NCBI RefSeq assembly: GCF_002256775.1
Contig: NZ_NCII01000001.1
Span: 45,278-109,277, forward strand
Length of the DNA: 64,000 nucleotides
Reading direction: 5' to 3'
Source of the DNA: Novosphingobium sp. 17-62-19
GTDB lineage: Bacteria; Pseudomonadota; Alphaproteobacteria; Sphingomonadales; Sphingomonadaceae
Position 1 is the stretch's first letter. Each line of letters starts with the position of its first letter. Below the pieces are notes generated by a model, which ran no database searches, was not told where the DNA came from, and was given only the letters and a program-made list of their open reading frames with translations. A program made the translations under genes and the position numbers. Shown here piece after piece: positions 1-64,000 of this stretch.

Positions 1-2401
1 GTTCATACGTGCCTGTAAACAGCAGCACCGGTGCACCAAAGCTGATGTAGCGTTTGTCCAGCAGGTTGTCCCCGAAGGCGGAAATCGCAATGCGCGATCC
101 GCCAACGGGCAAGTCAGCAAGTCCCAGCCGGCCATTGACCAGCCAATAGGCCGGCTGGCGGTTGCGGTCTTCCAGCACGTCCTGACCGGCCAGATTACGC
201 AGCGGGGTGGACGTGAGGAAGTAGTGGCTGCGATAGCGCGCTTCGAGCAAGCCCGCCACATGCCCGCCATTGCTGGTGAAATCGCCAGAGGTGAAGGTTG
301 CGGCTACCCGCCCGGTCCAGTTGGAGAAGTAGGTTGGCCGGGCAAACGCGGCAACATCCTGCCCGTTCAGCACGAACGTGTCGTAGTCGAAATCGGTGTA
401 GGAAATGCTACCCGAAAGGTTCAGGCCGCGCACCGGCACGATATCGAGTTCCGCCTCGAAGCCCTTGATCTTGGCCTTGCCCGCATTATCAAAAAACTGC
501 CGCCCATTGATGAAGTTCTGGGTCTGCAGATCGTTGTAATCGTTGTAATAAGCAGCGAGGTTCAGGCGGACCTTGTTGTCGAGGAACTGCGTCTTTGCGC
601 CCACTTCGTAGCTGGTCATATTTTCAGGGCGATAAGGAATGCCGCTGAGGATACCACCCGAAACATAGCCGGTGGCAACTTTGGCAAAGATCATGCTCTG
701 TTCGGTTGGCCGCCAGGTGGCGATCCCGGTATAAGTCAGTTTCTTGTAGGTCTGCTTGTACTTACCCACCCCCAGAGAGCCACCTTGCGCGCCGGAAATG
801 ACCGTAATGTCCAGTTCGCGATCATCAATCGTGCCGCGCAGGCCCCCGGTGATGTCGAAGTTGTCCGAAAGGTGCCAGGTCAACTGCGCATAGCCTGCCA
901 TCGAATCGTTCACGCCAACGGTGCGGGTAATGCCGCTGCCGAAGATTGCGTCAAACGGGTTGGGCACGATCGTGCCGTTCGGCGTGGGCGAGAGGATGCC
1001 CAGTACTTCGGTGCCCGGTGAACGTTCGTGGAAGTAGAACAGCCCTGCGGTCAGATCGTAGCTGTCATTGGATAACTGGAACTGCAGTTCCTGGCTAAAC
1101 TGGCTCTGGTTGGTGGCGCGGGCTGACAGCAGCGGGAAGAAGTAATCGTTCGGGCCGGGCAAGTTAGCCGGGTTGAACAGGCCTGCCTGCACCTGCTGCG
1201 GGGTGAGGCCGGGGGTGAGCAGCACGCCCAACTGCTGCAGGGTGAAGCGCATTCCGCCTGCCGAGCCGAGATCGAAGATTACCGGCTCCTGCCGGAACTT
1301 GCGATAGGCGCTGATGGCCTTGATCGTAAAGTTGTCGCTGGCTTCAAGCGTCAGCGTGAGGCTGTGGCCTTGGGTGACGACATGCTCTTCGCTGGTGGCT
1401 GCTGCGACCGAGCTTAGCGGGCCGTTCAGCCCTTCGTTGGTGGTGCCGCCAAAGAAAGGTTGCAGCGCCACGATGGGGCCGAGCAACTGGCCCGAAGCAT
1501 CGGGGATCACGCCAAGGCTTTGCATCGCACGGCCCGATGTGCGTGAATCGGTGTAGTCGAAGCGGTAATCTACCGTCAGCGAGCCGAATTCTCCGCGCAC
1601 GGCCACTTGTCCGCCATCGACATTGCGATAGCCCAGCTTGTCCACGAACTGCACGGTGCCGAATTCTGGCGCGCGCAACGCGATGTTCAGGGGTTGCCCT
1701 GCCATCGTATTGGTCACGTCGCCTGCAATCTGATCGTGCAGATAGGACAGCCGGATCGAGAACGGGCCGATCTGCGGCAGATCGAGCGAGACCTTGCCGC
1801 GCCAGGCATCGTAATTGCCATAGGAACCGGTGGCCTTTACGCCCCATTCGCCCTTTGGCGCGGCGGTGACGATGCTGATCGCGCCCGAAGTCGCGTTGCG
1901 CCCGAACAACGTGCCCTGCGGCCCGCGCAGCACTTCAACGCGCTGGATGTCGCTGAAGTCCAGCAGCGAACCGACAGCGCGACCGATATAGACGCCATCG
2001 ACATACATGCCGACCTTGGGATCGACCGAGTTGCTAGACGTGCCGGACGCCACACCGCGAATGATAATCGTGGGGTTGGACTGCTGTCCCTGCGTGTTGA
2101 ACTGCAAGCTGGGGGCCAGGCCGGCCAGATTTCGGACGCTGGTGACGCGCAAGGCATCAAGCTGGTCCGCCCCAATCGCGGTAACGGCCACTGGTACGCG
2201 TTGCAGGCTTTCTTCGCGGCGCTGTGCGGTAACGATGATTTCCTGAACCGACGACTGCGCGGCACCGGTATCGGCCTGCGGTTCGGGCGCCTGTGCATTG
2301 GGGGCCAGTTCTTCGGCGTGTGCGGCGCTCGTCAGGGCAAACACCCCGGCAGCCAGAATTGAACCGCGCAAAAGCCTTGAGCGGATATACCGTGCTTTCA
2401 T
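1..2401 (-). CDS. TonB-dependent outer-membrane receptor, 3' end cut by window edge
   Basis: Outer-membrane receptor that imports a large hydrophobic substrate, probably a steroid in this context, with energy from TonB-ExbBD. Reading the minus strand from the ATG at 2401 gives an uninterrupted frame of about 800 residues to the window edge. It has an Arg-rich N-terminus and hydrophobic signal peptide, a TonB-box-like EIIVTAQRREES about 55 residues in, a plug domain with RGPQGTLFGRNAT, and a long beta-barrel with alternating aromatic strands. The last visible residues (DNLLDKRYIS...) are typical of the penultimate strands, so probably only some 20-30 residues are missing. A gggag ribosome-binding site lies just upstream. 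It is likely the last gene of a unit with the Coq4-like and amidohydrolase genes. The substrate cannot be read from the sequence. Confidence 0.9.
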   Translation of the reverse strand, partial: MKARYIRSRLLRGSILAAGVFALTSAAHAEELAPNAQAPEPQADTGAAQSSVQEIIVTAQRREESLQRVPVAVTAIGADQLDALRVTSVRNLAGLAPSLQFNTQGQQSNPTIIIRGVASGTSSNSVDPKVGMYVDGVYIGRAVGSLLDFSDIQRVEVLRGPQGTLFGRNATSGAISIVTAAPKGEWGVKATGSYGNYDAWRGKVSLDLPQIGPFSIRLSYLHDQIAGDVTNTMAGQPLNIALRAPEFGTVQFVDKLGYRNVDGGQVAVRGEFGSLTVDYRFDYTDSRTSGRAMQSLGVIPDASGQLLGPIVALQPFFGGTTNEGLNGPLSSVAAATSEEHVVTQGHSLTLTLEASDNFTIKAISAYRKFRQEPVIFDLGSAGGMRFTLQQLGVLLTPGLTPQQVQAGLFNPANLPGPNDYFFPLLSARATNQSQFSQELQFQLSNDSYDLTAGLFYFHERSPGTEVLGILSPTPNGTIVPNPFDAIFGSGITRTVGVNDSMAGYAQLTWHLSDNFDITGGLRGTIDDRELDITVISGAQGGSLGVGKYKQTYKKLTYTGIATWRPTEQSMIFAKVATGYVSGGILSGIPYRPENMTSYEVGAKTQFLDNKVRLNLAAYYNDYNDLQTQNFINGRQFFDNAGKAKIKGFEAELDIVPVRGLNLSGSISYTDFDYDTFVLNGQDVAAFARPTYFSNWTGRVAATFTSGDFTSNGGHVAGLLEARYRSHYFLTSTPLRNLAGQDVLEDRNRQPAYWLVNGRLGLADLPVGGSRIAISAFGDNLLDKRYISFGAPVLLFTGTYE

Positions 2402-2480
2402 CATCATTCTCCCTCCGTCGTTGTTTTTGTTCTTATTGGCGGAACGGCGGATTGCACCGTGACACCACTGAGGCGGCAAA

Positions 2481-2492
2481 GCGCATATGCGC
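2481..2492. promoter_or_regulatory. 12-bp perfect palindrome upstream of TonB receptor
   Basis: GCGCATATGCGC is a perfect palindrome 80 bp upstream of the receptor start, in the 135-bp gap after the Coq4-like gene. It could be an operator half-pair or chance in GC-rich DNA. No regulator is assigned. Confidence 0.3.
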
Positions 2493-2536
2493 CCGCCGCC
2501 CGGAATTTCAGGTTGGTGGAATTGCGGCGCGTGCCG

Positions 2537-3415
2537 TCACTCGGCCGCTTCCATCAACGACTCGCCATAATGGGGATCGTCCTCGTTACAGAGGCGATTG
2601 GTCAGATCCCAGCGGTTGTCGATCACCGGGGTGATGTTCAGTTCGCGGCGGATGTCGTCGATCTGCACGTCGACATATTCGCGCCAGTCGACCAGCATCA
2701 GTGGGTATTTCCAGTTGCGGCCCTGCTGCGCGCCAAGGAATTCAGCCTCAAGGTTGACGACCATGGCATCTGGATAGAACAGACCATCCTTCATTACCGT
2801 CTTGGCCTTCAGGTAAAAGGCGATGCGGCTGAAGAAGTTGCTCAGTTCCGGGTGAAAATAGAGCGACTTGGCGTGCATGTTTGCCGAAAGCAGCGCCACT
2901 TCGCCGCCATGGTTCGGGCCAAAGCCGCTTACCATGTGTTCAATATCGTGCGAAAGCGCAGTTTGTCGCAGGTAGTAGGTGAAGTCGTTCACCACCTGAA
3001 TTTCCTGGAAGAACAGGTCGAGCTGGTAGCCCGAATTTGCCATGAAATTGTAGATCGCAGCGCCCAGCGTTCCGGGGGCACAGTCCTTCGTTTCGGCCAG
3101 CGTGAAGTTTGAAAGGCTGCGGCGTTCCAGCCAGCGCTTGAATAGCGGCAGACGGGCCTTTTCCATTTCGAACAGCTCGATAATCCGGTGCATGTCTTCC
3201 AGATCATGCAGCGCCTGAGCCACTTCCGGGATGTAAGCGGTATTCGGCAGATCAGGCCCGTTGCGGCGCAGCATCTCCTGCGCGATCAGCGTGCGCAGCC
3301 CAGCGTGGTTGAGATACTTTGACGAACTGACAAGCACCGAGCTTTCAGTTTCGATCTTCTGGATTGCGCCGTTGAAATAGGCGCGGTCGGCTTCACCGAT
3401 CTTCGCTTCGCTCAT
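2537..3415 (-). CDS. Coq4-like protein (HDxxH-x11-E metal motif)
   Basis: A 292-residue protein related to the Coq4 family, the ubiquinone-biosynthesis protein for which an oxidative decarboxylation role has recently been proposed. The diagnostic motif is present: HDIEH followed by 11 residues and Glu (about residues 155-171), the presumed metal site. An N-terminal SSVLVSSSKYLN stretch is shared with the second Coq4-like gene at 56919-57773. The start at 3415 is preferred because agagga lies 8 nt upstream; an in-frame ATG six codons earlier overlaps that site. It lies between an amidohydrolase and a TonB receptor. A job in steroid catabolism rather than ubiquinone synthesis is inference from this context and from the duplication. 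Confidence 0.75.
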   Translation of the reverse strand: MSEAKIGEADRAYFNGAIQKIETESSVLVSSSKYLNHAGLRTLIAQEMLRRNGPDLPNTAYIPEVAQALHDLEDMHRIIELFEMEKARLPLFKRWLERRSLSNFTLAETKDCAPGTLGAAIYNFMANSGYQLDLFFQEIQVVNDFTYYLRQTALSHDIEHMVSGFGPNHGGEVALLSANMHAKSLYFHPELSNFFSRIAFYLKAKTVMKDGLFYPDAMVVNLEAEFLGAQQGRNWKYPLMLVDWREYVDVQIDDIRRELNITPVIDNRWDLTNRLCNEDDPHYGESLMEAAE

Positions 3416-3447
3416 GGCATGGCATCCTCTCATTTATCGTTGGGGGT

Positions 3448-3475
3448 GGGGGCGTCCGGAGGGATGGACGCCCCC
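3448..3475 (-). other. hairpin between amidohydrolase and Coq4-like gene
   Basis: A perfect 10-bp inverted repeat (GGGGGCGTCC / GGACGCCCCC) with an 8-nt loop sits in the 105-bp gap between the two genes. It has no T-run after it on the minus strand, so it may be a partial terminator, a processing site or an mRNA stabiliser within the operon. Confidence 0.4.
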
Positions 3476-3520
3476 TCGAGGAAGCTGGTCAGGGCTTCCC
3501 CAATTCCGTCTCGGTTCAAA

Positions 3521-5263
3521 TCACTCGGCGGCTTCAGCCAGAGCAGCAACATCGTTGGCAGGCGAGAGGAACTGACCCGGCATCGCCCCGGTAAAGGCGC
3601 CGTCCTCGAAAGTCGGCACCCCGTTCACCAGCGTCAGGCGGGTGGGCATGGCGGCGCGGGTAAAGCGCCAGGTCGTGCCACCGCGCCCGTCTGGCACATC
3701 GTGCGCCTTCTGCATTTCGCGGCGCTGGATTTCGTCCATGTTGAACACTGCAATATCAGCGCGCTTGCCCACGGCGATCACACCGCGATCGTTGAGGTTG
3801 AAGTGGCCCGCCAGCTTGCCGGTCATCACGTGAATGGCCTGCTCCAGCGCCAGCTTCTTCTCTTCACGCACATATTGCGTCAGCAGCAGCGCATTTTCGC
3901 CACCACCGCACAGCATCTGCAAGTGCGCGCCCGCATCAGAGATATTGCCCACGGTCTTGGGATCATTCATCAGTTCGAGCGTCAGTTCCTCATCCTTGGG
4001 GAAGGGCGCCATGTGGACGGTAGACCGGGTGCCGTTCGCGATGATCCAATCGGCCATCGCATCTGACCGGTGCAGGCCAAGGCTGTCGGCATATTCCTTG
4101 AGCGTGATGCCAACCGGGCCTGTGCCGTTCTCGCTGTCGATCAGGAACAGTTCCTGCGGGTTCTTCAGCGGGGAATGATCCCAAGCCTGCGTGTCCCAGC
4201 TTTCACGGGCACGTGCGCGCCATGCAGGATCGCCCAGCAGCGCGGCCTTCTTGTAGTGATCGTCTTCCAGCACCACCTCGTGCCAGACATAGTCGTTCGA
4301 CTGCGCAAAGATCAGCGATTTGACGAGGCTGAGCGTGGAAGTGGGCGAAACGTGGGCGTAGCCCGGCCACACATCTACGCCCGCTTCGCGCATCTTGCGC
4401 ACCGATTCCTGCATTGCAGGCAGGATGCCTTTCTGGAATTCCAGCGTGGGCACGGCGCCGGCGATCTGGACCTTGATCTTGCTACCCGCCAGCAGTTTTG
4501 CCAGACGTTCCAGATTGGCCGGGCCAGTCATGCGCATGAAGGTATCGACGATCACCTGATAGCAGCAGCCGGGATAACGCTCCATCACCGCAAACAGCGC
4601 CTCAAATTCCTCGTCAGAGGCTTGCAGCGTGGGCACCGGGCGGTTTTGCCCATCGTGGTCGTGCATGTTGTCAGACATGCCCAGCGCACCTGCGGCCAGC
4701 GCATCGTCAAGCAGTTCGGCCATCTTGGCAATTTCGGCAGGAGTGGCTTCACGCTCCCAAGCTTCCACACCCATCGCGGCAAGCCGGATGGCGATGTGGC
4801 CGACATAGGCGGCATAGTTCAGTGGCACCTTGACGTTGCGCTCCACCGATGCGCGATATTCGCTCCAGGTGTTCCAGTCCCACGGCAGGTTGTCCATGAA
4901 CGGACCTTCGGGAATATCCTCGAAGAAGCTGAAAATGCCGATCATTTCGCGCTGAGCGGGCATGTATTTGTGCAGCGGAGCGGGTGAAAAGCCGCAGTTG
5001 CCCATGATCATCGTCGTTGCGCCATATCCGGGCAACGGGTCGAGGTCGGATTGCCACCACATAGTGCCATCATAATGGGTGTGGCTTTCGATAAAGCCGG
5101 GCGTCACATGGCATCCGTTTGCATCGAATACGCGCTCGCTACCCGGCGCAAGATTTGCACCAACTTCGGCGATCACGCCGTCCTTGATGCGCACATCCGC
5201 CGCAAAGGCAGGCGCGCCGGTTCCGTCCACGACGGTGCCGTTCTTGATGAGAATATCAGACAT
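3521..5263 (-). CDS. amidohydrolase, N-acyl-D-amino-acid deacylase family
   Basis: A 580-residue metal-dependent hydrolase. It has an N-terminal composite beta-sandwich (NGTVVDGTG), the first metal pair HTH at residues 61-63, the family cysteine in MGNCG at residue 90, and a late SDAGAH carrying the catalytic Asp. The family cleaves N-acyl amino acids and related amides or ureas. Here it may release an amide-linked group such as an amino-acid conjugate from a steroid side chain, which is inference. The start at 5263 has gggaga 6 nt upstream; the in-frame extension to 5374 lacks a ribosome site. It is divergent from the HTH regulator at 5406. A second family member lies at 9594-11345. Confidence 0.85.
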   Translation of the reverse strand: MSDILIKNGTVVDGTGAPAFAADVRIKDGVIAEVGANLAPGSERVFDANGCHVTPGFIESHTHYDGTMWWQSDLDPLPGYGATTMIMGNCGFSPAPLHKYMPAQREMIGIFSFFEDIPEGPFMDNLPWDWNTWSEYRASVERNVKVPLNYAAYVGHIAIRLAAMGVEAWEREATPAEIAKMAELLDDALAAGALGMSDNMHDHDGQNRPVPTLQASDEEFEALFAVMERYPGCCYQVIVDTFMRMTGPANLERLAKLLAGSKIKVQIAGAVPTLEFQKGILPAMQESVRKMREAGVDVWPGYAHVSPTSTLSLVKSLIFAQSNDYVWHEVVLEDDHYKKAALLGDPAWRARARESWDTQAWDHSPLKNPQELFLIDSENGTGPVGITLKEYADSLGLHRSDAMADWIIANGTRSTVHMAPFPKDEELTLELMNDPKTVGNISDAGAHLQMLCGGGENALLLTQYVREEKKLALEQAIHVMTGKLAGHFNLNDRGVIAVGKRADIAVFNMDEIQRREMQKAHDVPDGRGGTTWRFTRAAMPTRLTLVNGVPTFEDGAFTGAMPGQFLSPANDVAALAEAAE

Positions 5264-5405
5264 GGTTTTCTCCCGATCTTCCGAACCATCCAGCCCCTTA
5301 TGCTGCAATTTGTGCAGCAGGCCGGTGGACGGGTTGGGTGCAGCATATGCCTGCTTGCGAGTCTCCCGAAGCAATGGCTTGCCAAACAGATCGTTTCGTT
5401 ATCTT

Positions 5406-6170
5406 ATGCGGATCATGACGCGATACGATTCAAGCGCATCTGCAATGCTATCCGTTTTGCGGCGACATTTGCGCAAAGATGGATGGACGATTTTGCGCCT
5501 TTCGCGGGAAATCGGCGTCGGTGAAGCAACTGTGAAGCGCTGGCTTGCGGGCAAAGGCCTGACCATCGACCGACTGGAAGCGATGGCGCGGCTGTGCGGG
5601 CTGGTTCTGGGCGATCTTGCGCGCGAGGCTGAGGACTCCCCGGGCGAGCTTGCGCACGAATTGACGCTCGCGCAGGAAAAGGCGCTGTCGAGCAACATCT
5701 TCCTATCGTTCCTGTTCATGACCATCCTGAATGGCGTGCAGCCGACCGAGACCGCGAGCGACTTTTCAGTGCCCTTGCGCACCATGGAGGCCGCACTTGC
5801 GCGGCTCGAACGGCTGGCCCTGATTGATCGTTTGCGCAGCGGGAAAGTCCGCCCGTTGATCGACCGCACTATGGTCTTTCGCAAGCAGCCGCTGCGCGCG
5901 CTGTTCGAACAGCACATGAAGCACGTGTTCTTCGAACTCGATTACAGTGCGCCGGAAACCACCTACATTTCCGAAGTGGTCAAACTGTCGCCCACCGGCC
6001 AGGCCCAACTGGCAGACCTGATGGAGCATTTTCGCGCGCAGGTGCAGGCGCTGGCAGACCGTGATGCACAGGCGCCCGTCGCCGCGCGTGAATGGGTGGG
6101 GTTGCTCAGCGTGATGCGCAAACTCGACCTTTCACCAATGCACCAAGCACAGGGTGATTTTGCCGAATGA
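5406..6170 (+). CDS. XRE-type helix-turn-helix regulator
   Basis: A 254-residue putative transcription factor. An N-terminal XRE/Cro-like DNA-binding domain (about residues 14-70, including SREIGVGEATVKRWLAGKG) is followed by an all-helical region with no recognised ligand-binding fold. It is divergent from the amidohydrolase gene across a 142-bp gap, so it may control that operon or itself. The start is uncertain: ATG codons at 5406, 5415 and 5445 are possible and none has a strong ribosome site. The next gene (6299) is 128 bp downstream behind a promoter-like AT-rich stretch. Confidence 0.75.
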   Translation: MRIMTRYDSSASAMLSVLRRHLRKDGWTILRLSREIGVGEATVKRWLAGKGLTIDRLEAMARLCGLVLGDLAREAEDSPGELAHELTLAQEKALSSNIFLSFLFMTILNGVQPTETASDFSVPLRTMEAALARLERLALIDRLRSGKVRPLIDRTMVFRKQPLRALFEQHMKHVFFELDYSAPETTYISEVVKLSPTGQAQLADLMEHFRAQVQALADRDAQAPVAAREWVGLLSVMRKLDLSPMHQAQGDFAE

Positions 6171-6172
6171 TA

Positions 6173-6217
6173 TACGCAAATAGTGAAATATATTAAGAAT
6201 AAATGGCAAAATTCGTA
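6173..6217. promoter_or_regulatory. paired half-sites (37-bp offset) before the SDR gene
   Basis: TACGCAAA at 6173 and AATTCGTA at 6210 form an outward-facing pair whose starts are 37 bp apart. The same offset separates similar half-sites elsewhere in the window. The surrounding 60 bp are markedly AT-rich, as expected for a promoter of the gene at 6299. Confidence 0.45.
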
Positions 6218-6298
6218 GAATCATTGACTTCATGTTCACCCTTTCTGACAGTGCCCCTGTAAAGCTTGCGGCTGTAGGCGCTGTGAAAGGAAGAGATT

Positions 6299-7069
6299 AT
6301 GGAAGCCAATTTTCCGGCAGGCGCCACCATTGTGTTCGGCGGCAGCGGCGGCATCGGACGTGGCGTGGCGCTCGAATTCGCGCGTGAGGGCAGCGACGTA
6401 GCGATAGTCTATCGCTCAAAGCGCGACGTTGCCGAAGCGGTTGCAGCGGAAATCCGTGAATTTGGGCGCAAAGCCTCAATCCATCAAACCGACGTTCGCA
6501 ACCGCGCGCAAGTCGCCGCGGCCTTTGCCGAAGCCGTCACCGCCCATGGCCGCGTGCATACCGTGGTTTGGGGCGCAGGGCCGGTGGTCCCGCAAGTGCT
6601 GATCGCAGACTGGACCGAGGCGATGTTCCGCGATTCCATGGAGATTGAGGCGTTCGGCTTCAACAACGCCGTCCACACCGCGCTGCCGCACATGCGGGCC
6701 AGCGGCGGAGGCAGTTTCGTGCATCTGGGATCGGCCGGGCATGACTGGTGGCCCAAGCTTGACGGGCTTTCGGTCGCACCCAAGGCCTGCAATGAAGCGC
6801 TGGTCAAAGGCATTGCCAAGGAAGAAGGCTTCCACGAAATCCGTGCCAATTCGATCCTCGTCGGCGTGATCGACGCGGGACAGTTCAAGATCGGGCAGGA
6901 AGCCGGCACGTTCACGCCCGAATGGGAAGCGGCGGTCAAGGCGATGCTGCCGCTGAAACGCTGGGGCACGCCGCAGGACATTGGCCAGGCCGCAGTCTAT
7001 TTCGCATCGCGCCGGGGCAATTATGTTACCGGGCAGACCATTTCGGTCGGCGGTGGCTTCGGTGTCTGA
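6299..7069 (+). CDS. atypical SDR family oxidoreductase lacking the catalytic Tyr
   Basis: A 256-residue protein with the SDR Rossmann fold (GGSGGIGRG at the N-terminus) and a normal SDR C-terminus (YVTGQTISVGGG). The catalytic region is abnormal. The usual YxxxK reads SVAPK, so Ser occupies the Tyr position, and the NNAG motif reads WGAG. A Ser remains about 20 residues earlier (HLGSAG). It is either a non-classical SDR with altered chemistry or a structural or binding protein. The start at 6299 has aaggaagag 4-5 nt upstream. Its stop overlaps the start of the SnoaL-like gene at 7062, so the two are probably translationally coupled. Confidence 0.8.
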   Translation: MEANFPAGATIVFGGSGGIGRGVALEFAREGSDVAIVYRSKRDVAEAVAAEIREFGRKASIHQTDVRNRAQVAAAFAEAVTAHGRVHTVVWGAGPVVPQVLIADWTEAMFRDSMEIEAFGFNNAVHTALPHMRASGGGSFVHLGSAGHDWWPKLDGLSVAPKACNEALVKGIAKEEGFHEIRANSILVGVIDAGQFKIGQEAGTFTPEWEAAVKAMLPLKRWGTPQDIGQAAVYFASRRGNYVTGQTISVGGGFGV

Positions 7070-7604
7070 GCAGAGCGTGCTCGCTCCGCACAGCATCGGT
7101 GTGGACGAAATGGTGGCGCGCGAGAGCCTGCGCCACCTCGTTGTTGCCTATGGCCATGCCATAGACCGCCGCGATTGGTCACTGCTGCGCACACTTTATC
7201 ACGATGATGGGGTTGATGATCACACGCCGTACTACTGTGGCCCGGTTGATGGCTATATCGCGTGGCTGCCCTCGATGATGGCCAACTGGCGCGCCACCAT
7301 GCACACCGCCATGTCCTGCCTGTTCACTATCGACGGTGACCATGCGCAGGGCGAGATCACCGCGCGGGCGTGGCACCTGACAGCGGATGGCGCGCGCCAG
7401 TTTGTTGCATGGGGGCGCTACGCCGATTACTATGAACGGCGCGATGGCGTGTGGCGCTTTGCCAAGCGGTCTTTCATTCTGGACTTCGCCGAGGATCTGC
7501 CGGTCGCAAACGGCGACGATTTTGGCAGCGAAGGCGTCGGCACCGGCCGGGCCGGGGCCGATGATCCGGTGTTTGCGCGTCTCTCGTTATTTTCCAGACC
7601 CTGA
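7062..7604 (+). CDS. SnoaL-like / NTF2-fold protein
   Basis: A protein of about 180 residues with a single SnoaL-like domain (cone-shaped alpha+beta barrel). A Tyr and an Asp spaced as in AYGHAID occur near the start, with a His in TMHTAMS mid-domain. This is the layout of BaiE-type steroid dehydratases and related isomerases. The GTG at 7062 is chosen because it overlaps the upstream stop; an ATG at 7110 is the alternative and would still keep the domain. It is co-transcribed with the atypical SDR. Its stop TGA abuts the stop of the convergent MFS gene. Dehydratase function is inference. Confidence 0.7.
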   Translation: MSEQSVLAPHSIGVDEMVARESLRHLVVAYGHAIDRRDWSLLRTLYHDDGVDDHTPYYCGPVDGYIAWLPSMMANWRATMHTAMSCLFTIDGDHAQGEITARAWHLTADGARQFVAWGRYADYYERRDGVWRFAKRSFILDFAEDLPVANGDDFGSEGVGTGRAGADDPVFARLSLFSRP

Positions 7605-8924
7605 TCAGGCAGCAGCAAGGTTCTGCTTGTCGCGCTCCAGCGAACGTACCGCGCGCCATGCCGCCCATACGCCGATGTAGCCAGTGGGGATCGCCACGCT
7701 CAACCCAACCCGCAACCCGTGCGGCCCGGCCCCGGCAACCCAGTCGCTCAGCTGCCCAGCCAGCACCGGGCCAAGCACCGTGGCAAACATGCTGGAAATC
7801 AGCAAAACCAGCGCGGTGCCGGTGGCGCGATGGGCATTGGGCAGCAGATACTGCAACCCCGCCAGCACGCCAACCGACCAGCCCCCGCCCATCAGCCCCG
7901 CAGGCAGGGCAAACAGCCGTGACAGCATCAGGCTTTCGCTCCAGGTCACCAGCAGGATCATCGTCGTCGCCCCGGCCAGCGCAAAGGCAGTGAGGCGCAA
8001 TTGCATCGTGGCGTCATTTCGGCCCAGCCTGTCCGCCAGAAACCCGAAGCCTAGTACGCCGAGAAGCCCCGGCATACCGAACGACAGCGCAAAGGTTGCG
8101 CCGGCGGCCTGCGTGGAAAGGCCATAGGCACGCTCAAACAGGGCAGGCCCCCACATACCGAAGGTCACGCCCGAAAGCGATCCCAAAGCCATGACCGTTG
8201 CCAGCAGCCGCACTGAAGGCGTGCCAATCAGCAGCTTGATCGTCGGCCCCAGTGGCAGCACCGGCGCGGCATGGGCCACAGGATCACGCGCGGGTTCGCG
8301 CACGATCAGCCAAGCGGCCAGCGCCACGATCAGCCCAACCACGCCGAGGGCATGGAACGCCGTTTGCCAATCGCTCGCCGCAGCAATGGCCGGACCACCG
8401 GCAAGGCCGCCCATCTGGCCGATGTAGATTGCGGTGCCCAGCAACGCAAAGGCACGGCCACGTTCGGCGATAGGAAAGTAGGCGGCGATCAGCGCGGCAG
8501 CAGGCGCCTGATAGGCCGCCTCGCCAATGCCCACGCCTACGCGCGCCATTGCCAGCATGGCCGGACTTGTTGCCATGCCTGAAAGCAGCGTGAAAAAGCT
8601 CCAGAACCCGCACCCCCCGGCAATGATCGCAATGCGCGAGCGCCGGTCTGCCAGCCGTGCAATCGGCAGCGTGAACAGGGTGTAGAGCAGCGCGAAGGCC
8701 GGGCCCATCAGCAGCCCCATCATCGTATCGCTAATGGCAAAATGCGCCTTGATCGGTTGGGCAAGGCCGGGGATGAGGAAGCGGTCGGCATAGTTGAGAA
8801 TGGCCACCAGCACGATCAGCGACAGCGCCAGCCACCGATTGGTCAGCGGTCGTCCGCTTGCCGACATGGTCGCCGCAGGCAAGGGTGCGGCGATTGTGCC
8901 ACTGCCGCCAAGAGGGCTGGTCAT
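7605..8924 (-). CDS. MFS transporter
   Basis: A 439-residue membrane protein with about 12 hydrophobic segments and the Major Facilitator signature between helices 2 and 3 (RLADRRSR, about residues 91-98). It presumably moves a pathway substrate or intermediate across the inner membrane. The neighbours suggest a steroid or a side-chain acid. The ATG at 8924 has gggagag at the usual distance. It shares a 163-bp divergent promoter with the BaiE-like gene at 9088, which holds one copy of the recurring dyad. Confidence 0.85.
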   Translation of the reverse strand: MTSPLGGSGTIAAPLPAATMSASGRPLTNRWLALSLIVLVAILNYADRFLIPGLAQPIKAHFAISDTMMGLLMGPAFALLYTLFTLPIARLADRRSRIAIIAGGCGFWSFFTLLSGMATSPAMLAMARVGVGIGEAAYQAPAAALIAAYFPIAERGRAFALLGTAIYIGQMGGLAGGPAIAAASDWQTAFHALGVVGLIVALAAWLIVREPARDPVAHAAPVLPLGPTIKLLIGTPSVRLLATVMALGSLSGVTFGMWGPALFERAYGLSTQAAGATFALSFGMPGLLGVLGFGFLADRLGRNDATMQLRLTAFALAGATTMILLVTWSESLMLSRLFALPAGLMGGGWSVGVLAGLQYLLPNAHRATGTALVLLISSMFATVLGPVLAGQLSDWVAGAGPHGLRVGLSVAIPTGYIGVWAAWRAVRSLERDKQNLAAA

Positions 8925-8947
8925 CAGGTCTCTCCCGAAGCGCAAGG

Positions 8948-8981
8948 AATGCGCATTATTTTCTTCAATATACTCTGCAAA
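8948..8981. promoter_or_regulatory. recurring dyad, divergent MFS / BaiE-like promoter
   Basis: AATGCGCA at 8948 and TCTGCAAA at 8974 have starts exactly 26 bp apart (18-bp spacer), matching the layout seen in seven other intergenic regions. The site lies 23 bp upstream of the MFS start and 106 bp upstream of the BaiE-like start. Confidence 0.5.
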
Positions 8982-9087
8982 TCAGGCAAATCAAATCGTA
9001 AGATTGATAATATGTGATGATATTGCGGCGATTGGCCTGTGTGTATAACAGTCGTGCAACACAAATCGATTCGCTTGGGAGAGCGCT

Positions 9088-9591
9088 ATGCCCATCTCGC
9101 TTGAAGATATTTCCTCTCGCCTTGCCGCACTGGAGGACAAGGAAGCTATCCGTGCGCTCAAGGCGCGCTATCTTCGCGCCTGCGATCTCAAGCAGCCCGA
9201 TGTGGTGCGCGATTGCTTCGCATCGGGCGAAATCCGCATCGCTTATCAGAACTTCCCGGAGTTCGCCGATAGGGATGCATTTGTTGAAATATATCGCCAG
9301 ATGGGTTGTCAGCCCGGAGTTTACGACATCCACCACGCTACCAACTGGGAAATCGATCTTTCCGGCGGGGATCGGGCGACCGGCAAATGGTCGCTGAATT
9401 TCCGCACGATCCTTACCGGCCCACGCCAGATCGTGCGCCTCGCGGTGGAATATGATGACGTCTACGCCAAGGTTGATGGTCGCTGGTGGATTGTAGAGAC
9501 GGTCAGCCGCGTCACCTCGATGCTGACCGAACAGGTGGCCGAGGATGGCAGTGTAACGGTTCTGGCACTGGCTGAACCGCCTGCTGCCTGA
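9088..9591 (+). CDS. BaiE-like SnoaL dehydratase (candidate 7-alpha-hydroxysteroid dehydratase)
   Basis: A 167-residue single-domain SnoaL/NTF2 protein. Its layout follows bile-acid 7-alpha-dehydratase BaiE closely. It has an N-terminal helix (SRLAALEDKEAIRALKARY), Tyr28 and Asp33 spaced as in BaiE (Tyr30/Asp35), and a His pair at 82-83 before a WEIDL strand and an ATGKW motif. It probably eliminates water from a hydroxylated steroid, as proposed for Hsh2-type enzymes of sphingomonad bile-acid degraders. Family similarity is seen in the sequence; the exact substrate is inference. gggagag precedes the start. It is divergent from the MFS transporter and convergent with the amidohydrolase, only 2 nt away. 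Confidence 0.75.
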   Translation: MPISLEDISSRLAALEDKEAIRALKARYLRACDLKQPDVVRDCFASGEIRIAYQNFPEFADRDAFVEIYRQMGCQPGVYDIHHATNWEIDLSGGDRATGKWSLNFRTILTGPRQIVRLAVEYDDVYAKVDGRWWIVETVSRVTSMLTEQVAEDGSVTVLALAEPPAA

Positions 9592-9593
9592 GG

Positions 9594-11345
9594 TTACGCA
9601 GGCATTGGCGCAACCGGTGCCTGCTGCATTCCGCGCACCACCCGTCCGGGCCGCACATCCATAGGCTGGTCGGCCCGGCGGATCACTTCTCCGCTAACCA
9701 CTGTGGCAACATAGCCCGTAGCAGTCTGATCCAGCCTGCGCCCGCCACCTGGCAGGTCATGGCGCACCACCGGCGCGTGCAGCCGTAGCGCGTCCATGTC
9801 GATCACATTGACATCGGCCTTGTATCCGGCGCGCAGCAGTCCGCGATCGTCCAGCCCGACAACACGCGCGGGCTTTGCCGCCAGCATCTGCACCACTTCG
9901 GCCACGGACAGGCGCTCACCCGCACGGTCCCGCACCCAATATGTCAGCATGAACGTGGGATAGCTGGCATCGCAGATCGCGGCATAGTGCGCGCCACCAT
10001 CGCCTAGCCCGATCACCGTATCGGCGCGGCGCACCAGCCCGATCAGCGCATCAAGCCGCGCCTCGTGGAAATTGCCCAGCGTGTTCAGGATCATGCCGTT
10101 GCCGTCACGCTCCATCAGCGCGTCGTACGCCACGTCCTCAGGGCTGCGGCCTTGTGCGCGGGCCAGCGCGCCAATGCTCTGGTCGGCCGCCGGTTCATAC
10201 TGCGGAGGATCGCCGAACGGGAACATCCAGTCCCAGTTGCGTGTCAGCATCGCCAGCGGATGCCCCGGCTGCGGCATTTCCGAAAGCAGCTGTGCACGCA
10301 TCACCGGATCGCGCAACTGCGGCAGTTGTTCTTCCAGCGTCAGGTTGGCCAGCGGCTGATACGATGGGCACAGGCAGAACGGATGAGTGGACAGCGCCCA
10401 GCCCGAAATCATGCCGATCGGGCGTGGTAGTATCTGAGGCCAGATTTCAACGCCGCGCGCCCGCGCCTCATCCACCATCCGCAGCGGCGCATCCCATGTG
10501 TTGGGCCCGCTGTTGGCCAGCGCCAGCGTGAATGTCGCTGGACGGCCAGAGCTTTCCGCCACCGCGATCAGGCGGGTCAGTTCGTCCTCCCACGTCTCGA
10601 ACGGAGCATCGAGCACCGCCTGAAACACCCCGGTCCCGGCCTCGGCCAGCGCCCCGGTTATGGCAATCAACTCGCGCGTATCGGCGCCATAGGTCGGGAT
10701 CAGTTCGCCCGTCTTGGTACGGTGGATATTCAGCCGTGATGTGGCAAAGCCGATGGCCCCTGCATCCAGTGCCTCCCGCGCAATCGCCCGCATCTGGGCC
10801 AGATCATCGTCAGTCGCCGCCTCACGCGCGATGGCGCGCTCGCCCATCACCCACACGCGCAAGGGGCTGTGCGGCAGCAGGCAGGCCACATCGATATCGC
10901 GCGGGCGCGAAGCCAGCGCGTCGAGATACTGCGGAAACGTTTCCCAGTCCCACGGTAACCCCTGCGCCATGACCACGCCGGGAATGTCCTCCACCCCTTC
11001 CATCAGCCGGATCAGCGCCTGATGATCGGCCTTGCGGCACGGCGCAAAGCCCACACCGCAATTGCCCAGAACGGCAGTCGTTACGCCATGCGAACTGCTG
11101 GGAGAGAGCGTGTCGGACCACACCGCCTGCCCATCGTAATGCGTGTGAATATCGACAAAGCCCGGCGTCACAATGCACCCGGTGGCATCAATTTCCTCGC
11201 GCGCTGTGCCCGCGTAATGCGCGCCGACAAAGGCAATGGCATCCCCGCACAGGGCCACGTCTCCAATAAAGGGTTCCCCGCCCGATCCGTCGACGATCGT
11301 GCCACCCCTGATCAAAAGATCGGCGCAAAGGCCCTGTGCGGTCAT
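9594..11345 (-). CDS. amidohydrolase, N-acyl-D-amino-acid deacylase family (second copy)
   Basis: A 583-residue metal hydrolase distinct from, but homologous to, the one at 3521-5263. The HTH metal pair is at residues 67-69, the family cysteine in LGNCG at residue 96, and GDGGAH carries the late Asp. The C-terminal beta-sandwich ends in a Pro-rich tail. It probably hydrolyses an amide or similar bond. The link to conjugated steroids is context only. It is divergent from the SDR at 11520 across a 174-bp region that contains three copies of the recurring half-site. Confidence 0.83.
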   Translation of the reverse strand: MTAQGLCADLLIRGGTIVDGSGGEPFIGDVALCGDAIAFVGAHYAGTAREEIDATGCIVTPGFVDIHTHYDGQAVWSDTLSPSSSHGVTTAVLGNCGVGFAPCRKADHQALIRLMEGVEDIPGVVMAQGLPWDWETFPQYLDALASRPRDIDVACLLPHSPLRVWVMGERAIAREAATDDDLAQMRAIAREALDAGAIGFATSRLNIHRTKTGELIPTYGADTRELIAITGALAEAGTGVFQAVLDAPFETWEDELTRLIAVAESSGRPATFTLALANSGPNTWDAPLRMVDEARARGVEIWPQILPRPIGMISGWALSTHPFCLCPSYQPLANLTLEEQLPQLRDPVMRAQLLSEMPQPGHPLAMLTRNWDWMFPFGDPPQYEPAADQSIGALARAQGRSPEDVAYDALMERDGNGMILNTLGNFHEARLDALIGLVRRADTVIGLGDGGAHYAAICDASYPTFMLTYWVRDRAGERLSVAEVVQMLAAKPARVVGLDDRGLLRAGYKADVNVIDMDALRLHAPVVRHDLPGGGRRLDQTATGYVATVVSGEVIRRADQPMDVRPGRVVRGMQQAPVAPMPA

Positions 11346-11428
11346 CGTCTCTCTCCACTGTTTCGGTGGACGGTACTGGATCGTTCGGCTTGAAGCAAGC
11401 GCAATGCCAGATCGCGCCGCTCAGAAAA

Positions 11429-11499
11429 TCCGCATATAATAGCTATTAAGCGTCATTGACCGCCGTTTGCGTTATGCAATACCGGTAGAGTTACGAAAC
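11429..11499. promoter_or_regulatory. three recurring half-sites before SDR / amidohydrolase
   Basis: TCCGCATA at 11429, TTTGCGTT at 11466 and TACGAAAC at 11492 are spaced 37 bp and 26 bp apart. This combines both offsets that recur in this window. The last arm ends 20 bp before the SDR start codon, so binding there could block transcription or translation initiation. Confidence 0.55.
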
Positions 11500-11519
11500 A
11501 CCGGAGAGGATTCGCAGGC

Positions 11520-12275
11520 ATGATCGATTATGGCCTTCACGGCAAAGTGGCGCTCGTCACCGGCGCAAGCGGCGGCATTGGTCGCGCGGCATCACTCGTC
11601 TTCGCGCGGTCGGGCGCAAGCGTGCTTGTTTGCGACGTGAACGAGGCAGGCGGCGCTGAAACGGTCGCCATGATCGAAGCGGCAGGGGGCAAGGCGGCGT
11701 TCCAGCGCTGCGACGTGTCAAAATCTGACGAGGTGAAGGCGATGGTCGCCGCTGCTGTCTCCACTTTCGGCGGACTTGATTGCGCGTTCAACAATGCGGG
11801 TATCAACCGCCTTGGCGACGACGAATACGACGACGCGATCTGGGAACGCAACATGGGCATCAACCTGTCGGGCGTGATGCGGTGTATGCGTGAAGAGGCC
11901 GAAGTGATGGTTGCGCGTGGCGGCGGGGCCATCGTGAACACTGCGTCGATCAACGGGATCGTCGGAAACGGTGGACAGCCCGCCTATGTCGCGGCGAAGC
12001 ATGGCGTCGTCGGCCTCGCTCGGCACGGCGCGCTGCGTTGGGCGCAGGCGGGCATTCGCGTAAACGCGGTGTGCCCCGGTGTGATCGAAACGCCGATGAC
12101 CGCGCCACTCATCGCCAGCCCCGAAATGAAGAAGGTTATCGATGCGATGACGCCGATGGGCCGCATGGGCACCGCGGAAGAAATTGCCGAAGCCGTCGTC
12201 TGGCTCTGCTCACCCGCCGCCAGCTTCGTTACCGGTCACGCTATGGTCGTCGATGGCGGCGCGACAGCGGTTTGA
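11520..12275 (+). CDS. classical SDR oxidoreductase
   Basis: A 251-residue NAD(P)-dependent dehydrogenase. Its motifs are TGASGGIG (cofactor), NNAG, catalytic Ser in NTASI, YVAAK, and a C-terminal VDGGAT. An Asp at the end of the second strand (VCDVN) suggests NAD preference. It is likely a hydroxysteroid or hydroxyacyl-CoA dehydrogenase. ggagagga precedes the start. It stands alone between the dyad region and a hairpin that separates it from the convergent esterase. Confidence 0.85.
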   Translation: MIDYGLHGKVALVTGASGGIGRAASLVFARSGASVLVCDVNEAGGAETVAMIEAAGGKAAFQRCDVSKSDEVKAMVAAAVSTFGGLDCAFNNAGINRLGDDEYDDAIWERNMGINLSGVMRCMREEAEVMVARGGGAIVNTASINGIVGNGGQPAYVAAKHGVVGLARHGALRWAQAGIRVNAVCPGVIETPMTAPLIASPEMKKVIDAMTPMGRMGTAEEIAEAVVWLCSPAASFVTGHAMVVDGGATAV

Positions 12276-12282
12276 AAATCGG

Positions 12283-12312
12283 ACCGGGCAGCATCAACAT
12301 TTGCTGCCCGGT
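12283..12312. terminator. hairpin between convergent SDR and esterase genes
   Basis: A perfect 11-bp inverted repeat (ACCGGGCAGCA / TGCTGCCCGGT) with an 8-nt loop lies in the 49-bp convergent gap. There is no long T-run on either side, so it is a plausible but weak bidirectional terminator. Confidence 0.55.
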
Positions 12313-12324
12313 TAAGGTGACTTG

Positions 12325-13251
12325 TCAGCCCAGCGCCGCTTTCAGCTTTGCCCCCGCCCGCTCGATATAGGGCATGGCATCGGGCACCGCTTCGAACATC
12401 GAGAAGAAGCCGTGAATCATGCCGGGAGCCTCTTCGCTATCAACCGCAACCCCCGCCGCCGCCAAGGCATCGGCATAGGCCAGCCCCTCATCGCGCAACG
12501 GGTCGTATTGCGCTACCAGAACGGTAGCTGACGGCAAACCGGCCAGATTATCGTGGCGCAACACCGCAGTGTGAGGATGCGGAGCATTCACGTCGTCCAC
12601 ATAGTGCGCCCAGAACCACTGCATCATCACGGTCGACAGGAAATAGGTGCCACCACCATTTGCTGTATAGGAATCCCGTTCAAAATCCGCATCCGCCACC
12701 GGATAGATCAGCAACTGATGTGCCAGCTTCGGCCCGGCCTCATCGCGCGCGCGGATCGCCACGGCAGCGGCAAGGTTGCCCCCGGCACTGTCTCCCGCCA
12801 CAGCAAGGCGCGAAGGATCAATGCCTAGTTCGGCGGCATGAGCCACCGCCCACAACAGCGCATCATAGCAATCATCCAGCGGGCCGGGGAACTTCGTTTC
12901 CGGTGCAAGCCGGTAGTCCACTGCCAGCACGGCCGCGCCGCTCGCCCGCGCCAGTGCGCGCGCAGTGGCATCGTGCGATTCGAGATCGCCGATCACCCAG
13001 CCGCCGCCGTGATAGAACAGCACCAGCGCCGGATTTTCCCCTGCGCCCTCAGGAACATAGAACCGCGAGCCAATGGTCCGCCCCGGCAGGTCGAGCGCGA
13101 TGTCACGCACATGCGCCACTGCGGGCGGCGGCCCCATCTGCATCGGTTTGTTCAGATCGCGCAGCGCTTGCGGCGTGATTGTGGCATAATCGACTGGCGG
13201 CATCTGCGCAAAATAGCCCAGCAGCGCCTCGACCTGAGGGTTAAGCGTCAT
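12325..13251 (-). CDS. alpha/beta hydrolase, hormone-sensitive-lipase family
   Basis: A 308-residue esterase. It has the HGGGW oxyanion motif at residues 81-85, nucleophile Ser155 in GDSAGG, and later Asp (YDPLRDEG) and His (MIHGFF) completing the triad. It probably hydrolyses a carboxylic ester or lactone, for example the product of a Baeyer-Villiger step or an esterified steroid. That link is inference. It is the last gene of a minus-strand operon (16289-12325) and starts 29 nt after the extended SDR. Confidence 0.88.
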   Translation of the reverse strand: MTLNPQVEALLGYFAQMPPVDYATITPQALRDLNKPMQMGPPPAVAHVRDIALDLPGRTIGSRFYVPEGAGENPALVLFYHGGGWVIGDLESHDATARALARASGAAVLAVDYRLAPETKFPGPLDDCYDALLWAVAHAAELGIDPSRLAVAGDSAGGNLAAAVAIRARDEAGPKLAHQLLIYPVADADFERDSYTANGGGTYFLSTVMMQWFWAHYVDDVNAPHPHTAVLRHDNLAGLPSATVLVAQYDPLRDEGLAYADALAAAGVAVDSEEAPGMIHGFFSMFEAVPDAMPYIERAGAKLKAALG

Positions 13252-13280
13252 CGTATCTCTCCCGATTTAGCCGAACTGCC

Positions 13281-14183
13281 TTATCCAAATTGGGCTGCAA
13301 TTTCTGCCACAGCCGCCGCCACATCGCGACGACGATAGCCCAACAGCGCCGTTTCGCCAGCATCGGGTTCATAACTGATCGTGTTGCCGCGCCCTTGCGG
13401 GATCGCGATGTCGGGCAGCAGCAGCAATTCCTCGTCGCGCGCCTCCAGCACCACGTCGCTGCCAACGGCATCAAAGAACAGCTGGAAATAGTCCCGGAAC
13501 GTGAGGTTTTCATCGCCCACCAGATAGGCCTTGCCCGGCTCGCCCCGCAACAGCGCGCCTTCGATGGCTTCGGACAGCGATTGGAACGACATGAAGTTGG
13601 TGCCACCCGTCGGCGCAAAGAACGGGATCGGAATATTGCCCTTGGCCCACTGCACATAAGGATCGAAAATCGCGCTCGGCAGGCCGGGCACTGTGCCGAC
13701 CATGAAGGGCGCATTTACGCTCACCACGTCAAACCCGGGCGCGCCCTCGGCTCGTGCGCCTTCGCACGCGGCAAGGCGTGACTGGATATAGACATTGCCT
13801 GCAACCAGTTCTGGCGCGGCCTGCGGATAGAAGCTGCCAAGCTGGACCGCACGGGCAACGCCAGCCTCACGCGCGGCGGCAAAGAACGCGGGCAGGGCAA
13901 CATGGTTGGCCTTGTGCAGCCACGCGCCGAAATCTTCGCCCTGTGGAACGTGGCGCGGATCGTTGCCTGCCGCAAACACCATCCAGTCGAACCCGCGCAA
14001 CCGATCGGGCGTGAAATCGCCCGCCACATAATCGCCCTGAAGGAACCCAAGCGTGGTCAGCGCCGTGCCTTCGGGCGCACCCGCCCCACGCCCGGTGATC
14101 GTCACATCATGGCCCTGTGCCGCCAGATGCAGCGCGGCATGGCCGCCCAGCGCGCCAGTGCCGCCGACTACGAGAACTTTCAT
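13281..14183 (-). CDS. NAD-dependent epimerase/dehydratase-like extended SDR
   Basis: A 300-residue Rossmann protein with N-terminal GGTGALGG, the pattern of extended or atypical SDRs such as epimerases and NmrA-like proteins. No clear YxxxK is seen at the usual place; the nearest Tyr pair is in GSFYPQ and NVYIQSR. It could reduce or isomerise an intermediate or only bind NAD(P). The start at 14183 follows a tctcct-complement ribosome site. It is separated by 2 nt from the upstream SDR, which indicates one operon. Confidence 0.75.
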   Translation of the reverse strand: MKVLVVGGTGALGGHAALHLAAQGHDVTITGRGAGAPEGTALTTLGFLQGDYVAGDFTPDRLRGFDWMVFAAGNDPRHVPQGEDFGAWLHKANHVALPAFFAAAREAGVARAVQLGSFYPQAAPELVAGNVYIQSRLAACEGARAEGAPGFDVVSVNAPFMVGTVPGLPSAIFDPYVQWAKGNIPIPFFAPTGGTNFMSFQSLSEAIEGALLRGEPGKAYLVGDENLTFRDYFQLFFDAVGSDVVLEARDEELLLLPDIAIPQGRGNTISYEPDAGETALLGYRRRDVAAAVAEIAAQFG

Positions 14184-14185
14184 CG

Positions 14186-14992
14186 CTATTTCTCCTGATA
14201 AAGCGGATTGGCCAGCGGTAGCGGCGCAAGATCCGGGCTGCGGCGCAGCAGGTTGCCGCCGTCCACCGCGATGCATTGCCCGGTTACCCAGGCACTTTCG
14301 TCTCCGGCAAGGAAGCGCACGGCCCCTGCCATGTCATCGGCCTCGCCCAAGCGGCCCAGCGGATACTCGGGCAGGAAAGCTGCCGCCGCGCCGCCATCGA
14401 ACATATCCTGCGTCGCGCCGCTGCGGGTCAGGCCGGGGCGGATCGCGTTGACGCGCAGTCCCGAAGGCCCCAACTCGTCTGCCGCCATGCGTACCAGCCC
14501 TTCGAGCCCGGCCTTTGCCACATGATAGGCCGAAAGGTGCCGGAACGTCAGGACCGCCGCGCCCGATGACAGCACGATGATCGATCCGCCCGGCGCCATC
14601 AACGGCGCGGCGTGGCGGATCACATGGAAGGTGGCGATCACGTTGGTCTCGAAGGCATCGCGATAATCTTGCGGAGTGCTTTCGATCAGCGGTTTGAACC
14701 CGCCGCCGCCCACCGTGGCAAAGGCGATGTCCAGCCTTCCGGCCAGCACGTGCGCTCCGGCAAGTGCTGCGGTCACGGCGTCCTCATCGGTTCCGTCGCC
14801 CACAAATTCATGAACTTGCACCCCCGGCACTGCGGCGCGAATATCCGCCGCCGCTTTTGCCAAAGCATCCGCGCGCCGCGCCATCAGCGCCAGCGTCGCC
14901 CCGTCGCGCGCCAACGCCAGCGCGCAGGCTCCGGCAATCGCGCCGGTCGCCCCGGTGATGAACGCGGTGCGCCCGGCCAGCGTGCCGTTCAT
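14186..14992 (-). CDS. SDR oxidoreductase
   Basis: A 268-residue SDR. The cofactor loop reads TGATGAIAG, so Ala replaces the last Gly of the usual TGxxxGxG. The catalytic residues are intact: Ser in LSSGA and YHVAK. The C-terminus is AVDGGNLL followed by a 20-residue tail. ATGA overlap with the preceding SnoaL-like gene shows translational coupling. The role is probably a hydroxysteroid or acyl-CoA-linked dehydrogenation. Confidence 0.82.
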   Translation of the reverse strand: MNGTLAGRTAFITGATGAIAGACALALARDGATLALMARRADALAKAAADIRAAVPGVQVHEFVGDGTDEDAVTAALAGAHVLAGRLDIAFATVGGGGFKPLIESTPQDYRDAFETNVIATFHVIRHAAPLMAPGGSIIVLSSGAAVLTFRHLSAYHVAKAGLEGLVRMAADELGPSGLRVNAIRPGLTRSGATQDMFDGGAAAAFLPEYPLGRLGEADDMAGAVRFLAGDESAWVTGQCIAVDGGNLLRRSPDLAPLPLANPLYQEK

Positions 14993-15420
14993 GCGGTCGC
15001 GCCGCCCACATCGTGCACGGGCCGCACTTCTTCCCAATCGACCACAAGCTCGCGCCGCGTGAATTTCCACCCATCGCCCTCACGCCGCCACTGGTCCTGA
15101 TAGCGGATCGCCCAGACCAGCAGTACATCGCGCCCGTCAGGCCCGGTCATGCGGTGCTCGGCAGTGGAGCGGGTTTCGCCCTGCGCTATGTCCTCGCTGA
15201 CCGCCGCGTCCATATCGTACACCACATGGCGCGTGGCTTTGAATGCATGGGTAAGGTGGTCGATCGAGCCAAGGTTCGCCTCAAGCCCGCTGATGGCAAA
15301 ACCGGGTCCGATAATCTCCACATCGTCTGCCATGACTTCGCGCCACAACGCCTTGTCACGCCGGTCTGCGCCCAGCCCATAACGCTCCGCCGTACGGCGT
15401 AGTTGCTCCAGATCGCTCAT
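14989..15420 (-). CDS. SnoaL-like / NTF2-fold protein
   Basis: A 143-residue single-domain protein. Near the N-terminus Tyr14 and Asp19 occur in RYGLGAD, the spacing also seen in the BaiE-like protein at 9088. A YQDQW...GDGWKFTRRE segment forms the last strands. It has ATGA overlaps at both ends, with the SDR at 15417 upstream and the SDR at 14992 downstream. It is likely a dehydratase, isomerase or hydratase acting between the two dehydrogenases, which is inference. Confidence 0.72.
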   Translation of the reverse strand: MSDLEQLRRTAERYGLGADRRDKALWREVMADDVEIIGPGFAISGLEANLGSIDHLTHAFKATRHVVYDMDAAVSEDIAQGETRSTAEHRMTGPDGRDVLLVWAIRYQDQWRREGDGWKFTRRELVVDWEEVRPVHDVGGATA

Positions 15421-16289
15421 GCTACCGTCCCCGGAATGACCAGCCCATTGCCTGAAATCAGCGGCACATTGGTCCATTCGCCCTGGGGCGTGCGATACCA
15501 ACCCCCCGCTGCCAGCGCCCCGCCATCCACGTTAATTGTGGTGCCGGTCACCCACGCCGCCAGCGGACTGGCGAGATAGAGCGCCGCGCCCGCGCTGTCT
15601 GACGGTTGACCAAACCGGCCCAGTGGAATCCAGCGCTCTTCATGCGCGCGGTTTTCGGGCGGGATCATGTAGTCCAGCGCCACTTGCGGCGTATCGGTCG
15701 TCTCGGGCGCGATGGTGTTCACACGGATGCCTTCCGGCCCCAGTTCCAGCGCGAGGCTCTTGGTAAAGCCCGTCACCGCCCATTTGGCCGCAGCATAGAC
15801 GCTGCAATAGGGAATGCCGCGATGCGCCTCGATCGAGGTGACGTTGATGATCGACGATCCGGGTCCGGCCTTGCGCAGCAGAGGGATCATTGCGCGCGTC
15901 ATGCGCAGCAATTGCCCCAGATTGGTGTCGAGGATTTCCTCGGTTTCCTCGTCCTCCAGCATGGCAAAGGGCCGTGCGTGGACGAAGTGGCCGACATTGT
16001 TGACCAGCACATCCAGCTTGCCGGTTTCAGCCGCAATGCGCTCGGCCAGCATCGCGCCCACGCCGCGCTGGCGCACATCGCAGCGGATCACGCGTGCGCT
16101 GGGCATCGCAGCTTCGGCCTGATCGGCGCGGGCCGGATCGATCTCGGCGATCACCACTTGCGCGCCTGCGCTGTCAAAAGCCTCGGCAATCGCCCGCCCG
16201 ATGCCCACGCCGCCACCGGTGATCAGCACGGTCTTGCCGGTAAAGTCCAGCGCGTGCGCAAAGTCGGGCCTTTGCGGGTTCGCAGTCAT
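15417..16289 (-). CDS. classical SDR oxidoreductase, first gene of operon
   Basis: A 290-residue SDR. Its motifs are TGGGVGIG, NNVG, catalytic Ser in NVTSI, YAAAK and NVDGG, followed by a 25-residue C-terminal extension. The Glu after strand 2 (IAEID) suggests NAD use. It is the promoter-proximal gene of a five-gene minus-strand unit with SnoaL, SDR, extended SDR and esterase. A pair of recurring half-sites lies 53-97 bp upstream. The substrate is unknown, probably a hydroxylated steroid. Confidence 0.83.
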   Translation of the reverse strand: MTANPQRPDFAHALDFTGKTVLITGGGVGIGRAIAEAFDSAGAQVVIAEIDPARADQAEAAMPSARVIRCDVRQRGVGAMLAERIAAETGKLDVLVNNVGHFVHARPFAMLEDEETEEILDTNLGQLLRMTRAMIPLLRKAGPGSSIINVTSIEAHRGIPYCSVYAAAKWAVTGFTKSLALELGPEGIRVNTIAPETTDTPQVALDYMIPPENRAHEERWIPLGRFGQPSDSAGAALYLASPLAAWVTGTTINVDGGALAAGGWYRTPQGEWTNVPLISGNGLVIPGTVA

Positions 16290-16341
16290 CGGATGCGGAT
16301 CCTCTTGATGCCAATGAATCGGCGTTGATGTATTTATTGTC

Positions 16342-16386
16342 TACGCATAGTGCGGATGGAAACGCGCTCTGTCAATGGGATGCGCA
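16342..16386. promoter_or_regulatory. paired half-sites (37-bp offset) before SDR operon
   Basis: TACGCATA at 16342 and GATGCGCA at 16379 have starts 37 bp apart. They lie just upstream of the operon that starts at 16289 and downstream of the ferredoxin stop-side boundary. The match to the motif is weaker than in other copies. Confidence 0.35.
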
Positions 16387-16406
16387 GCGCAAAGAGGATT
16401 ACGCTG

Positions 16407-16739
16407 CTACGCCCCGGGCTGATCCGCCGGGATATGCACTACCAGCCCGTCCAACTCTTCGCCCAGTTGCACCTGGCACGACAGGCGGCTGTTGGGGCGC
16501 ACTTCTACACCCTCGATCAGTCCCAACATCTCGCGCTCGTCCGGGTGTGCAGGTCCGGTGCGGTCCAGCCATTCGGGATCGATATAGCAGTGGCAGGTAG
16601 CGCACTGCATCATCCCGCCACACAGCGCGTCGATCCCGTCGACCAGACTGCCGACCGCCAGTTGCATCAGCGTCATGCCCTCGAAGTTCACGCAAGTCCG
16701 CGCTGTCCCGTCGGGCTGGACGAAAGTCACTTTGGCCAT
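16407..16739 (-). CDS. 2Fe-2S ferredoxin, adrenodoxin/putidaredoxin type
   Basis: A 110-residue electron carrier. Cluster ligands are Cys40, Cys46, Cys49 (CGGMMQCATC) and Cys88, the CX5CX2C...C pattern of P450-partner ferredoxins. It lies 138 nt downstream of the cytochrome P450 on the same strand and is very likely its redox partner. No ferredoxin reductase is encoded in the window, so electrons must come from an enzyme made elsewhere. A palindromic repeat lies between the two genes. Confidence 0.9.
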   Translation of the reverse strand: MAKVTFVQPDGTARTCVNFEGMTLMQLAVGSLVDGIDALCGGMMQCATCHCYIDPEWLDRTGPAHPDEREMLGLIEGVEVRPNSRLSCQVQLGEELDGLVVHIPADQPGA

Positions 16740-16770
16740 TCACTGTCCCTCAAATTGTGCCATTTTATCC

Positions 16771-16860
16771 TTCGTCATTGCGAGCCCGCGCAGCGGGAGA
16801 AGCAATCCAGAGCGCCATGCGCCACGCTCTGGATTGCTTCGCTCCGCTCGCAATGACGAA
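16771..16860. repeat. 90-bp intergenic palindromic repeat
   Basis: The outer arms TTCGTCATTGCGAG / CTCGCAATGACGAA are a perfect 14-bp inverted repeat. The inner arms AAGCAATCCAGAGCG / CGCTCTGGATTGCTT are a perfect 15-bp inverted repeat. The whole element can fold into one long hairpin. This is the form of a dispersed REP/MITE-like element. It lies between P450 and ferredoxin genes and could stabilise or attenuate the transcript. Confidence 0.8.
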
Positions 16861-16877
16861 CCAGTGGGGATGCCTCT

Positions 16878-18296
16878 TCAAACGTGCGCCGGGCAACCGG
16901 CGGCCTTGGCCAGCGCGGCCGTATCCACCGCCGTTGCCTCGCCCGAAATCTTGCGCCGCCTGTAGCGCACGCGGCATGGCTGGGCGGGCCAATAGGTCGA
17001 AGCGCCGGCAATCGGCTTCACTTCGTCCAGCAGTTCCATGTTAAAGTTCTGCAGCAGGATCACCAGCAGCGCTTTCATTTCCATGCGCGCAAAGTTCACG
17101 CCCGCGCAGCGATGCACGCCGCCGCCAAACCCGATTAGCGAATTGCTGGTCGTCTGCGCATTGGGGTTGGCCGGGTTGAAGCGCTCAGGATCATAGGCAT
17201 CGGGATTGGGGAACGTCTCTTCCATGCGGTGGCTGACCGAGGGGGCCAGCAGCACGAATTCGCCCTTGCGGATGGTATAACCCTCGCGCACGATATCAGC
17301 ATTGGCCTTGCGGCTGAGCATATAGGCCACTGGGTGCAGCCGCTCAGTCTCACGCAGGGCAAGGTCCATCTTTTCCATCGCGATGGCGTGTTCCCAGCTC
17401 AGGTTTCCGCCATCGCCGCCGCCCAAAAGCCCGGTGATTTCATCGCGCAAGACCTGCATATAGGCCTGATTCTGCAACAGATCGGCCAGCGCCCAGCTGA
17501 CCTGCCCGGCGGTGGTTTCATGCCCCGCCCACACCAGCAGCAGGATCAGGTGGCGGATGATCTCGTCGGGCACCGGGCGGCCATCGGGATACTTTGTTTC
17601 GATCATCGTCTGGAAAAAGTCGGGCGGATCAAGCGGCGCGTCGCGGCGCTTTTCGATCCATGATTGCAGGATAGTATGCAGCTTCTTCTTGGCGCGTTGC
17701 GATTTCACCATCTTGGGCGTGGGCAGCCATAGCGGCAGCACGATTTCCATCCCGCCCGAAAAATCGCGGAACAGATCGAAGAATTCGTGACCCAGTTTCT
17801 CGTGGAATTCGCGCCCCATGAAGCTGTGCGCGGCGATGTCCATCACGATGGGGCCGAGTGTGGGGATCAGGTCGAACTCGCCTTCATCACCCAGCTGTTC
17901 CACCAGGTTCAGCGATTCCTCGACCATCACCGGCACATATTGCTTCATCGAAGCCGCCTTGAACCGGGGCATGATGATCGAGCGCTGGCGCAGATATTCG
18001 TCCATTTCCGCAAACGAATAGAAATCCGGCGAAAACATCTTGAGGAAGAACGGCATGGATTCGCGGATCGACAGCAGCTTGTCGGTCTCTTCAAAAAAGA
18101 AACGGTTGTGCTCCGGCCCCAGCATCACATTCATGCGCTGGCCCATGAAGTTCATCGCGAACATCCGGCCTTTGGTTTTGTAGCCGCGTTTCAGCACGCT
18201 TACGGGATCGCGGAAAAACTGTGCGATGTGACCCAGCAGCGGCGCGCCGCCATCGAGCAGGGGGAAGCCGCCGCCAGCATTTGCTGCACTCGCCAT
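16878..18296 (-). CDS. cytochrome P450, CYP51-like
   Basis: A 472-residue soluble haem monooxygenase. It has the I-helix AGHETTAG, K-helix ETERLHP (in LRETERLHP), and the haem-binding loop FGGGVHRCAG with the axial Cys. Overall it resembles the CYP51 clan more than typical short bacterial camphor-type P450s, which fits a sterol-like substrate. It is likely a steroid hydroxylase or demethylase; an estrone 4-hydroxylase role is possible but unproved. The start at 18296 has gggag 8 nt upstream; the in-frame extension to 18386 has no support. It is followed by its ferredoxin. Confidence 0.88.
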   Translation of the reverse strand: MASAANAGGGFPLLDGGAPLLGHIAQFFRDPVSVLKRGYKTKGRMFAMNFMGQRMNVMLGPEHNRFFFEETDKLLSIRESMPFFLKMFSPDFYSFAEMDEYLRQRSIIMPRFKAASMKQYVPVMVEESLNLVEQLGDEGEFDLIPTLGPIVMDIAAHSFMGREFHEKLGHEFFDLFRDFSGGMEIVLPLWLPTPKMVKSQRAKKKLHTILQSWIEKRRDAPLDPPDFFQTMIETKYPDGRPVPDEIIRHLILLLVWAGHETTAGQVSWALADLLQNQAYMQVLRDEITGLLGGGDGGNLSWEHAIAMEKMDLALRETERLHPVAYMLSRKANADIVREGYTIRKGEFVLLAPSVSHRMEETFPNPDAYDPERFNPANPNAQTTSNSLIGFGGGVHRCAGVNFARMEMKALLVILLQNFNMELLDEVKPIAGASTYWPAQPCRVRYRRRKISGEATAVDTAALAKAAGCPAHV

Positions 18297-18397
18297 GCCA
18301 TGTCTCCCGTAAACACGCCGGTTTGGCCCGGCATTTGATCGCGAGAGGGTATGTCTGTTCGCACGGGCCGTCACGCTTCGTCGCACAGAGGGTATCG

Positions 18398-18424
18398 CCC
18401 GGTGATCTAGCTTAGATCATCGGG
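18398..18424. promoter_or_regulatory. near-perfect palindrome upstream of P450
   Basis: The arms CCCGGTGATCTA and TAGATCATCGGG match at 11 of 12 positions around a 3-nt centre, 102 bp before the P450 start. This is the size of an operator for a dimeric regulator. The rest of 18297-18397 shows no gene. Confidence 0.5.
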
Positions 18425-18464
18425 TGAACTGCTCGATGCTTACCCCCGCACTCCGCCAGCATCC

Positions 18465-18554
18465 CGTCACCCTGAACTTGTTTCAGGGTCCATTTATGAG
18501 CCCAGGCGGCGGTTTGGTCGGCAAAATGGATCCTGAAACAAGTTCAGGATGACG
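18465..18554. repeat. 90-bp intergenic palindromic repeat, second type
   Basis: Arms of 31 nt (beginning CGTCACCCTGAACTTG and ending CAAGTTCAGGATGACG) pair with about two mismatches around a GC-rich loop. Each arm itself contains CCTGAA...TTCAGG. It lies between the SDR at 18596 and the P450 promoter. It looks like a dispersed intergenic element unrelated in sequence to the one at 16771. Confidence 0.75.
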
Positions 18555-18595
18555 AAACTGGATTGGCCTTGGCAGGTAGAATAACTCGTGCCCCC

Positions 18596-19468
18596 TCAAT
18601 ACACCGCCGCCGGATTCTTCGGACGCGGGCTGCCCAGCATTTCGCGGTGCGAGGGCCGTTCGTTGCCGCGGTCGGTCACGCCCAGTTCCTTGGCAATTTC
18701 CGCCACGATCAGCGTCTGCCCTGAAAGTTCGTCACGGTTCGCCGCCTTGTCGATGGCGTCGATCACGTGTGCCGAAAACTCCGGGTTCTCGGCCATCGCC
18801 AGAAAGCCTTCGTACTGTTCGGGATTGGTCTTGACCGCAATCTGCGAACGCTCGGTCACTTGCGGGCCAAGCCACAGCGATACGGCGGCCACGCCAGTGC
18901 CCCAAAAATCATGCTCCATATCGTGCGCCAGCTTGTCCAGCCCCGCCTTCTGCGCGCCATAGGCTGGCCCGTGCATATAGCAGTTCGCGCCGAACGAGGA
19001 TGTCATCGCGATGATGCCCGACCCCTGCGGCACCATGATCCGTGCTGCGTGCCAGCTGGCGACATAAGCGCTGCGCAGGCCCACATCGAGGATCTTCTGC
19101 GCGTCGAGTTCCTTTTCCCAGAACGGCATCTTTTCGATCAACTGGTGGTGCATATAGGCCGCATTGTTGACCAGCACGTCCAAGCGGCCCTGCTCAGCCA
19201 TGACTTGTTCGAACAGCTTTGCGACCGAGGCATCATCGGAATGGTCGCACACTACGGCAATGCCCTTGCCACCGTTTTCGGTTACCTTCTGCGCGGTTTC
19301 AGAGACGGTGCCGGGCAAGACCGAGCCGTCCCATCCCTTGGCATCGCCCGGCGTTACGGTGCGTCCGGTGACATAGACGGTATAGCCCAGCTCGCCAAAG
19401 CCACGGGCGATCCCTGCGCCTGCACCGCGGCTTGCGCCGGTTACGATGGCGACTTTTGGTTGAGTCAT
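18596..19468 (-). CDS. SDR oxidoreductase, DHRS1-like
   Basis: A 290-residue SDR of the DHRS1-like subgroup, longer than average with a C-terminal extension. Motifs: TGASRGAGAGIA, TGR after strand 2 (suggesting NADP), NNAA, catalytic Ser in MTSSF and YGAQK. It is the last gene of the four-gene unit sulfotransferase-SDR-EthD-SDR, starting 16 nt after the EthD gene. The substrate is unknown. Confidence 0.82.
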   Translation of the reverse strand: MTQPKVAIVTGASRGAGAGIARGFGELGYTVYVTGRTVTPGDAKGWDGSVLPGTVSETAQKVTENGGKGIAVVCDHSDDASVAKLFEQVMAEQGRLDVLVNNAAYMHHQLIEKMPFWEKELDAQKILDVGLRSAYVASWHAARIMVPQGSGIIAMTSSFGANCYMHGPAYGAQKAGLDKLAHDMEHDFWGTGVAAVSLWLGPQVTERSQIAVKTNPEQYEGFLAMAENPEFSAHVIDAIDKAANRDELSGQTLIVAEIAKELGVTDRGNERPSHREMLGSPRPKNPAAVY

Positions 19469-19484
19469 GGCCGGTATCCTTATG

Positions 19485-20273
19485 TCAAAAGTCGAATTGC
19501 GAAGTCGGGATCACGTCGATCCGCGTAAAGTCGATGAAACCCGCGCAACTGTCCATCATCGCGGCCAGATTGGCGTCAAACTTGGCCGCATTGCCCATCG
19601 CATCGTAAAACGCCTCCGGTTGGTCGAGCGCTTCCAGCGGGAAACACTCTTCCACGATGGCGTCATAAGCAGGTGCATTTTCGGTGAGCGGGCGGACGAT
19701 CAGGTTCTGCACATATTCGAAGTTCGATTGCGTCTCGATCGCTACGCGCGTGTGGTGCGTGTGCCAATGTGCGATGGCCGCCTCGCGCGTCATGTCCGGG
19801 CGGAAGGAAATAAAGCTGGCCTGGCTCCAGCCCCATGTGCGTTCGGGGGTTACCTGTTTAGCTGCGCTGAACTCGCCTTCGGCTCGTTTAGCTTCGCTGA
19901 ACTCCGCTTCGCTTCGTTTCCCCGGGGAAACATAACATGAACATAGATGAGCGGTGTTCGGAATGATTGTCGATTCACACACCACCCACGCGGCAAAGCG
20001 CGCCGAATGTTCCGCCAGCACGGCATCCACCGCGCCGCGAAAGCGGGCATTGGCCGATGGCATCCAGAACTGCGCAATCGCCGTTTGCTGCGGTGCCTGC
20101 CAACTTTGTATCAGCGCCGCGCCCGGTTCCACCGTCGCATCGCGCACGTTCAGCCGCACGGAATCTACACCAGCGTCGGCCAGCGCGGCGGGCAGAGTTG
20201 CCAGGAGCCGAGCGCCATAGTCCGCGTGGCTTTCACCTTCAGGCGCCCACAGCGCTGCAATCACCTTTTCCAT
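19485..20273 (-). CDS. EthD-domain protein with internal repeat insertion
   Basis: A 262-residue protein built of two dimeric alpha/beta-barrel (EthD-like) modules. The first is about residues 1-115 and the second about 140-262, with AHWHTHHTRVA characteristic of EthD. EthD proteins often accompany P450 or other monooxygenase systems without a settled role. Residues about 115-138 are low-complexity (SEAEFSEAKRAEGEFSAAKQ) and are encoded by a tandem 30-bp DNA repeat inserted in frame between the modules. The gene sits 12 nt after an SDR and 16 nt before another. Confidence 0.75.
   Translation of the reverse strand: MEKVIAALWAPEGESHADYGARLLATLPAALADAGVDSVRLNVRDATVEPGAALIQSWQAPQQTAIAQFWMPSANARFRGAVDAVLAEHSARFAAWVVCESTIIPNTAHLCSCYVSPGKRSEAEFSEAKRAEGEFSAAKQVTPERTWGWSQASFISFRPDMTREAAIAHWHTHHTRVAIETQSNFEYVQNLIVRPLTENAPAYDAIVEECFPLEALDQPEAFYDAMGNAAKFDANLAAMMDSCAGFIDFTRIDVIPTSQFDF
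19856..19931. repeat. tandem 30-bp repeat plus 16-bp palindrome inside EthD gene
   Basis: Two adjacent 30-bp units (19856-19885 and 19886-19915), both starting GTTTAGCT, are followed at once by the perfect palindrome GTTTCCCCGGGGAAAC (19916-19931). The array is a multiple of three and keeps the host frame open. It looks like a small inserted element or slippage expansion rather than part of the EthD fold. Confidence 0.7.
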
Positions 20274-20285
20274 CGCGCCCGTTCC

Positions 20286-21047
20286 TCAGTCAAAATTGGC
20301 CTGCCCGCCATCGAGCGGGATCGTCGCGCCGGTCAGATAGGCCAAGTTCTGCCCGGCCAACGCGACCAGTGCGCGGCCGATATCGCCTTCGAGCGAGCCG
20401 ACGCGGCCCAGCGGGATTGTGCGGAAAAATGCTTTCGCCTCTTCGGGGTTGTGGTCGATCCACCCTTTCAGGCCGGGAGATTCTGCGTGCGGCGCTATGG
20501 TCAGCACGCGAATACCCTCTCCGCCCCATTCGGCTGCGGCTGCGCGAGTGAGCGAGCGGATGCCCTGCTTGACCGCCGCATAAGCGCCATAACCGGTCAT
20601 GTCCCAGCGGATGCCGGCCGAGGAGCAGAAGTTGAAGATCGTCCCGCCCCCGCGCGCGACCAGATGCGGGCGCGCCAGCTTCATCAGGCGCAGCGTAGCC
20701 AGCGGCCCGGATTCAAAACCTGCGGTAAACGCCTCGTCGGTCACGTCCTCCAGTTTGCCCAGCGGCACTTCCTGCGCATTGTTGACGAGGATATCGAGCC
20801 CGCCAAACTCGGCCACTGTGGCATCGACAACTGCGGCCAGATCGGTTGCAGATTTCACATCACAGGCCAGCGCCAGCGCTTTCCCGCCGCGTTCGCGCAC
20901 CATCGTTGCGGTCGTTTCCACCTTGGAAAGCGTGCGCCCAGTGACGGCCACCGCCGCACCCGCGCCTGCCATGGCCAGCGCCACGCCTTGGCCGATGCCT
21001 TGGCCTGCGCCGGTGATCAGCACCACTTTGCCCGAAAGATCGGTCAT
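20286..21047 (-). CDS. SDR oxidoreductase
   Basis: A 253-residue SDR. Motifs: TGAGQGIG, TGR after strand 2 (NADP-like), NNAQ in place of NNAG, Ser in FCSSAG, YAAVK and a C-terminal LDGGQANFD. It closely resembles the SDR at 62991-63740 in layout, including the PLGRVG / PMRRIG segment before the last helix, so the two may act on related substrates. It is in an operon with the sulfotransferase upstream (16-nt gap) and the EthD gene downstream. Confidence 0.83.
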   Translation of the reverse strand: MTDLSGKVVLITGAGQGIGQGVALAMAGAGAAVAVTGRTLSKVETTATMVRERGGKALALACDVKSATDLAAVVDATVAEFGGLDILVNNAQEVPLGKLEDVTDEAFTAGFESGPLATLRLMKLARPHLVARGGGTIFNFCSSAGIRWDMTGYGAYAAVKQGIRSLTRAAAAEWGGEGIRVLTIAPHAESPGLKGWIDHNPEEAKAFFRTIPLGRVGSLEGDIGRALVALAGQNLAYLTGATIPLDGGQANFD

Positions 21048-21063
21048 TCAAATGTCCTCGTAT

Positions 21064-22236
21064 TTAGCGGATGTAGCGTGCGCGATAGGACGCGAAGGCA
21101 TCGCGCACGTCGGCTTCGTTCAGGCCGAAGCGTTCGAGCGAATAGTCGTGCATCGGGCGCTGCTCGCGCTTGTTGCCCGCCATGAATTCGGTCAGCGCGG
21201 CCTCGATCTGGTCATCCAGCGGCACGCCGATGTGGGCGAGCACCCGCTGCGCCTGCTTCAGCGGCTCCTTGGCCACTTCGCGGTAATCGATATCGATAAA
21301 GCGGTCCTCGCCGATGCGGGCACGCGCCTCTTCAAAGCGCTTCATCCAACCGGCCAGACGCGGGAACCAGAAGCCGCCCACTGCCTCGTCCGAATGGACC
21401 GAGTTCAGTTTGTAGAGCGCGGCTTCCATACTGACATAGCTTGGCACCACTTCCAGCGGATCGCGGTGCGTCATCACCAGCACCGCCTTGGGGAAGGCAT
21501 TGGCGATCACATCGGTGTAGGGCAGGTTCTGCGGGCTTTTCAGCACCCACTTCTTGCCGCGACGGGTGGGGTCCTGCCATTGCAGGTACTTCAGGATCGT
21601 CTTGAGATCCTCGTAGCCCTTCGACTGGTCATAGGTGTCCAGCCACTTGGCGAAGGAGGGGATGAAGGTCATCGCCTCAACCATCGTAGTGATGAACAAC
21701 TGGCCCAGAATGATGATTTCCTCGTCCGGCGCTTCGGGATCGAGCGGGTGGATCGAGGCCAGTTCCGGCGAAAGGTTCAGCCAGCCTTCGATCATCGCCT
21801 CAGCATAGGCGCGGCGGGCTTTGGGATTGCCGGGTTCATCGCCCGGAAGCGGGGCGTAGTTTTGCGCTTCGTACCAGCGGATCGCGGTCATCCCCGGCGC
21901 AGAGGCGAGCAGGCGGTGAAAGATCGTGCTGCCGGTGCGCGGCAAGCCCAGGATGATCGCGGCAACCTCGACCGGCTCGTCCAGAATTTCGGGGTGCTGC
22001 TTGATGTCCTCGACCATGCGCAACCGGCTGGCGAGGCCTTTGAGGATCGATTCGGTCTGCCCGCCGAAACCCGCTTCGGTAAGCTTGCCCTCGGCATTGG
22101 CGGCGGCGATGTACTGGTCCATCGGTTCGAAGAACCACGTGTCGCCGAAATCGGACAGGCCGGTGCGTTCGCGCGCGGCGGCGAGCAGAGTCTCGCGGTC
22201 GAAAACCGGCGCAGCGGTGGTGGCTGAGGTTGCCAT
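21064..22236 (-). CDS. PAPS-dependent sulfotransferase family protein
   Basis: A 390-residue protein. The 5'-phosphosulfate loop LPRTGSTIFHRLLA is near residue 97 and the 3'-phosphate site THRDPLEVVPSYVS is near residue 248, so both PAPS-binding motifs are intact. The family transfers sulfate to hydroxyl groups. In a catabolic cluster it could sulfonate a steroid hydroxyl for detoxification, export or activation, which is inference. The start at 22236 follows gggagagac; the in-frame extension to 22341 runs into the promoter. It is the first gene of a four-gene operon behind an AT-rich region with several recurring half-sites. Confidence 0.83.
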   Translation of the reverse strand: MATSATTAAPVFDRETLLAAARERTGLSDFGDTWFFEPMDQYIAAANAEGKLTEAGFGGQTESILKGLASRLRMVEDIKQHPEILDEPVEVAAIILGLPRTGSTIFHRLLASAPGMTAIRWYEAQNYAPLPGDEPGNPKARRAYAEAMIEGWLNLSPELASIHPLDPEAPDEEIIILGQLFITTMVEAMTFIPSFAKWLDTYDQSKGYEDLKTILKYLQWQDPTRRGKKWVLKSPQNLPYTDVIANAFPKAVLVMTHRDPLEVVPSYVSMEAALYKLNSVHSDEAVGGFWFPRLAGWMKRFEEARARIGEDRFIDIDYREVAKEPLKQAQRVLAHIGVPLDDQIEAALTEFMAGNKREQRPMHDYSLERFGLNEADVRDAFASYRARYIR

Positions 22237-22287
22237 TGTGTTGTGTCTCTCCCGAAGACCAATATTGCTGCCGTGCGTAACGCATGG

Positions 22288-22356
22288 CGATGTTATGTTC
22301 GCAATTTGCGGTATTTTGTCATCACTATACGTATTATGCAAACATAATTCCGCAAA
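22288..22356. promoter_or_regulatory. cluster of half-sites before sulfotransferase operon
   Basis: TTCGCAAT (22288), TATACGTA (22326, 38 bp later) and TCCGCAAA (22349) lie in an AT-rich 130-bp gap. CGCAATTTGCG (22290-22300) is itself a perfect 11-bp palindrome. The spacing is less regular than in other copies. Confidence 0.4.
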
Positions 22357-22368
22357 ATAAGGATGAAA

Positions 22369-23466
22369 TCAAAATGCAACCACTGTTCGCAGTGATTCCC
22401 CGCGTTGCATCAGCGTAAAGCCTTCGTTGACCTCGCGCATCGGCAGGCGATGGGTGACAAGGTCATCGAGATTGAGCCGCCCGTGCGCATAGTGATCGAG
22501 CAGGCCCGGAAGCTGGCTGCGGCCTTTGACATTGCCCATGAACGACCCTTGCACCGTGCGGCCCAGTTGGAGCTGAAACGGCATGAGTTGCAGCGCATTG
22601 CCATCGGGCGGCACGCCGAGCACCACTGTGCAGCCGCCGCCGATCCGCGTGGATTCAAAGGCTTGTTGCATCAGCTTGACCGAGCCTGCGGCCTCGAACG
22701 CATAGTCCACGCCGCCCCCGGTCATGGCCTGAATGGCGGCCACCGCATCGGTTTCGCGCGCGTTGATGAAGTCCGTCAGGCCAAAGCGCTTGCCCTGTTC
22801 GTGGCGGAGCGGGTTGATGTCCACGCCGATCACGCGCGATGCCCCGGCAAGCCGCGCGCCTTGCACCACGTTCAGACCGATGCCGCCAAGGCCGAAGACC
22901 GCTACGGTTGCGCCTGCTTCGACATGCGCGGTGTGCATCACCGCGCCCACCCCGGTGGCCACGCAGCAGCCCGCCGTGCAGGCGACGTGGAACGCCACGT
23001 CCTTGCGGATCACCGCTACGTTGCGCTCTGCCATGACCACGAATTGCGCGAGTGAGCCGACGCCGGAATAGGCGGCGACCGGTTTGCCGTTAAGCGAGAA
23101 GGGCGTGGGTTGCATAGCGATGTCGGCAAGGAAGGCCTCGCACAAATTGGTCTTGGCGGACAGGCAGTTGCGGCAGCTGCCACATTCGCCGATGCCCAGC
23201 GGGATGACGTGATCGCCAAGCGCAATCGAGGAAACGCCCGCTCCCACTTCGCGCACCACACCTGCGCCTTCGTGGCCGACGACGATAGGGAAGGGATAGG
23301 GCGCGGCCACGCCTTCCAACTGGCTCAGGTCGGTGTGGCACAACCCGCTCGCCATGATTTCGATCAGCACTTCGCCGGGGCCGACGGGCGCGAGATCGAG
23401 CAGTTCTTCGACAAGCGGCGTGCCGGGGGCGTGGCAGACCATCGCTCTGGTTTTCATGGGCTTCAT
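22369..23466 (-). CDS. zinc-dependent alcohol dehydrogenase, class III-like MDR
   Basis: A medium-chain dehydrogenase of 365 residues. Catalytic Zn ligands occur in GLCHTD and GHEGAG. The structural-zinc cysteines are in GECGSCRNCLSAKTNLC. The nucleotide fold is FGLGGIGLN followed by Asp (GVDIN), which indicates NAD. It probably oxidises a primary or secondary alcohol, possibly the product of the adjacent GMC oxidoreductase or a side-chain alcohol. The ATG at 23466 overlaps the GMC stop as ATGA; an ATG three codons later (23457) is better spaced from ggaagg and is an equal candidate. Confidence 0.87.
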   Translation of the reverse strand: MKPMKTRAMVCHAPGTPLVEELLDLAPVGPGEVLIEIMASGLCHTDLSQLEGVAAPYPFPIVVGHEGAGVVREVGAGVSSIALGDHVIPLGIGECGSCRNCLSAKTNLCEAFLADIAMQPTPFSLNGKPVAAYSGVGSLAQFVVMAERNVAVIRKDVAFHVACTAGCCVATGVGAVMHTAHVEAGATVAVFGLGGIGLNVVQGARLAGASRVIGVDINPLRHEQGKRFGLTDFINARETDAVAAIQAMTGGGVDYAFEAAGSVKLMQQAFESTRIGGGCTVVLGVPPDGNALQLMPFQLQLGRTVQGSFMGNVKGRSQLPGLLDHYAHGRLNLDDLVTHRLPMREVNEGFTLMQRGESLRTVVAF

Positions 23467-25058
23467 ATCCTTCCAAGGATCAGGTCGGCGGCCTTTTCGG
23501 CAATCATCGCCACCGGAATGGCGGTGTTGCCGCCGGGCAGGTGCGGCATGACTGAGGCATCGACCACACGCAGCGATTGCAGGCCGTGGACGCACAAGTG
23601 CGCGTCCACCACCGCCATCGGATCGGAGCCCATGCGCGCGGTGCTGGTGGAATGGTAATCAGCCTCGGCGTAGGCGCGGATATAGGCGTCGATCTGGTCG
23701 TCGGTTTCCACGGCGGGGCCGGGGGCTAGTTCCTCCCCGCGCATTTCGTCGAACGCGGTCTGCGCAAAGATGCGCCGCGCTATGCGCACGCCTTCGCGCA
23801 TCACGCGGCGGTCGTTCTCGGTCGCATTGTAGTTCTGGTTGATCACCGGGGGCGTGTCGGGATCGGCGCTGGCGAGGGTGACGCTGCCGCGTGATTCCGG
23901 GCGGGCGACGTTGATGTGGGCATAGAAGCCGTGCATCGGCTCCATCTTGCGCCCGTTCTGCGCAAACAGCGCTGAAACCAGCAGTATCTTGATGTCCGGC
24001 TCGTCCGGCGCGGGATCGGAACGGACCATGCACGCCACCGACATGCCGGGGTCCGCCAGCGGGCCTGTGCGCAGCGTCAGATATTGCGCCATCGCCAGCG
24101 CGCCACGCAGCGGATTGAGGAAGCGCAGCATCGACCACGGTTTGGTCGAGCGGTATTTGACGTGGGCCGCGAGGTGGTCCTGCAGGCCTTGGCCAACGCC
24201 GGGCAGATTTTGAACCACCGTGATGCCATGTTCGGCCAGATGGGCTGCGGGGCCGACGCCTGAGAGCATCAGCAATTGCGGCGTATTGATGGCCCCTGCC
24301 GAAAGGATCACCTCGCGCGCGGCGGTGGCGAGTATGTCCGTGCCGTCCTTGCGGAACACGACGCCGGTGGCACGAGTGTCATTAAATACGATGCGGCGGC
24401 TGTACGCCTTTGTCAGGACGGTGAGGTTCGGGCGTTTCAGGACTGGGCGCAGATAAGCCGTGGATGCGCTGGAGCGGCGGCCTTTGCCCACGGTCAAGTC
24501 CACCGTGCCGAAGCCATCGCGGGTTTCGCCGTTGAGATCGTCGGTCAGCCGATAGCCTGCCTGCACGCCCGCATTCAGGAACGCGCGGGCAAAGGGATGG
24601 TTCTGTGCGGCGCGGGTGACCTGAATGGGACCATCGCTGCCGTGCCATGCGTTGCGTGCGGGAGCATAGCTTTCGAGCTTGCGGAAATAGGGCAGGACTT
24701 CGGCGAACGACCATCCGCGATTACCCGCCAGCGCCCAGCGGTCATAGTCCGAATGGAAGCCCCGATCATAGGCCATGCCGTTGATTGAAGAGCCGCCGCC
24801 CAGCACTTTGCCGCGCGGCAGGTAGAGCGTGCGGCCATCAAGGTGCGCCTGCGGGGCAGACATATAACGCCATGCGTGTGCGCCCGAGAGCATGATGGGT
24901 AGCAGACCACCGGGCGCGGCGATCAGCGGGCTCGTGTCCTTCCCGCCCGCTTCCAGCAGCAGCACGCGCCGGTTGGGATCGGCAGACAGGCGATTGGCGA
25001 GAATGCACCCGGCAACCCCGCCGCCCACAATCACATAATCGAAGTCCAGCCGTTCCAT
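23463..25058 (-). CDS. GMC-family FAD-dependent oxidoreductase (choline-dehydrogenase-like)
   Basis: A 531-residue flavoenzyme. It has the N-terminal Rossmann motif VGGGVAGC, the GMC signature PRGKVLGGGSSING, and the C-terminal catalytic His in YHSTSTARMG with an Asn in GGNTAIP. The family oxidises alcohols such as choline, glucose or cholesterol with FAD. A steroid or side-chain alcohol is likely here. It overlaps the Zn-ADH gene by 4 nt and follows the unknown gene by 5 nt, so the three form one operon. Confidence 0.88.
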   Translation of the reverse strand: MERLDFDYVIVGGGVAGCILANRLSADPNRRVLLLEAGGKDTSPLIAAPGGLLPIMLSGAHAWRYMSAPQAHLDGRTLYLPRGKVLGGGSSINGMAYDRGFHSDYDRWALAGNRGWSFAEVLPYFRKLESYAPARNAWHGSDGPIQVTRAAQNHPFARAFLNAGVQAGYRLTDDLNGETRDGFGTVDLTVGKGRRSSASTAYLRPVLKRPNLTVLTKAYSRRIVFNDTRATGVVFRKDGTDILATAAREVILSAGAINTPQLLMLSGVGPAAHLAEHGITVVQNLPGVGQGLQDHLAAHVKYRSTKPWSMLRFLNPLRGALAMAQYLTLRTGPLADPGMSVACMVRSDPAPDEPDIKILLVSALFAQNGRKMEPMHGFYAHINVARPESRGSVTLASADPDTPPVINQNYNATENDRRVMREGVRIARRIFAQTAFDEMRGEELAPGPAVETDDQIDAYIRAYAEADYHSTSTARMGSDPMAVVDAHLCVHGLQSLRVVDASVMPHLPGGNTAIPVAMIAEKAADLILGRI

Positions 25059-25063
25059 GCCGG

Positions 25064-25732
25064 TCAGAGTTCGACGACGGAAAGGATGTGGCTGTTCTTG
25101 TCCGGGAACACATAGTCGAATTCGAAGACCATGCTTTCGCCCAACTGGCCGGCACAGACCAGATTGGTTTCGACGAAGACCTGCACGCCGCCCGCGCCAT
25201 AGGCATAGGGCGTGGCGTTTTCGAAGACGGGCGAGGCATCGAGCCTGGCATCAATCTCGGCATCGCCCGGCCGGGCGCGGTTCATGCCAATGGTCAGGCG
25301 GCCTTTGAGGTCCAGGTCGTTTGCCGCAAGATCCTGAAGATTCAGAACCATGGTTTCTAGGGCTTCTAGCGAATCCATCAGCAGGCCGAAGTGGAAGCTG
25401 GCTTCGAAATCCTGCGCCATCATCGCGCGATAGGCTTTGACGGCTTCGTGTTCGTTGTCGGTGCCGATGTGCAGCGCGGCGCGGATGGCGGTGATCAGTC
25501 TAGCCTGTGGTTCGGGCAGGCAGGAGAGGAACACGATGCCATCGCCGCGCGTGACGTGATCGGGCGATACCACAAAGCGGTAGAAATTGCCGCCCGGCAG
25601 CGGCAGCATCTGGCTTTCGGTAAGGCCCATCTGTGAAAGCAGCCGGGCGGCCAGCGGTCCGTCAGCGGGTGCCGGATAGTGCAGCGCGATGTGGCCCATG
25701 GTCAGGCCCGCATGGGATGCTGTGGTTGCCAT
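25064..25732 (-). CDS. protein of unknown function, first gene of ADH/GMC operon
   Basis: A 222-residue soluble protein that I do not recognise. It has no signal peptide, no obvious cofactor loop, and a GNFYRFVVSPDHVT segment. Its C-terminal half ends in alternating hydrophobic strands (VFVETNLVCAG, MVFEFDYVF). A His-rich MGHIALHY at the N-terminus faintly recalls beta-strand domains of the VOC or dehydratase type, but I cannot support that. gggagagg precedes the start at 25732. It is followed by a GMC oxidoreductase at 5 nt and shares a divergent promoter with the sugar-isomerase-like gene. Confidence 0.7.
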   Translation of the reverse strand: MATTASHAGLTMGHIALHYPAPADGPLAARLLSQMGLTESQMLPLPGGNFYRFVVSPDHVTRGDGIVFLSCLPEPQARLITAIRAALHIGTDNEHEAVKAYRAMMAQDFEASFHFGLLMDSLEALETMVLNLQDLAANDLDLKGRLTIGMNRARPGDAEIDARLDASPVFENATPYAYGAGGVQVFVETNLVCAGQLGESMVFEFDYVFPDKNSHILSVVEL

Positions 25733-25756
25733 TGCGGCCTCTCCCAAATTTGGCAT

Positions 25757-25790
25757 TTTGCGCTGTAGATTAGCGTATGATCTACGAGTC
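25757..25790. promoter_or_regulatory. recurring dyad in divergent promoter
   Basis: TTTGCGCT at 25757 and TACGAGTC at 25783 have starts exactly 26 bp apart. The site lies 25 bp before the unknown gene and 63 bp before the isomerase-like gene. The second arm keeps TACG but diverges afterwards. Confidence 0.45.
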
Positions 25791-25852
25791 ATTGGATCGA
25801 TATACACAATCGCTTGTGGAAACGCGAAACACAAGAGGCTAGGCTATACTCC

Positions 25853-26662
25853 ATGCTACGCCTCAGCCTTGATCATCTTACCGTGACCGACACGACGCCG
25901 GTGCAACTGGCGCAGGTGGCCCATGCAGCGGGGTGCGCGGGCATGTGTCTGTTCCTGCACCCGATGCATGAGCTGCCGCAAATGCCGCCGTTCGACATTG
26001 TGCGCGACCATGCGGCGCGGACCGAATTGAAGGCGGTGATGGACGATCTGGGCGTGGTGCTGGACCTTGCCTATCCGTTCTCGCTGGGCGGGCGCACCGA
26101 TCTTGCGGCTTTTGCGCCTGCGATGGAGTGTGCGGCGGATTTGGGAGCAGGACTGCTCAATGTGCTGGTCTATGATCGCGATGCGACGCGGCGGGCCGAT
26201 ACGTTCGGGCGGTTCTGCGATATGGCTGCGCAGTTCGGGCTTCGGGTGGCGGTGGAGTTTTATCCGCAGAGCCAGGTGCCCTCGCTGGCGAGCGCGCTGG
26301 AACTGGTGGGGCAGGCTGGCCGTGCGGGCGCGGTCGGCATCAACGTCGATCTGCTGCACCTGATGCGGTCTGGCGGGACTATGGCCGAACTGGCGGCGGC
26401 ACCGGCGGACCATGTGCTGTATGCGCAAGTGGCGGATGGGCCAATGGTGCCGCCTGAAGATCTTGGCTGGGAGGCTTCGTGTGAGAGGCTGTTGTGTGGC
26501 GAGGGGGCGTTCGATGTGGCGGGATTTGTGCGCGCCTTGCCGCCGGGTTGCCCGGTGAGCGTAGAAATTCCGCGCAACCATGCGGTGGGGGCGATGACGT
26601 GTGCGGAGCGCGCGCGGTTGGCGGTTGAGAGTGTGCGGCGGGCGGTGGGCAATTCTACCTAG
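25853..26662 (+). CDS. sugar-phosphate isomerase/epimerase-like TIM-barrel protein
   Basis: A 269-residue protein of the xylose-isomerase-like TIM-barrel superfamily. Metal-site acidic residues appear in VEFYPQSQ, INVDLLHLM, QVADGP and a final SVEIP. In aromatic and steroid clusters such proteins often have unassigned isomerase or lyase roles. The start at 25853 is chosen over an upstream in-frame codon because the family alignment begins at MLRLSLDHLT. It is transcribed alone, away from the ADH/GMC operon, and followed by two palindromic repeats before a convergent gene. Confidence 0.78.
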   Translation: MLRLSLDHLTVTDTTPVQLAQVAHAAGCAGMCLFLHPMHELPQMPPFDIVRDHAARTELKAVMDDLGVVLDLAYPFSLGGRTDLAAFAPAMECAADLGAGLLNVLVYDRDATRRADTFGRFCDMAAQFGLRVAVEFYPQSQVPSLASALELVGQAGRAGAVGINVDLLHLMRSGGTMAELAAAPADHVLYAQVADGPMVPPEDLGWEASCERLLCGEGAFDVAGFVRALPPGCPVSVEIPRNHAVGAMTCAERARLAVESVRRAVGNST

Positions 26663-26698
26663 TCATCTGAAACTGATATAAATTGCATGACCCTTTCC

Positions 26699-26781
26699 CG
26701 TCGCCCCGTGCTTGACACGGGGCTCGGCTGATCTTTGCCAGCAATCAAAGCCAAGGCCCGTGTCAAGCACGGGCCGACGAC
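26699..26781. repeat. intergenic palindromic repeat, third type
   Basis: CCCGTGCTTGACACGGG (26705-26721) and CCCGTGTCAAGCACGGG (26757-26773) are a perfect 17-bp inverted repeat. Flanking CGTCG / CGACG extends the stem. It lies in the convergent gap between the isomerase-like and aldo/keto reductase genes. Confidence 0.75.
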
Positions 26782-26846
26782 GAATTTTGCTTGAGCAACT
26801 GAACTTCGCTTCCGCCGCACTACCAGCAAACCTTCGCTCCAAAAAG

Positions 26847-26919
26847 CCGCTCGCCCTGAGCCTGTCGAAGGGCGTTGTGCGTGGCGCTGGCATGCTTCGA
26901 CAGGCTCAGCATGAGCGGG
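26847..26919. repeat. intergenic palindromic repeat, fourth type
   Basis: Arms beginning CCGCTCGCCCTGAGCCTGTC and containing CTTCGACAGGCTCAGC form an imperfect 24-bp inverted repeat with about three mismatches. It follows the previous element by 65 bp in the same 282-bp convergent gap, which holds no gene. Either may act as a terminator. Confidence 0.7.
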
Positions 26920-26944
26920 GTTTGGGGGGTGGCGGCGGTTTGCG

Positions 26945-27907
26945 CTACGCCGTGCGCAGCGCTTCCAATTCCTCCGCCGTCAACGCCAGCGCATCGGCCT
27001 TTGCGCTCTCCGCCACCTGTTCGGGCGATGATCCGCCGAAGATGGCGACCGTCTGGTTGTGCTGGCTTAGCAGGTAGGACAGTGCGATCTCATTGATCGA
27101 AACGCCGTGCTTTTCCGCCAGCAATTGCACCACCGCAAGGCGGCGTTCGTTCACCGGATTGGCATAGCGCGCGGCCAGTTGCTCACCCACTTCGCCTGCC
27201 GCCAGCTTGGTAAAATAGCCACCCGATTGCGCGGCATAGGCGACGATGGGCAAACCACCTGCGTGCAGGTCTTCGTATTCGCCCTCGTAATAGTGCTGAT
27301 AGCCTTGCTGTGCGGCGGCTGAGACGTCAGGTGCGGCAAGGCCCCAGAAGGTTTGCGAGGCGACGAAGCCCGGTTTGCCCAGCGATGCGGCGTAGGCATT
27401 GGCGGCGGCGATGCGCTCTGCCGCCCAGTTCGATGCGCCGAAGTGGCGGATGTGGCCTGCTTCGCGGTGCGCGATCATGGCATCGACGATGGGTTCGACC
27501 GGGCTTTCAGGGTTGTCCATATGCAGGAAATAGAGGTCGATGGTATCGACGCCGAGGTGATCGAGGCTTTGCGCGATGTCTGCGGCAATGTCCGGTGGCG
27601 TCACGCGGTTGCGATAGTCGCCAACGCGCATATCGAAGAAGCCACCCTTGGTGGCAATCACAAAGTCATTGCGATTGCGGGTCTGGAGCCATGCTCCTAC
27701 CGCGCGTTCGCTGGCGCCGATGGGGGCATCGGGCGCCCAGTCACCATAGCTGCGCGCGGTGTCGATGAAGTTTCCGCCAAGTGCTGCGAAGGTATCGAGG
27801 ATGGCGTTCGATTTACCCTGATCGAGCATCCAGCCGAGCATGTTTGTGCCATAGCAAAGACGGCTGATGGTAAGGTCGGTGTTGTTCAGGGCGACTTTGG
27901 TGAGCAT
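26945..27907 (-). CDS. aldo/keto reductase
   Basis: A 320-residue NADPH-dependent oxidoreductase of the TIM-barrel AKR family. The catalytic tetrad is visible as Asp and Tyr in DTARSYG, Lys in ATKGG and His in YFLHMD. It may reduce a keto group of a steroid, as AKR-type hydroxysteroid dehydrogenases do, although this bacterial subgroup is broad. The start at 27907 has aaggat upstream; the longer frame has no support. It is 23 nt downstream of the flavoprotein gene and probably co-transcribed with it. Confidence 0.87.
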   Translation of the reverse strand: MLTKVALNNTDLTISRLCYGTNMLGWMLDQGKSNAILDTFAALGGNFIDTARSYGDWAPDAPIGASERAVGAWLQTRNRNDFVIATKGGFFDMRVGDYRNRVTPPDIAADIAQSLDHLGVDTIDLYFLHMDNPESPVEPIVDAMIAHREAGHIRHFGASNWAAERIAAANAYAASLGKPGFVASQTFWGLAAPDVSAAAQQGYQHYYEGEYEDLHAGGLPIVAYAAQSGGYFTKLAAGEVGEQLAARYANPVNERRLAVVQLLAEKHGVSINEIALSYLLSQHNQTVAIFGGSSPEQVAESAKADALALTAEELEALRTA

Positions 27908-27930
27908 CACAAATCCTTTGCGACAGGGGA

Positions 27931-29382
27931 TCAGGCAGCGGCGCGGCGTCCCGCCTGCCGTCCGAAGAAGGTGCAATCGGCAAGGCTGAGGCCTGAGGAA
28001 TAGCCGTGCCCCCATGCGGGCAGACCCGACGTGCAGCGGCCTGCGGCATAGAGGCCGGGGATGGCGCTGCCGCCCCGATTGAGCACTTCACCGTCGGCTG
28101 TCGTTTTCAGCCCGCCCAGCGTGAAGAAGCTGAAATAGCTGGTCTCGAAATTGAGTTCGAGTGCGACGAAGGGGGATCGATCGAGCGGTTTGAGGATTGG
28201 CGTCTGCTTGTCGAACAGCGGATCGCGGCCTTCGCGTGCGTGGTCATTATAGACCTTCATCGTGGCCGAGAGCGTGCCTGCGGGCATTTCGAGTTCTGCC
28301 TCGACTTCCTCCCACGTCTCTCCGGTGCCTGCGATGGTGATCCCGGCAAGATCCAGCGGTTGGGAAAAGTGGGCGCTGTCGAGCAGTAGGTAAACTTTGC
28401 CGCCGAGTTGATCGACCGCACAACGGCTGACGCGGCCGTGGTAGCAGTCCTCGTTGATGAAGCGCTGCCCGGCCACGTTGACGAAGACGCCGTGGGCCTG
28501 GTCTGCCGGGATGGTCCACGGGCAGGTGGTGAAGAACTGGTCCATGTGGATCGCATCGCCGCCGACCGAGACGCCCAGTTCAATGCCGATGCCATCGTCC
28601 TTGTCGCCGATGGGGCTGTTCACACGGAAGGATTCAGGTGTGTATTTGCGGCGCATCGCATCGTTGAACACGAAGCCACCGGTGGCGAGCACCACGCCCT
28701 TGTAGGCGCGGACGAAGCGGTTCTGATTCTCGATCCGCACTACAGCGCCGACGATGCGGTCTTCATCGGTGATCAGCGCTACGGCGCGGGCATCGACGTG
28801 GATTTCAGTGCCGAGATCGCGGGCGCGGGCTTCCAGAATGTCGACCAGCGGGCGGCCGCCGCCCCAACCCATATGCTGGATCACGTGCCCGCGCGGGGCG
28901 GGCTTGGCGAGTTTATAGAACGGGGCGGCGGCTTCGCTGCCCGACCAGATCAGCGTGGAATCGTCAGTGGGTTCGATGATCTTGCCGGGCAGGTAGTTGC
29001 CGCGATAGGGCACACCCTGATCCTTGAGCCACTGGTAGTGCGAGAGCGCTTCACGGCCATAGAGTTCGCACTTGGCGTTGTCGGCGCAGGGGCCTCCGGC
29101 CAGTTTGAGGTAGGCGGTGAAATCTTCGACCGAGTCTTCGAAGCCCGCTGCCAATTGTGCATCGGTGCCGCCGCCGATGTAGATTTCACCGCCGGAAAGG
29201 GCAGATGCGCCACCGCTGCCTGAACTGCGTTCAAACAGCATCACGCGTGCGCCCGCTGTGCGTGCTTCGATGGCGGCGCAGGCCCCGGTGGCGCCGAATC
29301 CGATCACGGCAACGTCCGTTTCAAAATCCCACTGCGGCACCTGAGACACAGGCAACGGCTTGTACTGTGAATAGGCGATCAT
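27931..29382 (-). CDS. ketosteroid-dehydrogenase-like FAD protein, possible delta-4 dehydrogenase
   Basis: A 483-residue flavoprotein of the fumarate-reductase/3-ketosteroid-dehydrogenase family. The FAD motif GFGATGACAA is near residue 29 and SGGASALSGG follows. The C-terminal FAD loop reads GLYAAGRCTSG, then GHGYSSGLSL. The Tyr-Ser-Ser there matches the arrangement of Tyr and Ser (positions i and i+2) reported for 3-ketosteroid delta-4-(5-alpha)-dehydrogenase, so introduction of the C4-C5 double bond is the best guess. Delta-1 activity cannot be excluded. The start at 29382 is preferred; a much longer open frame runs to 30210 but crosses the divergent gene. It is divergent from the SDR at 29569. 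Confidence 0.82.
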   Translation of the reverse strand: MIAYSQYKPLPVSQVPQWDFETDVAVIGFGATGACAAIEARTAGARVMLFERSSGSGGASALSGGEIYIGGGTDAQLAAGFEDSVEDFTAYLKLAGGPCADNAKCELYGREALSHYQWLKDQGVPYRGNYLPGKIIEPTDDSTLIWSGSEAAAPFYKLAKPAPRGHVIQHMGWGGGRPLVDILEARARDLGTEIHVDARAVALITDEDRIVGAVVRIENQNRFVRAYKGVVLATGGFVFNDAMRRKYTPESFRVNSPIGDKDDGIGIELGVSVGGDAIHMDQFFTTCPWTIPADQAHGVFVNVAGQRFINEDCYHGRVSRCAVDQLGGKVYLLLDSAHFSQPLDLAGITIAGTGETWEEVEAELEMPAGTLSATMKVYNDHAREGRDPLFDKQTPILKPLDRSPFVALELNFETSYFSFFTLGGLKTTADGEVLNRGGSAIPGLYAAGRCTSGLPAWGHGYSSGLSLADCTFFGRQAGRRAAA

Positions 29383-29436
29383 TTGCGTCTTCCACTCCCG
29401 CGGCCCTGCATGGGCCTTTTGTGCAATTCTACGCTG

Positions 29437-29470
29437 CATTCGTAATTTACGATTGCATTGAATACGCAAA
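29437..29470. promoter_or_regulatory. recurring dyad between flavoprotein and steroid operon
   Basis: CATTCGTA at 29437 and TACGCAAA at 29463 have starts exactly 26 bp apart. An extra perfect 11-bp palindrome CGTAATTTACG overlaps the left arm (29441-29451). This is the only intergenic region upstream of the 17-kb catabolic operon, so the site probably governs it. Confidence 0.6.
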
Positions 29471-29568
29471 TCGTCAATTGAAAAGCCAATCGCCCTTCGA
29501 TATTGGCGATTTCGAATCTGATGCAGCGGTTTTCCGCCAGCGTGGCAGAGTATGGGAGAGCAGCCCCG

Positions 29569-30333
29569 GTGCAGGGTACGGACCACATCGATCTGACCGG
29601 CAAGGTCGCCATCGTCACAGGCGGCACGCGCGGTCTGGGGCGGCAGATTGCCGACGCTTTGCTGCGCGCGGGTGCTGCGGTGACGGTGTGCGGACGGACC
29701 GAGCCTGCGGATCTGCCCGAAGGCTTGGTGTTCCGTGCGGCCGACATCCGCGATCCCGAACAGGCGCAGGGGCTGGTCGAAGCGGTGGCGGGGCGCCATG
29801 GGCGGCTGGATATTCTGGTGAACAATGCAGGCGGATCGCCGCAGGCTCCGGCCACGGCCAGCCCGCGCTTTTTCGATGCCATTGTGAAGCTGAACCTCCA
29901 TTCGGCGATGTACATGTCGCAGTATGCCTACGCCCACATGCAGGAGGCGGGCGGCGGGAGCATCATCAACATCGCCAGCGTTTCGGGCATCCGCCCATCG
30001 CCGGGAACCGCTGCCTATGGCGCGGCGAAGGCGGGATTGCTGAGCCTGACGCAGAGCCTGGCGCAGGAATGGGGGCCGGACGGGGTGCGGGTGAACGCGA
30101 TCATCGTGGGCCTGATGCAGACCGAGACGGCTGAAGAGACTTACGGCGATACCGCAGCGCAGAACGCGGTGGCAAAATCGCTGCCGCTGCAGCGCATGGG
30201 CACCGGACAAGACATCGCAGGCGCCGTGCTCTGGCTGAGTTCCAGCCTTGCCGCATGGGTCAGCGGCGCACGCATCAATGTCGATGGAGGGGGCGAGCGG
30301 CCCTACTTCCTCGACCTCGTGAAAGGGAGTTGA
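29569..30333 (+). CDS. classical SDR oxidoreductase, first gene of catabolic operon
   Basis: A 254-residue SDR. Motifs: TGGTRGLG, CGR after strand 2 (NADP-like), NNAG, Ser in NIASVS, YGAAK and NVDGGG. The GTG at 29569 is chosen because gggagag lies at the standard distance; ATG 29521 and TTG 29503 are in frame but lack a ribosome site. It is probably a hydroxysteroid dehydrogenase or ketoreductase. It is followed 5 nt later by the extradiol dioxygenase gene, so it leads the operon. Confidence 0.82.
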   Translation: MQGTDHIDLTGKVAIVTGGTRGLGRQIADALLRAGAAVTVCGRTEPADLPEGLVFRAADIRDPEQAQGLVEAVAGRHGRLDILVNNAGGSPQAPATASPRFFDAIVKLNLHSAMYMSQYAYAHMQEAGGGSIINIASVSGIRPSPGTAAYGAAKAGLLSLTQSLAQEWGPDGVRVNAIIVGLMQTETAEETYGDTAAQNAVAKSLPLQRMGTGQDIAGAVLWLSSSLAAWVSGARINVDGGGERPYFLDLVKGS

Positions 30334-30338
30334 CGGCC

Positions 30339-31262
30339 ATGGGCATCAAGTCACTGGGCTATGTCAGGATTGCAACCACCAAGGCGCAGGCCTGGGACCA
30401 CTTCATGATGCGAGTGGTGGGTGTGATGCGGGGGGAAAGCCCCGCGCAGGGCGTGGCCACCTATCGCATTGATGATCGCTCGTTCCGCTTCTGGGTGGAG
30501 GAGGGTGACACGGACCGGTTGCTGGCAGCAGGCTATGACGTGGGCGATGCAGGAGCGCTGGCGGCTTTGCGTGAAGCCATTGTGGGGCTGGGCCGCCCGG
30601 TAACAGATGGCGACGGAGCAGAAGCTGCGGCACGCGGGGTGGAGGCCTATTTCAGCACCAGCGATCCTTCGGGCAATGGGCTGGAGTTCTTTTGCGGCGA
30701 TGTGCGCGATGATGTGGCGTTCGTTTCCGAAGTGGGTGTCAGCGGGTTTGTGACGGGCGACATGGGTATGGGCCATGCGGTGTTTGCCACGCCCAACTTC
30801 GACGAAGCGCACGCGTTTTATCAGGCGATAGGTTTCCGCGATACCGACATCCCGCGCTTTCGCTTTTCGGATGATCCGAACGATCCGGGTATGGGCTTTG
30901 CGTTCATGCACGCAGACAATGGACGGCATCATTCGGTGGCGATTGGAGAGATGCCCGTGCCGCCTTCGTCCTGCGTCCACCTGATGCTGGAGATGAAGAC
31001 GCAGAGCGATGTGGGCAAGTGTTATGACCGGATGCGGATCAACAAGGTGCCCGAAAGCGCCTCGATCGGACGGCATGTAAATGACCAGACGTTTGGCTTC
31101 TACATGCAGACGCCATCGGGCTTCGACATTGAAATCGGGGCCGATCCGCTGGTGATCGATCCCGCGAAATGGACGCCGACCGCGCATCTGGTGCCCAGCG
31201 AATGGGGCCATGTCTGGGCCTGGCAGAAGGCGCTTGAAGAACAATCAGGAGAACAGGCGTGA
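30339..31262 (+). CDS. hsaC: HsaC/TesB-type extradiol ring-cleavage dioxygenase
   Basis: A 307-residue type I extradiol dioxygenase with two vicinal-oxygen-chelate modules. The Fe(II) ligands are His146 (GMGHAVF), His214 (CVHLML) and Glu265 (FDIEIG). The acid-base His246 (GRHVND) and Tyr255 are also present. The sequence follows HsaC/TesB closely from start to end. Those enzymes open the aromatised A ring of 3,4-dihydroxy-9,10-seco steroids (meta cleavage). In estrogen degraders a related enzyme cleaves 4-hydroxyestrone, so the exact substrate is open. GTGA overlap with ipdA shows tight coupling. Confidence 0.9.
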   Translation: MGIKSLGYVRIATTKAQAWDHFMMRVVGVMRGESPAQGVATYRIDDRSFRFWVEEGDTDRLLAAGYDVGDAGALAALREAIVGLGRPVTDGDGAEAAARGVEAYFSTSDPSGNGLEFFCGDVRDDVAFVSEVGVSGFVTGDMGMGHAVFATPNFDEAHAFYQAIGFRDTDIPRFRFSDDPNDPGMGFAFMHADNGRHHSVAIGEMPVPPSSCVHLMLEMKTQSDVGKCYDRMRINKVPESASIGRHVNDQTFGFYMQTPSGFDIEIGADPLVIDPAKWTPTAHLVPSEWGHVWAWQKALEEQSGEQA

Positions 31263-32149
31263 CCGCCAGAATGCTCGACAAACGGATGAGCGCGGCACAG
31301 ATCGTCGCGCAATTGTCCGACGGGATGACGCTGGGCATCGGTGGCTGGGGGCCGCGGCGCAAGCCGATGGCGCTGGTGCGTGAAATCCTGCGGTCTGACC
31401 TGAAAGACCTGACCGTGGTCGCCTATGGCGGCGCGGATGTGGGGATGCTGTGCGCGGCGGGCAAAGTGCGCAAGGTGGTGTTTGCTTTCGTGTCGCTCGA
31501 TGCCATTCCGCTGGAGCCTTGGTTCCGCAAAGCGCGCGAAAGCGGTGCGCTGGAAGTGCTCGAACTGGACGAGGGCATGTTCCAGTGGGGCCTCAAGGCC
31601 GCCGCGTTCGGCCTGCCGTTCCTGCCCACGCGCGTCGGGCTTGGCACTGATCTGGCTGAACTGGGCGGGTTGAAAACCGTGCAATCGCCCTATGATGATG
31701 CGGAAACGCTGATCGCGATGCCCGCGCTGAAGCTGGATGCGGCGCTGATCCACGTGAACCGCAGCGACTGGCGTGGCAACGTGCAGGTGTTTGGCCCCGA
31801 TGCCTATTACGACGAATGGTTCGCCAAGGCGGCGGCCAAGTCCTACGTTTCGTGCGAGGAACTGGTCGACCGGATGGAGGACCATTACCCGGAAGGCGCG
31901 CAGGACAATCTGTTTGAGCGGTGCTTTGTTTCGGGGGTCGTGGAAATGCCGTGCGGGGCGCATCCAAGCTCGATGCCGCCGCACTATGGCTGGGATATGA
32001 CAGCGTTCAAGGCCTACGCCGACAGCGCCAAGGACCCCGGTGACTGGGCGGAAGTTGCGGACCGCTTTGTCGGCTCATCGGAAGCCGAATACCTTGAATC
32101 CATTGGCGGAAAGGAGGCGGTGACGGGCTTGCCCTTGCCGATTTTCTGA
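31259..32149 (+). CDS. ipdA: IpdA, ring-C hydrolase alpha subunit (COCHEA-CoA hydrolase)
   Basis: A 296-residue subunit of the class-I CoA-transferase fold. With IpdB it forms the enzyme that hydrolytically opens ring C of COCHEA-CoA in steroid C/D-ring catabolism. A Glu at residue 105 (LELDEG), when counted from the GTG start, coincides with the position reported for the essential Glu of IpdA. GGWGPRRKP forms the CoA-site loop. The GTG at 31259 overlaps the preceding stop and has agga upstream; an ATG four codons later is possible. It overlaps ipdB by one base. Confidence 0.92.
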   Translation: MTARMLDKRMSAAQIVAQLSDGMTLGIGGWGPRRKPMALVREILRSDLKDLTVVAYGGADVGMLCAAGKVRKVVFAFVSLDAIPLEPWFRKARESGALEVLELDEGMFQWGLKAAAFGLPFLPTRVGLGTDLAELGGLKTVQSPYDDAETLIAMPALKLDAALIHVNRSDWRGNVQVFGPDAYYDEWFAKAAAKSYVSCEELVDRMEDHYPEGAQDNLFERCFVSGVVEMPCGAHPSSMPPHYGWDMTAFKAYADSAKDPGDWAEVADRFVGSSEAEYLESIGGKEAVTGLPLPIF

Positions 32150-32940
32150 TGAGCGACATTTCCCTTGTAGACTTGTGCATTTTCGCCTGTTCCGAGGCGT
32201 TCCGGGGCAACGGCGAGATCGTGGCGACCGGCGTTGGCCCGGTGCCGCGTCTGGCGGCTGGCTTGGCAAAGTTGACCCACACGCCCGAACTGATGATGAC
32301 CGATGGCGAGGCCTATCTGGTCGAACAGCCGGTGCCGCTGGGGCCGCGCAAGTACGATGACCGCAAGCCTGCGGGCCACCTGCCGTTTTCGCGCTTTTTC
32401 GACAGCGCGGTGTGGTCTGGCCGCAGGCACGCGATGGTCACGCCGACGCAGCTGGACCGGTTCGGGCAGATCAACCTGTCGTACATGGGCGGCACGTACC
32501 AGAAGCCCAAAACGCAGATGCTGGGCGTACGCGGGTTTCCCGGCAACACGATCTATCACCCCAATTCGTTCTTCTTCCCGGCCCACGGCCCGCGCGTGTT
32601 CGTGCCGGAAGTCGATATGATTTCGGGCGTGGGGTACAATCCGGCCAAGCGAGTGCCCGGCGGCAACTATACCGCCGTGGATCTGCGCGTGATCGTGACC
32701 AATCTGTGCGTGATGGATTTTGGCGGGCCGGATCATGCCATCCGCTTGGTTTCGCTGCATCCCGGAGTGACCTTTGAGGACGTGCAAGCTGCGACCGGGT
32801 TCGAATTGGTGTGCGCCGAAAGCGTGACCGAGACGGCGCTGCCTACGGCTGAAGCGCTGGAAGTCATCGCAAGCCTTGACCCGCACAACATCCGGGCCAG
32901 CGTGTTGAAAGACAATCCGCCAGCCAAAAGGGCGGCGTGA
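32149..32940 (+). CDS. ipdB: IpdB, ring-C hydrolase beta subunit
   Basis: A 263-residue beta subunit of the same heteromeric CoA-transferase-fold hydrolase. Family features include ATGVGPVPRLAAGLAKLTH and a glycine-rich SYMGGTYQKPK. It needs IpdA to form the active site. TGATG overlap with ipdA ensures equal synthesis. The gene order ipdA-ipdB-crotonase-ipdC-echA20 differs slightly from actinobacterial clusters, where no second crotonase intervenes. Confidence 0.92.
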   Translation: MSDISLVDLCIFACSEAFRGNGEIVATGVGPVPRLAAGLAKLTHTPELMMTDGEAYLVEQPVPLGPRKYDDRKPAGHLPFSRFFDSAVWSGRRHAMVTPTQLDRFGQINLSYMGGTYQKPKTQMLGVRGFPGNTIYHPNSFFFPAHGPRVFVPEVDMISGVGYNPAKRVPGGNYTAVDLRVIVTNLCVMDFGGPDHAIRLVSLHPGVTFEDVQAATGFELVCAESVTETALPTAEALEVIASLDPHNIRASVLKDNPPAKRAA

Positions 32941-32954
32941 TGGGAGAGCATGAC

Positions 32955-33848
32955 ATGACCGATCTGGTCGAGCCGAAAAAGGTCGACATCGTCTACGAGA
33001 CGGAAGAACCCGTACGCTACGCAGCGGCAGACGGCGTGGCTTGGATCACGATGAACCGGCCACAGTTCAACAATGCCCAGAACGGGCAGATGACCTATGC
33101 GCTGGATGATGCCTTCAACCGCGCGGTGCGCGATGATGCAGTGCGCTGCATCGTGCTGGCCGGGGAGGGCAAGCACTTTTCGGCCGGGCACGACATCGGC
33201 ACGCCGGGGCGCGATCTGCATCACGAATTTGAAAAGCGGCTGATGTTTCCGCCGCATACCAATAAGCCGGGCGCAGAACTGCTCTATACGCGCGAACAGG
33301 AGCAGTACCTCGGCATGTGCCGCCGTTGGCGCGATATTTCCAAGCCGACCATTGCGATGGTGCAGGGCGCTTGCGTGGCCGGAGGGCTGATGCTGGCGTG
33401 GGTGTGTGATCTGATCGTGGCATCGGAAGATGCGTTTTTCCAAGACCCGGTGAACCCGCTGATGGGCATTCCGGGCGTTGAGTATTTCGCCCACGCCTAT
33501 GAACTTCCGCCACGCGTGGCCAAGGAGTTCTTGTTGCTGGGTGAACGGATGCCTGCCGCCCGCGCCTATGATTTTGGCATGGTCAACAAGGTGGTGCCGC
33601 GCGACCAGTTGCGTGAGGCGACCACCGTGTGGGCGGCGAAACTCGCCAAGCAAAACCGGTTGGGCAACTGGCTGACCAAACAGGCGGTGAACCACGTGGA
33701 GGAACTGCGCGGCAAGCGGGCAGCGATGGACGCGGTCTATCATATGCACCACTTTGCGCACGCGCAGAACGATCTGCTGACCGGGGATTCCATTGGCGGC
33801 GTGAGCGGGAAGTCTGCGGCGTCTGCCAACAAGGCTGACAAAGCCTGA
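32955..33848 (+). CDS. enoyl-CoA hydratase/isomerase (crotonase) family
   Basis: A 297-residue crotonase. The oxyanion-hole segments are HFSAGHDIG and GACVAGGLMLAW. The second catalytic Glu region is altered (FFQDPVNPLMGIPG), so activity may differ from a canonical hydratase. A His-rich C-terminal helix (AVYHMHHFAHAQ) is unusual. The start at 32955 is chosen because gggagag lies 6 nt upstream. It sits between ipdB and ipdC (1-base overlap) and presumably acts on a CoA intermediate of side-chain or C/D-ring breakdown. Confidence 0.85.
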   Translation: MTDLVEPKKVDIVYETEEPVRYAAADGVAWITMNRPQFNNAQNGQMTYALDDAFNRAVRDDAVRCIVLAGEGKHFSAGHDIGTPGRDLHHEFEKRLMFPPHTNKPGAELLYTREQEQYLGMCRRWRDISKPTIAMVQGACVAGGLMLAWVCDLIVASEDAFFQDPVNPLMGIPGVEYFAHAYELPPRVAKEFLLLGERMPAARAYDFGMVNKVVPRDQLREATTVWAAKLAKQNRLGNWLTKQAVNHVEELRGKRAAMDAVYHMHHFAHAQNDLLTGDSIGGVSGKSAASANKADKA

Positions 33849-34915
33849 TGTCAGACGTACTTGCCACGATTTTGACCGAGCGTCTGGGCTGCCGCTTGCC
33901 CGTGATCCAGACCGCGATGGGTTGGGTTGCCAAGCCGGAGCTTGTCGCCGCTTCCAGCAATGCGGGCGCGTTCGGGTTTCTGGCCTGCGCGGTGATGCAG
34001 CCGGCCGAAGCGCGCGAGGAGATTGCGCGGTTGCGCGATCTTACACCGCACAATTTCGGCGTGAACTTTCACAGCTTTCAGCCTGGTGCCGATCAGATCG
34101 TGCAGGCTATTCTGGCCAACAAGGACCGGGTGCGCGCGGTGAGTTTCGGGCGCGGGCCAGACGCGAGGATGATCGGCGCGTTTCGCGATGCGGGCATCCT
34201 GTGCATCCCCACCGTCGGTGCGGTGAAACACGCGCAGAAGATGGTGCAGCTGGGCTGCGAGATGGTGACCGTGCAGGGCGGTGAAGGCGGCGGGCATACC
34301 GGCGCGGTGCCGACCACGGTACTGTTGCCGCAAGTGCTGGACGCGGTGGATGTGCCGGTGGTGGCCGCAGGCGGCTTTGGTGACGGACGTGGCCTTGCCG
34401 CAGCGCTGGCCTTTGGCGCGGTGGGCATTGCCATGGGCACGCGCTTTTTGATGACGGCGGAAAGCCCGGTGCCGGGCGCTCCCAAGGCAGCCTATGTGAA
34501 GGCCGGGACCGGCGACATTGCGGTGTCCACCAAGGTGGACGGCATTCCGCAGCGCATGATCCTGAACCCGCTGCTGCGCCGGATCGAAGGATCGGGCAAG
34601 CTGGCGATGTGGGTCCGCGCGATGGAAGCGGGGCTTGAGATGAAGCGCCAGAATGGCTGGAGCTTTGGGCAAGTGCTGGCCAGCGCCAGGGCCATGACCG
34701 CGCATGGCGAAATGCCGCTGGCGCAGGCGATCATGGCGGCGGCTGCCCCGATGATGATCATGCGCGCCGTTGAAGCGGGCGATGCCGAGAACGGGTTGAT
34801 GGCCACAGGCGTGGTGGCGGGCCGGTTGAGTGATCTGCCGACGTGTGCCGATCTTATGCAAGCCATTGAAACGCAGGCGCGGGCAAGCATTGCCGCGCTG
34901 TGCACGGGGAACTGA
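33848..34915 (+). CDS. ipdC: IpdC, FMN-dependent oxidoreductase of C/D-ring pathway
   Basis: A 355-residue TIM-barrel flavoprotein of the nitronate-monooxygenase / enoyl-reductase-like family. The phosphate-binding signature is GGEGGGHTG followed by VVAAGGFGDGRG and AMGTRFLMT. In Mycobacterium and Comamonas (ScdK) the orthologue acts on the CoA-bound C/D-ring intermediate before D-ring hydrolysis. Its placement beside ipdAB and echA20 supports orthology. It starts on the stop of the crotonase gene (TGATG). Confidence 0.9.
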   Translation: MSDVLATILTERLGCRLPVIQTAMGWVAKPELVAASSNAGAFGFLACAVMQPAEAREEIARLRDLTPHNFGVNFHSFQPGADQIVQAILANKDRVRAVSFGRGPDARMIGAFRDAGILCIPTVGAVKHAQKMVQLGCEMVTVQGGEGGGHTGAVPTTVLLPQVLDAVDVPVVAAGGFGDGRGLAAALAFGAVGIAMGTRFLMTAESPVPGAPKAAYVKAGTGDIAVSTKVDGIPQRMILNPLLRRIEGSGKLAMWVRAMEAGLEMKRQNGWSFGQVLASARAMTAHGEMPLAQAIMAAAAPMMIMRAVEAGDAENGLMATGVVAGRLSDLPTCADLMQAIETQARASIAALCTGN

Positions 34916-34920
34916 AGCCG

Positions 34921-35676
34921 ATGCCGATAACCCTTACCGTCAAGGACTGCATCGCCGAGATCGTGTTCGATGTGCCGCCAGTCAACGCGTTTGACAGCGA
35001 GACATGGATGTCGCTTCCGGCGATCATCAAGGAAGCTGCCAGCAATCCCGAAGCCAACGTGGTGCTGATCCGCGCCGCCGAGGAATCGCGCGGCTTCTGT
35101 GGGGGTGTAGATATCAAGGAGATGCAGGCGCATCCCGAGCGGATTACCGTGCTCAACCGCGGCAATTACCTGACCTTCAAGGCCATCCGCGATGCCGAAA
35201 TTCCGGTGGTGGTGGCCGCACACAAGTTCGTGATCGGGGGCGGCATCGGCATTTGCGGCGCGTCCGACACAATAATTGCCGCCGATGACGCCTATTTCTC
35301 GCTGCCCGAAGTCGATCGCGGCGCCATGGGCGGGGCGAGCCACCTTTCGCGGATGCTGCCGCTGCACAAAGTGCGCGCCGCGTTCTTTACCGGGGGGAAT
35401 ATCCCGGCGGCCGAGGCCTATCGTCTTGGCGCGGTGGAGAAGGTGGTGCCGCGTGCCGATCTGGTGGCCGAGGCGCACGCCTTTTGCGCCGTGATTGCGT
35501 CCAAAAGCCGCAAGGCGCTCGTCATCGCCAAGGAAGCGCTGAACGGGCTTGAGCCGCGTGACGTGGACCGGGGCTATCGCTGGGAACAGGGCTTCACGCT
35601 GGAAATGTACATGCACGAAGACAGCCAGAAGGCGCGCGATGCCTTTGTGGAAACCGGCACGGTGGCAAAGTTCTGA
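34921..35676 (+). CDS. echA20: EchA20, ring-D hydrolase of crotonase fold
   Basis: A 251-residue crotonase-fold enzyme. It matches EchA20 along its length, with PPVNAFDS, RGFCGGVDIKEM, VIGGGIGICG, SLPEVDRGAMGGASHLSRM and a late YRWEQGFTLE. EchA20 hydrolyses ring D of the CoA-linked HIEC intermediate to yield COCHEA-CoA, the substrate of IpdAB. It is 5 nt downstream of ipdC and overlaps the next gene by one base. Confidence 0.92.
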   Translation: MPITLTVKDCIAEIVFDVPPVNAFDSETWMSLPAIIKEAASNPEANVVLIRAAEESRGFCGGVDIKEMQAHPERITVLNRGNYLTFKAIRDAEIPVVVAAHKFVIGGGIGICGASDTIIAADDAYFSLPEVDRGAMGGASHLSRMLPLHKVRAAFFTGGNIPAAEAYRLGAVEKVVPRADLVAEAHAFCAVIASKSRKALVIAKEALNGLEPRDVDRGYRWEQGFTLEMYMHEDSQKARDAFVETGTVAKF

Positions 35677-36821
35677 TGGACCTGACGTATACCCCTGAAC
35701 AGAACGCCTTCCGCGCCGAAGTGCGCAGCTGGCTTGAGGCGCATGTGCCCAAAGGCAAGCTTGAGCACTATGACGCTACGCGCGAAGGCTTTGAAGCGCA
35801 CCGTGCGTGGGAAGCGACGCTGAAAAGCGGCGATTGGGGCATGGTGACCTGGCCCAAGGAATATGGCGGGCGCGGGCTGGACCTGATCCAGTGGCTGATT
35901 TTCGAGGAAGAGTATTACCGCGCAGGTGCGCCGGGGAGGGTGAACCAGAACGGCATCTTCCTGCTTGGCCCCACACTGATGGAATTCGGCACGCACGAAC
36001 AGAAACAGCGCTTCCTGCCGCCGATGGCGAGCGGTGAGGAAATCTGGGCGCAGGCGTGGTCCGAACCGCAGGCCGGGTCCGACCTTGCGGGCGTGCGCGC
36101 CACGGCAGTGCTGGAAGGCGACGAATACGTGCTCAACGGGCACAAGATCTGGTCGAGCCGCGCGGCCTTTGCCGATTGGGCGTTCGGCCTGTTCCGCGCG
36201 TCAGGGAGCGAGCGGCACAAAGATATGAGCCTGATCTTCTTCCCGCTCGATGCACCGGGCGTAACGCGCAATCCGATCCGCAAGATCAACGGCCATGTCG
36301 GGTTTGCCGAGATTTTCCTCGATAACGTGCGCGTGCCTGCGTTCAACCGCTTGGGCGATGAAGGGCAGGGCTGGCACATCTGCATGGCGACGGCAGGGTT
36401 TGAGCGCGGGCTGATGCTGCGTTCACCGGCACGCTTTCAGGAGGCAGCAGCGGCGCTGGCCGCGCTGTGGCAGCGGCGCAAGAACACCTGCGATCCGGCG
36501 CTGGAAGGCGCGGTGGTGCGGGCGCATGTAAATGCCGAGTCCTACGCGCTGAACATCTATCAAACCGCATCGCGGCTGATGGCGGGCGCGAAGATCGGCG
36601 CGGAGGCATCGACCAACAAGATTTTCTGGTCGGAAATGGACATCCACCTGCACGAAACCGCGCTGGCCATCCTGGGCGCAGAGGCCGAACTGGTGACGCC
36701 TACTGGCGAGCACGACTGGCTGGACGATTACATCTTCTCGCTGGCCGGGCCGATCTATGCCGGGTCCAACGAAATCCAGCGCAACATCATTGCCGAGCGT
36801 ATGCTCGGCCTGCCGCGCTGA
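35676..36821 (+). CDS. fadE31: acyl-CoA dehydrogenase, FadE31-like
   Basis: A 381-residue acyl-CoA dehydrogenase. Family features: WPKEYGGRG, AQAWSEPQAGSDLA (FAD/substrate loop), the segment SPARFQEAAAALAALW also found in FadE31, and the terminal YAGSNEIQRNIIAERMLGLPR. FadE31 belongs to the steroid C/D-ring regulon. Steroid enzymes of this class are usually alpha2-beta2 heterotetramers; the adjacent gene (36838) is the probable partner. The specific substrate is not established from sequence. Confidence 0.87.
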   Translation: MDLTYTPEQNAFRAEVRSWLEAHVPKGKLEHYDATREGFEAHRAWEATLKSGDWGMVTWPKEYGGRGLDLIQWLIFEEEYYRAGAPGRVNQNGIFLLGPTLMEFGTHEQKQRFLPPMASGEEIWAQAWSEPQAGSDLAGVRATAVLEGDEYVLNGHKIWSSRAAFADWAFGLFRASGSERHKDMSLIFFPLDAPGVTRNPIRKINGHVGFAEIFLDNVRVPAFNRLGDEGQGWHICMATAGFERGLMLRSPARFQEAAAALAALWQRRKNTCDPALEGAVVRAHVNAESYALNIYQTASRLMAGAKIGAEASTNKIFWSEMDIHLHETALAILGAEAELVTPTGEHDWLDDYIFSLAGPIYAGSNEIQRNIIAERMLGLPR

Positions 36822-36837
36822 ACGGGAGGGCAGAGAC

Positions 36838-37869
36838 ATGGACTTCACCCTTTCCGACGAACAGCAGATGTTTGCCGATACCGCGCGGACACTGCTGGGC
36901 GATACCTGCACGCCCGATCACTGGCACAAACTGATGGAACAGGGCGCGGCGTTTGACGCTGCGCGCTGGGCGCAGATCGTTGAGAACGGCTTTACCGCGC
37001 TGATCGTCCCCGAAGCGGCGGGCGGCATGGGGCTTGGCGAACTGGACTTTGCGCTGATCGCGATTGAGGCGGGCTATGTGGCCCTGCCTGAGCCGCTGGT
37101 GGAAAGTGCCGGGATCGGTGCGCCGTTGCTGGCAAGCCTTGCGCCCGATCATCCGCCATTCGCAGATCCGGCGGCGATCATTGCGGTGGCGCCTGCGATC
37201 AATCCGGTGGTGGCCAATGCCGATATTGCTGCTGCCATTGTGATCGAGCGCGATGGCCATGCTTTCGTGGCGACGCCTGACCAAGTGACGCTGACGCCGA
37301 TGGAATCCATAGACCCGTTCCGCCGCCTGTTCCGCATCACATGGGACGAGGCCAATGCAACGGACCTTGGCCCTGCGGATTGGGGCTTGGCGCTCGACCG
37401 GGCAGCGGTGTTTTCAGCCGCGATGGGCTTGGGCCTCGCCCAACGGGCGGTCGATCTGGCGGTGGGCTATGCCAAGGACCGCAACCAGTTCGGTAAGCCG
37501 ATTGGTTCGTATCAGGCGGTTAAACACCACCTTGCCAGCGCCCAGACCGCGATCGAATTTACCCGACCGATGGTACTCGCCGCTGCGGCAGAGGTGGCCC
37601 ATGGCGATGTGCAATCGCGTGCGCGCGCTTCTCAGGCCAAGATCGTGGCGCTGGAGGCGGCTGAACAGGCCGCGCGCGCATCAATCCAGGTGCATGGCGC
37701 GATGGGATATTCGTGGGAGGTGGACGTCCACCTGTTCCTCAAGCGCGCGCTGGCGCTGAAGCAGAGCTGGGGCACGCCCGCTTTCCACACCAGCCGCATT
37801 GCCACGCGCGTGTTCAGCCAGCCGGTTGGCGCGGATCAAACCTTTGCCCGCGAGAATGAAAATGCCTGA
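36838..37869 (+). CDS. acyl-CoA dehydrogenase, short beta-type partner subunit
   Basis: A 343-residue acyl-CoA dehydrogenase of the shorter, divergent type found as second subunit in steroid heterotetramers (FadE32/FadE33 class). Visible motifs are AGGMGLGELDFALIA, YAKDRNQFGKPIGSYQAVKH and HGAMGYSWEVDVHLFLKRA. The Glu in SWEVD is at the place where such subunits carry a catalytic or structural acid. The middle domain is Ala-rich and poorly conserved. gggagg lies 8 nt upstream of the start. It probably pairs with the FadE31-like product. Confidence 0.85.
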   Translation: MDFTLSDEQQMFADTARTLLGDTCTPDHWHKLMEQGAAFDAARWAQIVENGFTALIVPEAAGGMGLGELDFALIAIEAGYVALPEPLVESAGIGAPLLASLAPDHPPFADPAAIIAVAPAINPVVANADIAAAIVIERDGHAFVATPDQVTLTPMESIDPFRRLFRITWDEANATDLGPADWGLALDRAAVFSAAMGLGLAQRAVDLAVGYAKDRNQFGKPIGSYQAVKHHLASAQTAIEFTRPMVLAAAAEVAHGDVQSRARASQAKIVALEAAEQAARASIQVHGAMGYSWEVDVHLFLKRALALKQSWGTPAFHTSRIATRVFSQPVGADQTFARENENA

Positions 37870-39013
37870 AGCCTATATCATCGATGCCGTGCGTGCGCCC
37901 GTTGGGCGCAAGAAGGGCAGCCTTGCCGAAATCCACCCCGCCGATCTTGGCGCGCATCCGATCAAAGCGCTGATGGCGCGGACCGGAATCGACGCCAATC
38001 TGGTGGACGATGTGGTCTGGGGCTGCTGCGATACCATCGGGCCGCAGGCGGGCGACATTGGCCGCACCGCGTGGCTGGTAGCGGGCCTGCCGCAGCATGT
38101 GCCGGGAACCACGATTGACCGGCAGTGCGGCTCATCGCAGCAGGCGCTGCACTTTGCCGCGCAGGGTGTGATGAGCGGGACGCAGGACCTGGTCGTGGCG
38201 GGCGGCAGTCAGGCGATGAACGCCATCCCCATTTCCGCTGCGATGTATGCCGGGGAGGCCTATGGCTTTGGCGACCCGTTTACTGGCTCGGTCGGTTGGC
38301 GCGAACGCTATGGCGATGGATTGCTGAACCAGATCAATTCGGCGGAGATGATCGCCGCCAAGTGGGGCATCACGCGCGCCGCGATGGAAGAATTCGCTGT
38401 CGCCAGCCACCAGCGCGCGCAGGCGGCCACCGATGCGGGCTGGTTTGCCAACGAAATCGCGCCGCTGGGCGATCTTGCCCATGACGAGACGATCCGCCCG
38501 GGCACCACGCTGGAAGGACTCGCGGCCTTGCGCACGGTGCAGGAAGGCGGGGTCATCACTGCAGGCGTCGCCAGCCAGAACTGTGACAGCGCCGCCACAC
38601 TGCTGATTGCCAGCGAACGCGCAGTGAAGGAACAAGGGCTGAGACCACGCGCACGCATACATCACATTTCCGTGCGCGCCGACGATCCGGTGTGGATGCT
38701 GACCGCGCCAATCCCGGCCACGCAGTACGCCCTGGCCAAGGCCGGAATGACCGTTGACGATATCGACCTGTTCGAATGCAACGAGGCATTCGCCTCGGTG
38801 CCGATGGCGTGGATGCAGGAACTGGGCATTCCGCATGAGAAGGTGAACATCCACGGCGGCGCGATTGCGCTGGGCCATCCGCTGGGCGCTTCGGGCGCGC
38901 GGCTGATGACGACGCTGCTGAACGCGCTGGAGCGCACCGGGGGCCGCTATGGCCTTCAGACGATGTGCGAAGGCGGCGGGCAGGCCAATGTCACCATCAT
39001 CGAAAGGCTGTGA
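37862..39013 (+). CDS. fadA6: FadA6-like thiolase
   Basis: A 383-residue acetyl-CoA acetyltransferase. The nucleophile is Cys89 in IDRQCGSSQQA. The His lies in GGAIALGHPLGASG and the second Cys in MCEGGGQ near the C-terminus. The RQCGSSQQ form is typical of FadA6, which releases acetyl-CoA from the opened C/D-ring chain. The ATG at 37862 overlaps the end of the preceding gene by 8 nt; an ATG two codons earlier is also possible. Confidence 0.9.
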   Translation: MPEAYIIDAVRAPVGRKKGSLAEIHPADLGAHPIKALMARTGIDANLVDDVVWGCCDTIGPQAGDIGRTAWLVAGLPQHVPGTTIDRQCGSSQQALHFAAQGVMSGTQDLVVAGGSQAMNAIPISAAMYAGEAYGFGDPFTGSVGWRERYGDGLLNQINSAEMIAAKWGITRAAMEEFAVASHQRAQAATDAGWFANEIAPLGDLAHDETIRPGTTLEGLAALRTVQEGGVITAGVASQNCDSAATLLIASERAVKEQGLRPRARIHHISVRADDPVWMLTAPIPATQYALAKAGMTVDDIDLFECNEAFASVPMAWMQELGIPHEKVNIHGGAIALGHPLGASGARLMTTLLNALERTGGRYGLQTMCEGGGQANVTIIERL

Positions 39014-39017
39014 TGCC

Positions 39018-39458
39018 ATGAATGACAGCCCGGCAATCGCCATCCCCAACCTGCTCTACACATATGCCATGCGCTTTGACGATGGCGACTTTGATGGCGC
39101 GGCGGCGTTGTTTGACAAGGGTAGCGTGCTCGCCAGTGGCCACCGCATAACCGGGCGTGAGGGCATTCTGGCGATGTGGCGCACCTGGGTGAAGATGTAT
39201 GATGGCAAGCCGTTGACGCGCCACATCACCACAAACCCGATCATCGCGCTGGCAGACGATGGCCACACCGCAACCTGCCAATCACAATGGACGGTCATTC
39301 AGGCCGCGCCCGGCTATCCGTTGCAGATCGTGGCCACTGGCCGATATCGTGATCGGTTCGGCCACGATGCCGGTGGCTGGCACTTCGTCGAGCGCGAATA
39401 TCTCCAGACCGATCTGGTGGGCGACAGTTCCGCCCACACCCTGCAATCCCTGACCTGA
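39018..39458 (+). CDS. SnoaL-like / NTF2-fold protein
   Basis: A 146-residue single-domain SnoaL-like protein. Tyr and Asp occur in TYAMRFDDGD with the same spacing as in the BaiE-like protein, and a His is present in TRHITTN. Its place between fadA6 and an SDR, with gaps of 4 and 12 nt, suggests a dehydratase or hydratase step on a CoA ester or steroid, but no partner is known. The start at 39018 follows the fadA6 stop. Confidence 0.75.
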   Translation: MNDSPAIAIPNLLYTYAMRFDDGDFDGAAALFDKGSVLASGHRITGREGILAMWRTWVKMYDGKPLTRHITTNPIIALADDGHTATCQSQWTVIQAAPGYPLQIVATGRYRDRFGHDAGGWHFVEREYLQTDLVGDSSAHTLQSLT

Positions 39459-39470
39459 AGGCAAAGACCC

Positions 39471-40376
39471 ATGGGCATTTGCGAAAACCGTACCGTCATC
39501 ATCACCGGAGCCGCTGGCGGGTTGGGCCGCGCCTATGCGCTGGCGTTTGGCGCAGAGGGTGCGAACGTGTTGGTGAACGATATCGGCACATCGCTAGGCG
39601 GTGAAGGCCACGATACCAGTGCAGCCGATGCAGTGGTGGCAGAGATCAAGGCTGCGGGCGGCAATGCCATCGCCAACTATGAAGACATCACCGATTGGGA
39701 CGCGGCGAAACGCATCGTTGATGCCGCGCTGGCCGCATTCGGCGACCTGCATGTGGTGGTCAACAACGCTGGCATCGTGCGCGACCGCATGTTCGTTTCG
39801 GCCACGCTGGAGGAATGGGACGCCACGATGCACGTGCATCTGCGCGGGCACTTCTGCCTCGCGCGCCATGCGGTGAACTACTGGCGGGCCAAGCAAAAGG
39901 AAGGCCGCGATCCCGATGCGCGGATCATCAACACGTCGAGTGGTGCAGGGCTGCAGGGGTCCATCGCGCAGGCGGCCTACTCCACGGCCAAGGGCGGCAT
40001 CGCTTCGCTGACGCTGGTGCAGGCGGCGGAACTGGGGCGCTATGGCATCACTGCCAATGCTCTGGCCCCATCGGCGCGCACGCGCATGACCGAGGGTGCC
40101 TTTGCCGACAAGATGAAGGTGGTGGAAGACGGGTTCGATGTGATGGACCCGGCCAATGTCGCGCCCACCGTGGTGTGGCTGGGCAGCGCGGCATCAGCCC
40201 ATGTCACCGGCTGCGTGTTCGAATTGGAAGGCGGCAAGATCATGCTGGAGGACGGCTGGCGCGAAGGCCCGTTTGTCGACCAGCCAGCGCGCTGGGACCC
40301 GGCGCAAGTAGGCGATGCGGTGGACAAGCTGCTGGCCGACCGCGTGCCCCCGCGCAAGGTCTGGGGTGTTGCGTAA
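39471..40376 (+). CDS. SDR of the MFE-2 / Hsd4 hydroxyacyl-CoA dehydrogenase type
   Basis: A 301-residue SDR resembling the dehydrogenase domain of peroxisomal multifunctional enzyme 2. It has TGAAGGLGRAYALAFGAEGANVLVND, NNAGIVRDRMF, Ser in NTSSGAG, YSTAK and a characteristic non-Gly C-terminus (FELEGGKIMLED). Such enzymes oxidise 3-hydroxyacyl-CoA esters, for example of sterol side chains or ring-opened intermediates. It is in the operon 12 nt after the SnoaL-like gene. Confidence 0.86.
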   Translation: MGICENRTVIITGAAGGLGRAYALAFGAEGANVLVNDIGTSLGGEGHDTSAADAVVAEIKAAGGNAIANYEDITDWDAAKRIVDAALAAFGDLHVVVNNAGIVRDRMFVSATLEEWDATMHVHLRGHFCLARHAVNYWRAKQKEGRDPDARIINTSSGAGLQGSIAQAAYSTAKGGIASLTLVQAAELGRYGITANALAPSARTRMTEGAFADKMKVVEDGFDVMDPANVAPTVVWLGSAASAHVTGCVFELEGGKIMLEDGWREGPFVDQPARWDPAQVGDAVDKLLADRVPPRKVWGVA

Positions 40377-40402
40377 CCAATTGATATTCAAGGATAAGTC
40401 TG

Positions 40403-41458
40403 ATGGAATTCGCATTCACCGAAGAGCAGGCGATGATCGCGGAAACCGCGCGCGGCTTCTTTGCCGAGAACGCGACGAGCGCTCGGACGCGGCAGGCCAT
40501 GGCCGCCGATGGCATCGACCGCGAACTGTGGAGCAGCTTCTGCACCGAACTGGGGCTTGCCGGAATCGGCGTGCCTGAGGAACTGGGCGGAGTGGGCCTT
40601 GGCATGGTGGAATTTGCGCTGATCGCCGAGGCGGCAGGCGCGCAAGTGGCCGCGCTGCCGCTGCTGGGCAATGCCCGTGCGGCCCATGCATTGGTTGCAG
40701 GTGGCACTGGTGCTCAGCAAGCAAAGTGGTTGCCACCGCTGGTATCGGGTGAGACGATTGCCACTTCGGTATGGAGTGCCGATGCGGTGGTGGGAGAGGG
40801 CACGCTTTCGGGCACGTTCCGTTTTGCCCCGCATGGTGCAGTGGCCGATCTGCTGGTGTTGACTGCGGGTGACCAGTGTTTGCTGGTGGAAGCGTCGGCA
40901 CCGGGCGTGACCATCACTGCGCACGTGACGATGGACCAGACGCGACCTTTGGCGACGGTCACGCTTGACGGCGCTGTGGCTGAACCTTTTGCCGATCACG
41001 CAGCGGCCAACCACGCGCTGCACGTCACGGGCTGGATCGGCCTTGCCGCCGAAGCGCTCGGCGGCGCGCAGGCGGCGCTGGACCGGACCGTGGCCTATTC
41101 CAAGGAGCGCGTGCAGTTCGGGCGGCAGATCGGATCGTTTCAGGCCTACAAGCACCGGTTGGCCGACATGATGATCGAGATCGAACAGGCGCGTTCTGCT
41201 GTGTACTGGGCGGCTTGCGCGGTCGAGGAAGGGTCTGACGAGGCACAGATCGCGCTCCATTCGGCCAAGGCGTTCTGCGCCGATACGTTTCATATGTGCG
41301 CGGGCAACATGATCCAGTTGCATGGCGGCATCGGCTTTACGTGGGAACACGACGCGCACCTGTTCTTCAAGCGCGCGCGCTCGATCAGCTCCATGCTGGG
41401 CGATAGCCAGTGGCACCGCGAACAGATTGCCACGCTGGTACTGGATGCCGCTGCATGA
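40403..41458 (+). CDS. acyl-CoA dehydrogenase, FadE33-like beta-type subunit
   Basis: A 351-residue acyl-CoA dehydrogenase of the short subunit class. Motifs: ELGGVGLGMVEFALIAEA, YSKERVQFGRQIGSFQAYKHR, and HGGIGFTWEHDAHLFFKRAR with an acid in TWEHD. It overlaps the next gene by 4 nt (ATGA). That gene encodes the expected FadE30-type partner but is broken. This subunit may therefore pair with the intact paralogue at 48859-50031. Pairing is inference from heterotetrameric relatives. Confidence 0.85.
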   Translation: MEFAFTEEQAMIAETARGFFAENATSARTRQAMAADGIDRELWSSFCTELGLAGIGVPEELGGVGLGMVEFALIAEAAGAQVAALPLLGNARAAHALVAGGTGAQQAKWLPPLVSGETIATSVWSADAVVGEGTLSGTFRFAPHGAVADLLVLTAGDQCLLVEASAPGVTITAHVTMDQTRPLATVTLDGAVAEPFADHAAANHALHVTGWIGLAAEALGGAQAALDRTVAYSKERVQFGRQIGSFQAYKHRLADMMIEIEQARSAVYWAACAVEEGSDEAQIALHSAKAFCADTFHMCAGNMIQLHGGIGFTWEHDAHLFFKRARSISSMLGDSQWHREQIATLVLDAAA

Positions 41459-42536
41459 AGCTGGGCTTTTCAGCCGAAGATGAAGCCTTCCGCGCTGAAT
41501 GTGCAGGCTGGTTGCAGGCGCAGATGGCGGGGCCATTTGCCGACATTCGCGGCATTCCCAATCTGTGCGATGAAATCCCGCGCCGCAAGGAGTGGGAGCA
41601 ACAATTGGCCGCGCACCGCTGGTCGTGCATTGGCTGGCCCGCAGCATGGGGCGGGCGCGACGCCACGCTGGCGCAGCAGGTGATCTTTGCCGAGGAATAT
41701 GCCCGTGCCGGCGCTCCGAACCGCATCAACCACATCGGGGTTGAGCTTGCGGGGCCGACAATTCTGGCTTTCGGGTCTGACGAGCAGAAGGCGCGCTATC
41801 TCCCCGGAATCGCGGCGGGAACGCAGATCTGGTGTCAGGGCTATTCCGAGCCGGGGGCGGGATCTGACCTTGCCAATGTGAAGACCAAGGCGGTTGTCGA
41901 AGGCGGCGACTGGGTGGTCAATGGCCAGAAGGTCTGGACCAGCCTTGCGCACTATTCCGACATGATTTTCGTTGTGGCGCGAACCGAGGAAGGATCGAAA
42001 GGGCCAAAGGGCCTGTCGTTCCTGCTGATGGACATGGACCAGCCCGGCATCGATGTGCGCCCGATCCGCCAGATGAACGGCGAGGCCGAGTTCAACGAGG
42101 GGTTTCCACGCTGGGTCAGCAGATGCAGTTTCGCAACGAGCTGGACGCGGTAATCGCGGCGGCGCGTGCCAATGGCAAGGCTGGCGATCCTGTGGTGCGC
42201 CAGCGCATTGCCGGGGCCGAGATCGGGCTTCGGCTGATGCGCTATGGCGCGTTGCGGATGCTTTCGGGCACCGATCTTGCCGCCATCGATGGCGCGGCGC
42301 TGACCTACAAGATCCAGTGGGCCACGTGGCGGCGCGATCTGGGCGAGCTGGCGATGGATGTCTTGGGCCAGGATGGCGAACTTGCGCAGGGCCACGAATA
42401 CCGCTGGCCGACGCTGCCCAACCTCTATCTCTTCAGCCGGTCTGACACGATCTACGGCGGCACCAACCAGATCCAGCGCAACCTGATCGCCGAGCGCGGT
42501 CTGGCACTCCCGCGCGAACCAAGAGGCCAAGCATGA
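41455..42536 (+). pseudogene. FadE30-type acyl-CoA dehydrogenase, internal 97-bp deletion and frameshift
   Basis: From the ATG at 41455 the frame encodes a normal N-terminal half (MKLGFSAEDEAFRAEC, GWPAAWGGRDATLAQQ, QGYSEPGAGSDLA) up to EAEFNE at about 42099. It then shifts. The homologous C-terminal half continues in another frame from GVSTLGQQM at 42099 to the stop at 42536. Against the intact paralogue at 48859-50031 the segment from TFFTDARCP to LLAFER is absent. About 99 nt are replaced by 2, a net loss of 97 bp. The first frame ends at 42153. Both halves are otherwise undamaged, so the lesion is recent or is an assembly error. Confidence 0.85.
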
Positions 42537-43318
42537 CTGTTCCCGTCCCCGCCTATCCCACGCCGCTTGGAATGCTGAAAGGTAAGACCGTGGTGGTCAC
42601 TGCCGCTGCTGGTACCGGCATAGGCTATGCCGTGGCAAAGCGTGCCGCCGAAGAGGGCGCGCGCGTGCTGATCAGCGATTTCCACGAACGCCGACTTGGC
42701 GAAGCGGCAGACCGGATCGCGGCGGAAGTGGGCTGCGAACGTCCGCTGACGTGCGTGTGCGATGTGACAGATGAAGCGCAAGTGCAGGACTTGCGCGATG
42801 CCGCGCTCGAAGCGTTCGGCAAGGTCGATGTGCTGATCAACAACGCAGGCCTTGGCGGTGAAGTTTCTGTCGTGGACATGACCGACGATCAGTGGACCCG
42901 CGTGCTGGACGTGACGCTGACCAGCTTGTTTCGCATGACGCGGGCGTTTCTGCCTTCGATGTATGCGGCACGGTCGGGCGTGATGGTCAACAACGCCTCG
43001 GTACTGGGCTGGCGCGCGCAGCGGGGGCAGGCGCACTATGCGGCGGCCAAGGCGGGCGTGATGGCCTTTACCCGCTGCACCGCGCTCGAAGCCGCCGACC
43101 ACGGCGTGCGCATCAATGCGGTGGCGCCCAGCTTGGCCATGCACCCGTTCCTGGCGAAGGTGACGACCGAGGAAATGCTGGAAAAGCTGGTCAAGACAGA
43201 GGCCTATGGCCGCCCCGCCGAAGTGTGGGAAGTGGCCAATGTCATGCTGTTTCTCGCCAGCGACCTGTCATCCTACATGACCGGCGAGATCGTGCCGGTT
43301 TCGAGCCAGAAGGCATGA
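42533..43318 (+). CDS. ipdF: IpdF, hydroxy-C/D-ring CoA dehydrogenase (SDR)
   Basis: A 261-residue SDR matching IpdF almost motif for motif. It has LKGKTVVVTAAAGTGIG, SDFHERRLGEA, CDVTDEAQVQ, NNAGLGG, MTDDQWTRVLDV, NNASVLGWRAQRGQAHYAAAK and a non-glycine C-terminus GEIVPVSSQ. In Mycobacterium and Rhodococcus IpdF oxidises the 5-hydroxyl of the HIP/HIC-CoA intermediate to the ketone needed for ring opening. It overlaps the broken dehydrogenase gene by 4 nt. Confidence 0.92.
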   Translation: MTVPVPAYPTPLGMLKGKTVVVTAAAGTGIGYAVAKRAAEEGARVLISDFHERRLGEAADRIAAEVGCERPLTCVCDVTDEAQVQDLRDAALEAFGKVDVLINNAGLGGEVSVVDMTDDQWTRVLDVTLTSLFRMTRAFLPSMYAARSGVMVNNASVLGWRAQRGQAHYAAAKAGVMAFTRCTALEAADHGVRINAVAPSLAMHPFLAKVTTEEMLEKLVKTEAYGRPAEVWEVANVMLFLASDLSSYMTGEIVPVSSQKA

Positions 43319-43320
43319 CG

Positions 43321-43779
43321 ATGGCGCTGGTTTTCGACAAGCCCGCCGACCTGATCGGCAAGGAAGGCACAAAGCTGGGGTCGACCGACTGGCTGACCAT
43401 CGAGCAGGACCGGGTGGACGGCTTTGCAGAAGTTACCGGCGATCACCAGTGGATTCACGTCGATGTCGAACGCGCCAAGGCGGGACCGTTTGGCGGCACC
43501 ATTGCGCATGGCTATCTGACGATGAGCCTTGTGAACTACTTCCTGCCGCAACTGATCGAGGTCCGCGGCTTTGCTCATGCGGTGAATGTCGGCGCGGACC
43601 GGCTGCGGTTCCTCAACCCGGTGAAAGTCGGCAGCCGCATTCGCGGGGCGGGCGAGATCATCACGGTCGAGGAAGTCAAAGGCGCGATCCAGTCGGTCGT
43701 GCGTGTTACCATTGAGATCGAGGGCCAAGAGAAGCCCGCCTGCGTGCTCGATACTATCAGCCGCTATTTCCCGGAGTGA
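43321..43779 (+). CDS. MaoC-like (R)-enoyl-CoA hydratase
   Basis: A 152-residue single hot-dog protein. The catalytic pair is in GDHQWIHVD (Asp and His), followed by GPFGGTIAHGYLTMSL, the hydratase-2 signature. It hydrates trans-2-enoyl-CoA to the (R)-3-hydroxy form, which fits beta-oxidation of a ring-opened or side-chain intermediate together with the Hsd4-type SDR. The ATG at 43321 is preferred because agaagg lies 7 nt upstream; the ATG at 43315 overlaps the ipdF stop but sits too close to that site. Confidence 0.88.
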   Translation: MALVFDKPADLIGKEGTKLGSTDWLTIEQDRVDGFAEVTGDHQWIHVDVERAKAGPFGGTIAHGYLTMSLVNYFLPQLIEVRGFAHAVNVGADRLRFLNPVKVGSRIRGAGEIITVEEVKGAIQSVVRVTIEIEGQEKPACVLDTISRYFPE

Positions 43780-43784
43780 GAGAG

Positions 43785-44162
43785 ATGCCTGATCCGAAAT
43801 TGATGGAAGCCGCCGTCCATGAATATGTAGCCGCATTTGATGCCAACAGTCCTGAACGCGTTGCCGCGCTGTTTGCGCCTGATGCCAATGTGGAAGACCC
43901 CATCGGCAGCCCCGCGCACGTGGGCCACGATGCAATTCTCGGCTTCTACACCGCATCGATGCAGACCGGCGCGAAGCTGAAGCTGGAAGGCCCGGTGCGG
44001 ATTGCAGGGCCTTATGCGGCCTTTGCATTTTCGGTGCAGTTGCACATGGGTGGCAAGGACATGCACGTCGACGTGATCGACACCTTCCACTTCGATGATG
44101 CGGGCAAGGTCACCGAGATGCGGGCCTATTTCGGCCCGACCAACTTTCACGGTTTCACCTGA
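43785..44162 (+). CDS. ksi: steroid delta-5-3-ketoisomerase (KSI)
   Basis: A 125-residue NTF2-fold isomerase. Counting from the ATG at 43785, Tyr14 (HEYVAAF), Asp38 (NVEDPIG) and Asp99 (VIDTFHF) fall at exactly the residue numbers of the catalytic triad of Comamonas KSI. The flanking segments FAFSVQL and GKVTEMRAYFG also match. It moves the C5-C6 double bond of 3-keto steroids to C4-C5. Finding it inside the C/D-ring operon is unusual, because KSI usually belongs to upper-pathway clusters. ggag lies 8 nt upstream. Confidence 0.93.
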   Translation: MPDPKLMEAAVHEYVAAFDANSPERVAALFAPDANVEDPIGSPAHVGHDAILGFYTASMQTGAKLKLEGPVRIAGPYAAFAFSVQLHMGGKDMHVDVIDTFHFDDAGKVTEMRAYFGPTNFHGFT

Positions 44163-44171
44163 GGATTTGAT

Positions 44172-45374
44172 ATGCGCGAAGCAGCCATCGTTTCCACCGC
44201 CCGCACCGGCGTTGGCAAAGCCTACCGTGGTGCCTTCAACGATACCGAAGCCCCGGTCCTTTCGGCCCACGTGGTCAACGCAGCCTTGGAGCGGGCCGGG
44301 ATCGATCCGGCGCGCGTGGATGACGTTTACCTCGGCGTGGGCAACCACTGGAACACGCAGAGCTACAACCTTGGCCGCTTGACGGTTCATGGCTCGGTCC
44401 TGCCCGATACCACGGGCGGCTTCACGCTGGACCGCAAGTGTTCTTCGGGCCTCAACGCCATCGCACTGGCTGCACGCGGGATCATGTGCAACGAGATCGA
44501 CGTTGCCGTGGCGGGGGGGATGGAGAGCATTTCGCTCACGCTCAACAAACATGCGCCGCAGTTCCGCAACCGGTCGCAGTTCATCAACGCGGCTGACCCT
44601 TACGCCTATATGGCGATGATCGAGACGGCGGAAATCGTGGCCGAACGCTATGGCGTGACCCGCGAGGAACAGGACCAGTTCGCCGCGCTATCGCAGCAGC
44701 GTGCAGCGGCAGGCCAAGCCGCGGGCAAGTTCGATGACGAGATCGTGCCGATCACCGTCACCAAAGCCTTGTTCGACAAGGAAGGCAACGAGACCGGCAA
44801 GGAAGAGATCACGCTCACCAAGGACGAAGGCGTGCGCGAAGGTACGACCTATGAAGCGCTCGCAGGCCTCAAGCCGGTGTTCAAGAACGGGCAGGTGATT
44901 GCCGAGGGCAAGCATGTGACCGCAGGCAACGCCAGCCAGCTTTCCGATGGCGCATCGGCGCAGGTCCTGATGGACCTTGATACCGCCCGCGCGGAAGGCC
45001 GTCCTGTGCTCGGCATCTATCGCGGGTTTCAGGTGGCAGGCTGCGGCGCGGATGAAATGGGCATCGGCCCGGTCTTCGCGATCCCCAAGTTGCTCGACCG
45101 CGCAGGCGTGAAGCTGGAAGACATCGGCCTGTTCGAAATCAACGAGGCTTTCGCCAGCCAGGCCGTCTATTGTCAGCAGAAGCTCGGCATCGATCCCGAA
45201 AAGCTGAACGTCAACGGCGGCGGCATCGCCATCGGCCATCCTTTCGGCATGACCGGATCGCGGCTGGTCGGCCACGCGCTGATCGAGGGCAAGCGGCGCG
45301 GCGTGAAGTACGTGATCGTATCGATGTGCGTGGCAGGCGGCATGGGCGCTGCCGGTCTGTTCGAAGTGGCCTGA
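44172..45374 (+). CDS. thiolase (acetyl-CoA acyltransferase), FadA5-like
   Basis: A 400-residue thiolase. The nucleophile is Cys90 in [10 protein letters not shown], with HPFGMTG in [16 protein letters not shown] and [10 protein letters not shown] at the C-terminus. It is distinct from the FadA6-like enzyme at 37862 and closer to the acetoacetyl-CoA / sterol side-chain thiolase type. It would remove acetyl- or propionyl-CoA during side-chain or late ring breakdown. It lies 9 nt after ksi in the same operon. Confidence 0.88.
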
Positions 45375-45397
45375 CCGGGCGGAAGGGCACCAGCAGC

Positions 45398-46945
45398 ATG
45401 ACCGAGGCAATGGGCGACTGGCCCAAGACGATCCCCGGCGCGGCCAAGGCAGCGGCGGAGCAATGGCCCGATACGCCGGGGCTGATTGCGGGGGACCGCA
45501 CGTGGACGTTCGCGCAAGTGTGGGCCGATGCCCGCGCCTGCGCATCGGCCATGCTGGCCAGCGGCGTCGGTCATGGCGACCGCATTGCGATCTGGGCTCC
45601 CAACACCCGCGAATGGATGCTCGCCGCGCTCGGCGCGCAGGCCGTGGGCGCAGCCATCGTGCCTATGAACACGCGCTTCAAGGGTGGCGAGGCCGCAGAC
45701 ATTCTGCGCAGGGCCAAAGTGAAGCTGCTGTTTGCGCCTGCCGATTTCCTCGGGTCAGATTATGCCAAGCTCATTGCGGGCGAAGACTTGCCCGACTTGG
45801 CCGAAACCATCCACATTGATCGCGATTTCGAAGCTTTCGTAGCGCGCGGTGATGGCGCAGGCGATCCGGCAGTGGATGCCGCTTTCGCCCACGTCGGGCC
45901 GGACGACATCAGCGACATCATCTTCACGTCTGGCACCACCGGACGGCCCAAGGGTGCGCTGACCGCCCATGCCCAGGTCACGCAGATCTTCGGCGACTGG
46001 GCGAACCGCGTCGATCTGCGGGCCGGTGACCGTTATCTGATCGTCAACCCGTTCTTCCACACCTTCGGCTACAAGGCGGGATGGGTGGCCTGCCTTGTGC
46101 GCGGGGCGACAATCGTGCCGATGGCCATGTTCGATGTGGCGGCCATGGTGCGCCAGATCGAACAGAACCGCATCACGTTCATCCCCGGCCCGCCCACGAT
46201 TTACCAGTCGCTACTGCAAGAATTGGCGGGCGATGCCCCGCGCGATTTCTCGTCGCTGCGCGTGGCCGTAACCGGGGCCGCGCCTGTACCACCCGTGCTG
46301 GTGGAGCGAATGCGCGCAGAACTGGGCATGCAGAACATCGTCAATGGCTATGGGATGACCGAGTGCGGCTGCATTTCCATGACCCGGCAGGGCGACGATG
46401 CGCAGACCATCGCCAACACCTGCGGCTATCCGCTGCCCGGCACGCAAGTGCGCTGTGTGGGCGAGGACGGGCAGGATATGCCACCGGGCGAAGCGGGCGA
46501 GCTGCTGGTGCGCAGTCATGGCGTGACGCGCGGCTATCTTGATGATCCCGCCGCCACTGCCGAGGCTATCGACGCCCAAGGCTGGCTGCACACAGGCGAT
46601 ATCGGCACGATCGACGTCCGCGGCTATCTGAAGATTACCGACCGCAAGAAGGACATGTTCATCAGCGGCGGCTTCAATGTCTATCCAGCCGAAATAGAGG
46701 CCATGCTCGCCACGCATCCAGCCATCGCGCAGGCTGCCGTCATCGGCATTGCGGATGAACGCATGGGCGAACTGGGCAAGGCCTTCATCGTGCTGCGCGC
46801 AGGTGCGCAGGCTCCCGAAGAAGCCGCGCTCATCGCATGGTCGCGCGAAAACATGGCGAACTACAAAGTCCCGCGCGCCTTCGTGATTCTGCCGGAACTG
46901 CCAAAGAACGCAGCAGGCAAAGTGCTGAAAACCGAACTTCGCTGA
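45398..46945 (+). CDS. fadD3: FadD3-like HIP-CoA synthetase (acyl-CoA ligase)
   Basis: A 515-residue AMP-forming ligase. The P-loop [10 protein letters not shown] is at residues 177-186, with [30 protein letters not shown] and the C-terminal catalytic Lys in [11 protein letters not shown]. The N-terminal half follows FadD3, which activates HIP, the C/D-ring remnant left after A/B-ring degradation, as its CoA thioester. It therefore supplies the substrate for the Ipd enzymes of this operon. The start at 45398 follows ggaagg at a spacing of 11 nt. Confidence 0.9.
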
Positions 46946-46974
46946 ACCAACCATAATAGCAATCGGAGAGAGTG

Positions 46975-47742
46975 ATGCAGCGTTTTGAAGGCAAAGTCGC
47001 CCTTATCACTGGCGCGGCATCGGGCATTGGCCGTGCGGCGGCGATCCGCTTTGCGCAGGAAGGTGCGCGAGTATTCTGCGCCGATCTCAACCTTGTCGGC
47101 GCGCAAGCAGTGACGGCCGAAATTGGCGGCAATGCAGGCGCAGTGCAGGTGGATGTGGCCAGTTACGCCAGCAATCAGGCGATGGTCGCCCATGTGATGG
47201 AACACGCGGGCCAACTCGATATCGCCTTCCTCAACGCCGGGCTATATGGCGCGGCGGATGGGTTGGACACCGTGGACGAGGCGCTGTTCGACACGCTGAT
47301 TGCGGTGAACCTCAAAGGCCCCTTCAACGGGATCAAGGCCGTGCAACCGGTCATCGCACAGGGCGGCGCGGTCATCGTTACCGCATCGGCAGCAGGCGTG
47401 ATCGGACACCCGGCCAATCCCGCCTACAGCGCGGCCAAGCACGGGGTGGTCGGGCTGGTGAAATCCTGCGTCGATGCTTTTGCCGCGCGCGGCGCGCGGA
47501 TCAACGCGCTTTGCCCCGGCGGCGTGGAAACCCCGCTGATCGGTGCGGCAGATGTTGCGATGGTCGATCCGCAAGACCTGCCGCGTGTAGCCTTGCGCGG
47601 CATGGGGCAGGCGCAGCATGTGGCCGAAGTGGCGCTGTGGCTGGCGAGCCCGGCTGCGGGTTTCATCACGGGGCAAGCGCAAGTGCTGGATGCCGCGCTG
47701 CTATCGACGTTCGCGCCGGTGATGCTGCCGGTCGGGCCTTAG
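46975..47742 (+). CDS. classical SDR oxidoreductase, last gene of operon
   Basis: A 255-residue SDR. Motifs: TGAASGIG, Asp in CADLN (NAD-type), LNAG in place of NNAG, Ser in TASAAG and YSAAK. The C-terminus lacks the usual VDGG (VLDAALLSTF). ggagagag precedes the ATG at 46975. Its stop overlaps the stop of the convergent Lrp gene by 4 bp, so the long operon has no separate terminator sequence here. The role is probably hydroxyacyl or hydroxysteroid oxidation. Confidence 0.84.
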   Translation: MQRFEGKVALITGAASGIGRAAAIRFAQEGARVFCADLNLVGAQAVTAEIGGNAGAVQVDVASYASNQAMVAHVMEHAGQLDIAFLNAGLYGAADGLDTVDEALFDTLIAVNLKGPFNGIKAVQPVIAQGGAVIVTASAAGVIGHPANPAYSAAKHGVVGLVKSCVDAFAARGARINALCPGGVETPLIGAADVAMVDPQDLPRVALRGMGQAQHVAEVALWLASPAAGFITGQAQVLDAALLSTFAPVMLPVGP

Positions 47743-48278
47743 GCTGGCGCGGTATCGCCCAAGGACGATTGCAAATCCGCCACTGTCGCAATGGGCGCGA
47801 TGGCGGCGTTGTATTTGATCGATTGCAGCACCAATTCGCTATCAGCCTCGCGGACGCCATCAAGCGCAACCACGCGGTTCATCACAGCGGCAGCGTCTTC
47901 AAGACTGGGCAGGATGCACACCGCCACAAGACGCGGCGCGGCATTGGCATCATAAAGCGCACTGACCTGCGGCATGGCGAGCAGACCTTCGCGCACGGAA
48001 TCGAGCTTTCCGTTGGCACACTTCACCGTGATGAACATCATGTGCTGCCCGATCTCACCGGGTGTGCCGCTGCTATCGCGGGTGCGGTCAATGTCCAGAA
48101 TGGGTACGAGCTTCAGCAGCCCGGCACTTTGCAAGCGTTTCACCCGGCCCCGCACAGTGCCTTCGGTCACGCCCAGATCGGTGGCGATTTTGCGGAACGA
48201 CAGGCGCGCATCCTGCGCCAGCATCACCGCAATATCGCGGTCAAGCTGATCGGTGGTGGGGAATTCGGGCGTATCCAT
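47739..48278 (-). CDS. Lrp/AsnC-family regulator, second of a tandem pair
   Basis: A 179-residue transcription factor. The N-terminal winged helix (ARLSFRKIATDLGVTEGTVRGRVKRLQ) is followed by a RAM ligand-binding domain (MMFITVKC, then LPSLEDAAAVMNRV). It is closely related in its DNA helix to the regulator at 53311-53799 (both GVTEGTVRGRxKRLQ), so they may read similar sites. The ATG at 48278 lies 5 nt after the stop of the upstream Lrp gene. Lrp proteins bind as dimers to octamers over AT-rich phased sites. Confidence 0.87.
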   Translation of the reverse strand: MDTPEFPTTDQLDRDIAVMLAQDARLSFRKIATDLGVTEGTVRGRVKRLQSAGLLKLVPILDIDRTRDSSGTPGEIGQHMMFITVKCANGKLDSVREGLLAMPQVSALYDANAAPRLVAVCILPSLEDAAAVMNRVVALDGVREADSELVLQSIKYNAAIAPIATVADLQSSLGDTAPA

Positions 48279-48283
48279 CGGCA

Positions 48284-48784
48284 CTACGTTCCGAGCGGGC
48301 CAACGGTGGGGACATAGCGGTAGACGTTGTTGATCAGCTCAACATCCACATCGTCCACACCCGGAATATCAGCGGTAGCCTGCCGCACTGCCTCCAGCAT
48401 TTCGCGCGCATTGCGGAAGGCATAGAGGCATGACACCGGGTAGCGGCCCGATGTGATGTGGACAGACAGCACTTCTTCGCGCTGCGCCAGTTGGTGCGCC
48501 ACATCTATCGGCGGGCGGCCAGTTACCTGCAGGCGTATCCGCGCCACCAGACGATAGCCGTGGATACGATGATCAGCCACAGCCACCACGCGCATCAGGC
48601 CCGCTGCGTCCATCGCGCGGATGCGGTTGGAAACCAGATTGCCGGACAGGCCAAGTTCTTCGCCGATGGTGGTGCTTTGCGCTCGTCCATCGCGCATCAG
48701 CACGTCAACAATGCGGCGGTCGGTATCGTCGAGCGATGTGCCTTTCAAGCGGCGTTGCGGCTTGTCTTCGCTCAAAATCGCCAT
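48284..48784 (-). CDS. Lrp/AsnC-family regulator, first of a tandem pair
   Basis: A 166-residue regulator with a winged helix (GRAQSTTIGEELGLSGNLVSNRIRAMD) and a RAM domain (YRLVARIRLQVTG, ITSGRYPVSCLY). The DNA-recognition helix differs from its partner's, which suggests a mixed oligomer or different targets. It has the same two-gene arrangement as 53311-54275. There is a 74-bp gap to the dehydrogenase stop at 48859, containing CTGCG...CGCAG. Confidence 0.87.
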   Translation of the reverse strand: MAILSEDKPQRRLKGTSLDDTDRRIVDVLMRDGRAQSTTIGEELGLSGNLVSNRIRAMDAAGLMRVVAVADHRIHGYRLVARIRLQVTGRPPIDVAHQLAQREEVLSVHITSGRYPVSCLYAFRNAREMLEAVRQATADIPGVDDVDVELINNVYRYVPTVGPLGT

Positions 48785-48858
48785 CCCTCGGCTCAGCGTC
48801 CTTCGTGAATTTCTGCGATTAGATTACGCAGGTTCGCTGAGCAAGGGGTAGAAAGCAA

Positions 48859-50031
48859 TCATCCACGCGGTTCACGCGGGAGCGAAAGTCCGCGTTCGGC
48901 GATCAGGTTGCGCTGGATCTGGTTGGTCCCGCCATAGATCGTATCGGCGCGGCTGAAGAGATAGAGGTTGGGCAGCATGTCCCAGTCATAAGCGTCACCT
49001 GCTGCCACTTCGCCTGCCTGCCCCAACACGTCCATCGCCAGTTCGCCCAGCGTGCGCCGCCACGATGCCCACTGGATCTTGTAGGTCAGCGCCGCGCCAT
49101 CGATTGCCGAATGATCGGTGTTCGAAAGCATCCGCAGCGCGCCATATCGCATCAAATCCAGCCCTATCTTGGCCTTGGCGATGCGCTGGCGGATCACCGG
49201 ATCGTCCGCCTTGCCGTTGGCTTTTGCCGCCGCAACGATGGCGTCGAACTCATGGCGGAAGCCCATCTGCTGGCCCAGCGTGGAAACACCGCGTTCAAAT
49301 GCCAGCAGCCCCATCGCAATCTTCCAGCCATCGCCCGGGGCGCCGATCAGGCTGTCTTCCGGGCAGCGCGCATCGGTAAAGAACGTCTCGTTGAATTCGG
49401 CATCGCCGTTGATCTGGCGGATCGGGCGGACATCTATGCCGGGCTGGTCCAGTTCCATCATCAGGAACGACAGGCCCTTTGGCCCGGCAGTGCCTTCGGC
49501 GGTGCGGGTGACGACGAAGATCCAGTCTGAGATATGCGCAAGGCTGGTCCAGATCTTCTGCCCATTGACCACCCACTGCCCGTCCTCAAGCACGCCCCTG
49601 GTGCGCACGCTGGCAAGGTCCGATCCGGCGCCCGGCTCCGAAAAGCCCTGGCAGAAGATCGTGCGGCCAGCGGCAATATCGGGCAGAAAGCGTCGCTTCT
49701 GTTTATCGGTGCCAAAGGTCAGGATCGTCGGCCCGGCCAGTTCCACACCGATGTGATTGATCCGACCCGGAATCCCTGCACGGGCATATTCCTCGGCAAA
49801 GATCACCTGTTGCGCCAGCGAAGCATCGCGCCCGCCCCATTGCGCAGGCCAACCGATGCAGCCCCAGCGGTGTTCGCCCAGATGCTGTTCCCATTCGCGC
49901 CGCCGCTCGGGCATGGCGGTCAGCTGCGTCACGCCTTTGATATCGGAAAACTCGCCCGCCATCTGGCCTTGCAACCAATCGGCACATTCGGCGCGGAACG
50001 CTTCGTCGGCGGCGGAGAAACCCAGCTTCAT
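48859..50031 (-). CDS. fadE30: FadE30-like acyl-CoA dehydrogenase, intact paralogue
   Basis: A 390-residue acyl-CoA dehydrogenase very similar to the broken gene at 41455. It shares MKLGFSA-DEAFRAEC, INHIGVELAGPTI, CQGFSEPGAGSDLA, EFNETFFTDARCPEDSL, APGDGWKIAMGLLAFERGVS and the terminal YGGTNEIQRNLIAERGL. FadE30 dehydrogenates the CoA ester formed after FadD3 in HIP degradation. The start at 50031 is 4 nt after the SDR stop, and the pair is driven from a dyad-bearing promoter. It probably replaces the lost operon copy. Confidence 0.88.
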   Translation of the reverse strand: MKLGFSAADEAFRAECADWLQGQMAGEFSDIKGVTQLTAMPERRREWEQHLGEHRWGCIGWPAQWGGRDASLAQQVIFAEEYARAGIPGRINHIGVELAGPTILTFGTDKQKRRFLPDIAAGRTIFCQGFSEPGAGSDLASVRTRGVLEDGQWVVNGQKIWTSLAHISDWIFVVTRTAEGTAGPKGLSFLMMELDQPGIDVRPIRQINGDAEFNETFFTDARCPEDSLIGAPGDGWKIAMGLLAFERGVSTLGQQMGFRHEFDAIVAAAKANGKADDPVIRQRIAKAKIGLDLMRYGALRMLSNTDHSAIDGAALTYKIQWASWRRTLGELAMDVLGQAGEVAAGDAYDWDMLPNLYLFSRADTIYGGTNQIQRNLIAERGLSLPREPRG

Positions 50032-50035
50032 CCGC

Positions 50036-50821
50036 TCAGCCCGGCATATAGAGTTGAGCGGCCTTGCCGCCATCGACCGGTAGCGCGGTGCCTGTGATAT
50101 AGCTGGCTGCTTCGGACAGCATGAACACGATGGCCTGCGCCAGTTCATCCGGGTCGCCGCCGCGCTGCATCGGGATGGCCTTGGTCGTGGCGCTGGCGAG
50201 ATCAGGCGCGTGCGATTCATAGTCCTGCGTGGCTGCGGTCTGGACCTGTCCCGGCACGATGGCGTTCACACGGATACCCTTGGGTGCGCCCTCCATCGCG
50301 GCTGCGGCTGAGAACTGCACGAGCGCGGCCTTGGATGCAGAATAACTGGCCATATTGGCCATCGCCCGGATGCCGCAAGTGGAAGCGATGTTGACGATGG
50401 AGCCACGCTGGCGGCCCGAAAGCTCCTGCTTGGCCATCACTTTCATCGCCGCCTTGGTGCCCACGAACACGGCATCGGCATTGACCGCAAAATCCTGCCG
50501 CCAATGCTCCAGCGAAAGCTTGGAAATAGGCGCGTAGTGCACCGACATCGCATTGTTCACCAGCATGTCGAGCCGACCGTGGCCCGTGGCAATATCTTCG
50601 ATCAGCGCGGTGAAGGCGGCATCATCGGACACGTCGAGCTTGTGGACTTCGACGTTGCCGAGTGCGGACAACTCCGCACGAGCAGCCTCAAGCTTGTCCT
50701 CGCGCCGGGCACAAATGGCAACCGTGGCACCGCGCTGCACCAGCAGGCGTGCAGTGGCGAGGCCAATGCCGTCGCTGCCGCCGGTGACGAGAGCCACCTT
50801 CCCGATCATGTCCTGCACCAT
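50036..50821 (-). CDS. classical SDR oxidoreductase
   Basis: A 261-residue SDR. Motifs: TGGSDGIG, CAR after strand 2, NNAM in place of NNAG, Ser in NIASTCG, YSASK and PVDGGK. The start at 50821 has gggag 8 nt upstream; the frame extends to 50932 through the AT-rich promoter but has no other ribosome site. It is co-transcribed with the FadE30-like gene, which suggests an alcohol oxidation next to the dehydrogenation step. Confidence 0.84.
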   Translation of the reverse strand: MVQDMIGKVALVTGGSDGIGLATARLLVQRGATVAICARREDKLEAARAELSALGNVEVHKLDVSDDAAFTALIEDIATGHGRLDMLVNNAMSVHYAPISKLSLEHWRQDFAVNADAVFVGTKAAMKVMAKQELSGRQRGSIVNIASTCGIRAMANMASYSASKAALVQFSAAAAMEGAPKGIRVNAIVPGQVQTAATQDYESHAPDLASATTKAIPMQRGGDPDELAQAIVFMLSEAASYITGTALPVDGGKAAQLYMPG

Positions 50822-50884
50822 CTGCGATTCTCCCAATGCACGTTTGGCGTGCATATGGGGCGAGAATGCAGCAAGTGTCAATCT

Positions 50885-50918
50885 AATGCGTAATATAAAG
50901 CAATATAAAATACGTAAA
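50885..50918. promoter_or_regulatory. recurring dyad before SDR-fadE30 operon
   Basis: AATGCGTA at 50885 and TACGTAAA at 50911 have starts exactly 26 bp apart in an AT-rich stretch 64 bp upstream of the SDR start. This is one of the two best matches to the dyad in the window. Confidence 0.6.
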
Positions 50919-50942
50919 TGATCAAAAATCAATTATCCGGCC

Positions 50943-52022
50943 CTATCCGGCGCGAGGATAATCCGTGTAGCCCTTCGCATCATCGCCATGCCCGGTGTAA
51001 AACGTTCCGCGATCCGCCTTGGCCAGCGGCGTACCGGTGCGGAAACGTTCAACCAGGTCGGGATTGCCGATAAAGGCATAGCCGAAAGACACCGCATCCG
51101 CTTTGCCCTCGGCAATCACTGCTTGCGCCATTTTCAGCGTTAGCCCGCAATTCTCGATTACCGGGCCGGACCAGTTGGCACGCACAAGATCGAGCGCGTC
51201 AAAACCGTCGTTCGGGATGTGGATGAGGTGGCACCAAGCAAGGCCCAGTCCATCGACCGCGCGCAGCAACGTGGCATACGTCTCCGCCGGATCGGCATCG
51301 TCCATGCCGTTGAACTTTACGCCGGGGCAGATGCGAAAGCCCACGCGGCCCGAACCGATGGCCGCAGCCAACGCCGCCAATGTCTCGACCATAAACCGCA
51401 CCCGGTTCTCCGCCGATCCGCCATAGCCGTCGCTGCGCTGGTTGGAGTTGGATGAGAGGAATTGCATCGGCAGATACCCACTGGCGCAGTGCAATTCTAC
51501 GCCGTCCAATCCTGCTGCAACCGCATTGCGCGCAGCGCCCACGTATTGCGCGATAACTTGCGGAATCTCGTGGCTCTCAAGCGCGCGTGGCATTTCGGTG
51601 GGAACGGGCACGCCATCGGGGCCGGGGATCGGATCGGGGCTGGCAATCGCGCTGGGGGCCACGGTTTCAGCATCGGCGGCCTTGTTCGCCCGCACCGATG
51701 CGCGGCCCACGTGCATCAGTTGCATGGCGATCCGCCCGCCCTCAGCGTGAACCGCATCGGCCACCATGCGCCAACCCGCTACCTGCTCAGGCGAATGAAT
51801 GCCCGGCGTGCGCCAATAGCCTTTGCCAGCGGGTGAGGGCTGCGTGCCCTCGGTGATGATCAACCCCGCCGACGCGCGCTGGCGGTAATACTCCGCCATC
51901 AGGTCAGTCGGTTCGTCCAGCGGCCCGGCGCGGTCGCGCGTCATGGGGGCCATGACCACGCGGTTGGCAAGATCGATGTCACCCAGGCGCACAGGGCTGA
52001 AAATGTCTGCACTCACGGCCAT
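50943..52022 (-). CDS. old yellow enzyme family ene-reductase
   Basis: A 359-residue FMN-dependent TIM-barrel reductase. Its motifs are NRVVMAPMTRDRA, QLMHVGRAS, SNSNQRSDGYGGS and a C-terminal SFGYAFIGNPDLVERF. OYE enzymes reduce activated C=C bonds, for example in keto steroids. The substrate-binding pair, normally HxxN in HGANGYL, reads HCASGYL, so Ser replaces Asn, which may alter carbonyl binding. TGATG overlap with the SnoaL-like gene shows coupling; a GTG two codons downstream is better placed for the ribosome site. Confidence 0.87.
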   Translation of the reverse strand: MAVSADIFSPVRLGDIDLANRVVMAPMTRDRAGPLDEPTDLMAEYYRQRASAGLIITEGTQPSPAGKGYWRTPGIHSPEQVAGWRMVADAVHAEGGRIAMQLMHVGRASVRANKAADAETVAPSAIASPDPIPGPDGVPVPTEMPRALESHEIPQVIAQYVGAARNAVAAGLDGVELHCASGYLPMQFLSSNSNQRSDGYGGSAENRVRFMVETLAALAAAIGSGRVGFRICPGVKFNGMDDADPAETYATLLRAVDGLGLAWCHLIHIPNDGFDALDLVRANWSGPVIENCGLTLKMAQAVIAEGKADAVSFGYAFIGNPDLVERFRTGTPLAKADRGTFYTGHGDDAKGYTDYPRAG

Positions 52023-52654
52023 CAACTCCTGACGCGGGGCTTGGGCAGGGGCGCACCCTTGCGCATCGTCTCGATGAATTTCTCCAGCGGCGCAGGCGGT
52101 TCAACCGGCCCATCATGCGCTTGCCCCTGCCGCGCCCAATAGGTTTTCCAGCTGGGAAACAGATCGTGGAAACTGCCGTGATAGGGCGCAACGCCCGGCC
52201 AGCGCATCTTGCGATCGCCCACGGGCGGCTTGTTCAGGTCGCTGGCATACCAGTACAGCGGCAACCGGCGGCGAAAGTACCAGCGGCCTTCGATGCGTTC
52301 GTACTGATCGAAATACATCATCTGCATGATGACCCATTCGGGGCCGCATTCATGCTCGTTCTTGGAATAGACCACGCCCTGCGCGTGATCGGGATCGTCA
52401 AAGTCGATCACATGGCCGCCGATGTGGTGGCTGGTGCCATCGAACTGCATCGAATGGGTTTCATCAAACCAGTCGCGCAATGCCTTGCGCCCGGTTTTGC
52501 CTCCGCCGACGCGCACATCTTCGGGAAACAGGTTCACCCAGGCATCGCCATCGCGCATGTCGAGCGCGAGCGAATACTTGGCGGGCAACTGGCGGATCGC
52601 GTCCAGCGATTCCAGGCGATCGATACGGGCAAGCAAGGCAGTGTCGGTCATCAT
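52022..52654 (-). CDS. SnoaL-like / NTF2-fold protein, long form
   Basis: A 210-residue SnoaL-like protein, longer than its five relatives here because of an about 50-residue Pro- and Trp-rich C-terminal extension. The N-terminal helix DRLESLDAIRQLPAKYSLALDMRDGD carries the Tyr/Asp pair, and a His cluster SHHIGGH lies mid-domain. The layout again resembles BaiE-type dehydratases. It sits between the flavin reductase and OYE genes. The start is one of two adjacent ATG codons (52654, 52651). Confidence 0.75.
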   Translation of the reverse strand: MMTDTALLARIDRLESLDAIRQLPAKYSLALDMRDGDAWVNLFPEDVRVGGGKTGRKALRDWFDETHSMQFDGTSHHIGGHVIDFDDPDHAQGVVYSKNEHECGPEWVIMQMMYFDQYERIEGRWYFRRRLPLYWYASDLNKPPVGDRKMRWPGVAPYHGSFHDLFPSWKTYWARQGQAHDGPVEPPAPLEKFIETMRKGAPLPKPRVRS

Positions 52655-52662
52655 AAAGGCTT

Positions 52663-53193
52663 TCAAATGAGCGGGGCAGGGCGGCACAGCGCGCCGTTGG
52701 CCCAGCCCAGAATTTCATCGCTGCCAGACGTGATCAGATCATCAACCTCGCCCACCAGCAGGTCATGCGTGCCAAAGGTCACGCGCTCGCGGATCGTGCA
52801 GAAGATTGCGGCGGGCGCATCGTCGATGAACCACACGCCTTCGTGCGCAGAATGCACGTGCTGCCGCCAGTCGCTCTGCGTGAACCGGGCCTCGCGCGCC
52901 GCAGGATCGGCGAAAGGCAGAACATGTCCGTCCTGCCCGCCGTGCAGCAGATTGATGCAAAACCTCCCGGCGCGGATCATCGCATCGTGCGCGCTGCCAG
53001 ACCGGTTGACGCAGATCGCCATCGATGGCGGATCAAGGCACACCGGCATCAGTGCCGACATGGCAAGGCCCACAGGCTGCCCGTTGTCGGGATCGAAACT
53101 GGTGACGATACCCACCGGTGCAGGCATGAACCGCAGCACCTGCTTGAGCTGCGCGTTTAGCGAAAGCGAGGCGGCGATGGCGGTGTCAGGCAA
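52663..53193 (-). CDS. flavin reductase-domain protein (HsaB/HpaC-like)
   Basis: A 176-residue flavin reductase fold. Motifs: FMPAPVGIVTSFD, GLAMSALMPVCLDPPSMAICVNRSGSAHDAM and FCINLLHGGQ. Such proteins supply reduced flavin to two-component monooxygenases such as HsaAB in steroid A-ring hydroxylation. No oxygenase partner gene is in the window, so it may serve one encoded elsewhere or act on its own. The start is TTG at 53193 with a strong ggagggg 8 nt upstream; no ATG is available nearby. Confidence 0.83.
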   Translation of the reverse strand: MPDTAIAASLSLNAQLKQVLRFMPAPVGIVTSFDPDNGQPVGLAMSALMPVCLDPPSMAICVNRSGSAHDAMIRAGRFCINLLHGGQDGHVLPFADPAAREARFTQSDWRQHVHSAHEGVWFIDDAPAAIFCTIRERVTFGTHDLLVGEVDDLITSGSDEILGWANGALCRPAPLI

Positions 53194-53248
53194 AAGATGT
53201 CCCCTCCACGCACTGGATCATTCGGCGAATCCAGTGCGGAATGCATAA

Positions 53249-53282
53249 TTTGCGCTATCGTATATCTACAATTCTACGCAAA
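53249..53282. promoter_or_regulatory. recurring dyad before flavin reductase operon
   Basis: TTTGCGCT at 53249 and TACGCAAA at 53275 have starts exactly 26 bp apart, 56 bp upstream of the TTG start of the operon flavin reductase-SnoaL-OYE. Confidence 0.6.
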
Positions 53283-53310
53283 TGCAAAGCATCCAGCGGG
53301 AGGAGGCTGC

Positions 53311-53799
53311 TTAATCGTCGTCGGCGACAACTTCTGGCTTGGTGATCTTCGCCATGCGGGCGTTGTATTTTACTGTCTTCACTGCGATTGACGTTTCAAC
53401 GTGATGCACACCATTGACGGCAAGGATCTTGTCCGATGCGAGTTCGACGAGTGCGTCGAGATCGTCGATCAGGCACATTGCGGTGATGTTGAACTGGCCC
53501 ATCGTGATCAGCACGGCGTTGACGCTGGGAATATCGGAAATGACCTGCGCCACTTCGCGTACCCGATCAACCTCTGCCTGTACGTTGATGAACGCCAGGC
53601 GTGCCTGCTTTTCGATCTGGAAGCCGGTGATGGCGGTAAAGGCGATCAGCCCGTCCTGTTGCAGCCGCTTGATGCGCCCGCGCACGGTACCTTCGGTCAC
53701 GCCGAGTTCGGCGGCAATGCGCCGGTTGGAAACACGCGCATCGCGGCCGAGCATATCGACCAGTTGGGCGTCGAGCGTGTCTAGCTGGGGGGCTGCCAC
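53311..53799 (-). CDS. Lrp/AsnC-family regulator, second of a tandem pair
   Basis: A 162-residue regulator. The winged helix ARVSNRRIAAELGVTEGTVRGRIKRLQ is followed by a RAM domain (ARLAFINVQAE, VLITMGQFNITAMCLI). The recognition helix is nearly identical to that of the protein at 47739. It starts with GTG at 53799, 2 nt after the stop of its upstream partner. The acidic C-terminus (VADDD) is unusual. It may control the adjacent operon at 53193, whose promoter lies directly downstream. Confidence 0.86.
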   Translation of the reverse strand: MAAPQLDTLDAQLVDMLGRDARVSNRRIAAELGVTEGTVRGRIKRLQQDGLIAFTAITGFQIEKQARLAFINVQAEVDRVREVAQVISDIPSVNAVLITMGQFNITAMCLIDDLDALVELASDKILAVNGVHHVETSIAVKTVKYNARMAKITKPEVVADDD

Positions 53800-53801
53800 G
53801 G

Positions 53802-54275
53802 TCAGGCCTTTCCTTCAATCGGGGCGACGTCGAACTTGTACTTGATGATATCGACGACGATCGCTGGCGTGAGCGTGCGGATGCCGTGGACACCCGAAAG
53901 CTTGTCGAGCAGGAAATCAGACAGATCGTCGAAATCGTGCAGTGCTACCAGCATGTCGATGTCATATCCGCCCGTCACCATATGCGCGGCGACCACTTCG
54001 GGCAGCGCGGCCAGCTCGTTTGCTACATCAGAGGCGGGGCGGCCATCGACCGATACCGAAATCCGCAGCAGCACGTTGAAGCCGTGTGCGGAAAAGTCTG
54101 ACACCGCCACCACGCGCAATTGGTTGGCATCTTCCATGCGGCGGATGCGCATGGACACAGTTGTCGCGGTCAGCCCCAGCTTTTCGGCGATCTGCTGGTT
54201 GTTGGCACGGCCATTGGCACGCAGTTCGCGGATGATCGAGACATCCGTCGCATCGAAGCTGAAAACCTGACTCAT
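53802..54275 (-). CDS. Lrp/AsnC-family regulator, first of a tandem pair
   Basis: A 157-residue regulator with a winged helix (GRANNQQIAEKLGLTATTVSMRIRRME) and a RAM domain (VLLRISVSVDGRPASDVANEL, MVTGGYDIDMLVAL). It resembles the first gene of the other tandem pair (48284), both having a GRP...DVA segment, so the pair appears to be a duplicated two-gene unit. Divergent from the SDR at 54541 across 265 bp that hold three half-sites. gcgagg precedes the start. Confidence 0.87.
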   Translation of the reverse strand: MSQVFSFDATDVSIIRELRANGRANNQQIAEKLGLTATTVSMRIRRMEDANQLRVVAVSDFSAHGFNVLLRISVSVDGRPASDVANELAALPEVVAAHMVTGGYDIDMLVALHDFDDLSDFLLDKLSGVHGIRTLTPAIVVDIIKYKFDVAPIEGKA

Positions 54276-54448
54276 CTAACCTCGCATGATCGGTGGCGCA
54301 GGCCGCCAATGCTTCGCGGGTTTGCGCAGCACCGGGCGGGCAGTCAACTGCGATTTTCCCCTTTTCCGCAGCCAAACACCCGGCTTTGGCTTCAATCCAA
54401 GCTTCTCATCAGTGCTGGATGCAGTGATGCTGACATGTTTGTCAAGGC

Positions 54449-54519
54449 AATGCGAAATAGTATAACAGTGATTATACGTAAAATTGTTATTAATGTGTGT
54501 ATATAGCATATTTTGCGTA
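54449..54519. promoter_or_regulatory. three recurring half-sites in Lrp / SDR divergent promoter
   Basis: AATGCGAA at 54449, TACGTAAA at 54475 and TTTGCGTA at 54512 are spaced 26 and 37 bp. The last arm lies 22 bp before the SDR start codon. Upstream, 54276-54440 shows no gene. Confidence 0.6.
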
Positions 54520-54540
54520 TATAATCTTGGGAGAATGGCA

Positions 54541-55311
54541 ATGCTTCAACGAATGTGCGGTCGCGCGATCATCGTGATCGGGGCAGGCACCGGCATTGGT
54601 GCCGCCACGGTAGAACGGCTTTGCGCAGAAGGCGCGCGGGTTTGCGTGGCCGATATCAACCTGGCCGCAGCACAGGCGGTTGCAGCACGTATGACTGAAA
54701 TCGGGCATGAGGCTCACGCCCTCGCCGTTGATATTGCTGACGAGGACTCGGTCAGCGCTTGCTTTGCCGATGCCGTGGCCAGGCTCGGCGGCTTGGACGG
54801 TGTTCATGTCAACGCGGCTGATCTGCGCACCATCTTCCACGATTCCGATGCACTTTCGTTGGATATGGCAACGTTTGACCGCACCATGGCGGTGAACCTG
54901 CGAGGTCATTTGCTATGTACCCGCGCAGCACTGCCGCATCTGCTGCAAAGCGATCACGGGGCCATCGTCTATACCAGTTCCAGCGCGTCGGTTGCCGGGG
55001 AGCCAGAGCGGCCTTCCTATGCCGCGTCGAAAAGCGGCCTCAACGCGCTGATGCGCCATGTCGCCAGCAAATGGGGCAAGCGCGGCCTGACCGCCAACTG
55101 TGTTGCGCCCGGCTTTGTGATGACGCCTGAGATGATCGCGGGCGGCGCAGTTCCGCCCGATTTTATCGACCAATGTATCGCTGGCACGCGCAGCACGCGG
55201 CTCGGCAAGGCCGAAGACATCGCCGCGATGGTCGCGCTGCTGCTGTCAAACGATGGCCGCTGGATCAATGGTCAGGTCATTCACGTCAACGGCGGCGCGC
55301 TGCTCAGCTGA
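54541..55311 (+). CDS. SDR oxidoreductase
   Basis: A 256-residue SDR. Motifs: GAGTGIG, Asp in VADIN (NAD-type), VNAA in place of NNAG, Ser in YTSSSAS, YAASK and a C-terminal VNGGALLS. The ATG at 54541 is chosen because gggag lies 7 nt upstream; the ATG at 54535 sits too close. The stop is 86 nt before the Baeyer-Villiger monooxygenase gene, which is probably in the same transcript. It may make the ketone that the monooxygenase then oxidises. Confidence 0.83.
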   Translation: MLQRMCGRAIIVIGAGTGIGAATVERLCAEGARVCVADINLAAAQAVAARMTEIGHEAHALAVDIADEDSVSACFADAVARLGGLDGVHVNAADLRTIFHDSDALSLDMATFDRTMAVNLRGHLLCTRAALPHLLQSDHGAIVYTSSSASVAGEPERPSYAASKSGLNALMRHVASKWGKRGLTANCVAPGFVMTPEMIAGGAVPPDFIDQCIAGTRSTRLGKAEDIAAMVALLLSNDGRWINGQVIHVNGGALLS

Positions 55312-55397
55312 CGCGCATAATCCTTTCGGGTGATGCGGCGCATCTGCGGCGGTGGGATTGCGGCACAACGATAACGAATTTGGGCAGAGGATATTCC

Positions 55398-56882
55398 ATG
55401 ACAGGCACCACCAACCGCACGTTGCGCCATGCCGTGATCGGCGCCGGGATGGCGGGCATCCTTGCTGCCATCAAGCTGAAGCAGCGCGGTGAGGATTTCG
55501 TCGTGTTTGAAAAGGCGGCGAAAATCGGCGGCACTTGGCGCGAGAACCGCTATCCCGGCCTGACCTGCGACGTTCCGGCACATGCTTATACCTACAGCTT
55601 CGAACCTTATCCCGAATGGCAGGCTTACTACGCCACCGGACCCGCTGTGCAGGGCTATTTTGAACATGTCGTAGCGAAGTACGGCATAGCTCCCAACATC
55701 CGTTTCAACACCGAAGTCACCGCACTCGATTGGGATGCGGCGACCAGCCAATGGACGGTCACCCTGAACGATGGGTCGCGCGAAGTGTTTGACGTGGTCA
55801 TCGCCGCATCGGGCGTGTTACACCATCCGCGCCTGCCCGAAATCGATGGGCTAAACAGCTTCGAAGGCCCCGCCTTCCACACCGCGCGCTGGGACGATAC
55901 CGCACCGATTGACGGCGCAAAGGTCGGCCTGATCGGTTCGGGGTCAACCGGCATCCAGATCGTTACGGCCATCAACAAGAAGGTCGAACGGCTCGTCCAC
56001 TTCCAGCGCTCGCCGCAGTGGGTCATGCCGGTCCCGCAATTCCAGTACACCGATGAAGAGCGCGAAGCCTTCCGCCGCGATCCCGCCCTGATCGACGCGA
56101 TCCGCTTTGCCGATGAATATATCGGCAACATCAAGCGCTTCACCGATGCCATTACCGATATTGATGGCCCGCAGATGTTGATGATCGAAGACGTCTGCCG
56201 CCAGCACTTCGAAAGCTCGATCCGCGATCCCGAGCTCAAGGAAAAGCTTCGCCCGAACTATCGTGCCGCCTGCAAGCGGCTGATCTATTCGTGGTGCTAC
56301 TACGAAGAAGTGCAGCACCCCGCCGTCTTCGTGGAAACCGGCAAGATTGCGCGCATTGAACCCAAAGGCGTGCGGATGGCCGATGGCACGTTCCACAAAC
56401 TTGATACGCTGATCCTTGCCACAGGTTTCCAGGCCGACAAGTTCATCCGCCCGGCAGGCGTTACCGGCGAAGGTGGCGTGACTCTGGACACCTTCTGGGC
56501 CACGCGACCGACGGCGCATTACGCCGTCACCCTGCCGCACTTCCCCAATCTGTTCATGCTGAACGGGCCAACCGGACCGGTCGGCAACTTCTCGTTGATC
56601 GACATTGCCGAGCGGCAGTGGGACTACATCGATCAGTTGGTAGATCTGCTCCGCACAGGCGAAGCGTCCTCAGTCATGCCCACGGTTGAAGCGCACAACG
56701 CTTATGAAGAACGGCGCATCGCAGCGGCCAAGACCACAATCTTCGGTTCAGGCTGCACCAGCTGGTATCTCGATGCCACGGGCGTTCCTGCCAGCTGGCC
56801 GTGGTCCTATGACGCCTTCGCCGATGCCATGGCCAAGCCGGTCCTGTCCGAATACGCGATCCGGGCACCGGTGGCGGCCTGA
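55398..56882 (+). CDS. type I Baeyer-Villiger flavin monooxygenase
   Basis: A 494-residue FAD/NADPH enzyme. The first Rossmann motif is GAGMAG at residues 15-20. The BVMO fingerprint FxGxxxHxxxW is complete at residues 155-165 (FEGPAFHTARW), and the NADPH motif GSGSTG follows at about 177. It inserts oxygen next to a ketone to give an ester or lactone. A 17-keto, 20-keto or ring ketone of a steroid is plausible. The esterase at 12325 could hydrolyse such a product. It is followed by a hairpin and a convergent Coq4-like gene. Confidence 0.9.
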   Translation: MTGTTNRTLRHAVIGAGMAGILAAIKLKQRGEDFVVFEKAAKIGGTWRENRYPGLTCDVPAHAYTYSFEPYPEWQAYYATGPAVQGYFEHVVAKYGIAPNIRFNTEVTALDWDAATSQWTVTLNDGSREVFDVVIAASGVLHHPRLPEIDGLNSFEGPAFHTARWDDTAPIDGAKVGLIGSGSTGIQIVTAINKKVERLVHFQRSPQWVMPVPQFQYTDEEREAFRRDPALIDAIRFADEYIGNIKRFTDAITDIDGPQMLMIEDVCRQHFESSIRDPELKEKLRPNYRAACKRLIYSWCYYEEVQHPAVFVETGKIARIEPKGVRMADGTFHKLDTLILATGFQADKFIRPAGVTGEGGVTLDTFWATRPTAHYAVTLPHFPNLFMLNGPTGPVGNFSLIDIAERQWDYIDQLVDLLRTGEASSVMPTVEAHNAYEERRIAAAKTTIFGSGCTSWYLDATGVPASWPWSYDAFADAMAKPVLSEYAIRAPVAA

Positions 56883-56903
56883 ACCGCCAGCCTGGTCTTT
56901 TGG

Positions 56904-56935
56904 GGGCTGCGGCGGCGCTTACTCTGCCGCAGCCC
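56904..56935. terminator. hairpin between convergent BVMO and Coq4-like genes
   Basis: GGGCTGCGGC (56904-56913) and GCCGCAGCCC (56926-56935) form a perfect 10-bp stem preceded by a short cttttg. It overlaps the last codons of the Coq4-like gene. It is a plausible bidirectional terminator. Confidence 0.5.
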
Positions 56936-57773
56936 GCTGCTCCAGCGCCTCGGCAGGAACCCGTTCTGCCCAGAACGCGCCTTCCAGTTCAGTATCTACA
57001 TCCACCGCGCCGCGCACACCCAGCGCAGCGCGCGCTTCGTCCAGCGGCAGGTGGAAGCACGTCTCCAGCTTCTTCATGAACAGCGCATCGCTGGCCTTGC
57101 CCACCGTCATTCCGCGCTGGATTGCATCAGTGCACGTGTTCCACACTTGCGGGTAATGCAGCAGCGTACGCACGGTATAGCGCAGCGATCCGAAAATCTG
57201 GATCATGCTCAATTCCGCTGCCAATTCAGGGTTCTGGATGAACTTGAACACGTTGGTCAGCCGATACCAATAGGGCACCAGCTCCCCCATGAAATTGAAC
57301 CCGCCCCCGCACAGTATGTGTTCAAAATCATGCGTCTGGCCCGACCGCAGGTTATAGAATTCCAGCTGGCTTTTGGGTTCGCGCCATGGCGTGATCTGGA
57401 TTTCATAGTTCCCTTGCGTGATCCACTCATAGAATATCCCGCCAAGCGATCCCGGCGCATACTGCGCAAAATCCTCGATGCTGTAGGTCGAATAGAATCC
57501 TTCGGAAAACCAGGCATCCAGATCTGGATTGACTCGCCGTTCTGCCGTGAACATCTCTTCGATCGCCGCATGATCGCGCAGTTCCTCAAGGATCGGCAGG
57601 AACGCATACATCTCGGCAGGTGGCGGCATATCCGGGCCGTTGCGGCGCAGCAGGATCATCGCCAGCCAATCGCGCAAGCGCGGATTGTTGAGATATTTCG
57701 ATGACGAGACGAGCACGCTCGAAGGCGTTTCCACCGGCATCACACCGCGCGCAAGATAGGGCATATCGGCCAT
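56919..57773 (-). CDS. second Coq4-like protein (HDxxH-x11-E)
   Basis: A 284-residue Coq4-family protein. HDFEH is followed by 11 residues and Glu, the same metal motif as in 2537-3415. The shared N-terminal signature SSVLVSSSKYLNNPRLRDWL confirms paralogy, although overall identity is modest. The start at 57773 has agagga 7 nt upstream; the longer frame to 57938 crosses the operator and the divergent gene. It is controlled from an 82-bp divergent promoter that has a perfect inverted repeat and faces a TetR-type regulator. Function in this pathway is unknown. Confidence 0.78.
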   Translation of the reverse strand: MADMPYLARGVMPVETPSSVLVSSSKYLNNPRLRDWLAMILLRRNGPDMPPPAEMYAFLPILEELRDHAAIEEMFTAERRVNPDLDAWFSEGFYSTYSIEDFAQYAPGSLGGIFYEWITQGNYEIQITPWREPKSQLEFYNLRSGQTHDFEHILCGGGFNFMGELVPYWYRLTNVFKFIQNPELAAELSMIQIFGSLRYTVRTLLHYPQVWNTCTDAIQRGMTVGKASDALFMKKLETCFHLPLDEARAALGVRGAVDVDTELEGAFWAERVPAEALEQRAAAE

Positions 57774-57793
57774 CGGTTCATCCTCTTGTTTCA

Positions 57794-57816
57794 CCGAACG
57801 GTATCGAACCGTTCGG
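57794..57816. promoter_or_regulatory. perfect 9-bp inverted repeat, probable TetR operator
   Basis: CCGAACGGT and ACCGTTCGG flank a 5-bp centre ATCGA (23 bp in all). It lies 21 bp upstream of the Coq4-like start and 40 bp upstream of the TetR start, the usual place for an operator that controls both divergent genes. The regulator binding is inference. Confidence 0.75.
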
Positions 57817-57855
57817 CAAATTGCAAGGCCGTGGTGACCTGCTATAGCCCGATGC

Positions 57856-59115
57856 ATGATCGAGGCTTCTGCCGTCCAACCTGATACGCAAACACCGGTG
57901 CCGCCCCGCGTCGCGCACCTGCTGGACACTGCCCGCACAGCATTCGTGGCTGAAGGCTATGACCGCGTGAGCATCGACGCCATCGCGCGCGAGGCGGGCG
58001 TCAGCAAGGAGACGATCTACCGCCACTTCGTGGATAAGCAGGCGCTGTTCCGCGCCGCGCTTGAAGACATGGCCAACCGCTTCGTCGCCCGCGCACAGGC
58101 GCTCCACCGCGCAGCTTTGCCGCCGGGGCAGGAACTAGACGCCCTCGCTCGGACTATCCTTGATGCGGCGGTGGGCGGCGGTCTGCTCAGCCCGCTGTGG
58201 CTGGCGGCAGGGCTGGGCAGCCGAATGCCCGATTTCGCCGCCGAACTTCAGCAGGCGCAAGCCGCCCGGATGGAGCCGGTACGTGAGGCGATTGAGGGGA
58301 TTGCCCGCGCACAGGGTGTGCTGCGGGACATCCCTATCGATGATGCGCTGGATTTCGGGTCGCTGGCGGTTGAAGGCTCAACATTGCTGATGGGTTTCGA
58401 TCCCCCGCCGCCCGAACGTCGCACGGCGCTTGCCGCACGGGTTGCCGCGCTCTTCGGGCAGGGCGTGCTTGCCATGCCCGCCACCCCGGCCCTGTTGGAT
58501 CCCGAACCCGAACACACTGCCGGACCGGCACCCACGCGCGCGCCACATCTGCGTCGTCTGATCGATATTGCTGCGCAGCATTTCCTGAGCGACGGCTTTG
58601 AAGCAGCCAGCCTCGGCGTGATCGGCGCCGAAGCGAAAGTCGGACGTGGCACACTCTACCGCCACTTCGCCCACAAGGCAGGTCTGTTCGATGCCGTTCT
58701 GCGCGATCTGGCCACACAGTTGGCCAACCAGGCCACGCCGCCTGCACTGGTCGGCGATGGCATACCGGAAACGCTCGCGCACTACTTTGGCGCGGCAACC
58801 GCACATCTCACCGCCCCTGTGTCCATTGCGCTGCACCGCGCCGCCATTTCAGCCTCGCGCCGCGATCCGGCGCTGGCGCGCTTTGTTCATGATACAGTGC
58901 GCGAACCATGGATCGGCCCACTGTCGGTCTGGATTGCCCAGCGCACAGGCCACGCCGATTCGCGCTGGCTGGCACGGCAGGGCATCGTGCTTGCCATGCA
59001 GGGCAATCGCGCCATCGCATCGGGCCATGGTCCAGCGCCCCAAGCGCTCGATCGCCATGCCGTGCGCACCGCACGTTTGTTCCTCAACGGGCTTGCTGAC
59101 GGAAACGCAGCATAA
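57856..59115 (+). CDS. fused double-domain TetR-type regulator
   Basis: A 419-residue protein made of two consecutive TetR units. The first DNA-binding domain is at about residues 18-66 (EGYDRVSIDAIAREAGVSKETIYRHF) and is followed by a helical ligand domain. A Pro-rich linker lies near 210-228. The second DNA-binding domain is at about 231-282 (DGFEAASLGVIGAEAKVGRGTLYRHF) and has its own helical domain. Normal TetR regulators are about 200 residues and dimerise. Here one chain could make an intramolecular pseudo-dimer. It is divergent from the Coq4-like gene, with a perfect operator-like palindrome between them. Confidence 0.87.
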   Translation: MIEASAVQPDTQTPVPPRVAHLLDTARTAFVAEGYDRVSIDAIAREAGVSKETIYRHFVDKQALFRAALEDMANRFVARAQALHRAALPPGQELDALARTILDAAVGGGLLSPLWLAAGLGSRMPDFAAELQQAQAARMEPVREAIEGIARAQGVLRDIPIDDALDFGSLAVEGSTLLMGFDPPPPERRTALAARVAALFGQGVLAMPATPALLDPEPEHTAGPAPTRAPHLRRLIDIAAQHFLSDGFEAASLGVIGAEAKVGRGTLYRHFAHKAGLFDAVLRDLATQLANQATPPALVGDGIPETLAHYFGAATAHLTAPVSIALHRAAISASRRDPALARFVHDTVREPWIGPLSVWIAQRTGHADSRWLARQGIVLAMQGNRAIASGHGPAPQALDRHAVRTARLFLNGLADGNAA

Positions 59116-59256
59116 CGCAGCAGCGTCAAAAAGGCGCAAGCTTATGGGGCGCTTGCAGACGATCTCATTGAAATCGAACACTTGGCGCTGTCACCAGCAT
59201 TTTGCCTGCCCGCCCATTGGTGAAAGGCCATATGGTCAACTAAGTCAGCCATAAAT

Positions 59257-59301
59257 TACGCAAGAGTGTATCATATTTATCCATTGCACTAAGTTTGCGT
59301 A
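59257..59301. promoter_or_regulatory. paired half-sites in TonB receptor promoter region
   Basis: The 359-bp gap 59116-59474 holds no gene. TACGCAAG at 59257 and TTTGCGTA at 59294 are 37 bp apart in its AT-rich part. The remaining 170 bp form a long untranslated leader before the receptor, ending in ggaggga. The left end (59116-59160) has no clear terminator. Confidence 0.5.
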
Positions 59302-59474
59302 GTTGATACTAGCTCTCCAACGACAAATAGAATCCGGGAAAAGAGGTTGCGTCTGCGTTCAGCGGACGGTCCAGCATCGTCTGGACACTGATTTATCAGG
59401 CGATCCCTTGTGCCTCGGCTTCGCACGAACCTGGTCAGGTCGTGTTGCGGGTTTGAATTTGGAGGGAGATAAAA

Positions 59475-62057
59475 ATGTCTGCAGGGATCACCATGAAATC
59501 ACGCTGGCCGCGCCGCTGCGGTGCCGCGCTGCTCGCCGGGGTGGCGTTTGGCGTCGTTGCCATGCCGCAAGCCGCTTTTGCTGCACAAAATGCTGCGCCC
59601 GATCAGGCATCGGAAGCTGAACAGCCCAGCAGCACGGAAATCATCGTCACCGCCAACCGCCGCGAAGAGCGCGCGCAGGACGTGCCGATCTCGATCACCG
59701 CTATCAGCGCCGAAAGCATCCGCGAACGCGGGCTGACGCAGCTTCAGGACTTGCAGGCCTCGGTGCCTTCGTTGGTCGTCGGCCCCAATGGCCAGGCCTC
59801 GCGCGATGTGATGTCGCCTTCGATCCGCGGGCAGAGCGCCTCTTTCCAGGGCTCGCCCGCCGTCGTCGTCTACATGAACGAAGTGCCGCTGCTTTCATCG
59901 ATCACGCTCTCGGGCCAGGGCGGGCCCGGCACCTTCGTCGATCTCACCAACATTCAGGTTCTGGCCGGTGCGCAGGGCACACTGTTCGGACGGAACACCA
60001 CAGGCGGCGCGATCCTGCTCACGCCGGCCAAGCCGACCGATGCACTTGAGGGGTATGCTCAGGCCGGCTTTGGCAATTACGGGCTGGTCGAAACCGAAGC
60101 CGTTCTCAACATTCCCGTCTCGGACAGGGTCCGACTGCGTCTGGTTGGCGCATCGCGCGATCGCAACGGGTTCACCTATGACACGAACTGGAACAAGGAT
60201 CGCGACGATCAGCACTGGCGCATGGCGCGGGTCGGTCTATGGATCGAACCGGTCGAAGGCGTAACGAACTACACGCTGGCCTATTACGGCACGTCGCACA
60301 GCAACGGCACCGGCTCGATCGCCAAGGACTTCAACACCAACTACTTCATCGGTCTGGCAAGGCGTCCGGTCCCGATCGGCGGTGGGGTGACCGTGCCACT
60401 CGGCGCGATCTCGCCAAACTTCAATTTCTGCGGCGCGGGCACCGGCCCTGCCGATTGCAGCCTCTATACCAATCTGATTGCCGATCAGGAAAAGCGCGGC
60501 ATCCGCAAGACCGCGCACGGCCTCGACAGTTTTGCCAAGCTCGAATCCTGGAGCATCAGCAATACGACCGATATCGAACTGTCCAGCACGCTGACTCTGC
60601 GCAATATCTTCAGCTATTCGGAACTCAGGTCGGATTATGCAAACGATCAGGACGGAACGACCGTGCCGATCTATGACAACGGCAACACCGAGTTGAGCCG
60701 GACCGCGCCGCGTGACTGGTACAAGCAGGTAACCGAGGAACTGCAGGTTCAGGGAACCGGGCTGAACGACAAGCTGACCTACACGGTCGGCGGTTTCTAC
60801 TTCAAGCAAAGCCCTCGCGGCACGATGCGCTACTTTTCCACCAACGTCTGCGCGCGGCCGACACTGGCAGGATGCGGGATCGGGCAGAGTGAAATCGGCA
60901 TCACCAACGAATCGAAGGCCCTCTATGCGCAAGGCTCGCTTGATTTCGGCGCGTTTTCGCCTTCGCTTGATCGGCTGCGTCTGACCGCCGGGTATCGCTA
61001 TACCTGGGATACTGTCGGAGGTACGGCAACTGCATGGAACTTCACGCCGCTGCCCGGTGGCGGTCAGTTCGTAAGCTCGTGCTCGTGGAAGTCCAATCCG
61101 AACCCGAGCCAATCCATCGCCGATCCGCGCAACACCTGCCTGTTCGGCGCAGAACTCAAAAGCTCGTCGCCCAACTGGACGATCGGCCTCGACTATCGCC
61201 CGAACGACAACATCATGGTCTATGGCAAGGCCACGCGCGGCTACAAGGCTGGCGGTTTCAACACCTTTGCCGTGTTTGATTCCACCCGCACCTTCGGCCC
61301 GGAAACGGTCACCGATTATGAACTCGGCTTCAAAAGCGATTTCAACGCAGGTGGGATGCGCGGGCGCTTCAACGTCAATGGCTTCTGGCTGGATTACAAG
61401 AATATCCAGCGCGCAGCGGGCGATTTCAACCGCGCTACGGGAGGTAATGGCGCTGTGACCTTGAACAACGCGTCGGCCACGATCAAAGGCGTTGAAGTCG
61501 AAGCCATGATCCAGCCGACCGAAAACATCGAACTCGGCGGCAACTACAGCCACCTCAATGCCAAGTACAAATCCTTCGTGTTCGACTCAAGCTCGGGCGT
61601 CTGGGATTGCACCGCACAGTCGATCACCTCGCCAAAGGCCTTTGCCGGGGCGGACATGACCTGCCGTCCACTGCAATATCTCTCGCCAAACATTGTCTCG
61701 GTCTATGGCCGGTTCAGCCTGCCGATGGCCGACGATGTGGGCAAGCTGAGCCTGCTGCTCAGCTACAACTGGACCGATGCGCAGCCTACCGCACCGTTCT
61801 CTACCGAGTTCTTCCCCGATGGCACGGTGAACGAGCCAGGCGTATTGCTGCCAAGCTATGGCCTGCTCAACGCCACGATTGACTGGAAGGGCGTCCTTGG
61901 CTCCCCTGTCGATCTCAGCTTGTTTGCCACCAACATCACCAAGAAGAACTACATCATCTCGAACACCGGCATCTATCAGACCATCGGTGCGCAGAGCGTG
62001 ATCTACGGTGAGCCGCGCATGTTCGGCCTGCGCCTGCGCTACAGCTTCGGCAACTGA
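59475..62057 (+). CDS. TonB-dependent outer-membrane receptor
   Basis: A complete 860-residue receptor. It has a signal peptide (residues about 1-36, ending AAFAAQ), a TonB-box-like EIIVTANRREER near residue 55, a plug domain with IRGQSASFQGSP and GAQGTLFGRNTTGGA, a 22-strand-type barrel and a C-terminal LRLRYSFGN ending in an aromatic-rich strand. It is likely to import a steroid or sterol conjugate. It differs from the receptor at 1-2401, so the cluster has two uptake systems. ATG at 59493 is an alternative start with its own aggg. A strong terminator follows. Confidence 0.92.
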   Translation: MSAGITMKSRWPRRCGAALLAGVAFGVVAMPQAAFAAQNAAPDQASEAEQPSSTEIIVTANRREERAQDVPISITAISAESIRERGLTQLQDLQASVPSLVVGPNGQASRDVMSPSIRGQSASFQGSPAVVVYMNEVPLLSSITLSGQGGPGTFVDLTNIQVLAGAQGTLFGRNTTGGAILLTPAKPTDALEGYAQAGFGNYGLVETEAVLNIPVSDRVRLRLVGASRDRNGFTYDTNWNKDRDDQHWRMARVGLWIEPVEGVTNYTLAYYGTSHSNGTGSIAKDFNTNYFIGLARRPVPIGGGVTVPLGAISPNFNFCGAGTGPADCSLYTNLIADQEKRGIRKTAHGLDSFAKLESWSISNTTDIELSSTLTLRNIFSYSELRSDYANDQDGTTVPIYDNGNTELSRTAPRDWYKQVTEELQVQGTGLNDKLTYTVGGFYFKQSPRGTMRYFSTNVCARPTLAGCGIGQSEIGITNESKALYAQGSLDFGAFSPSLDRLRLTAGYRYTWDTVGGTATAWNFTPLPGGGQFVSSCSWKSNPNPSQSIADPRNTCLFGAELKSSSPNWTIGLDYRPNDNIMVYGKATRGYKAGGFNTFAVFDSTRTFGPETVTDYELGFKSDFNAGGMRGRFNVNGFWLDYKNIQRAAGDFNRATGGNGAVTLNNASATIKGVEVEAMIQPTENIELGGNYSHLNAKYKSFVFDSSSGVWDCTAQSITSPKAFAGADMTCRPLQYLSPNIVSVYGRFSLPMADDVGKLSLLLSYNWTDAQPTAPFSTEFFPDGTVNEPGVLLPSYGLLNATIDWKGVLGSPVDLSLFATNITKKNYIISNTGIYQTIGAQSVIYGEPRMFGLRLRYSFGN

Positions 62058-62082
62058 CCGGTGCTGCGGCCATCTGACTGAG

Positions 62083-62115
62083 AAAAAGGCCGGGCGTGAA
62101 ACCCCGGCCTTTTTT
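62083..62115 (+). terminator. intrinsic terminator after TonB receptor
   Basis: The arms AAAAAGGCCGGG and CCCGGCCTTTTT pair perfectly over 12 bp around an 8-nt loop, and the right arm runs into a T-tract. This is the clearest rho-independent terminator in the window. The start codon of the next gene is 25 bp downstream. Confidence 0.9.
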
Positions 62116-62139
62116 GCAACTGAATGGAGAGGATCTGGC

Positions 62140-62937
62140 ATGAGCAGGCAACTTGAAGGGCGCGCAGTCGTCATCACCGGCGCAGCTGATGGCATCGGAC
62201 AGGGCATCGCGCGCCGCTTTGCCAAGGAAGGCGCCAGCGTGATCGTGGCGGATTATGACGCAGAGCGCGGCCAGCAGGTTGCCGATGAATTGCAGGCTCT
62301 TGGCGCGCAGGCCGCTTTCATCCGCTGCGATGTGTCCTTGCGCAATGATGTGTTCGGCGCGGTCGATCTGTGCGTGGAGCGGTTCGGTTCGGTCGATATT
62401 CTCGTCAACAACGCCTATCGCGGCGAGGGGCCGGTGCGCATTGAGCGCAAGACCGACGAACGCTTCGATGATGCGCTGAAGATGTGCCTCTATGCCACCA
62501 AGTGGGCGATGGAGCGCGCGCTGCCGCACATGAAGGCAAAGGGCTGGGGCCGCGTCATCAACATGGCCTCGCTCAACGGCGTCAACGCGCACATGGGCAG
62601 CGCGGACTATAACGTGGCCAAGGAAGCCGTGCGCGCTTACTCCCGCACCGCCGCGCGCGAGTGGGCACCTTACGGCATATGCGTGAACGTGATCTGCCCT
62701 GCTGCTATCTCAGCCGCTTACCGCCGCTTTGCCGAAATCGCCCCTGATGTTGCAGCGGCTAGCGCGGCGGCCAATCCGATGGGCCGCATGGGCGATCCTG
62801 AAAGCGATATCGGCGGCGTGGCGGCATTTCTGGCGAGCGAGGATGCGCGCTATCTGACCGGCAATACCTTGTTTGCCGATGGCGGTGGGCACATCAACGG
62901 CGTGCCGTGGACACCGGATCTTGGGCCTGAAGAATAA
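62140..62937 (+). CDS. classical SDR oxidoreductase
   Basis: A 265-residue SDR. Motifs: TGAADGIG, Asp in VADYD (NAD-type), NNAY in place of NNAG, Ser in NMASLNG, YNVAK and FADGGGHINGVPW. ggagagg precedes the start. It follows the receptor terminator by only 25 bp, so it may depend on read-through or have a promoter within that gap. It is convergent with the SDR at 62991. Confidence 0.84.
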   Translation: MSRQLEGRAVVITGAADGIGQGIARRFAKEGASVIVADYDAERGQQVADELQALGAQAAFIRCDVSLRNDVFGAVDLCVERFGSVDILVNNAYRGEGPVRIERKTDERFDDALKMCLYATKWAMERALPHMKAKGWGRVINMASLNGVNAHMGSADYNVAKEAVRAYSRTAAREWAPYGICVNVICPAAISAAYRRFAEIAPDVAAASAAANPMGRMGDPESDIGGVAAFLASEDARYLTGNTLFADGGGHINGVPWTPDLGPEE

Positions 62938-62945
62938 GCGTTCGG

Positions 62946-62985
62946 GGGACTACCGGTCGGCCCAGTGAGGCCGACCGGTAGTCCC
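62946..62985. terminator. perfect 17-bp hairpin between convergent SDR genes
   Basis: GGGACTACCGGTCGGCC and GGCCGACCGGTAGTCCC are perfect complements with a 6-nt loop, filling the 53-bp convergent gap. There is no T-run, but the stem is long and symmetrical and probably stops transcription from both sides. Confidence 0.7.
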
Positions 62986-62990
62986 GATTA

Positions 62991-63740
62991 TCAGAACAGG
63001 CGCGCTTGGCCGCCATCCACCATCAGCGTCTGTCCCGTCACGTAACCCGCTGAATCGCTGGCAAGAAATACCGCTGCTGCGCCAATATCCGTCTCGCAAT
63101 CGCCAATCCGGCGCATCGGCACTTTGGCGATGTGATCGGCGTAGGCATCGGGGAAGTGCTGCTTCCAGATCTCCACGCCCGGCGAATTGGCAAACGGGCA
63201 GATGATGTTCACGCGCACGCCCAGCGCGCCCCATTCCACCGCCGCCGTCTTGGACAAGGACCGGATCGCCTCTTTCGCCGCGCCATAGGACGCCTGCGTG
63301 GCCATCCCCTGAATGCCCGCGCCGCTGCCAAAATTGATGACCGATCCTTGTGTTTCAACAAGATGCGGCTGTGCGGCTTGCATCAGCAGGAACGTGGCCC
63401 AGAACCCGGTCCCGAAGGCCAGGTCCATCGCTTCGGTCGTCGTGTCCATCAGCATCAGTTGCTGCGATGCCTGCGCCGCGTTGACCAGCACATCAAGCCG
63501 CCCGAATCGGCGCACCGCTTCGTCCACGATGCCAGGCAGGGCGGCGCGGTCCATCAGGTCCACCGCCATGAATGCCACTTCGCCGAATGCACCAAGCTCC
63601 TGCGCGGTCGCTTCGCCAAGGTCCGCTTCGCGGTCCACGATCAGGACCTTTGCTCCGGCTTTGACAAATGCGGCTGCCACACCCTTGGCCACGCCACGCG
63701 CGCCTCCGGTGACGATGGCGGCTTTTCCGGCAAGTTGCAT
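62991..63740 (-). CDS. SDR oxidoreductase
   Basis: A 249-residue SDR. Motifs: TGGARGVAKG, Asp in IVDRE, VNAAQ in place of NNAG, Ser in NFGSGAG, YGAAK and MVDGGQARLF. The layout resembles the SDR at 20286-21047 (both xNAQ, GGQAxxx end). gggagag precedes the ATG at 63740. The promoter region holds three recurring half-sites. Confidence 0.84.
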   Translation of the reverse strand: MQLAGKAAIVTGGARGVAKGVAAAFVKAGAKVLIVDREADLGEATAQELGAFGEVAFMAVDLMDRAALPGIVDEAVRRFGRLDVLVNAAQASQQLMLMDTTTEAMDLAFGTGFWATFLLMQAAQPHLVETQGSVINFGSGAGIQGMATQASYGAAKEAIRSLSKTAAVEWGALGVRVNIICPFANSPGVEIWKQHFPDAYADHIAKVPMRRIGDCETDIGAAAVFLASDSAGYVTGQTLMVDGGQARLF

Positions 63741-63761
63741 GTGAGACTCTCCCGATTATTT

Positions 63762-63833
63762 AATGCGCTAACTATGTGGTTATAAAATACGTAAAGCAAT
63801 GCATAATTGGTGATTCTGCATCATATTTGCGTA
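63762..63833. promoter_or_regulatory. three recurring half-sites before terminal SDR
   Basis: AATGCGCT at 63762, TACGTAAA at 63788 and TTTGCGTA at 63826 are spaced 26 and 38 bp, repeating the order seen at 54449-54519. No gene is visible from 63834 to the window end on either strand, except possible parts of a gene beyond it. Confidence 0.6.
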
Positions 63834-63881
63834 AACTCGTTGGGCCTGAAAGCGGCGATCGTGCGTGCGTTCTCAACAGTG

Positions 63882-63901
63882 CCTAAATGCACCTAAATGC
63901 A
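63882..63901. repeat. two tandem copies of a 10-bp unit
   Basis: CCTAAATGCA occurs twice in direct succession, followed by a degenerate third start (CCTAGCAC). It is possibly a direct-repeat binding site for a regulator of a gene beyond the window, or chance. Confidence 0.3.
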
Positions 63902-64000
63902 CCTAGCACTACTTTGGCAGATTTTTCGAAGGTGCCTTTGCAATGAGCTTATCGCAGTGAGGGCATCGGCGGGGTGGTGGCCGTATGAAGAGGTCGAGAA

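Follow-up and report, generated by a model that had tools for sequence, protein, structure and literature searches.

An operator-like 34-bp dyad at steroid-degradation gene starts in sphingomonads and a tandem Lrp/AsnC pair as its probable reader

Transcription regulators of the Lrp/AsnC (feast/famine) family, such as FL11 (2E1C), P. furiosus LrpA (1I1G) and E. coli Lrp (2GQQ), combine an HTH with a RAM domain and bind DNA as dimers or as multimers of dimers. Their natural sites, 13-17 bp imperfect repeats with an AT-rich centre that are clustered two or three turns apart, are reported to be degenerate and difficult to predict (PMC2995911). An in vitro precedent for mixed Lrp assemblies is the FL11-DM1 hetero-octamer of Pyrococcus horikoshii, in which DM1 is a stand-alone RAM protein (PMC2995911). 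The bacterial regulators of steroid catabolism include KstR and KstR2 (TetR-type) and TeiR (PMC8399759), as well as EdcR; TeiR is reported to be LuxR-type. The regulation of bile-acid degradation in Proteobacteria is described as largely unknown (PMC8399759), and for the testosterone cluster of Novosphingobium tardaugens the absence of a nearby regulatory gene is reported (PMC6895838). In Sphingobium sp. Chol11, two contiguous Lrp/AsnC genes (NCHOL11_RS15865/RS15860) lie in a bile-salt side-chain cluster; the parts of that report that deal with the pair name no operator or regulon and discuss amino-acid metabolism instead (PMC12882949). Two-gene AsnC-like heteromers can also be enzymes, as is the case with the sirohaem decarboxylase AhbA/AhbB of haem synthesis (PMC4145669).

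The DNA analyzed here, termed the window, is a stretch of 64,000 nucleotides from Novosphingobium sp. 17-62-19 that contains two tandem pairs of Lrp/AsnC genes and a recurring operator-like dyad with the consensus TTTGCGTA-N18-TACGCAAA, a conserved unit of 34 bp with 8-bp arms and an 18-bp gap (Table 1). LrpB and LrpA have the HTH and RAM domains of the described regulators, and the dyad shares the AT-rich centre of the family's operators. In contrast to the described sites, however, the signal here is a single dyad of 34 bp whose well-kept arms start 26 bp apart, and the two-gene pair is conserved. Unlike in FL11-DM1, an HTH is present in both partners. The dyad departs from the usual operator of the family, in which each dimer has one imperfect inverted repeat of 13-17 bp but, as it is a predicted operator, the family membership of the proteins stands. 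Judged by its description, the Chol11 pair is probably of the same kind as LrpB-LrpA. Two contiguous Lrp genes are already in print (PMC12882949), while the operator is new as far as was searched: among the matches listed from the open-licence literature there was no operator for such a pair and nothing relevant on heteromeric Lrp operators.

Table 1. Dyads, half-sites and Lrp/AsnC genes of the window, with dyad scores from a matrix built on sites of other genomes.
Feature	Position	Strand	Score	Context
Dyad, marginal	8948..8981		10.8	23 nt upstream of MFS transporter start (ATG about 8924, -)
Dyad, strong	11466..11499		22.9	20 nt upstream of SDR start (ATG 11520, +)
Reported dyad, not above chance	25757..25790		7.2	24 nt upstream of possible start 25732 (-)
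Dyad, strong	29437..29470		23.9	Flanked by KstD-like flavoprotein gene (start about 29340, -) and divergent long + operon
LrpC	47739..48284	-		A-like member of second pair; EGTVRGR helix retained
LrpD	48284..48784	-		B-like member of second, diverged pair
Dyad, strong	50885..50918		24.9	Upstream of SDR gene (ATG about 50821, -)
Dyad, strong	53249..53282		24.9	Directly 3' of lrpA, upstream of flavin reductase/SnoaL/OYE genes (-)
LrpA	53311..53799	-		Lrp/AsnC regulator, second gene of pair; proposed arm reader
LrpB	53802..54275	-		Lrp/AsnC regulator, HTH + RAM; first gene of tandem pair
Dyad, strong	54449..54482		18.4	Between lrpB (-) and divergent SDR gene (+, ATG about 54541)
Third half-site TTTGCGTA	54512..54519	+		50 bp from centre of 54449 dyad
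Dyad, moderate	63762..63795		14.0	21 nt upstream of SDR start (ATG 63740, -)
Third half-site TTTGCGTA	63826..63833	+		51 bp from centre of 63762 dyad

A first-pass annotation had reported eight intergenic dyads with a constant arm offset. All eight strings are present with arm starts 26 bp apart, although only six or seven are good sites, and three of the eight (25757, 29437 and 50885) fall within over-long ORF calls, yet upstream of likely starts. With a matrix from 57 sites of other genomes only, the seven top-scoring positions of the window are seven of the eight reported sites, and 25757 ranks tenth. The window contains 5 positions scoring at least 15, 6 at least 12, 8 at least 10 and 9 at least 8, compared to means of 0.05, 0.23, 0.47 and 0.9, respectively, for 60 Markov controls 64 kb in length, one of which had a score of 19.7. 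By score, five dyads are strong and one each is moderate, marginal and not above chance, and the moderate one additionally fits the exact genome-wide pattern. The long operon beside the 29437 dyad encodes an SDR, an HsaC-like dioxygenase, thiolases and FadD3, and the SDR gene behind the 50885 dyad is followed by an acyl-CoA dehydrogenase gene and then by the LrpD-LrpC pair.

The constant spacing also holds in a larger sample. Across 484 kb made up of the window, DNA of its own genome and stretches from relatives, the last selected for holding dyads, a gap of 18 gave 52 matches of at least 13/16, compared to at most 5 for any other gap from 8 to 30. Matrix matches of at least 20 numbered 72 in 50 relatives' stretches (920 kb), many of which had contributed training sites, and 0 on the reversed sequence. 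In the whole genome the exact pattern is found at 6 sites and the backward pattern at 0, and with at most one mismatch the matches are confined to the window's contig and three others (C41, C62 and C103), while at two mismatches they are near control level (32 versus 28 for the backward pattern). The contigs with the extra dyads carry genes for TonB receptors, SDR, OYE and acyl-CoA-dehydrogenase-type proteins. The spaced motif is therefore not equally frequent in control sequence, be it Markov, reversed, backward-pattern or other-gap, and the dyad signal at steroid-degradation gene starts in sphingomonads is real.

The arms are also conserved in orthologous promoters. Of 30 lrpA loci, our own among them, 19 have a dyad on the 3' side of the gene (reversed control, 1/30), the other 11 having none of score 14 or more directly 3' of it. 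Dyads precede 18 of 26 HsaA-like genes (control, 0/26), and the layout of the 11466 SDR promoter, including its TTGACC, is kept in the orthologues of five relatives, whose proteins are 69-76% identical to that of the window gene. The position at the KstD-like gene is not conserved (1/30, own genome only); the HsaA-like and lrpA 3' tests were picked after this failure, which is a form of selection, and the 11466 SDR came from a later check. Arm identity at the lrpA 3' and HsaA-like sites was 0.80 and 0.83, compared to 0.30 and 0.34 in the spacers, but this is partly built in, since arm score, from a matrix for which those loci had supplied part of the training sites, was the basis for choosing the sites. 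Comparing counts with the reversed controls is fairer. The proposal that one regulator unites scattered operons is thus supported, as the dyad is rare in controls and is found at orthologous promoters and on other contigs.

Lrp, XRE and TetR proteins of the window had been named as candidate readers, and the evidence favors Lrp. All four window Lrp proteins match the AsnC-type N-terminal HTH (PF13404) above the curated cut-off, as do LrpA, LrpB and LrpC the RAM domain (PF01037), to which LrpD had no match at 1e-5. Among the matches listed, all four fall below the cut-offs of the NCBIfam Lrp equivalogs (Lrp, AsnC, LysM, LrpA and ChrS), with LrpA reaching 64.1 of 180 bits for LysM, while the solved structures that LrpA and LrpB match are named Lrp/AsnC or general transcription regulator. 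The recognition helix of LrpA has a conserved EGT(V/I)RxR; this helix is nearly invariant in A-type proteins and variable in B-type proteins, and the three other Lrp proteins of the genome differ. Regulators of the ScfR/PrpR XRE type have TTTGC boxes, and such a reader was dropped since no XRE match was found in the 40 window ORFs, a subset of the total, that were scanned with Pfam. The window's double-TetR was rejected as reader as it had no match in the relatives' stretches.

The dyad has a fixed spacing, recurs at orthologous positions, lies close to gene starts and occurs in genomes together with the gene pair, from which we infer that it is probably the operator of a steroid-catabolism regulon, covering the window plus up to three other contigs, that is read by the tandem Lrp/AsnC pair LrpB-LrpA. 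As the window has two Lrp pairs, there may be two related regulators rather than one. LrpA-type subunits would read both identical arms by means of the conserved recognition helix, while LrpB-type subunits would be the partners on the AT-rich, unconserved DNA and would probably co-sense the effector. The arms are further apart than one ordinary Lrp dimer site, which suggests that two heterodimers form a tetramer or that the assembly is larger still. RNA polymerase would be kept off by such a complex, the assembly of which would be altered by a metabolite derived from the steroid, perhaps an acyl-CoA, to lift the block, a scheme prompted by the dyad seeming to lie over the core promoter at some promoters. 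Heteromer formation and repression are less sure than the operator and its assignment to the Lrp pair.

Lrp proteins can both activate and repress, and that this one is an activator rather than a repressor at most dyads is possible, if somewhat doubtful. At 50885, 54449 and C103:1268 a TTGACA is located beyond the dyad, the dyad being the upstream element in the reading direction, and activation is as plausible as repression there. Promoter geometry elsewhere points to repression. In a collection of 73 distinct cores of at least 14/16, merged to 61 sites at 28/34 identity or more and excluding those less than 100 bp from a locus end, a Shine-Dalgarno sequence and start codon follow within 70 nt at 61% of the 61 sites, compared to 19% of random positions, and among the 122 site strands there are six with TTGAC at offset -9, compared to about 0.19 per position. 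The 11466 dyad, with TTGACC at 11456-11461, has this same layout, retained in its orthologues, and here and at some other promoters the dyad seems to lie over the core promoter. The offset peak rests on few independent promoters, however, as the same orthologous SDR promoter accounts for five of the six sites, and a simple sigma-70 scan near the sites gave five matches of at least 10/12 at five differing offsets, only the TTGAC offset standing out. As the collected sites were selected by arm match, their high arm identity is partly built in.

It is rather unlikely that LrpA regulates alone as a homo-oligomer while LrpB is separate and has other targets. This would fit the symmetry of the dyad, the restriction of invariance to the A-type helices and a lone LrpB copy on contig C103, where no neighbouring A was found. 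(A single Lrp match in another genome, G431, lies beside a contig end.) In contrast, B is directly upstream of A in all 30 close loci, all 12 diverged genomes and all 11 distant pairs inspected, and in the tree A and B are each on their own side of one branch, the two lineages persisting together.

That the dyad is instead the operator of another regulator, the window's double-TetR or one encoded elsewhere, with the Lrp pair merely co-travelling with steroid islands, is quite improbable, although actinobacterial steroid genes are under TetR control (KstR; PMC8399759) and the motif follows the KstD-like gene as well as it follows LrpA. In 397 genomes of the family, the motif (at least 14/16) and LrpA (at least 57% identity) occur together in 24, the motif only in 11, LrpA only in 7 and neither in 355, while for the motif and the KstD-like gene the numbers are 28 both, 7 motif only and 12 gene only; hence co-occurrence alone cannot separate the two readings. 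In addition, there are a few dyad genomes without the pair: in G296, which has a KstD-like gene and a dyad, LrpA was not found, nor was the pair in Croceicoccus mobilis (L185/G403), which has a perfect dyad. Conversely, G253 has the pair and no dyad nearby, and the stretches fetched from G057 and G206 contain pairs without a dyad.

Several results argue against another regulator. When 20 stretches of ten genomes were selected by the motif and nothing else, five of the genomes had the LrpB-LrpA pair in their stretches, the remaining five did not, and the double-TetR was present in none. The latter was also unmatched in the stretches of 18 relatives' groups, 16 of which contain LrpA and LrpB, a number inflated as about half were fetched around Lrp or KstD-like matches. 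Among 63 genomes picked by a perfect dyad, 22 have an LrpA homologue (E at most 1e-25), compared to 1 of 298 phylum genomes (our own excluded): 13 of 16 titled as sphingomonads (37 of 397 in the family sample), 6 of 7 Hellea/Caulobacterales, 2 of 3 'Gammaproteobacteria', the single 'Pseudomonadota' and none of the remaining 36. This set excluded eight loci within genomes already searched and six matching searched family genomes (G050, G185, G324, G327 and two of G387), all of which have LrpA. A close LrpA is missing from 13 genomes that have a KstD-like gene. A diverged tandem B-A pair is present in 12 of the 13, and for 10 of those 12 the stretches retrieved, some of them because of a motif match, hold a dyad scoring 14 or more. 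The diverged pairs retain the A-type helix together with the same dyad.

That the tandem genes encode a sirohaem decarboxylase-type enzyme rather than regulators is very improbable: such two-gene AsnC-like enzymes exist (PMC4145669), but AhbA/AhbB differ from the window pair in Pfam profile and neighbours, the regulator HTH is in all four window proteins and the RAM domain in three, the pair matched at 1e-5 only regulator-type and no decarboxylase-type Pfam models, and among the window proteins scanned there was no haem gene, the neighbours being steroid-type. A chance pattern or dispersed repeat, which the 25757 site and most two-mismatch matches do resemble, is contradicted by the spacing, the controls and the orthologous recurrence with unrelated spacers, and is extremely improbable.

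None of the steroid-catabolism regulators KstR/KstR2, TeiR and EdcR is tied here to the dyad. We suggest, tentatively, a broader possibility, that LrpA, as arm reader, and LrpB, as its partner and as sensor, form an obligate heteromer encoded by two genes which, with two heterodimers on the 34-bp operator, could be a widespread and old steroid-sensing master regulator of proteobacterial steroid catabolism, common to sphingomonads, Hellea and some Gammaproteobacteria. The pair and its operator would extend the Lrp/AsnC family by a conserved two-gene form whose operator is unusually long and specific. With the operator defined and a candidate pair named, the question of the steroid-breakdown switch becomes directly testable, the regulon readable from sequence and a steroid biosensor part conceivable.

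Two further features of the geometry are of note. The 26-bp arm offset is equivalent to 2.5 helical turns rather than the two or three turns described for Lrp sites (PMC2995911), which counts against the LrpB-LrpA reading. Some promoters have a third half-site, at a distance of about six helical turns from the first arm, which may indicate that a larger complex wraps the DNA.

The two inverted 8-bp arms of the dyad are separated by a gap that is fixed at 18 bp, which was seen in 52 matches of one sequence set where any other gap had at most 5, and in 24 matches among 17 stretches, mostly with diverged Lrp pairs, where other gaps again had at most 5. In relatives the dyad is frequently a perfect palindrome, and its symmetrised consensus is TTTGCGTA, followed by R and more weakly by Y, around a centre that is AT-rich and otherwise unconserved, with arm scores that are inflated because the sites were picked at ≥14/16. 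Lrp dimers are described as binding degenerate sites of 13–17 bp that occur in clusters two or three turns apart, and the FL11-DM1 hetero-octamer has been demonstrated in vitro (PMC2995911). Tandem Lrp genes (NCHOL11_RS15865/RS15860) are already published for the bile-salt cluster of Sphingobium sp. Chol11, for which the accessible portion of the paper gives no operator (PMC12882949), and regulator words sought in PMC12175502 were not found. In Caenibius tardaugens the side-chain cluster reportedly contains a TetR gene at the place of the Chol11 Lrp genes. What is new here is the operator, its regulon and the link to an Lrp pair.

The first-pass annotation had placed eight dyads in the window with 26 bp between arm starts, and all eight strings were confirmed at those positions (see table). 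With a matrix trained on 57 collapsed sites from other genomes, such that the reported sites were not judged by their own consensus, seven of them are the best seven positions of the 64 kb, with 63762 moderate and 8948 marginal, but 25757 is within chance. The exact pattern WWTGCGNW-N18-TACGNAAA occurs at six sites in the own genome and its backward control at none, while at two mismatches the totals are close to those of the control. Further sites were found by the matrix on three other contigs of this genome, five on C103 (scores 15.6 to 29.6) and one each on C41 (26.8) and C62 (13.8). The gene behind the C41 dyad encodes 176 aa and matched neither Pfam nor NCBIfam models, and two weak matches with one good arm each lie upstream of a TonB receptor gene.

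Coordinates of the dyads, Lrp genes and neighbouring features
Feature	Location	Position	Strand	Score
Dyad	window	8948
Dyad	window	11466
Dyad	window	25757
Dyad	window	29437
Dyad	window	50885
Dyad	window	53249
Dyad	window	54449
Dyad	window	63762
Weak match	window	59231		7.1
Weak match	window	59294		5.8
TonB receptor gene	window	59475
LrpA	window	53311..53799	-
LrpB	window	53802..54275	-
LrpC	window	47739..48284	-
LrpD	window	48284..48784	-
Double-TetR protein	window	57856-59115
Dyad	C103	1268
Second LrpB copy	L026 (C103)	about 4749-5216
Dyad	L026 (C103)	6624
176-aa gene	L027 (C41)	9448-9978

Among the 397 family genomes searched, the exact pattern occurs at 106 distinct places in 56 genomes, and the prediction that the arms would be kept at orthologous promoters was borne out at several of them. 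Immediately 3′ of lrpA a dyad is found in 19 of 30 loci, compared with 1 of 30 in the reversed control. The HsaA-like gene has one upstream in 18 of 26 cases, compared with 0 of 26 in the control, and one of the 18 is on a contig labelled Gammaproteobacteria. In these two sets, whose sites were selected by arm score, the arms share 0.80 and 0.83 pairwise identity and the spacers 0.30 and 0.34. The 11466 promoter, including its TTGACC, is present at the orthologous SDR gene in five relatives (69–76% protein identity). The promoter of the KstD-like gene has the dyad in only 1 of 30 cases and is not conserved. The dyads at L026 6624 and window 29437 are closely alike, including the spacer, and the genes behind them differ (HsaA-like and KstD-like, respectively), which looks like the result of promoter copying.

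The window encodes two tandem Lrp/AsnC gene pairs, LrpB-LrpA and the strongly diverged LrpD-LrpC, both in the same cluster. Close LrpA homologues (≥57% identity) are found in 31 of the 397 family genomes, own included, and in all 30 loci returned B is directly upstream of A; each A also has its B in 11 of 11 distant pairs inspected. G431 shows a single match, beside a contig end. C103 carries a further copy of LrpB, with 83% identity to that of the window, next to which no LrpA was found. The KstD-like gene (≥63% identity) occurs in 40 genomes, of which 27 have a close LrpA and 12 more a diverged tandem pair; in G296 (about 230 contigs), which has the gene, neither was found. Seven family genomes with LrpA gave no motif of ≥14/16 in the family-wide scan, and in their targeted stretches sites scoring ≥14 were found in six of the seven, weak in G189; those of G253, which has LrpA, gave no site of score ≥14. 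Perfect dyads were also sought in one collection of 84,980 species genomes, which yielded 77 stretches, and an LrpA homologue (E≤1e-25) is present in 22 of the 63 perfect-dyad genomes searched (batches of 7/9, 15/50 and 0/4 new genomes), compared with 1 of 298 genomes of the phylum, own excluded. The homologue is found in 13 of 16 labelled as sphingomonads (family sample at the same threshold, 37/397), 6 of 7 from Hellea and Caulobacterales, 2 of 3 labelled 'Gammaproteobacteria' and the one labelled 'Pseudomonadota'. It was found in none of the other 36, which include named gammaproteobacterial genera such as Methylomonas, Pseudomonas and Gilliamella; the perfect dyads of these 36 probably arose by chance.

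In a 60-protein tree, the LrpA-like and LrpB-like types each occupy one side of a branch (91/80 and 95/92), and LrpC and LrpD have very long, unsure branches. The recognition helix EGT(V/I)R(G/S/A)R is kept in 47 of 47 A-type rows of a first alignment and 13 of 13 of a second set, in which the own LrpA and LrpC are repeated. Because the A helix is invariant, B-type helices are variable and three other own-genome Lrp proteins compared lack this helix, the comparison points to the LrpA type as candidate reader of the arms. Since LrpC has the A helix, the same operator may also serve the second pair.

As to mode of action, TTGAC occurs at one exact offset on 6 of 122 site strands, and 11466 is laid out alike. 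In this layout the −10 would fall in the middle of the dyad, and the start site would coincide with the second arm. Five of the six sites and 11466 represent one orthologous SDR promoter, and therefore at most two promoters are independent, although the conserved layout at this promoter is in itself informative. A Shine-Dalgarno sequence and start lie within 250 nt at 60 of 61 sites, and within 70 nt at 61% of the 61 sites versus 19% of random positions. Layout and nearness to starts would fit repression by occlusion. At 50885, 54449 and C103:1268 in the own genome TTGACA is downstream of the dyad, and here activation is possible. At 5 of 71 sites a third half-site, in one orientation, is 50 or 51 bp away from the dyad centre, versus about 0.08 expected from the background rate, positions that were chosen after inspecting the data. 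Two of the five are perfect. They accompany the weaker dyads at 54449 and 63762, and the SDR proteins encoded downstream of these share just 29% identity. The third half-site is suggestive only.

The gene content of the window fits steroid catabolism, judged from profile matches. A FadD3-family ligase and a thiolase score over their own cut-offs, HsaC-like and IpdE2-like matches are below cut-off, and SDRs, acyl-CoA dehydrogenases, an OYE and SnoaL-like proteins are also encoded. Two names are loose: the only cut-off that the "KstD-like" gene passes is that of a general FAD-binding subfamily, and the "HsaA-like" gene encodes a PF08028 protein. The window also encodes one chain with two TetR HTH stretches, which gave no match in those stretches of relatives that were searched, and which resembles the double-TetR architecture of Mce3R as described in the abstract of PMC11667970.
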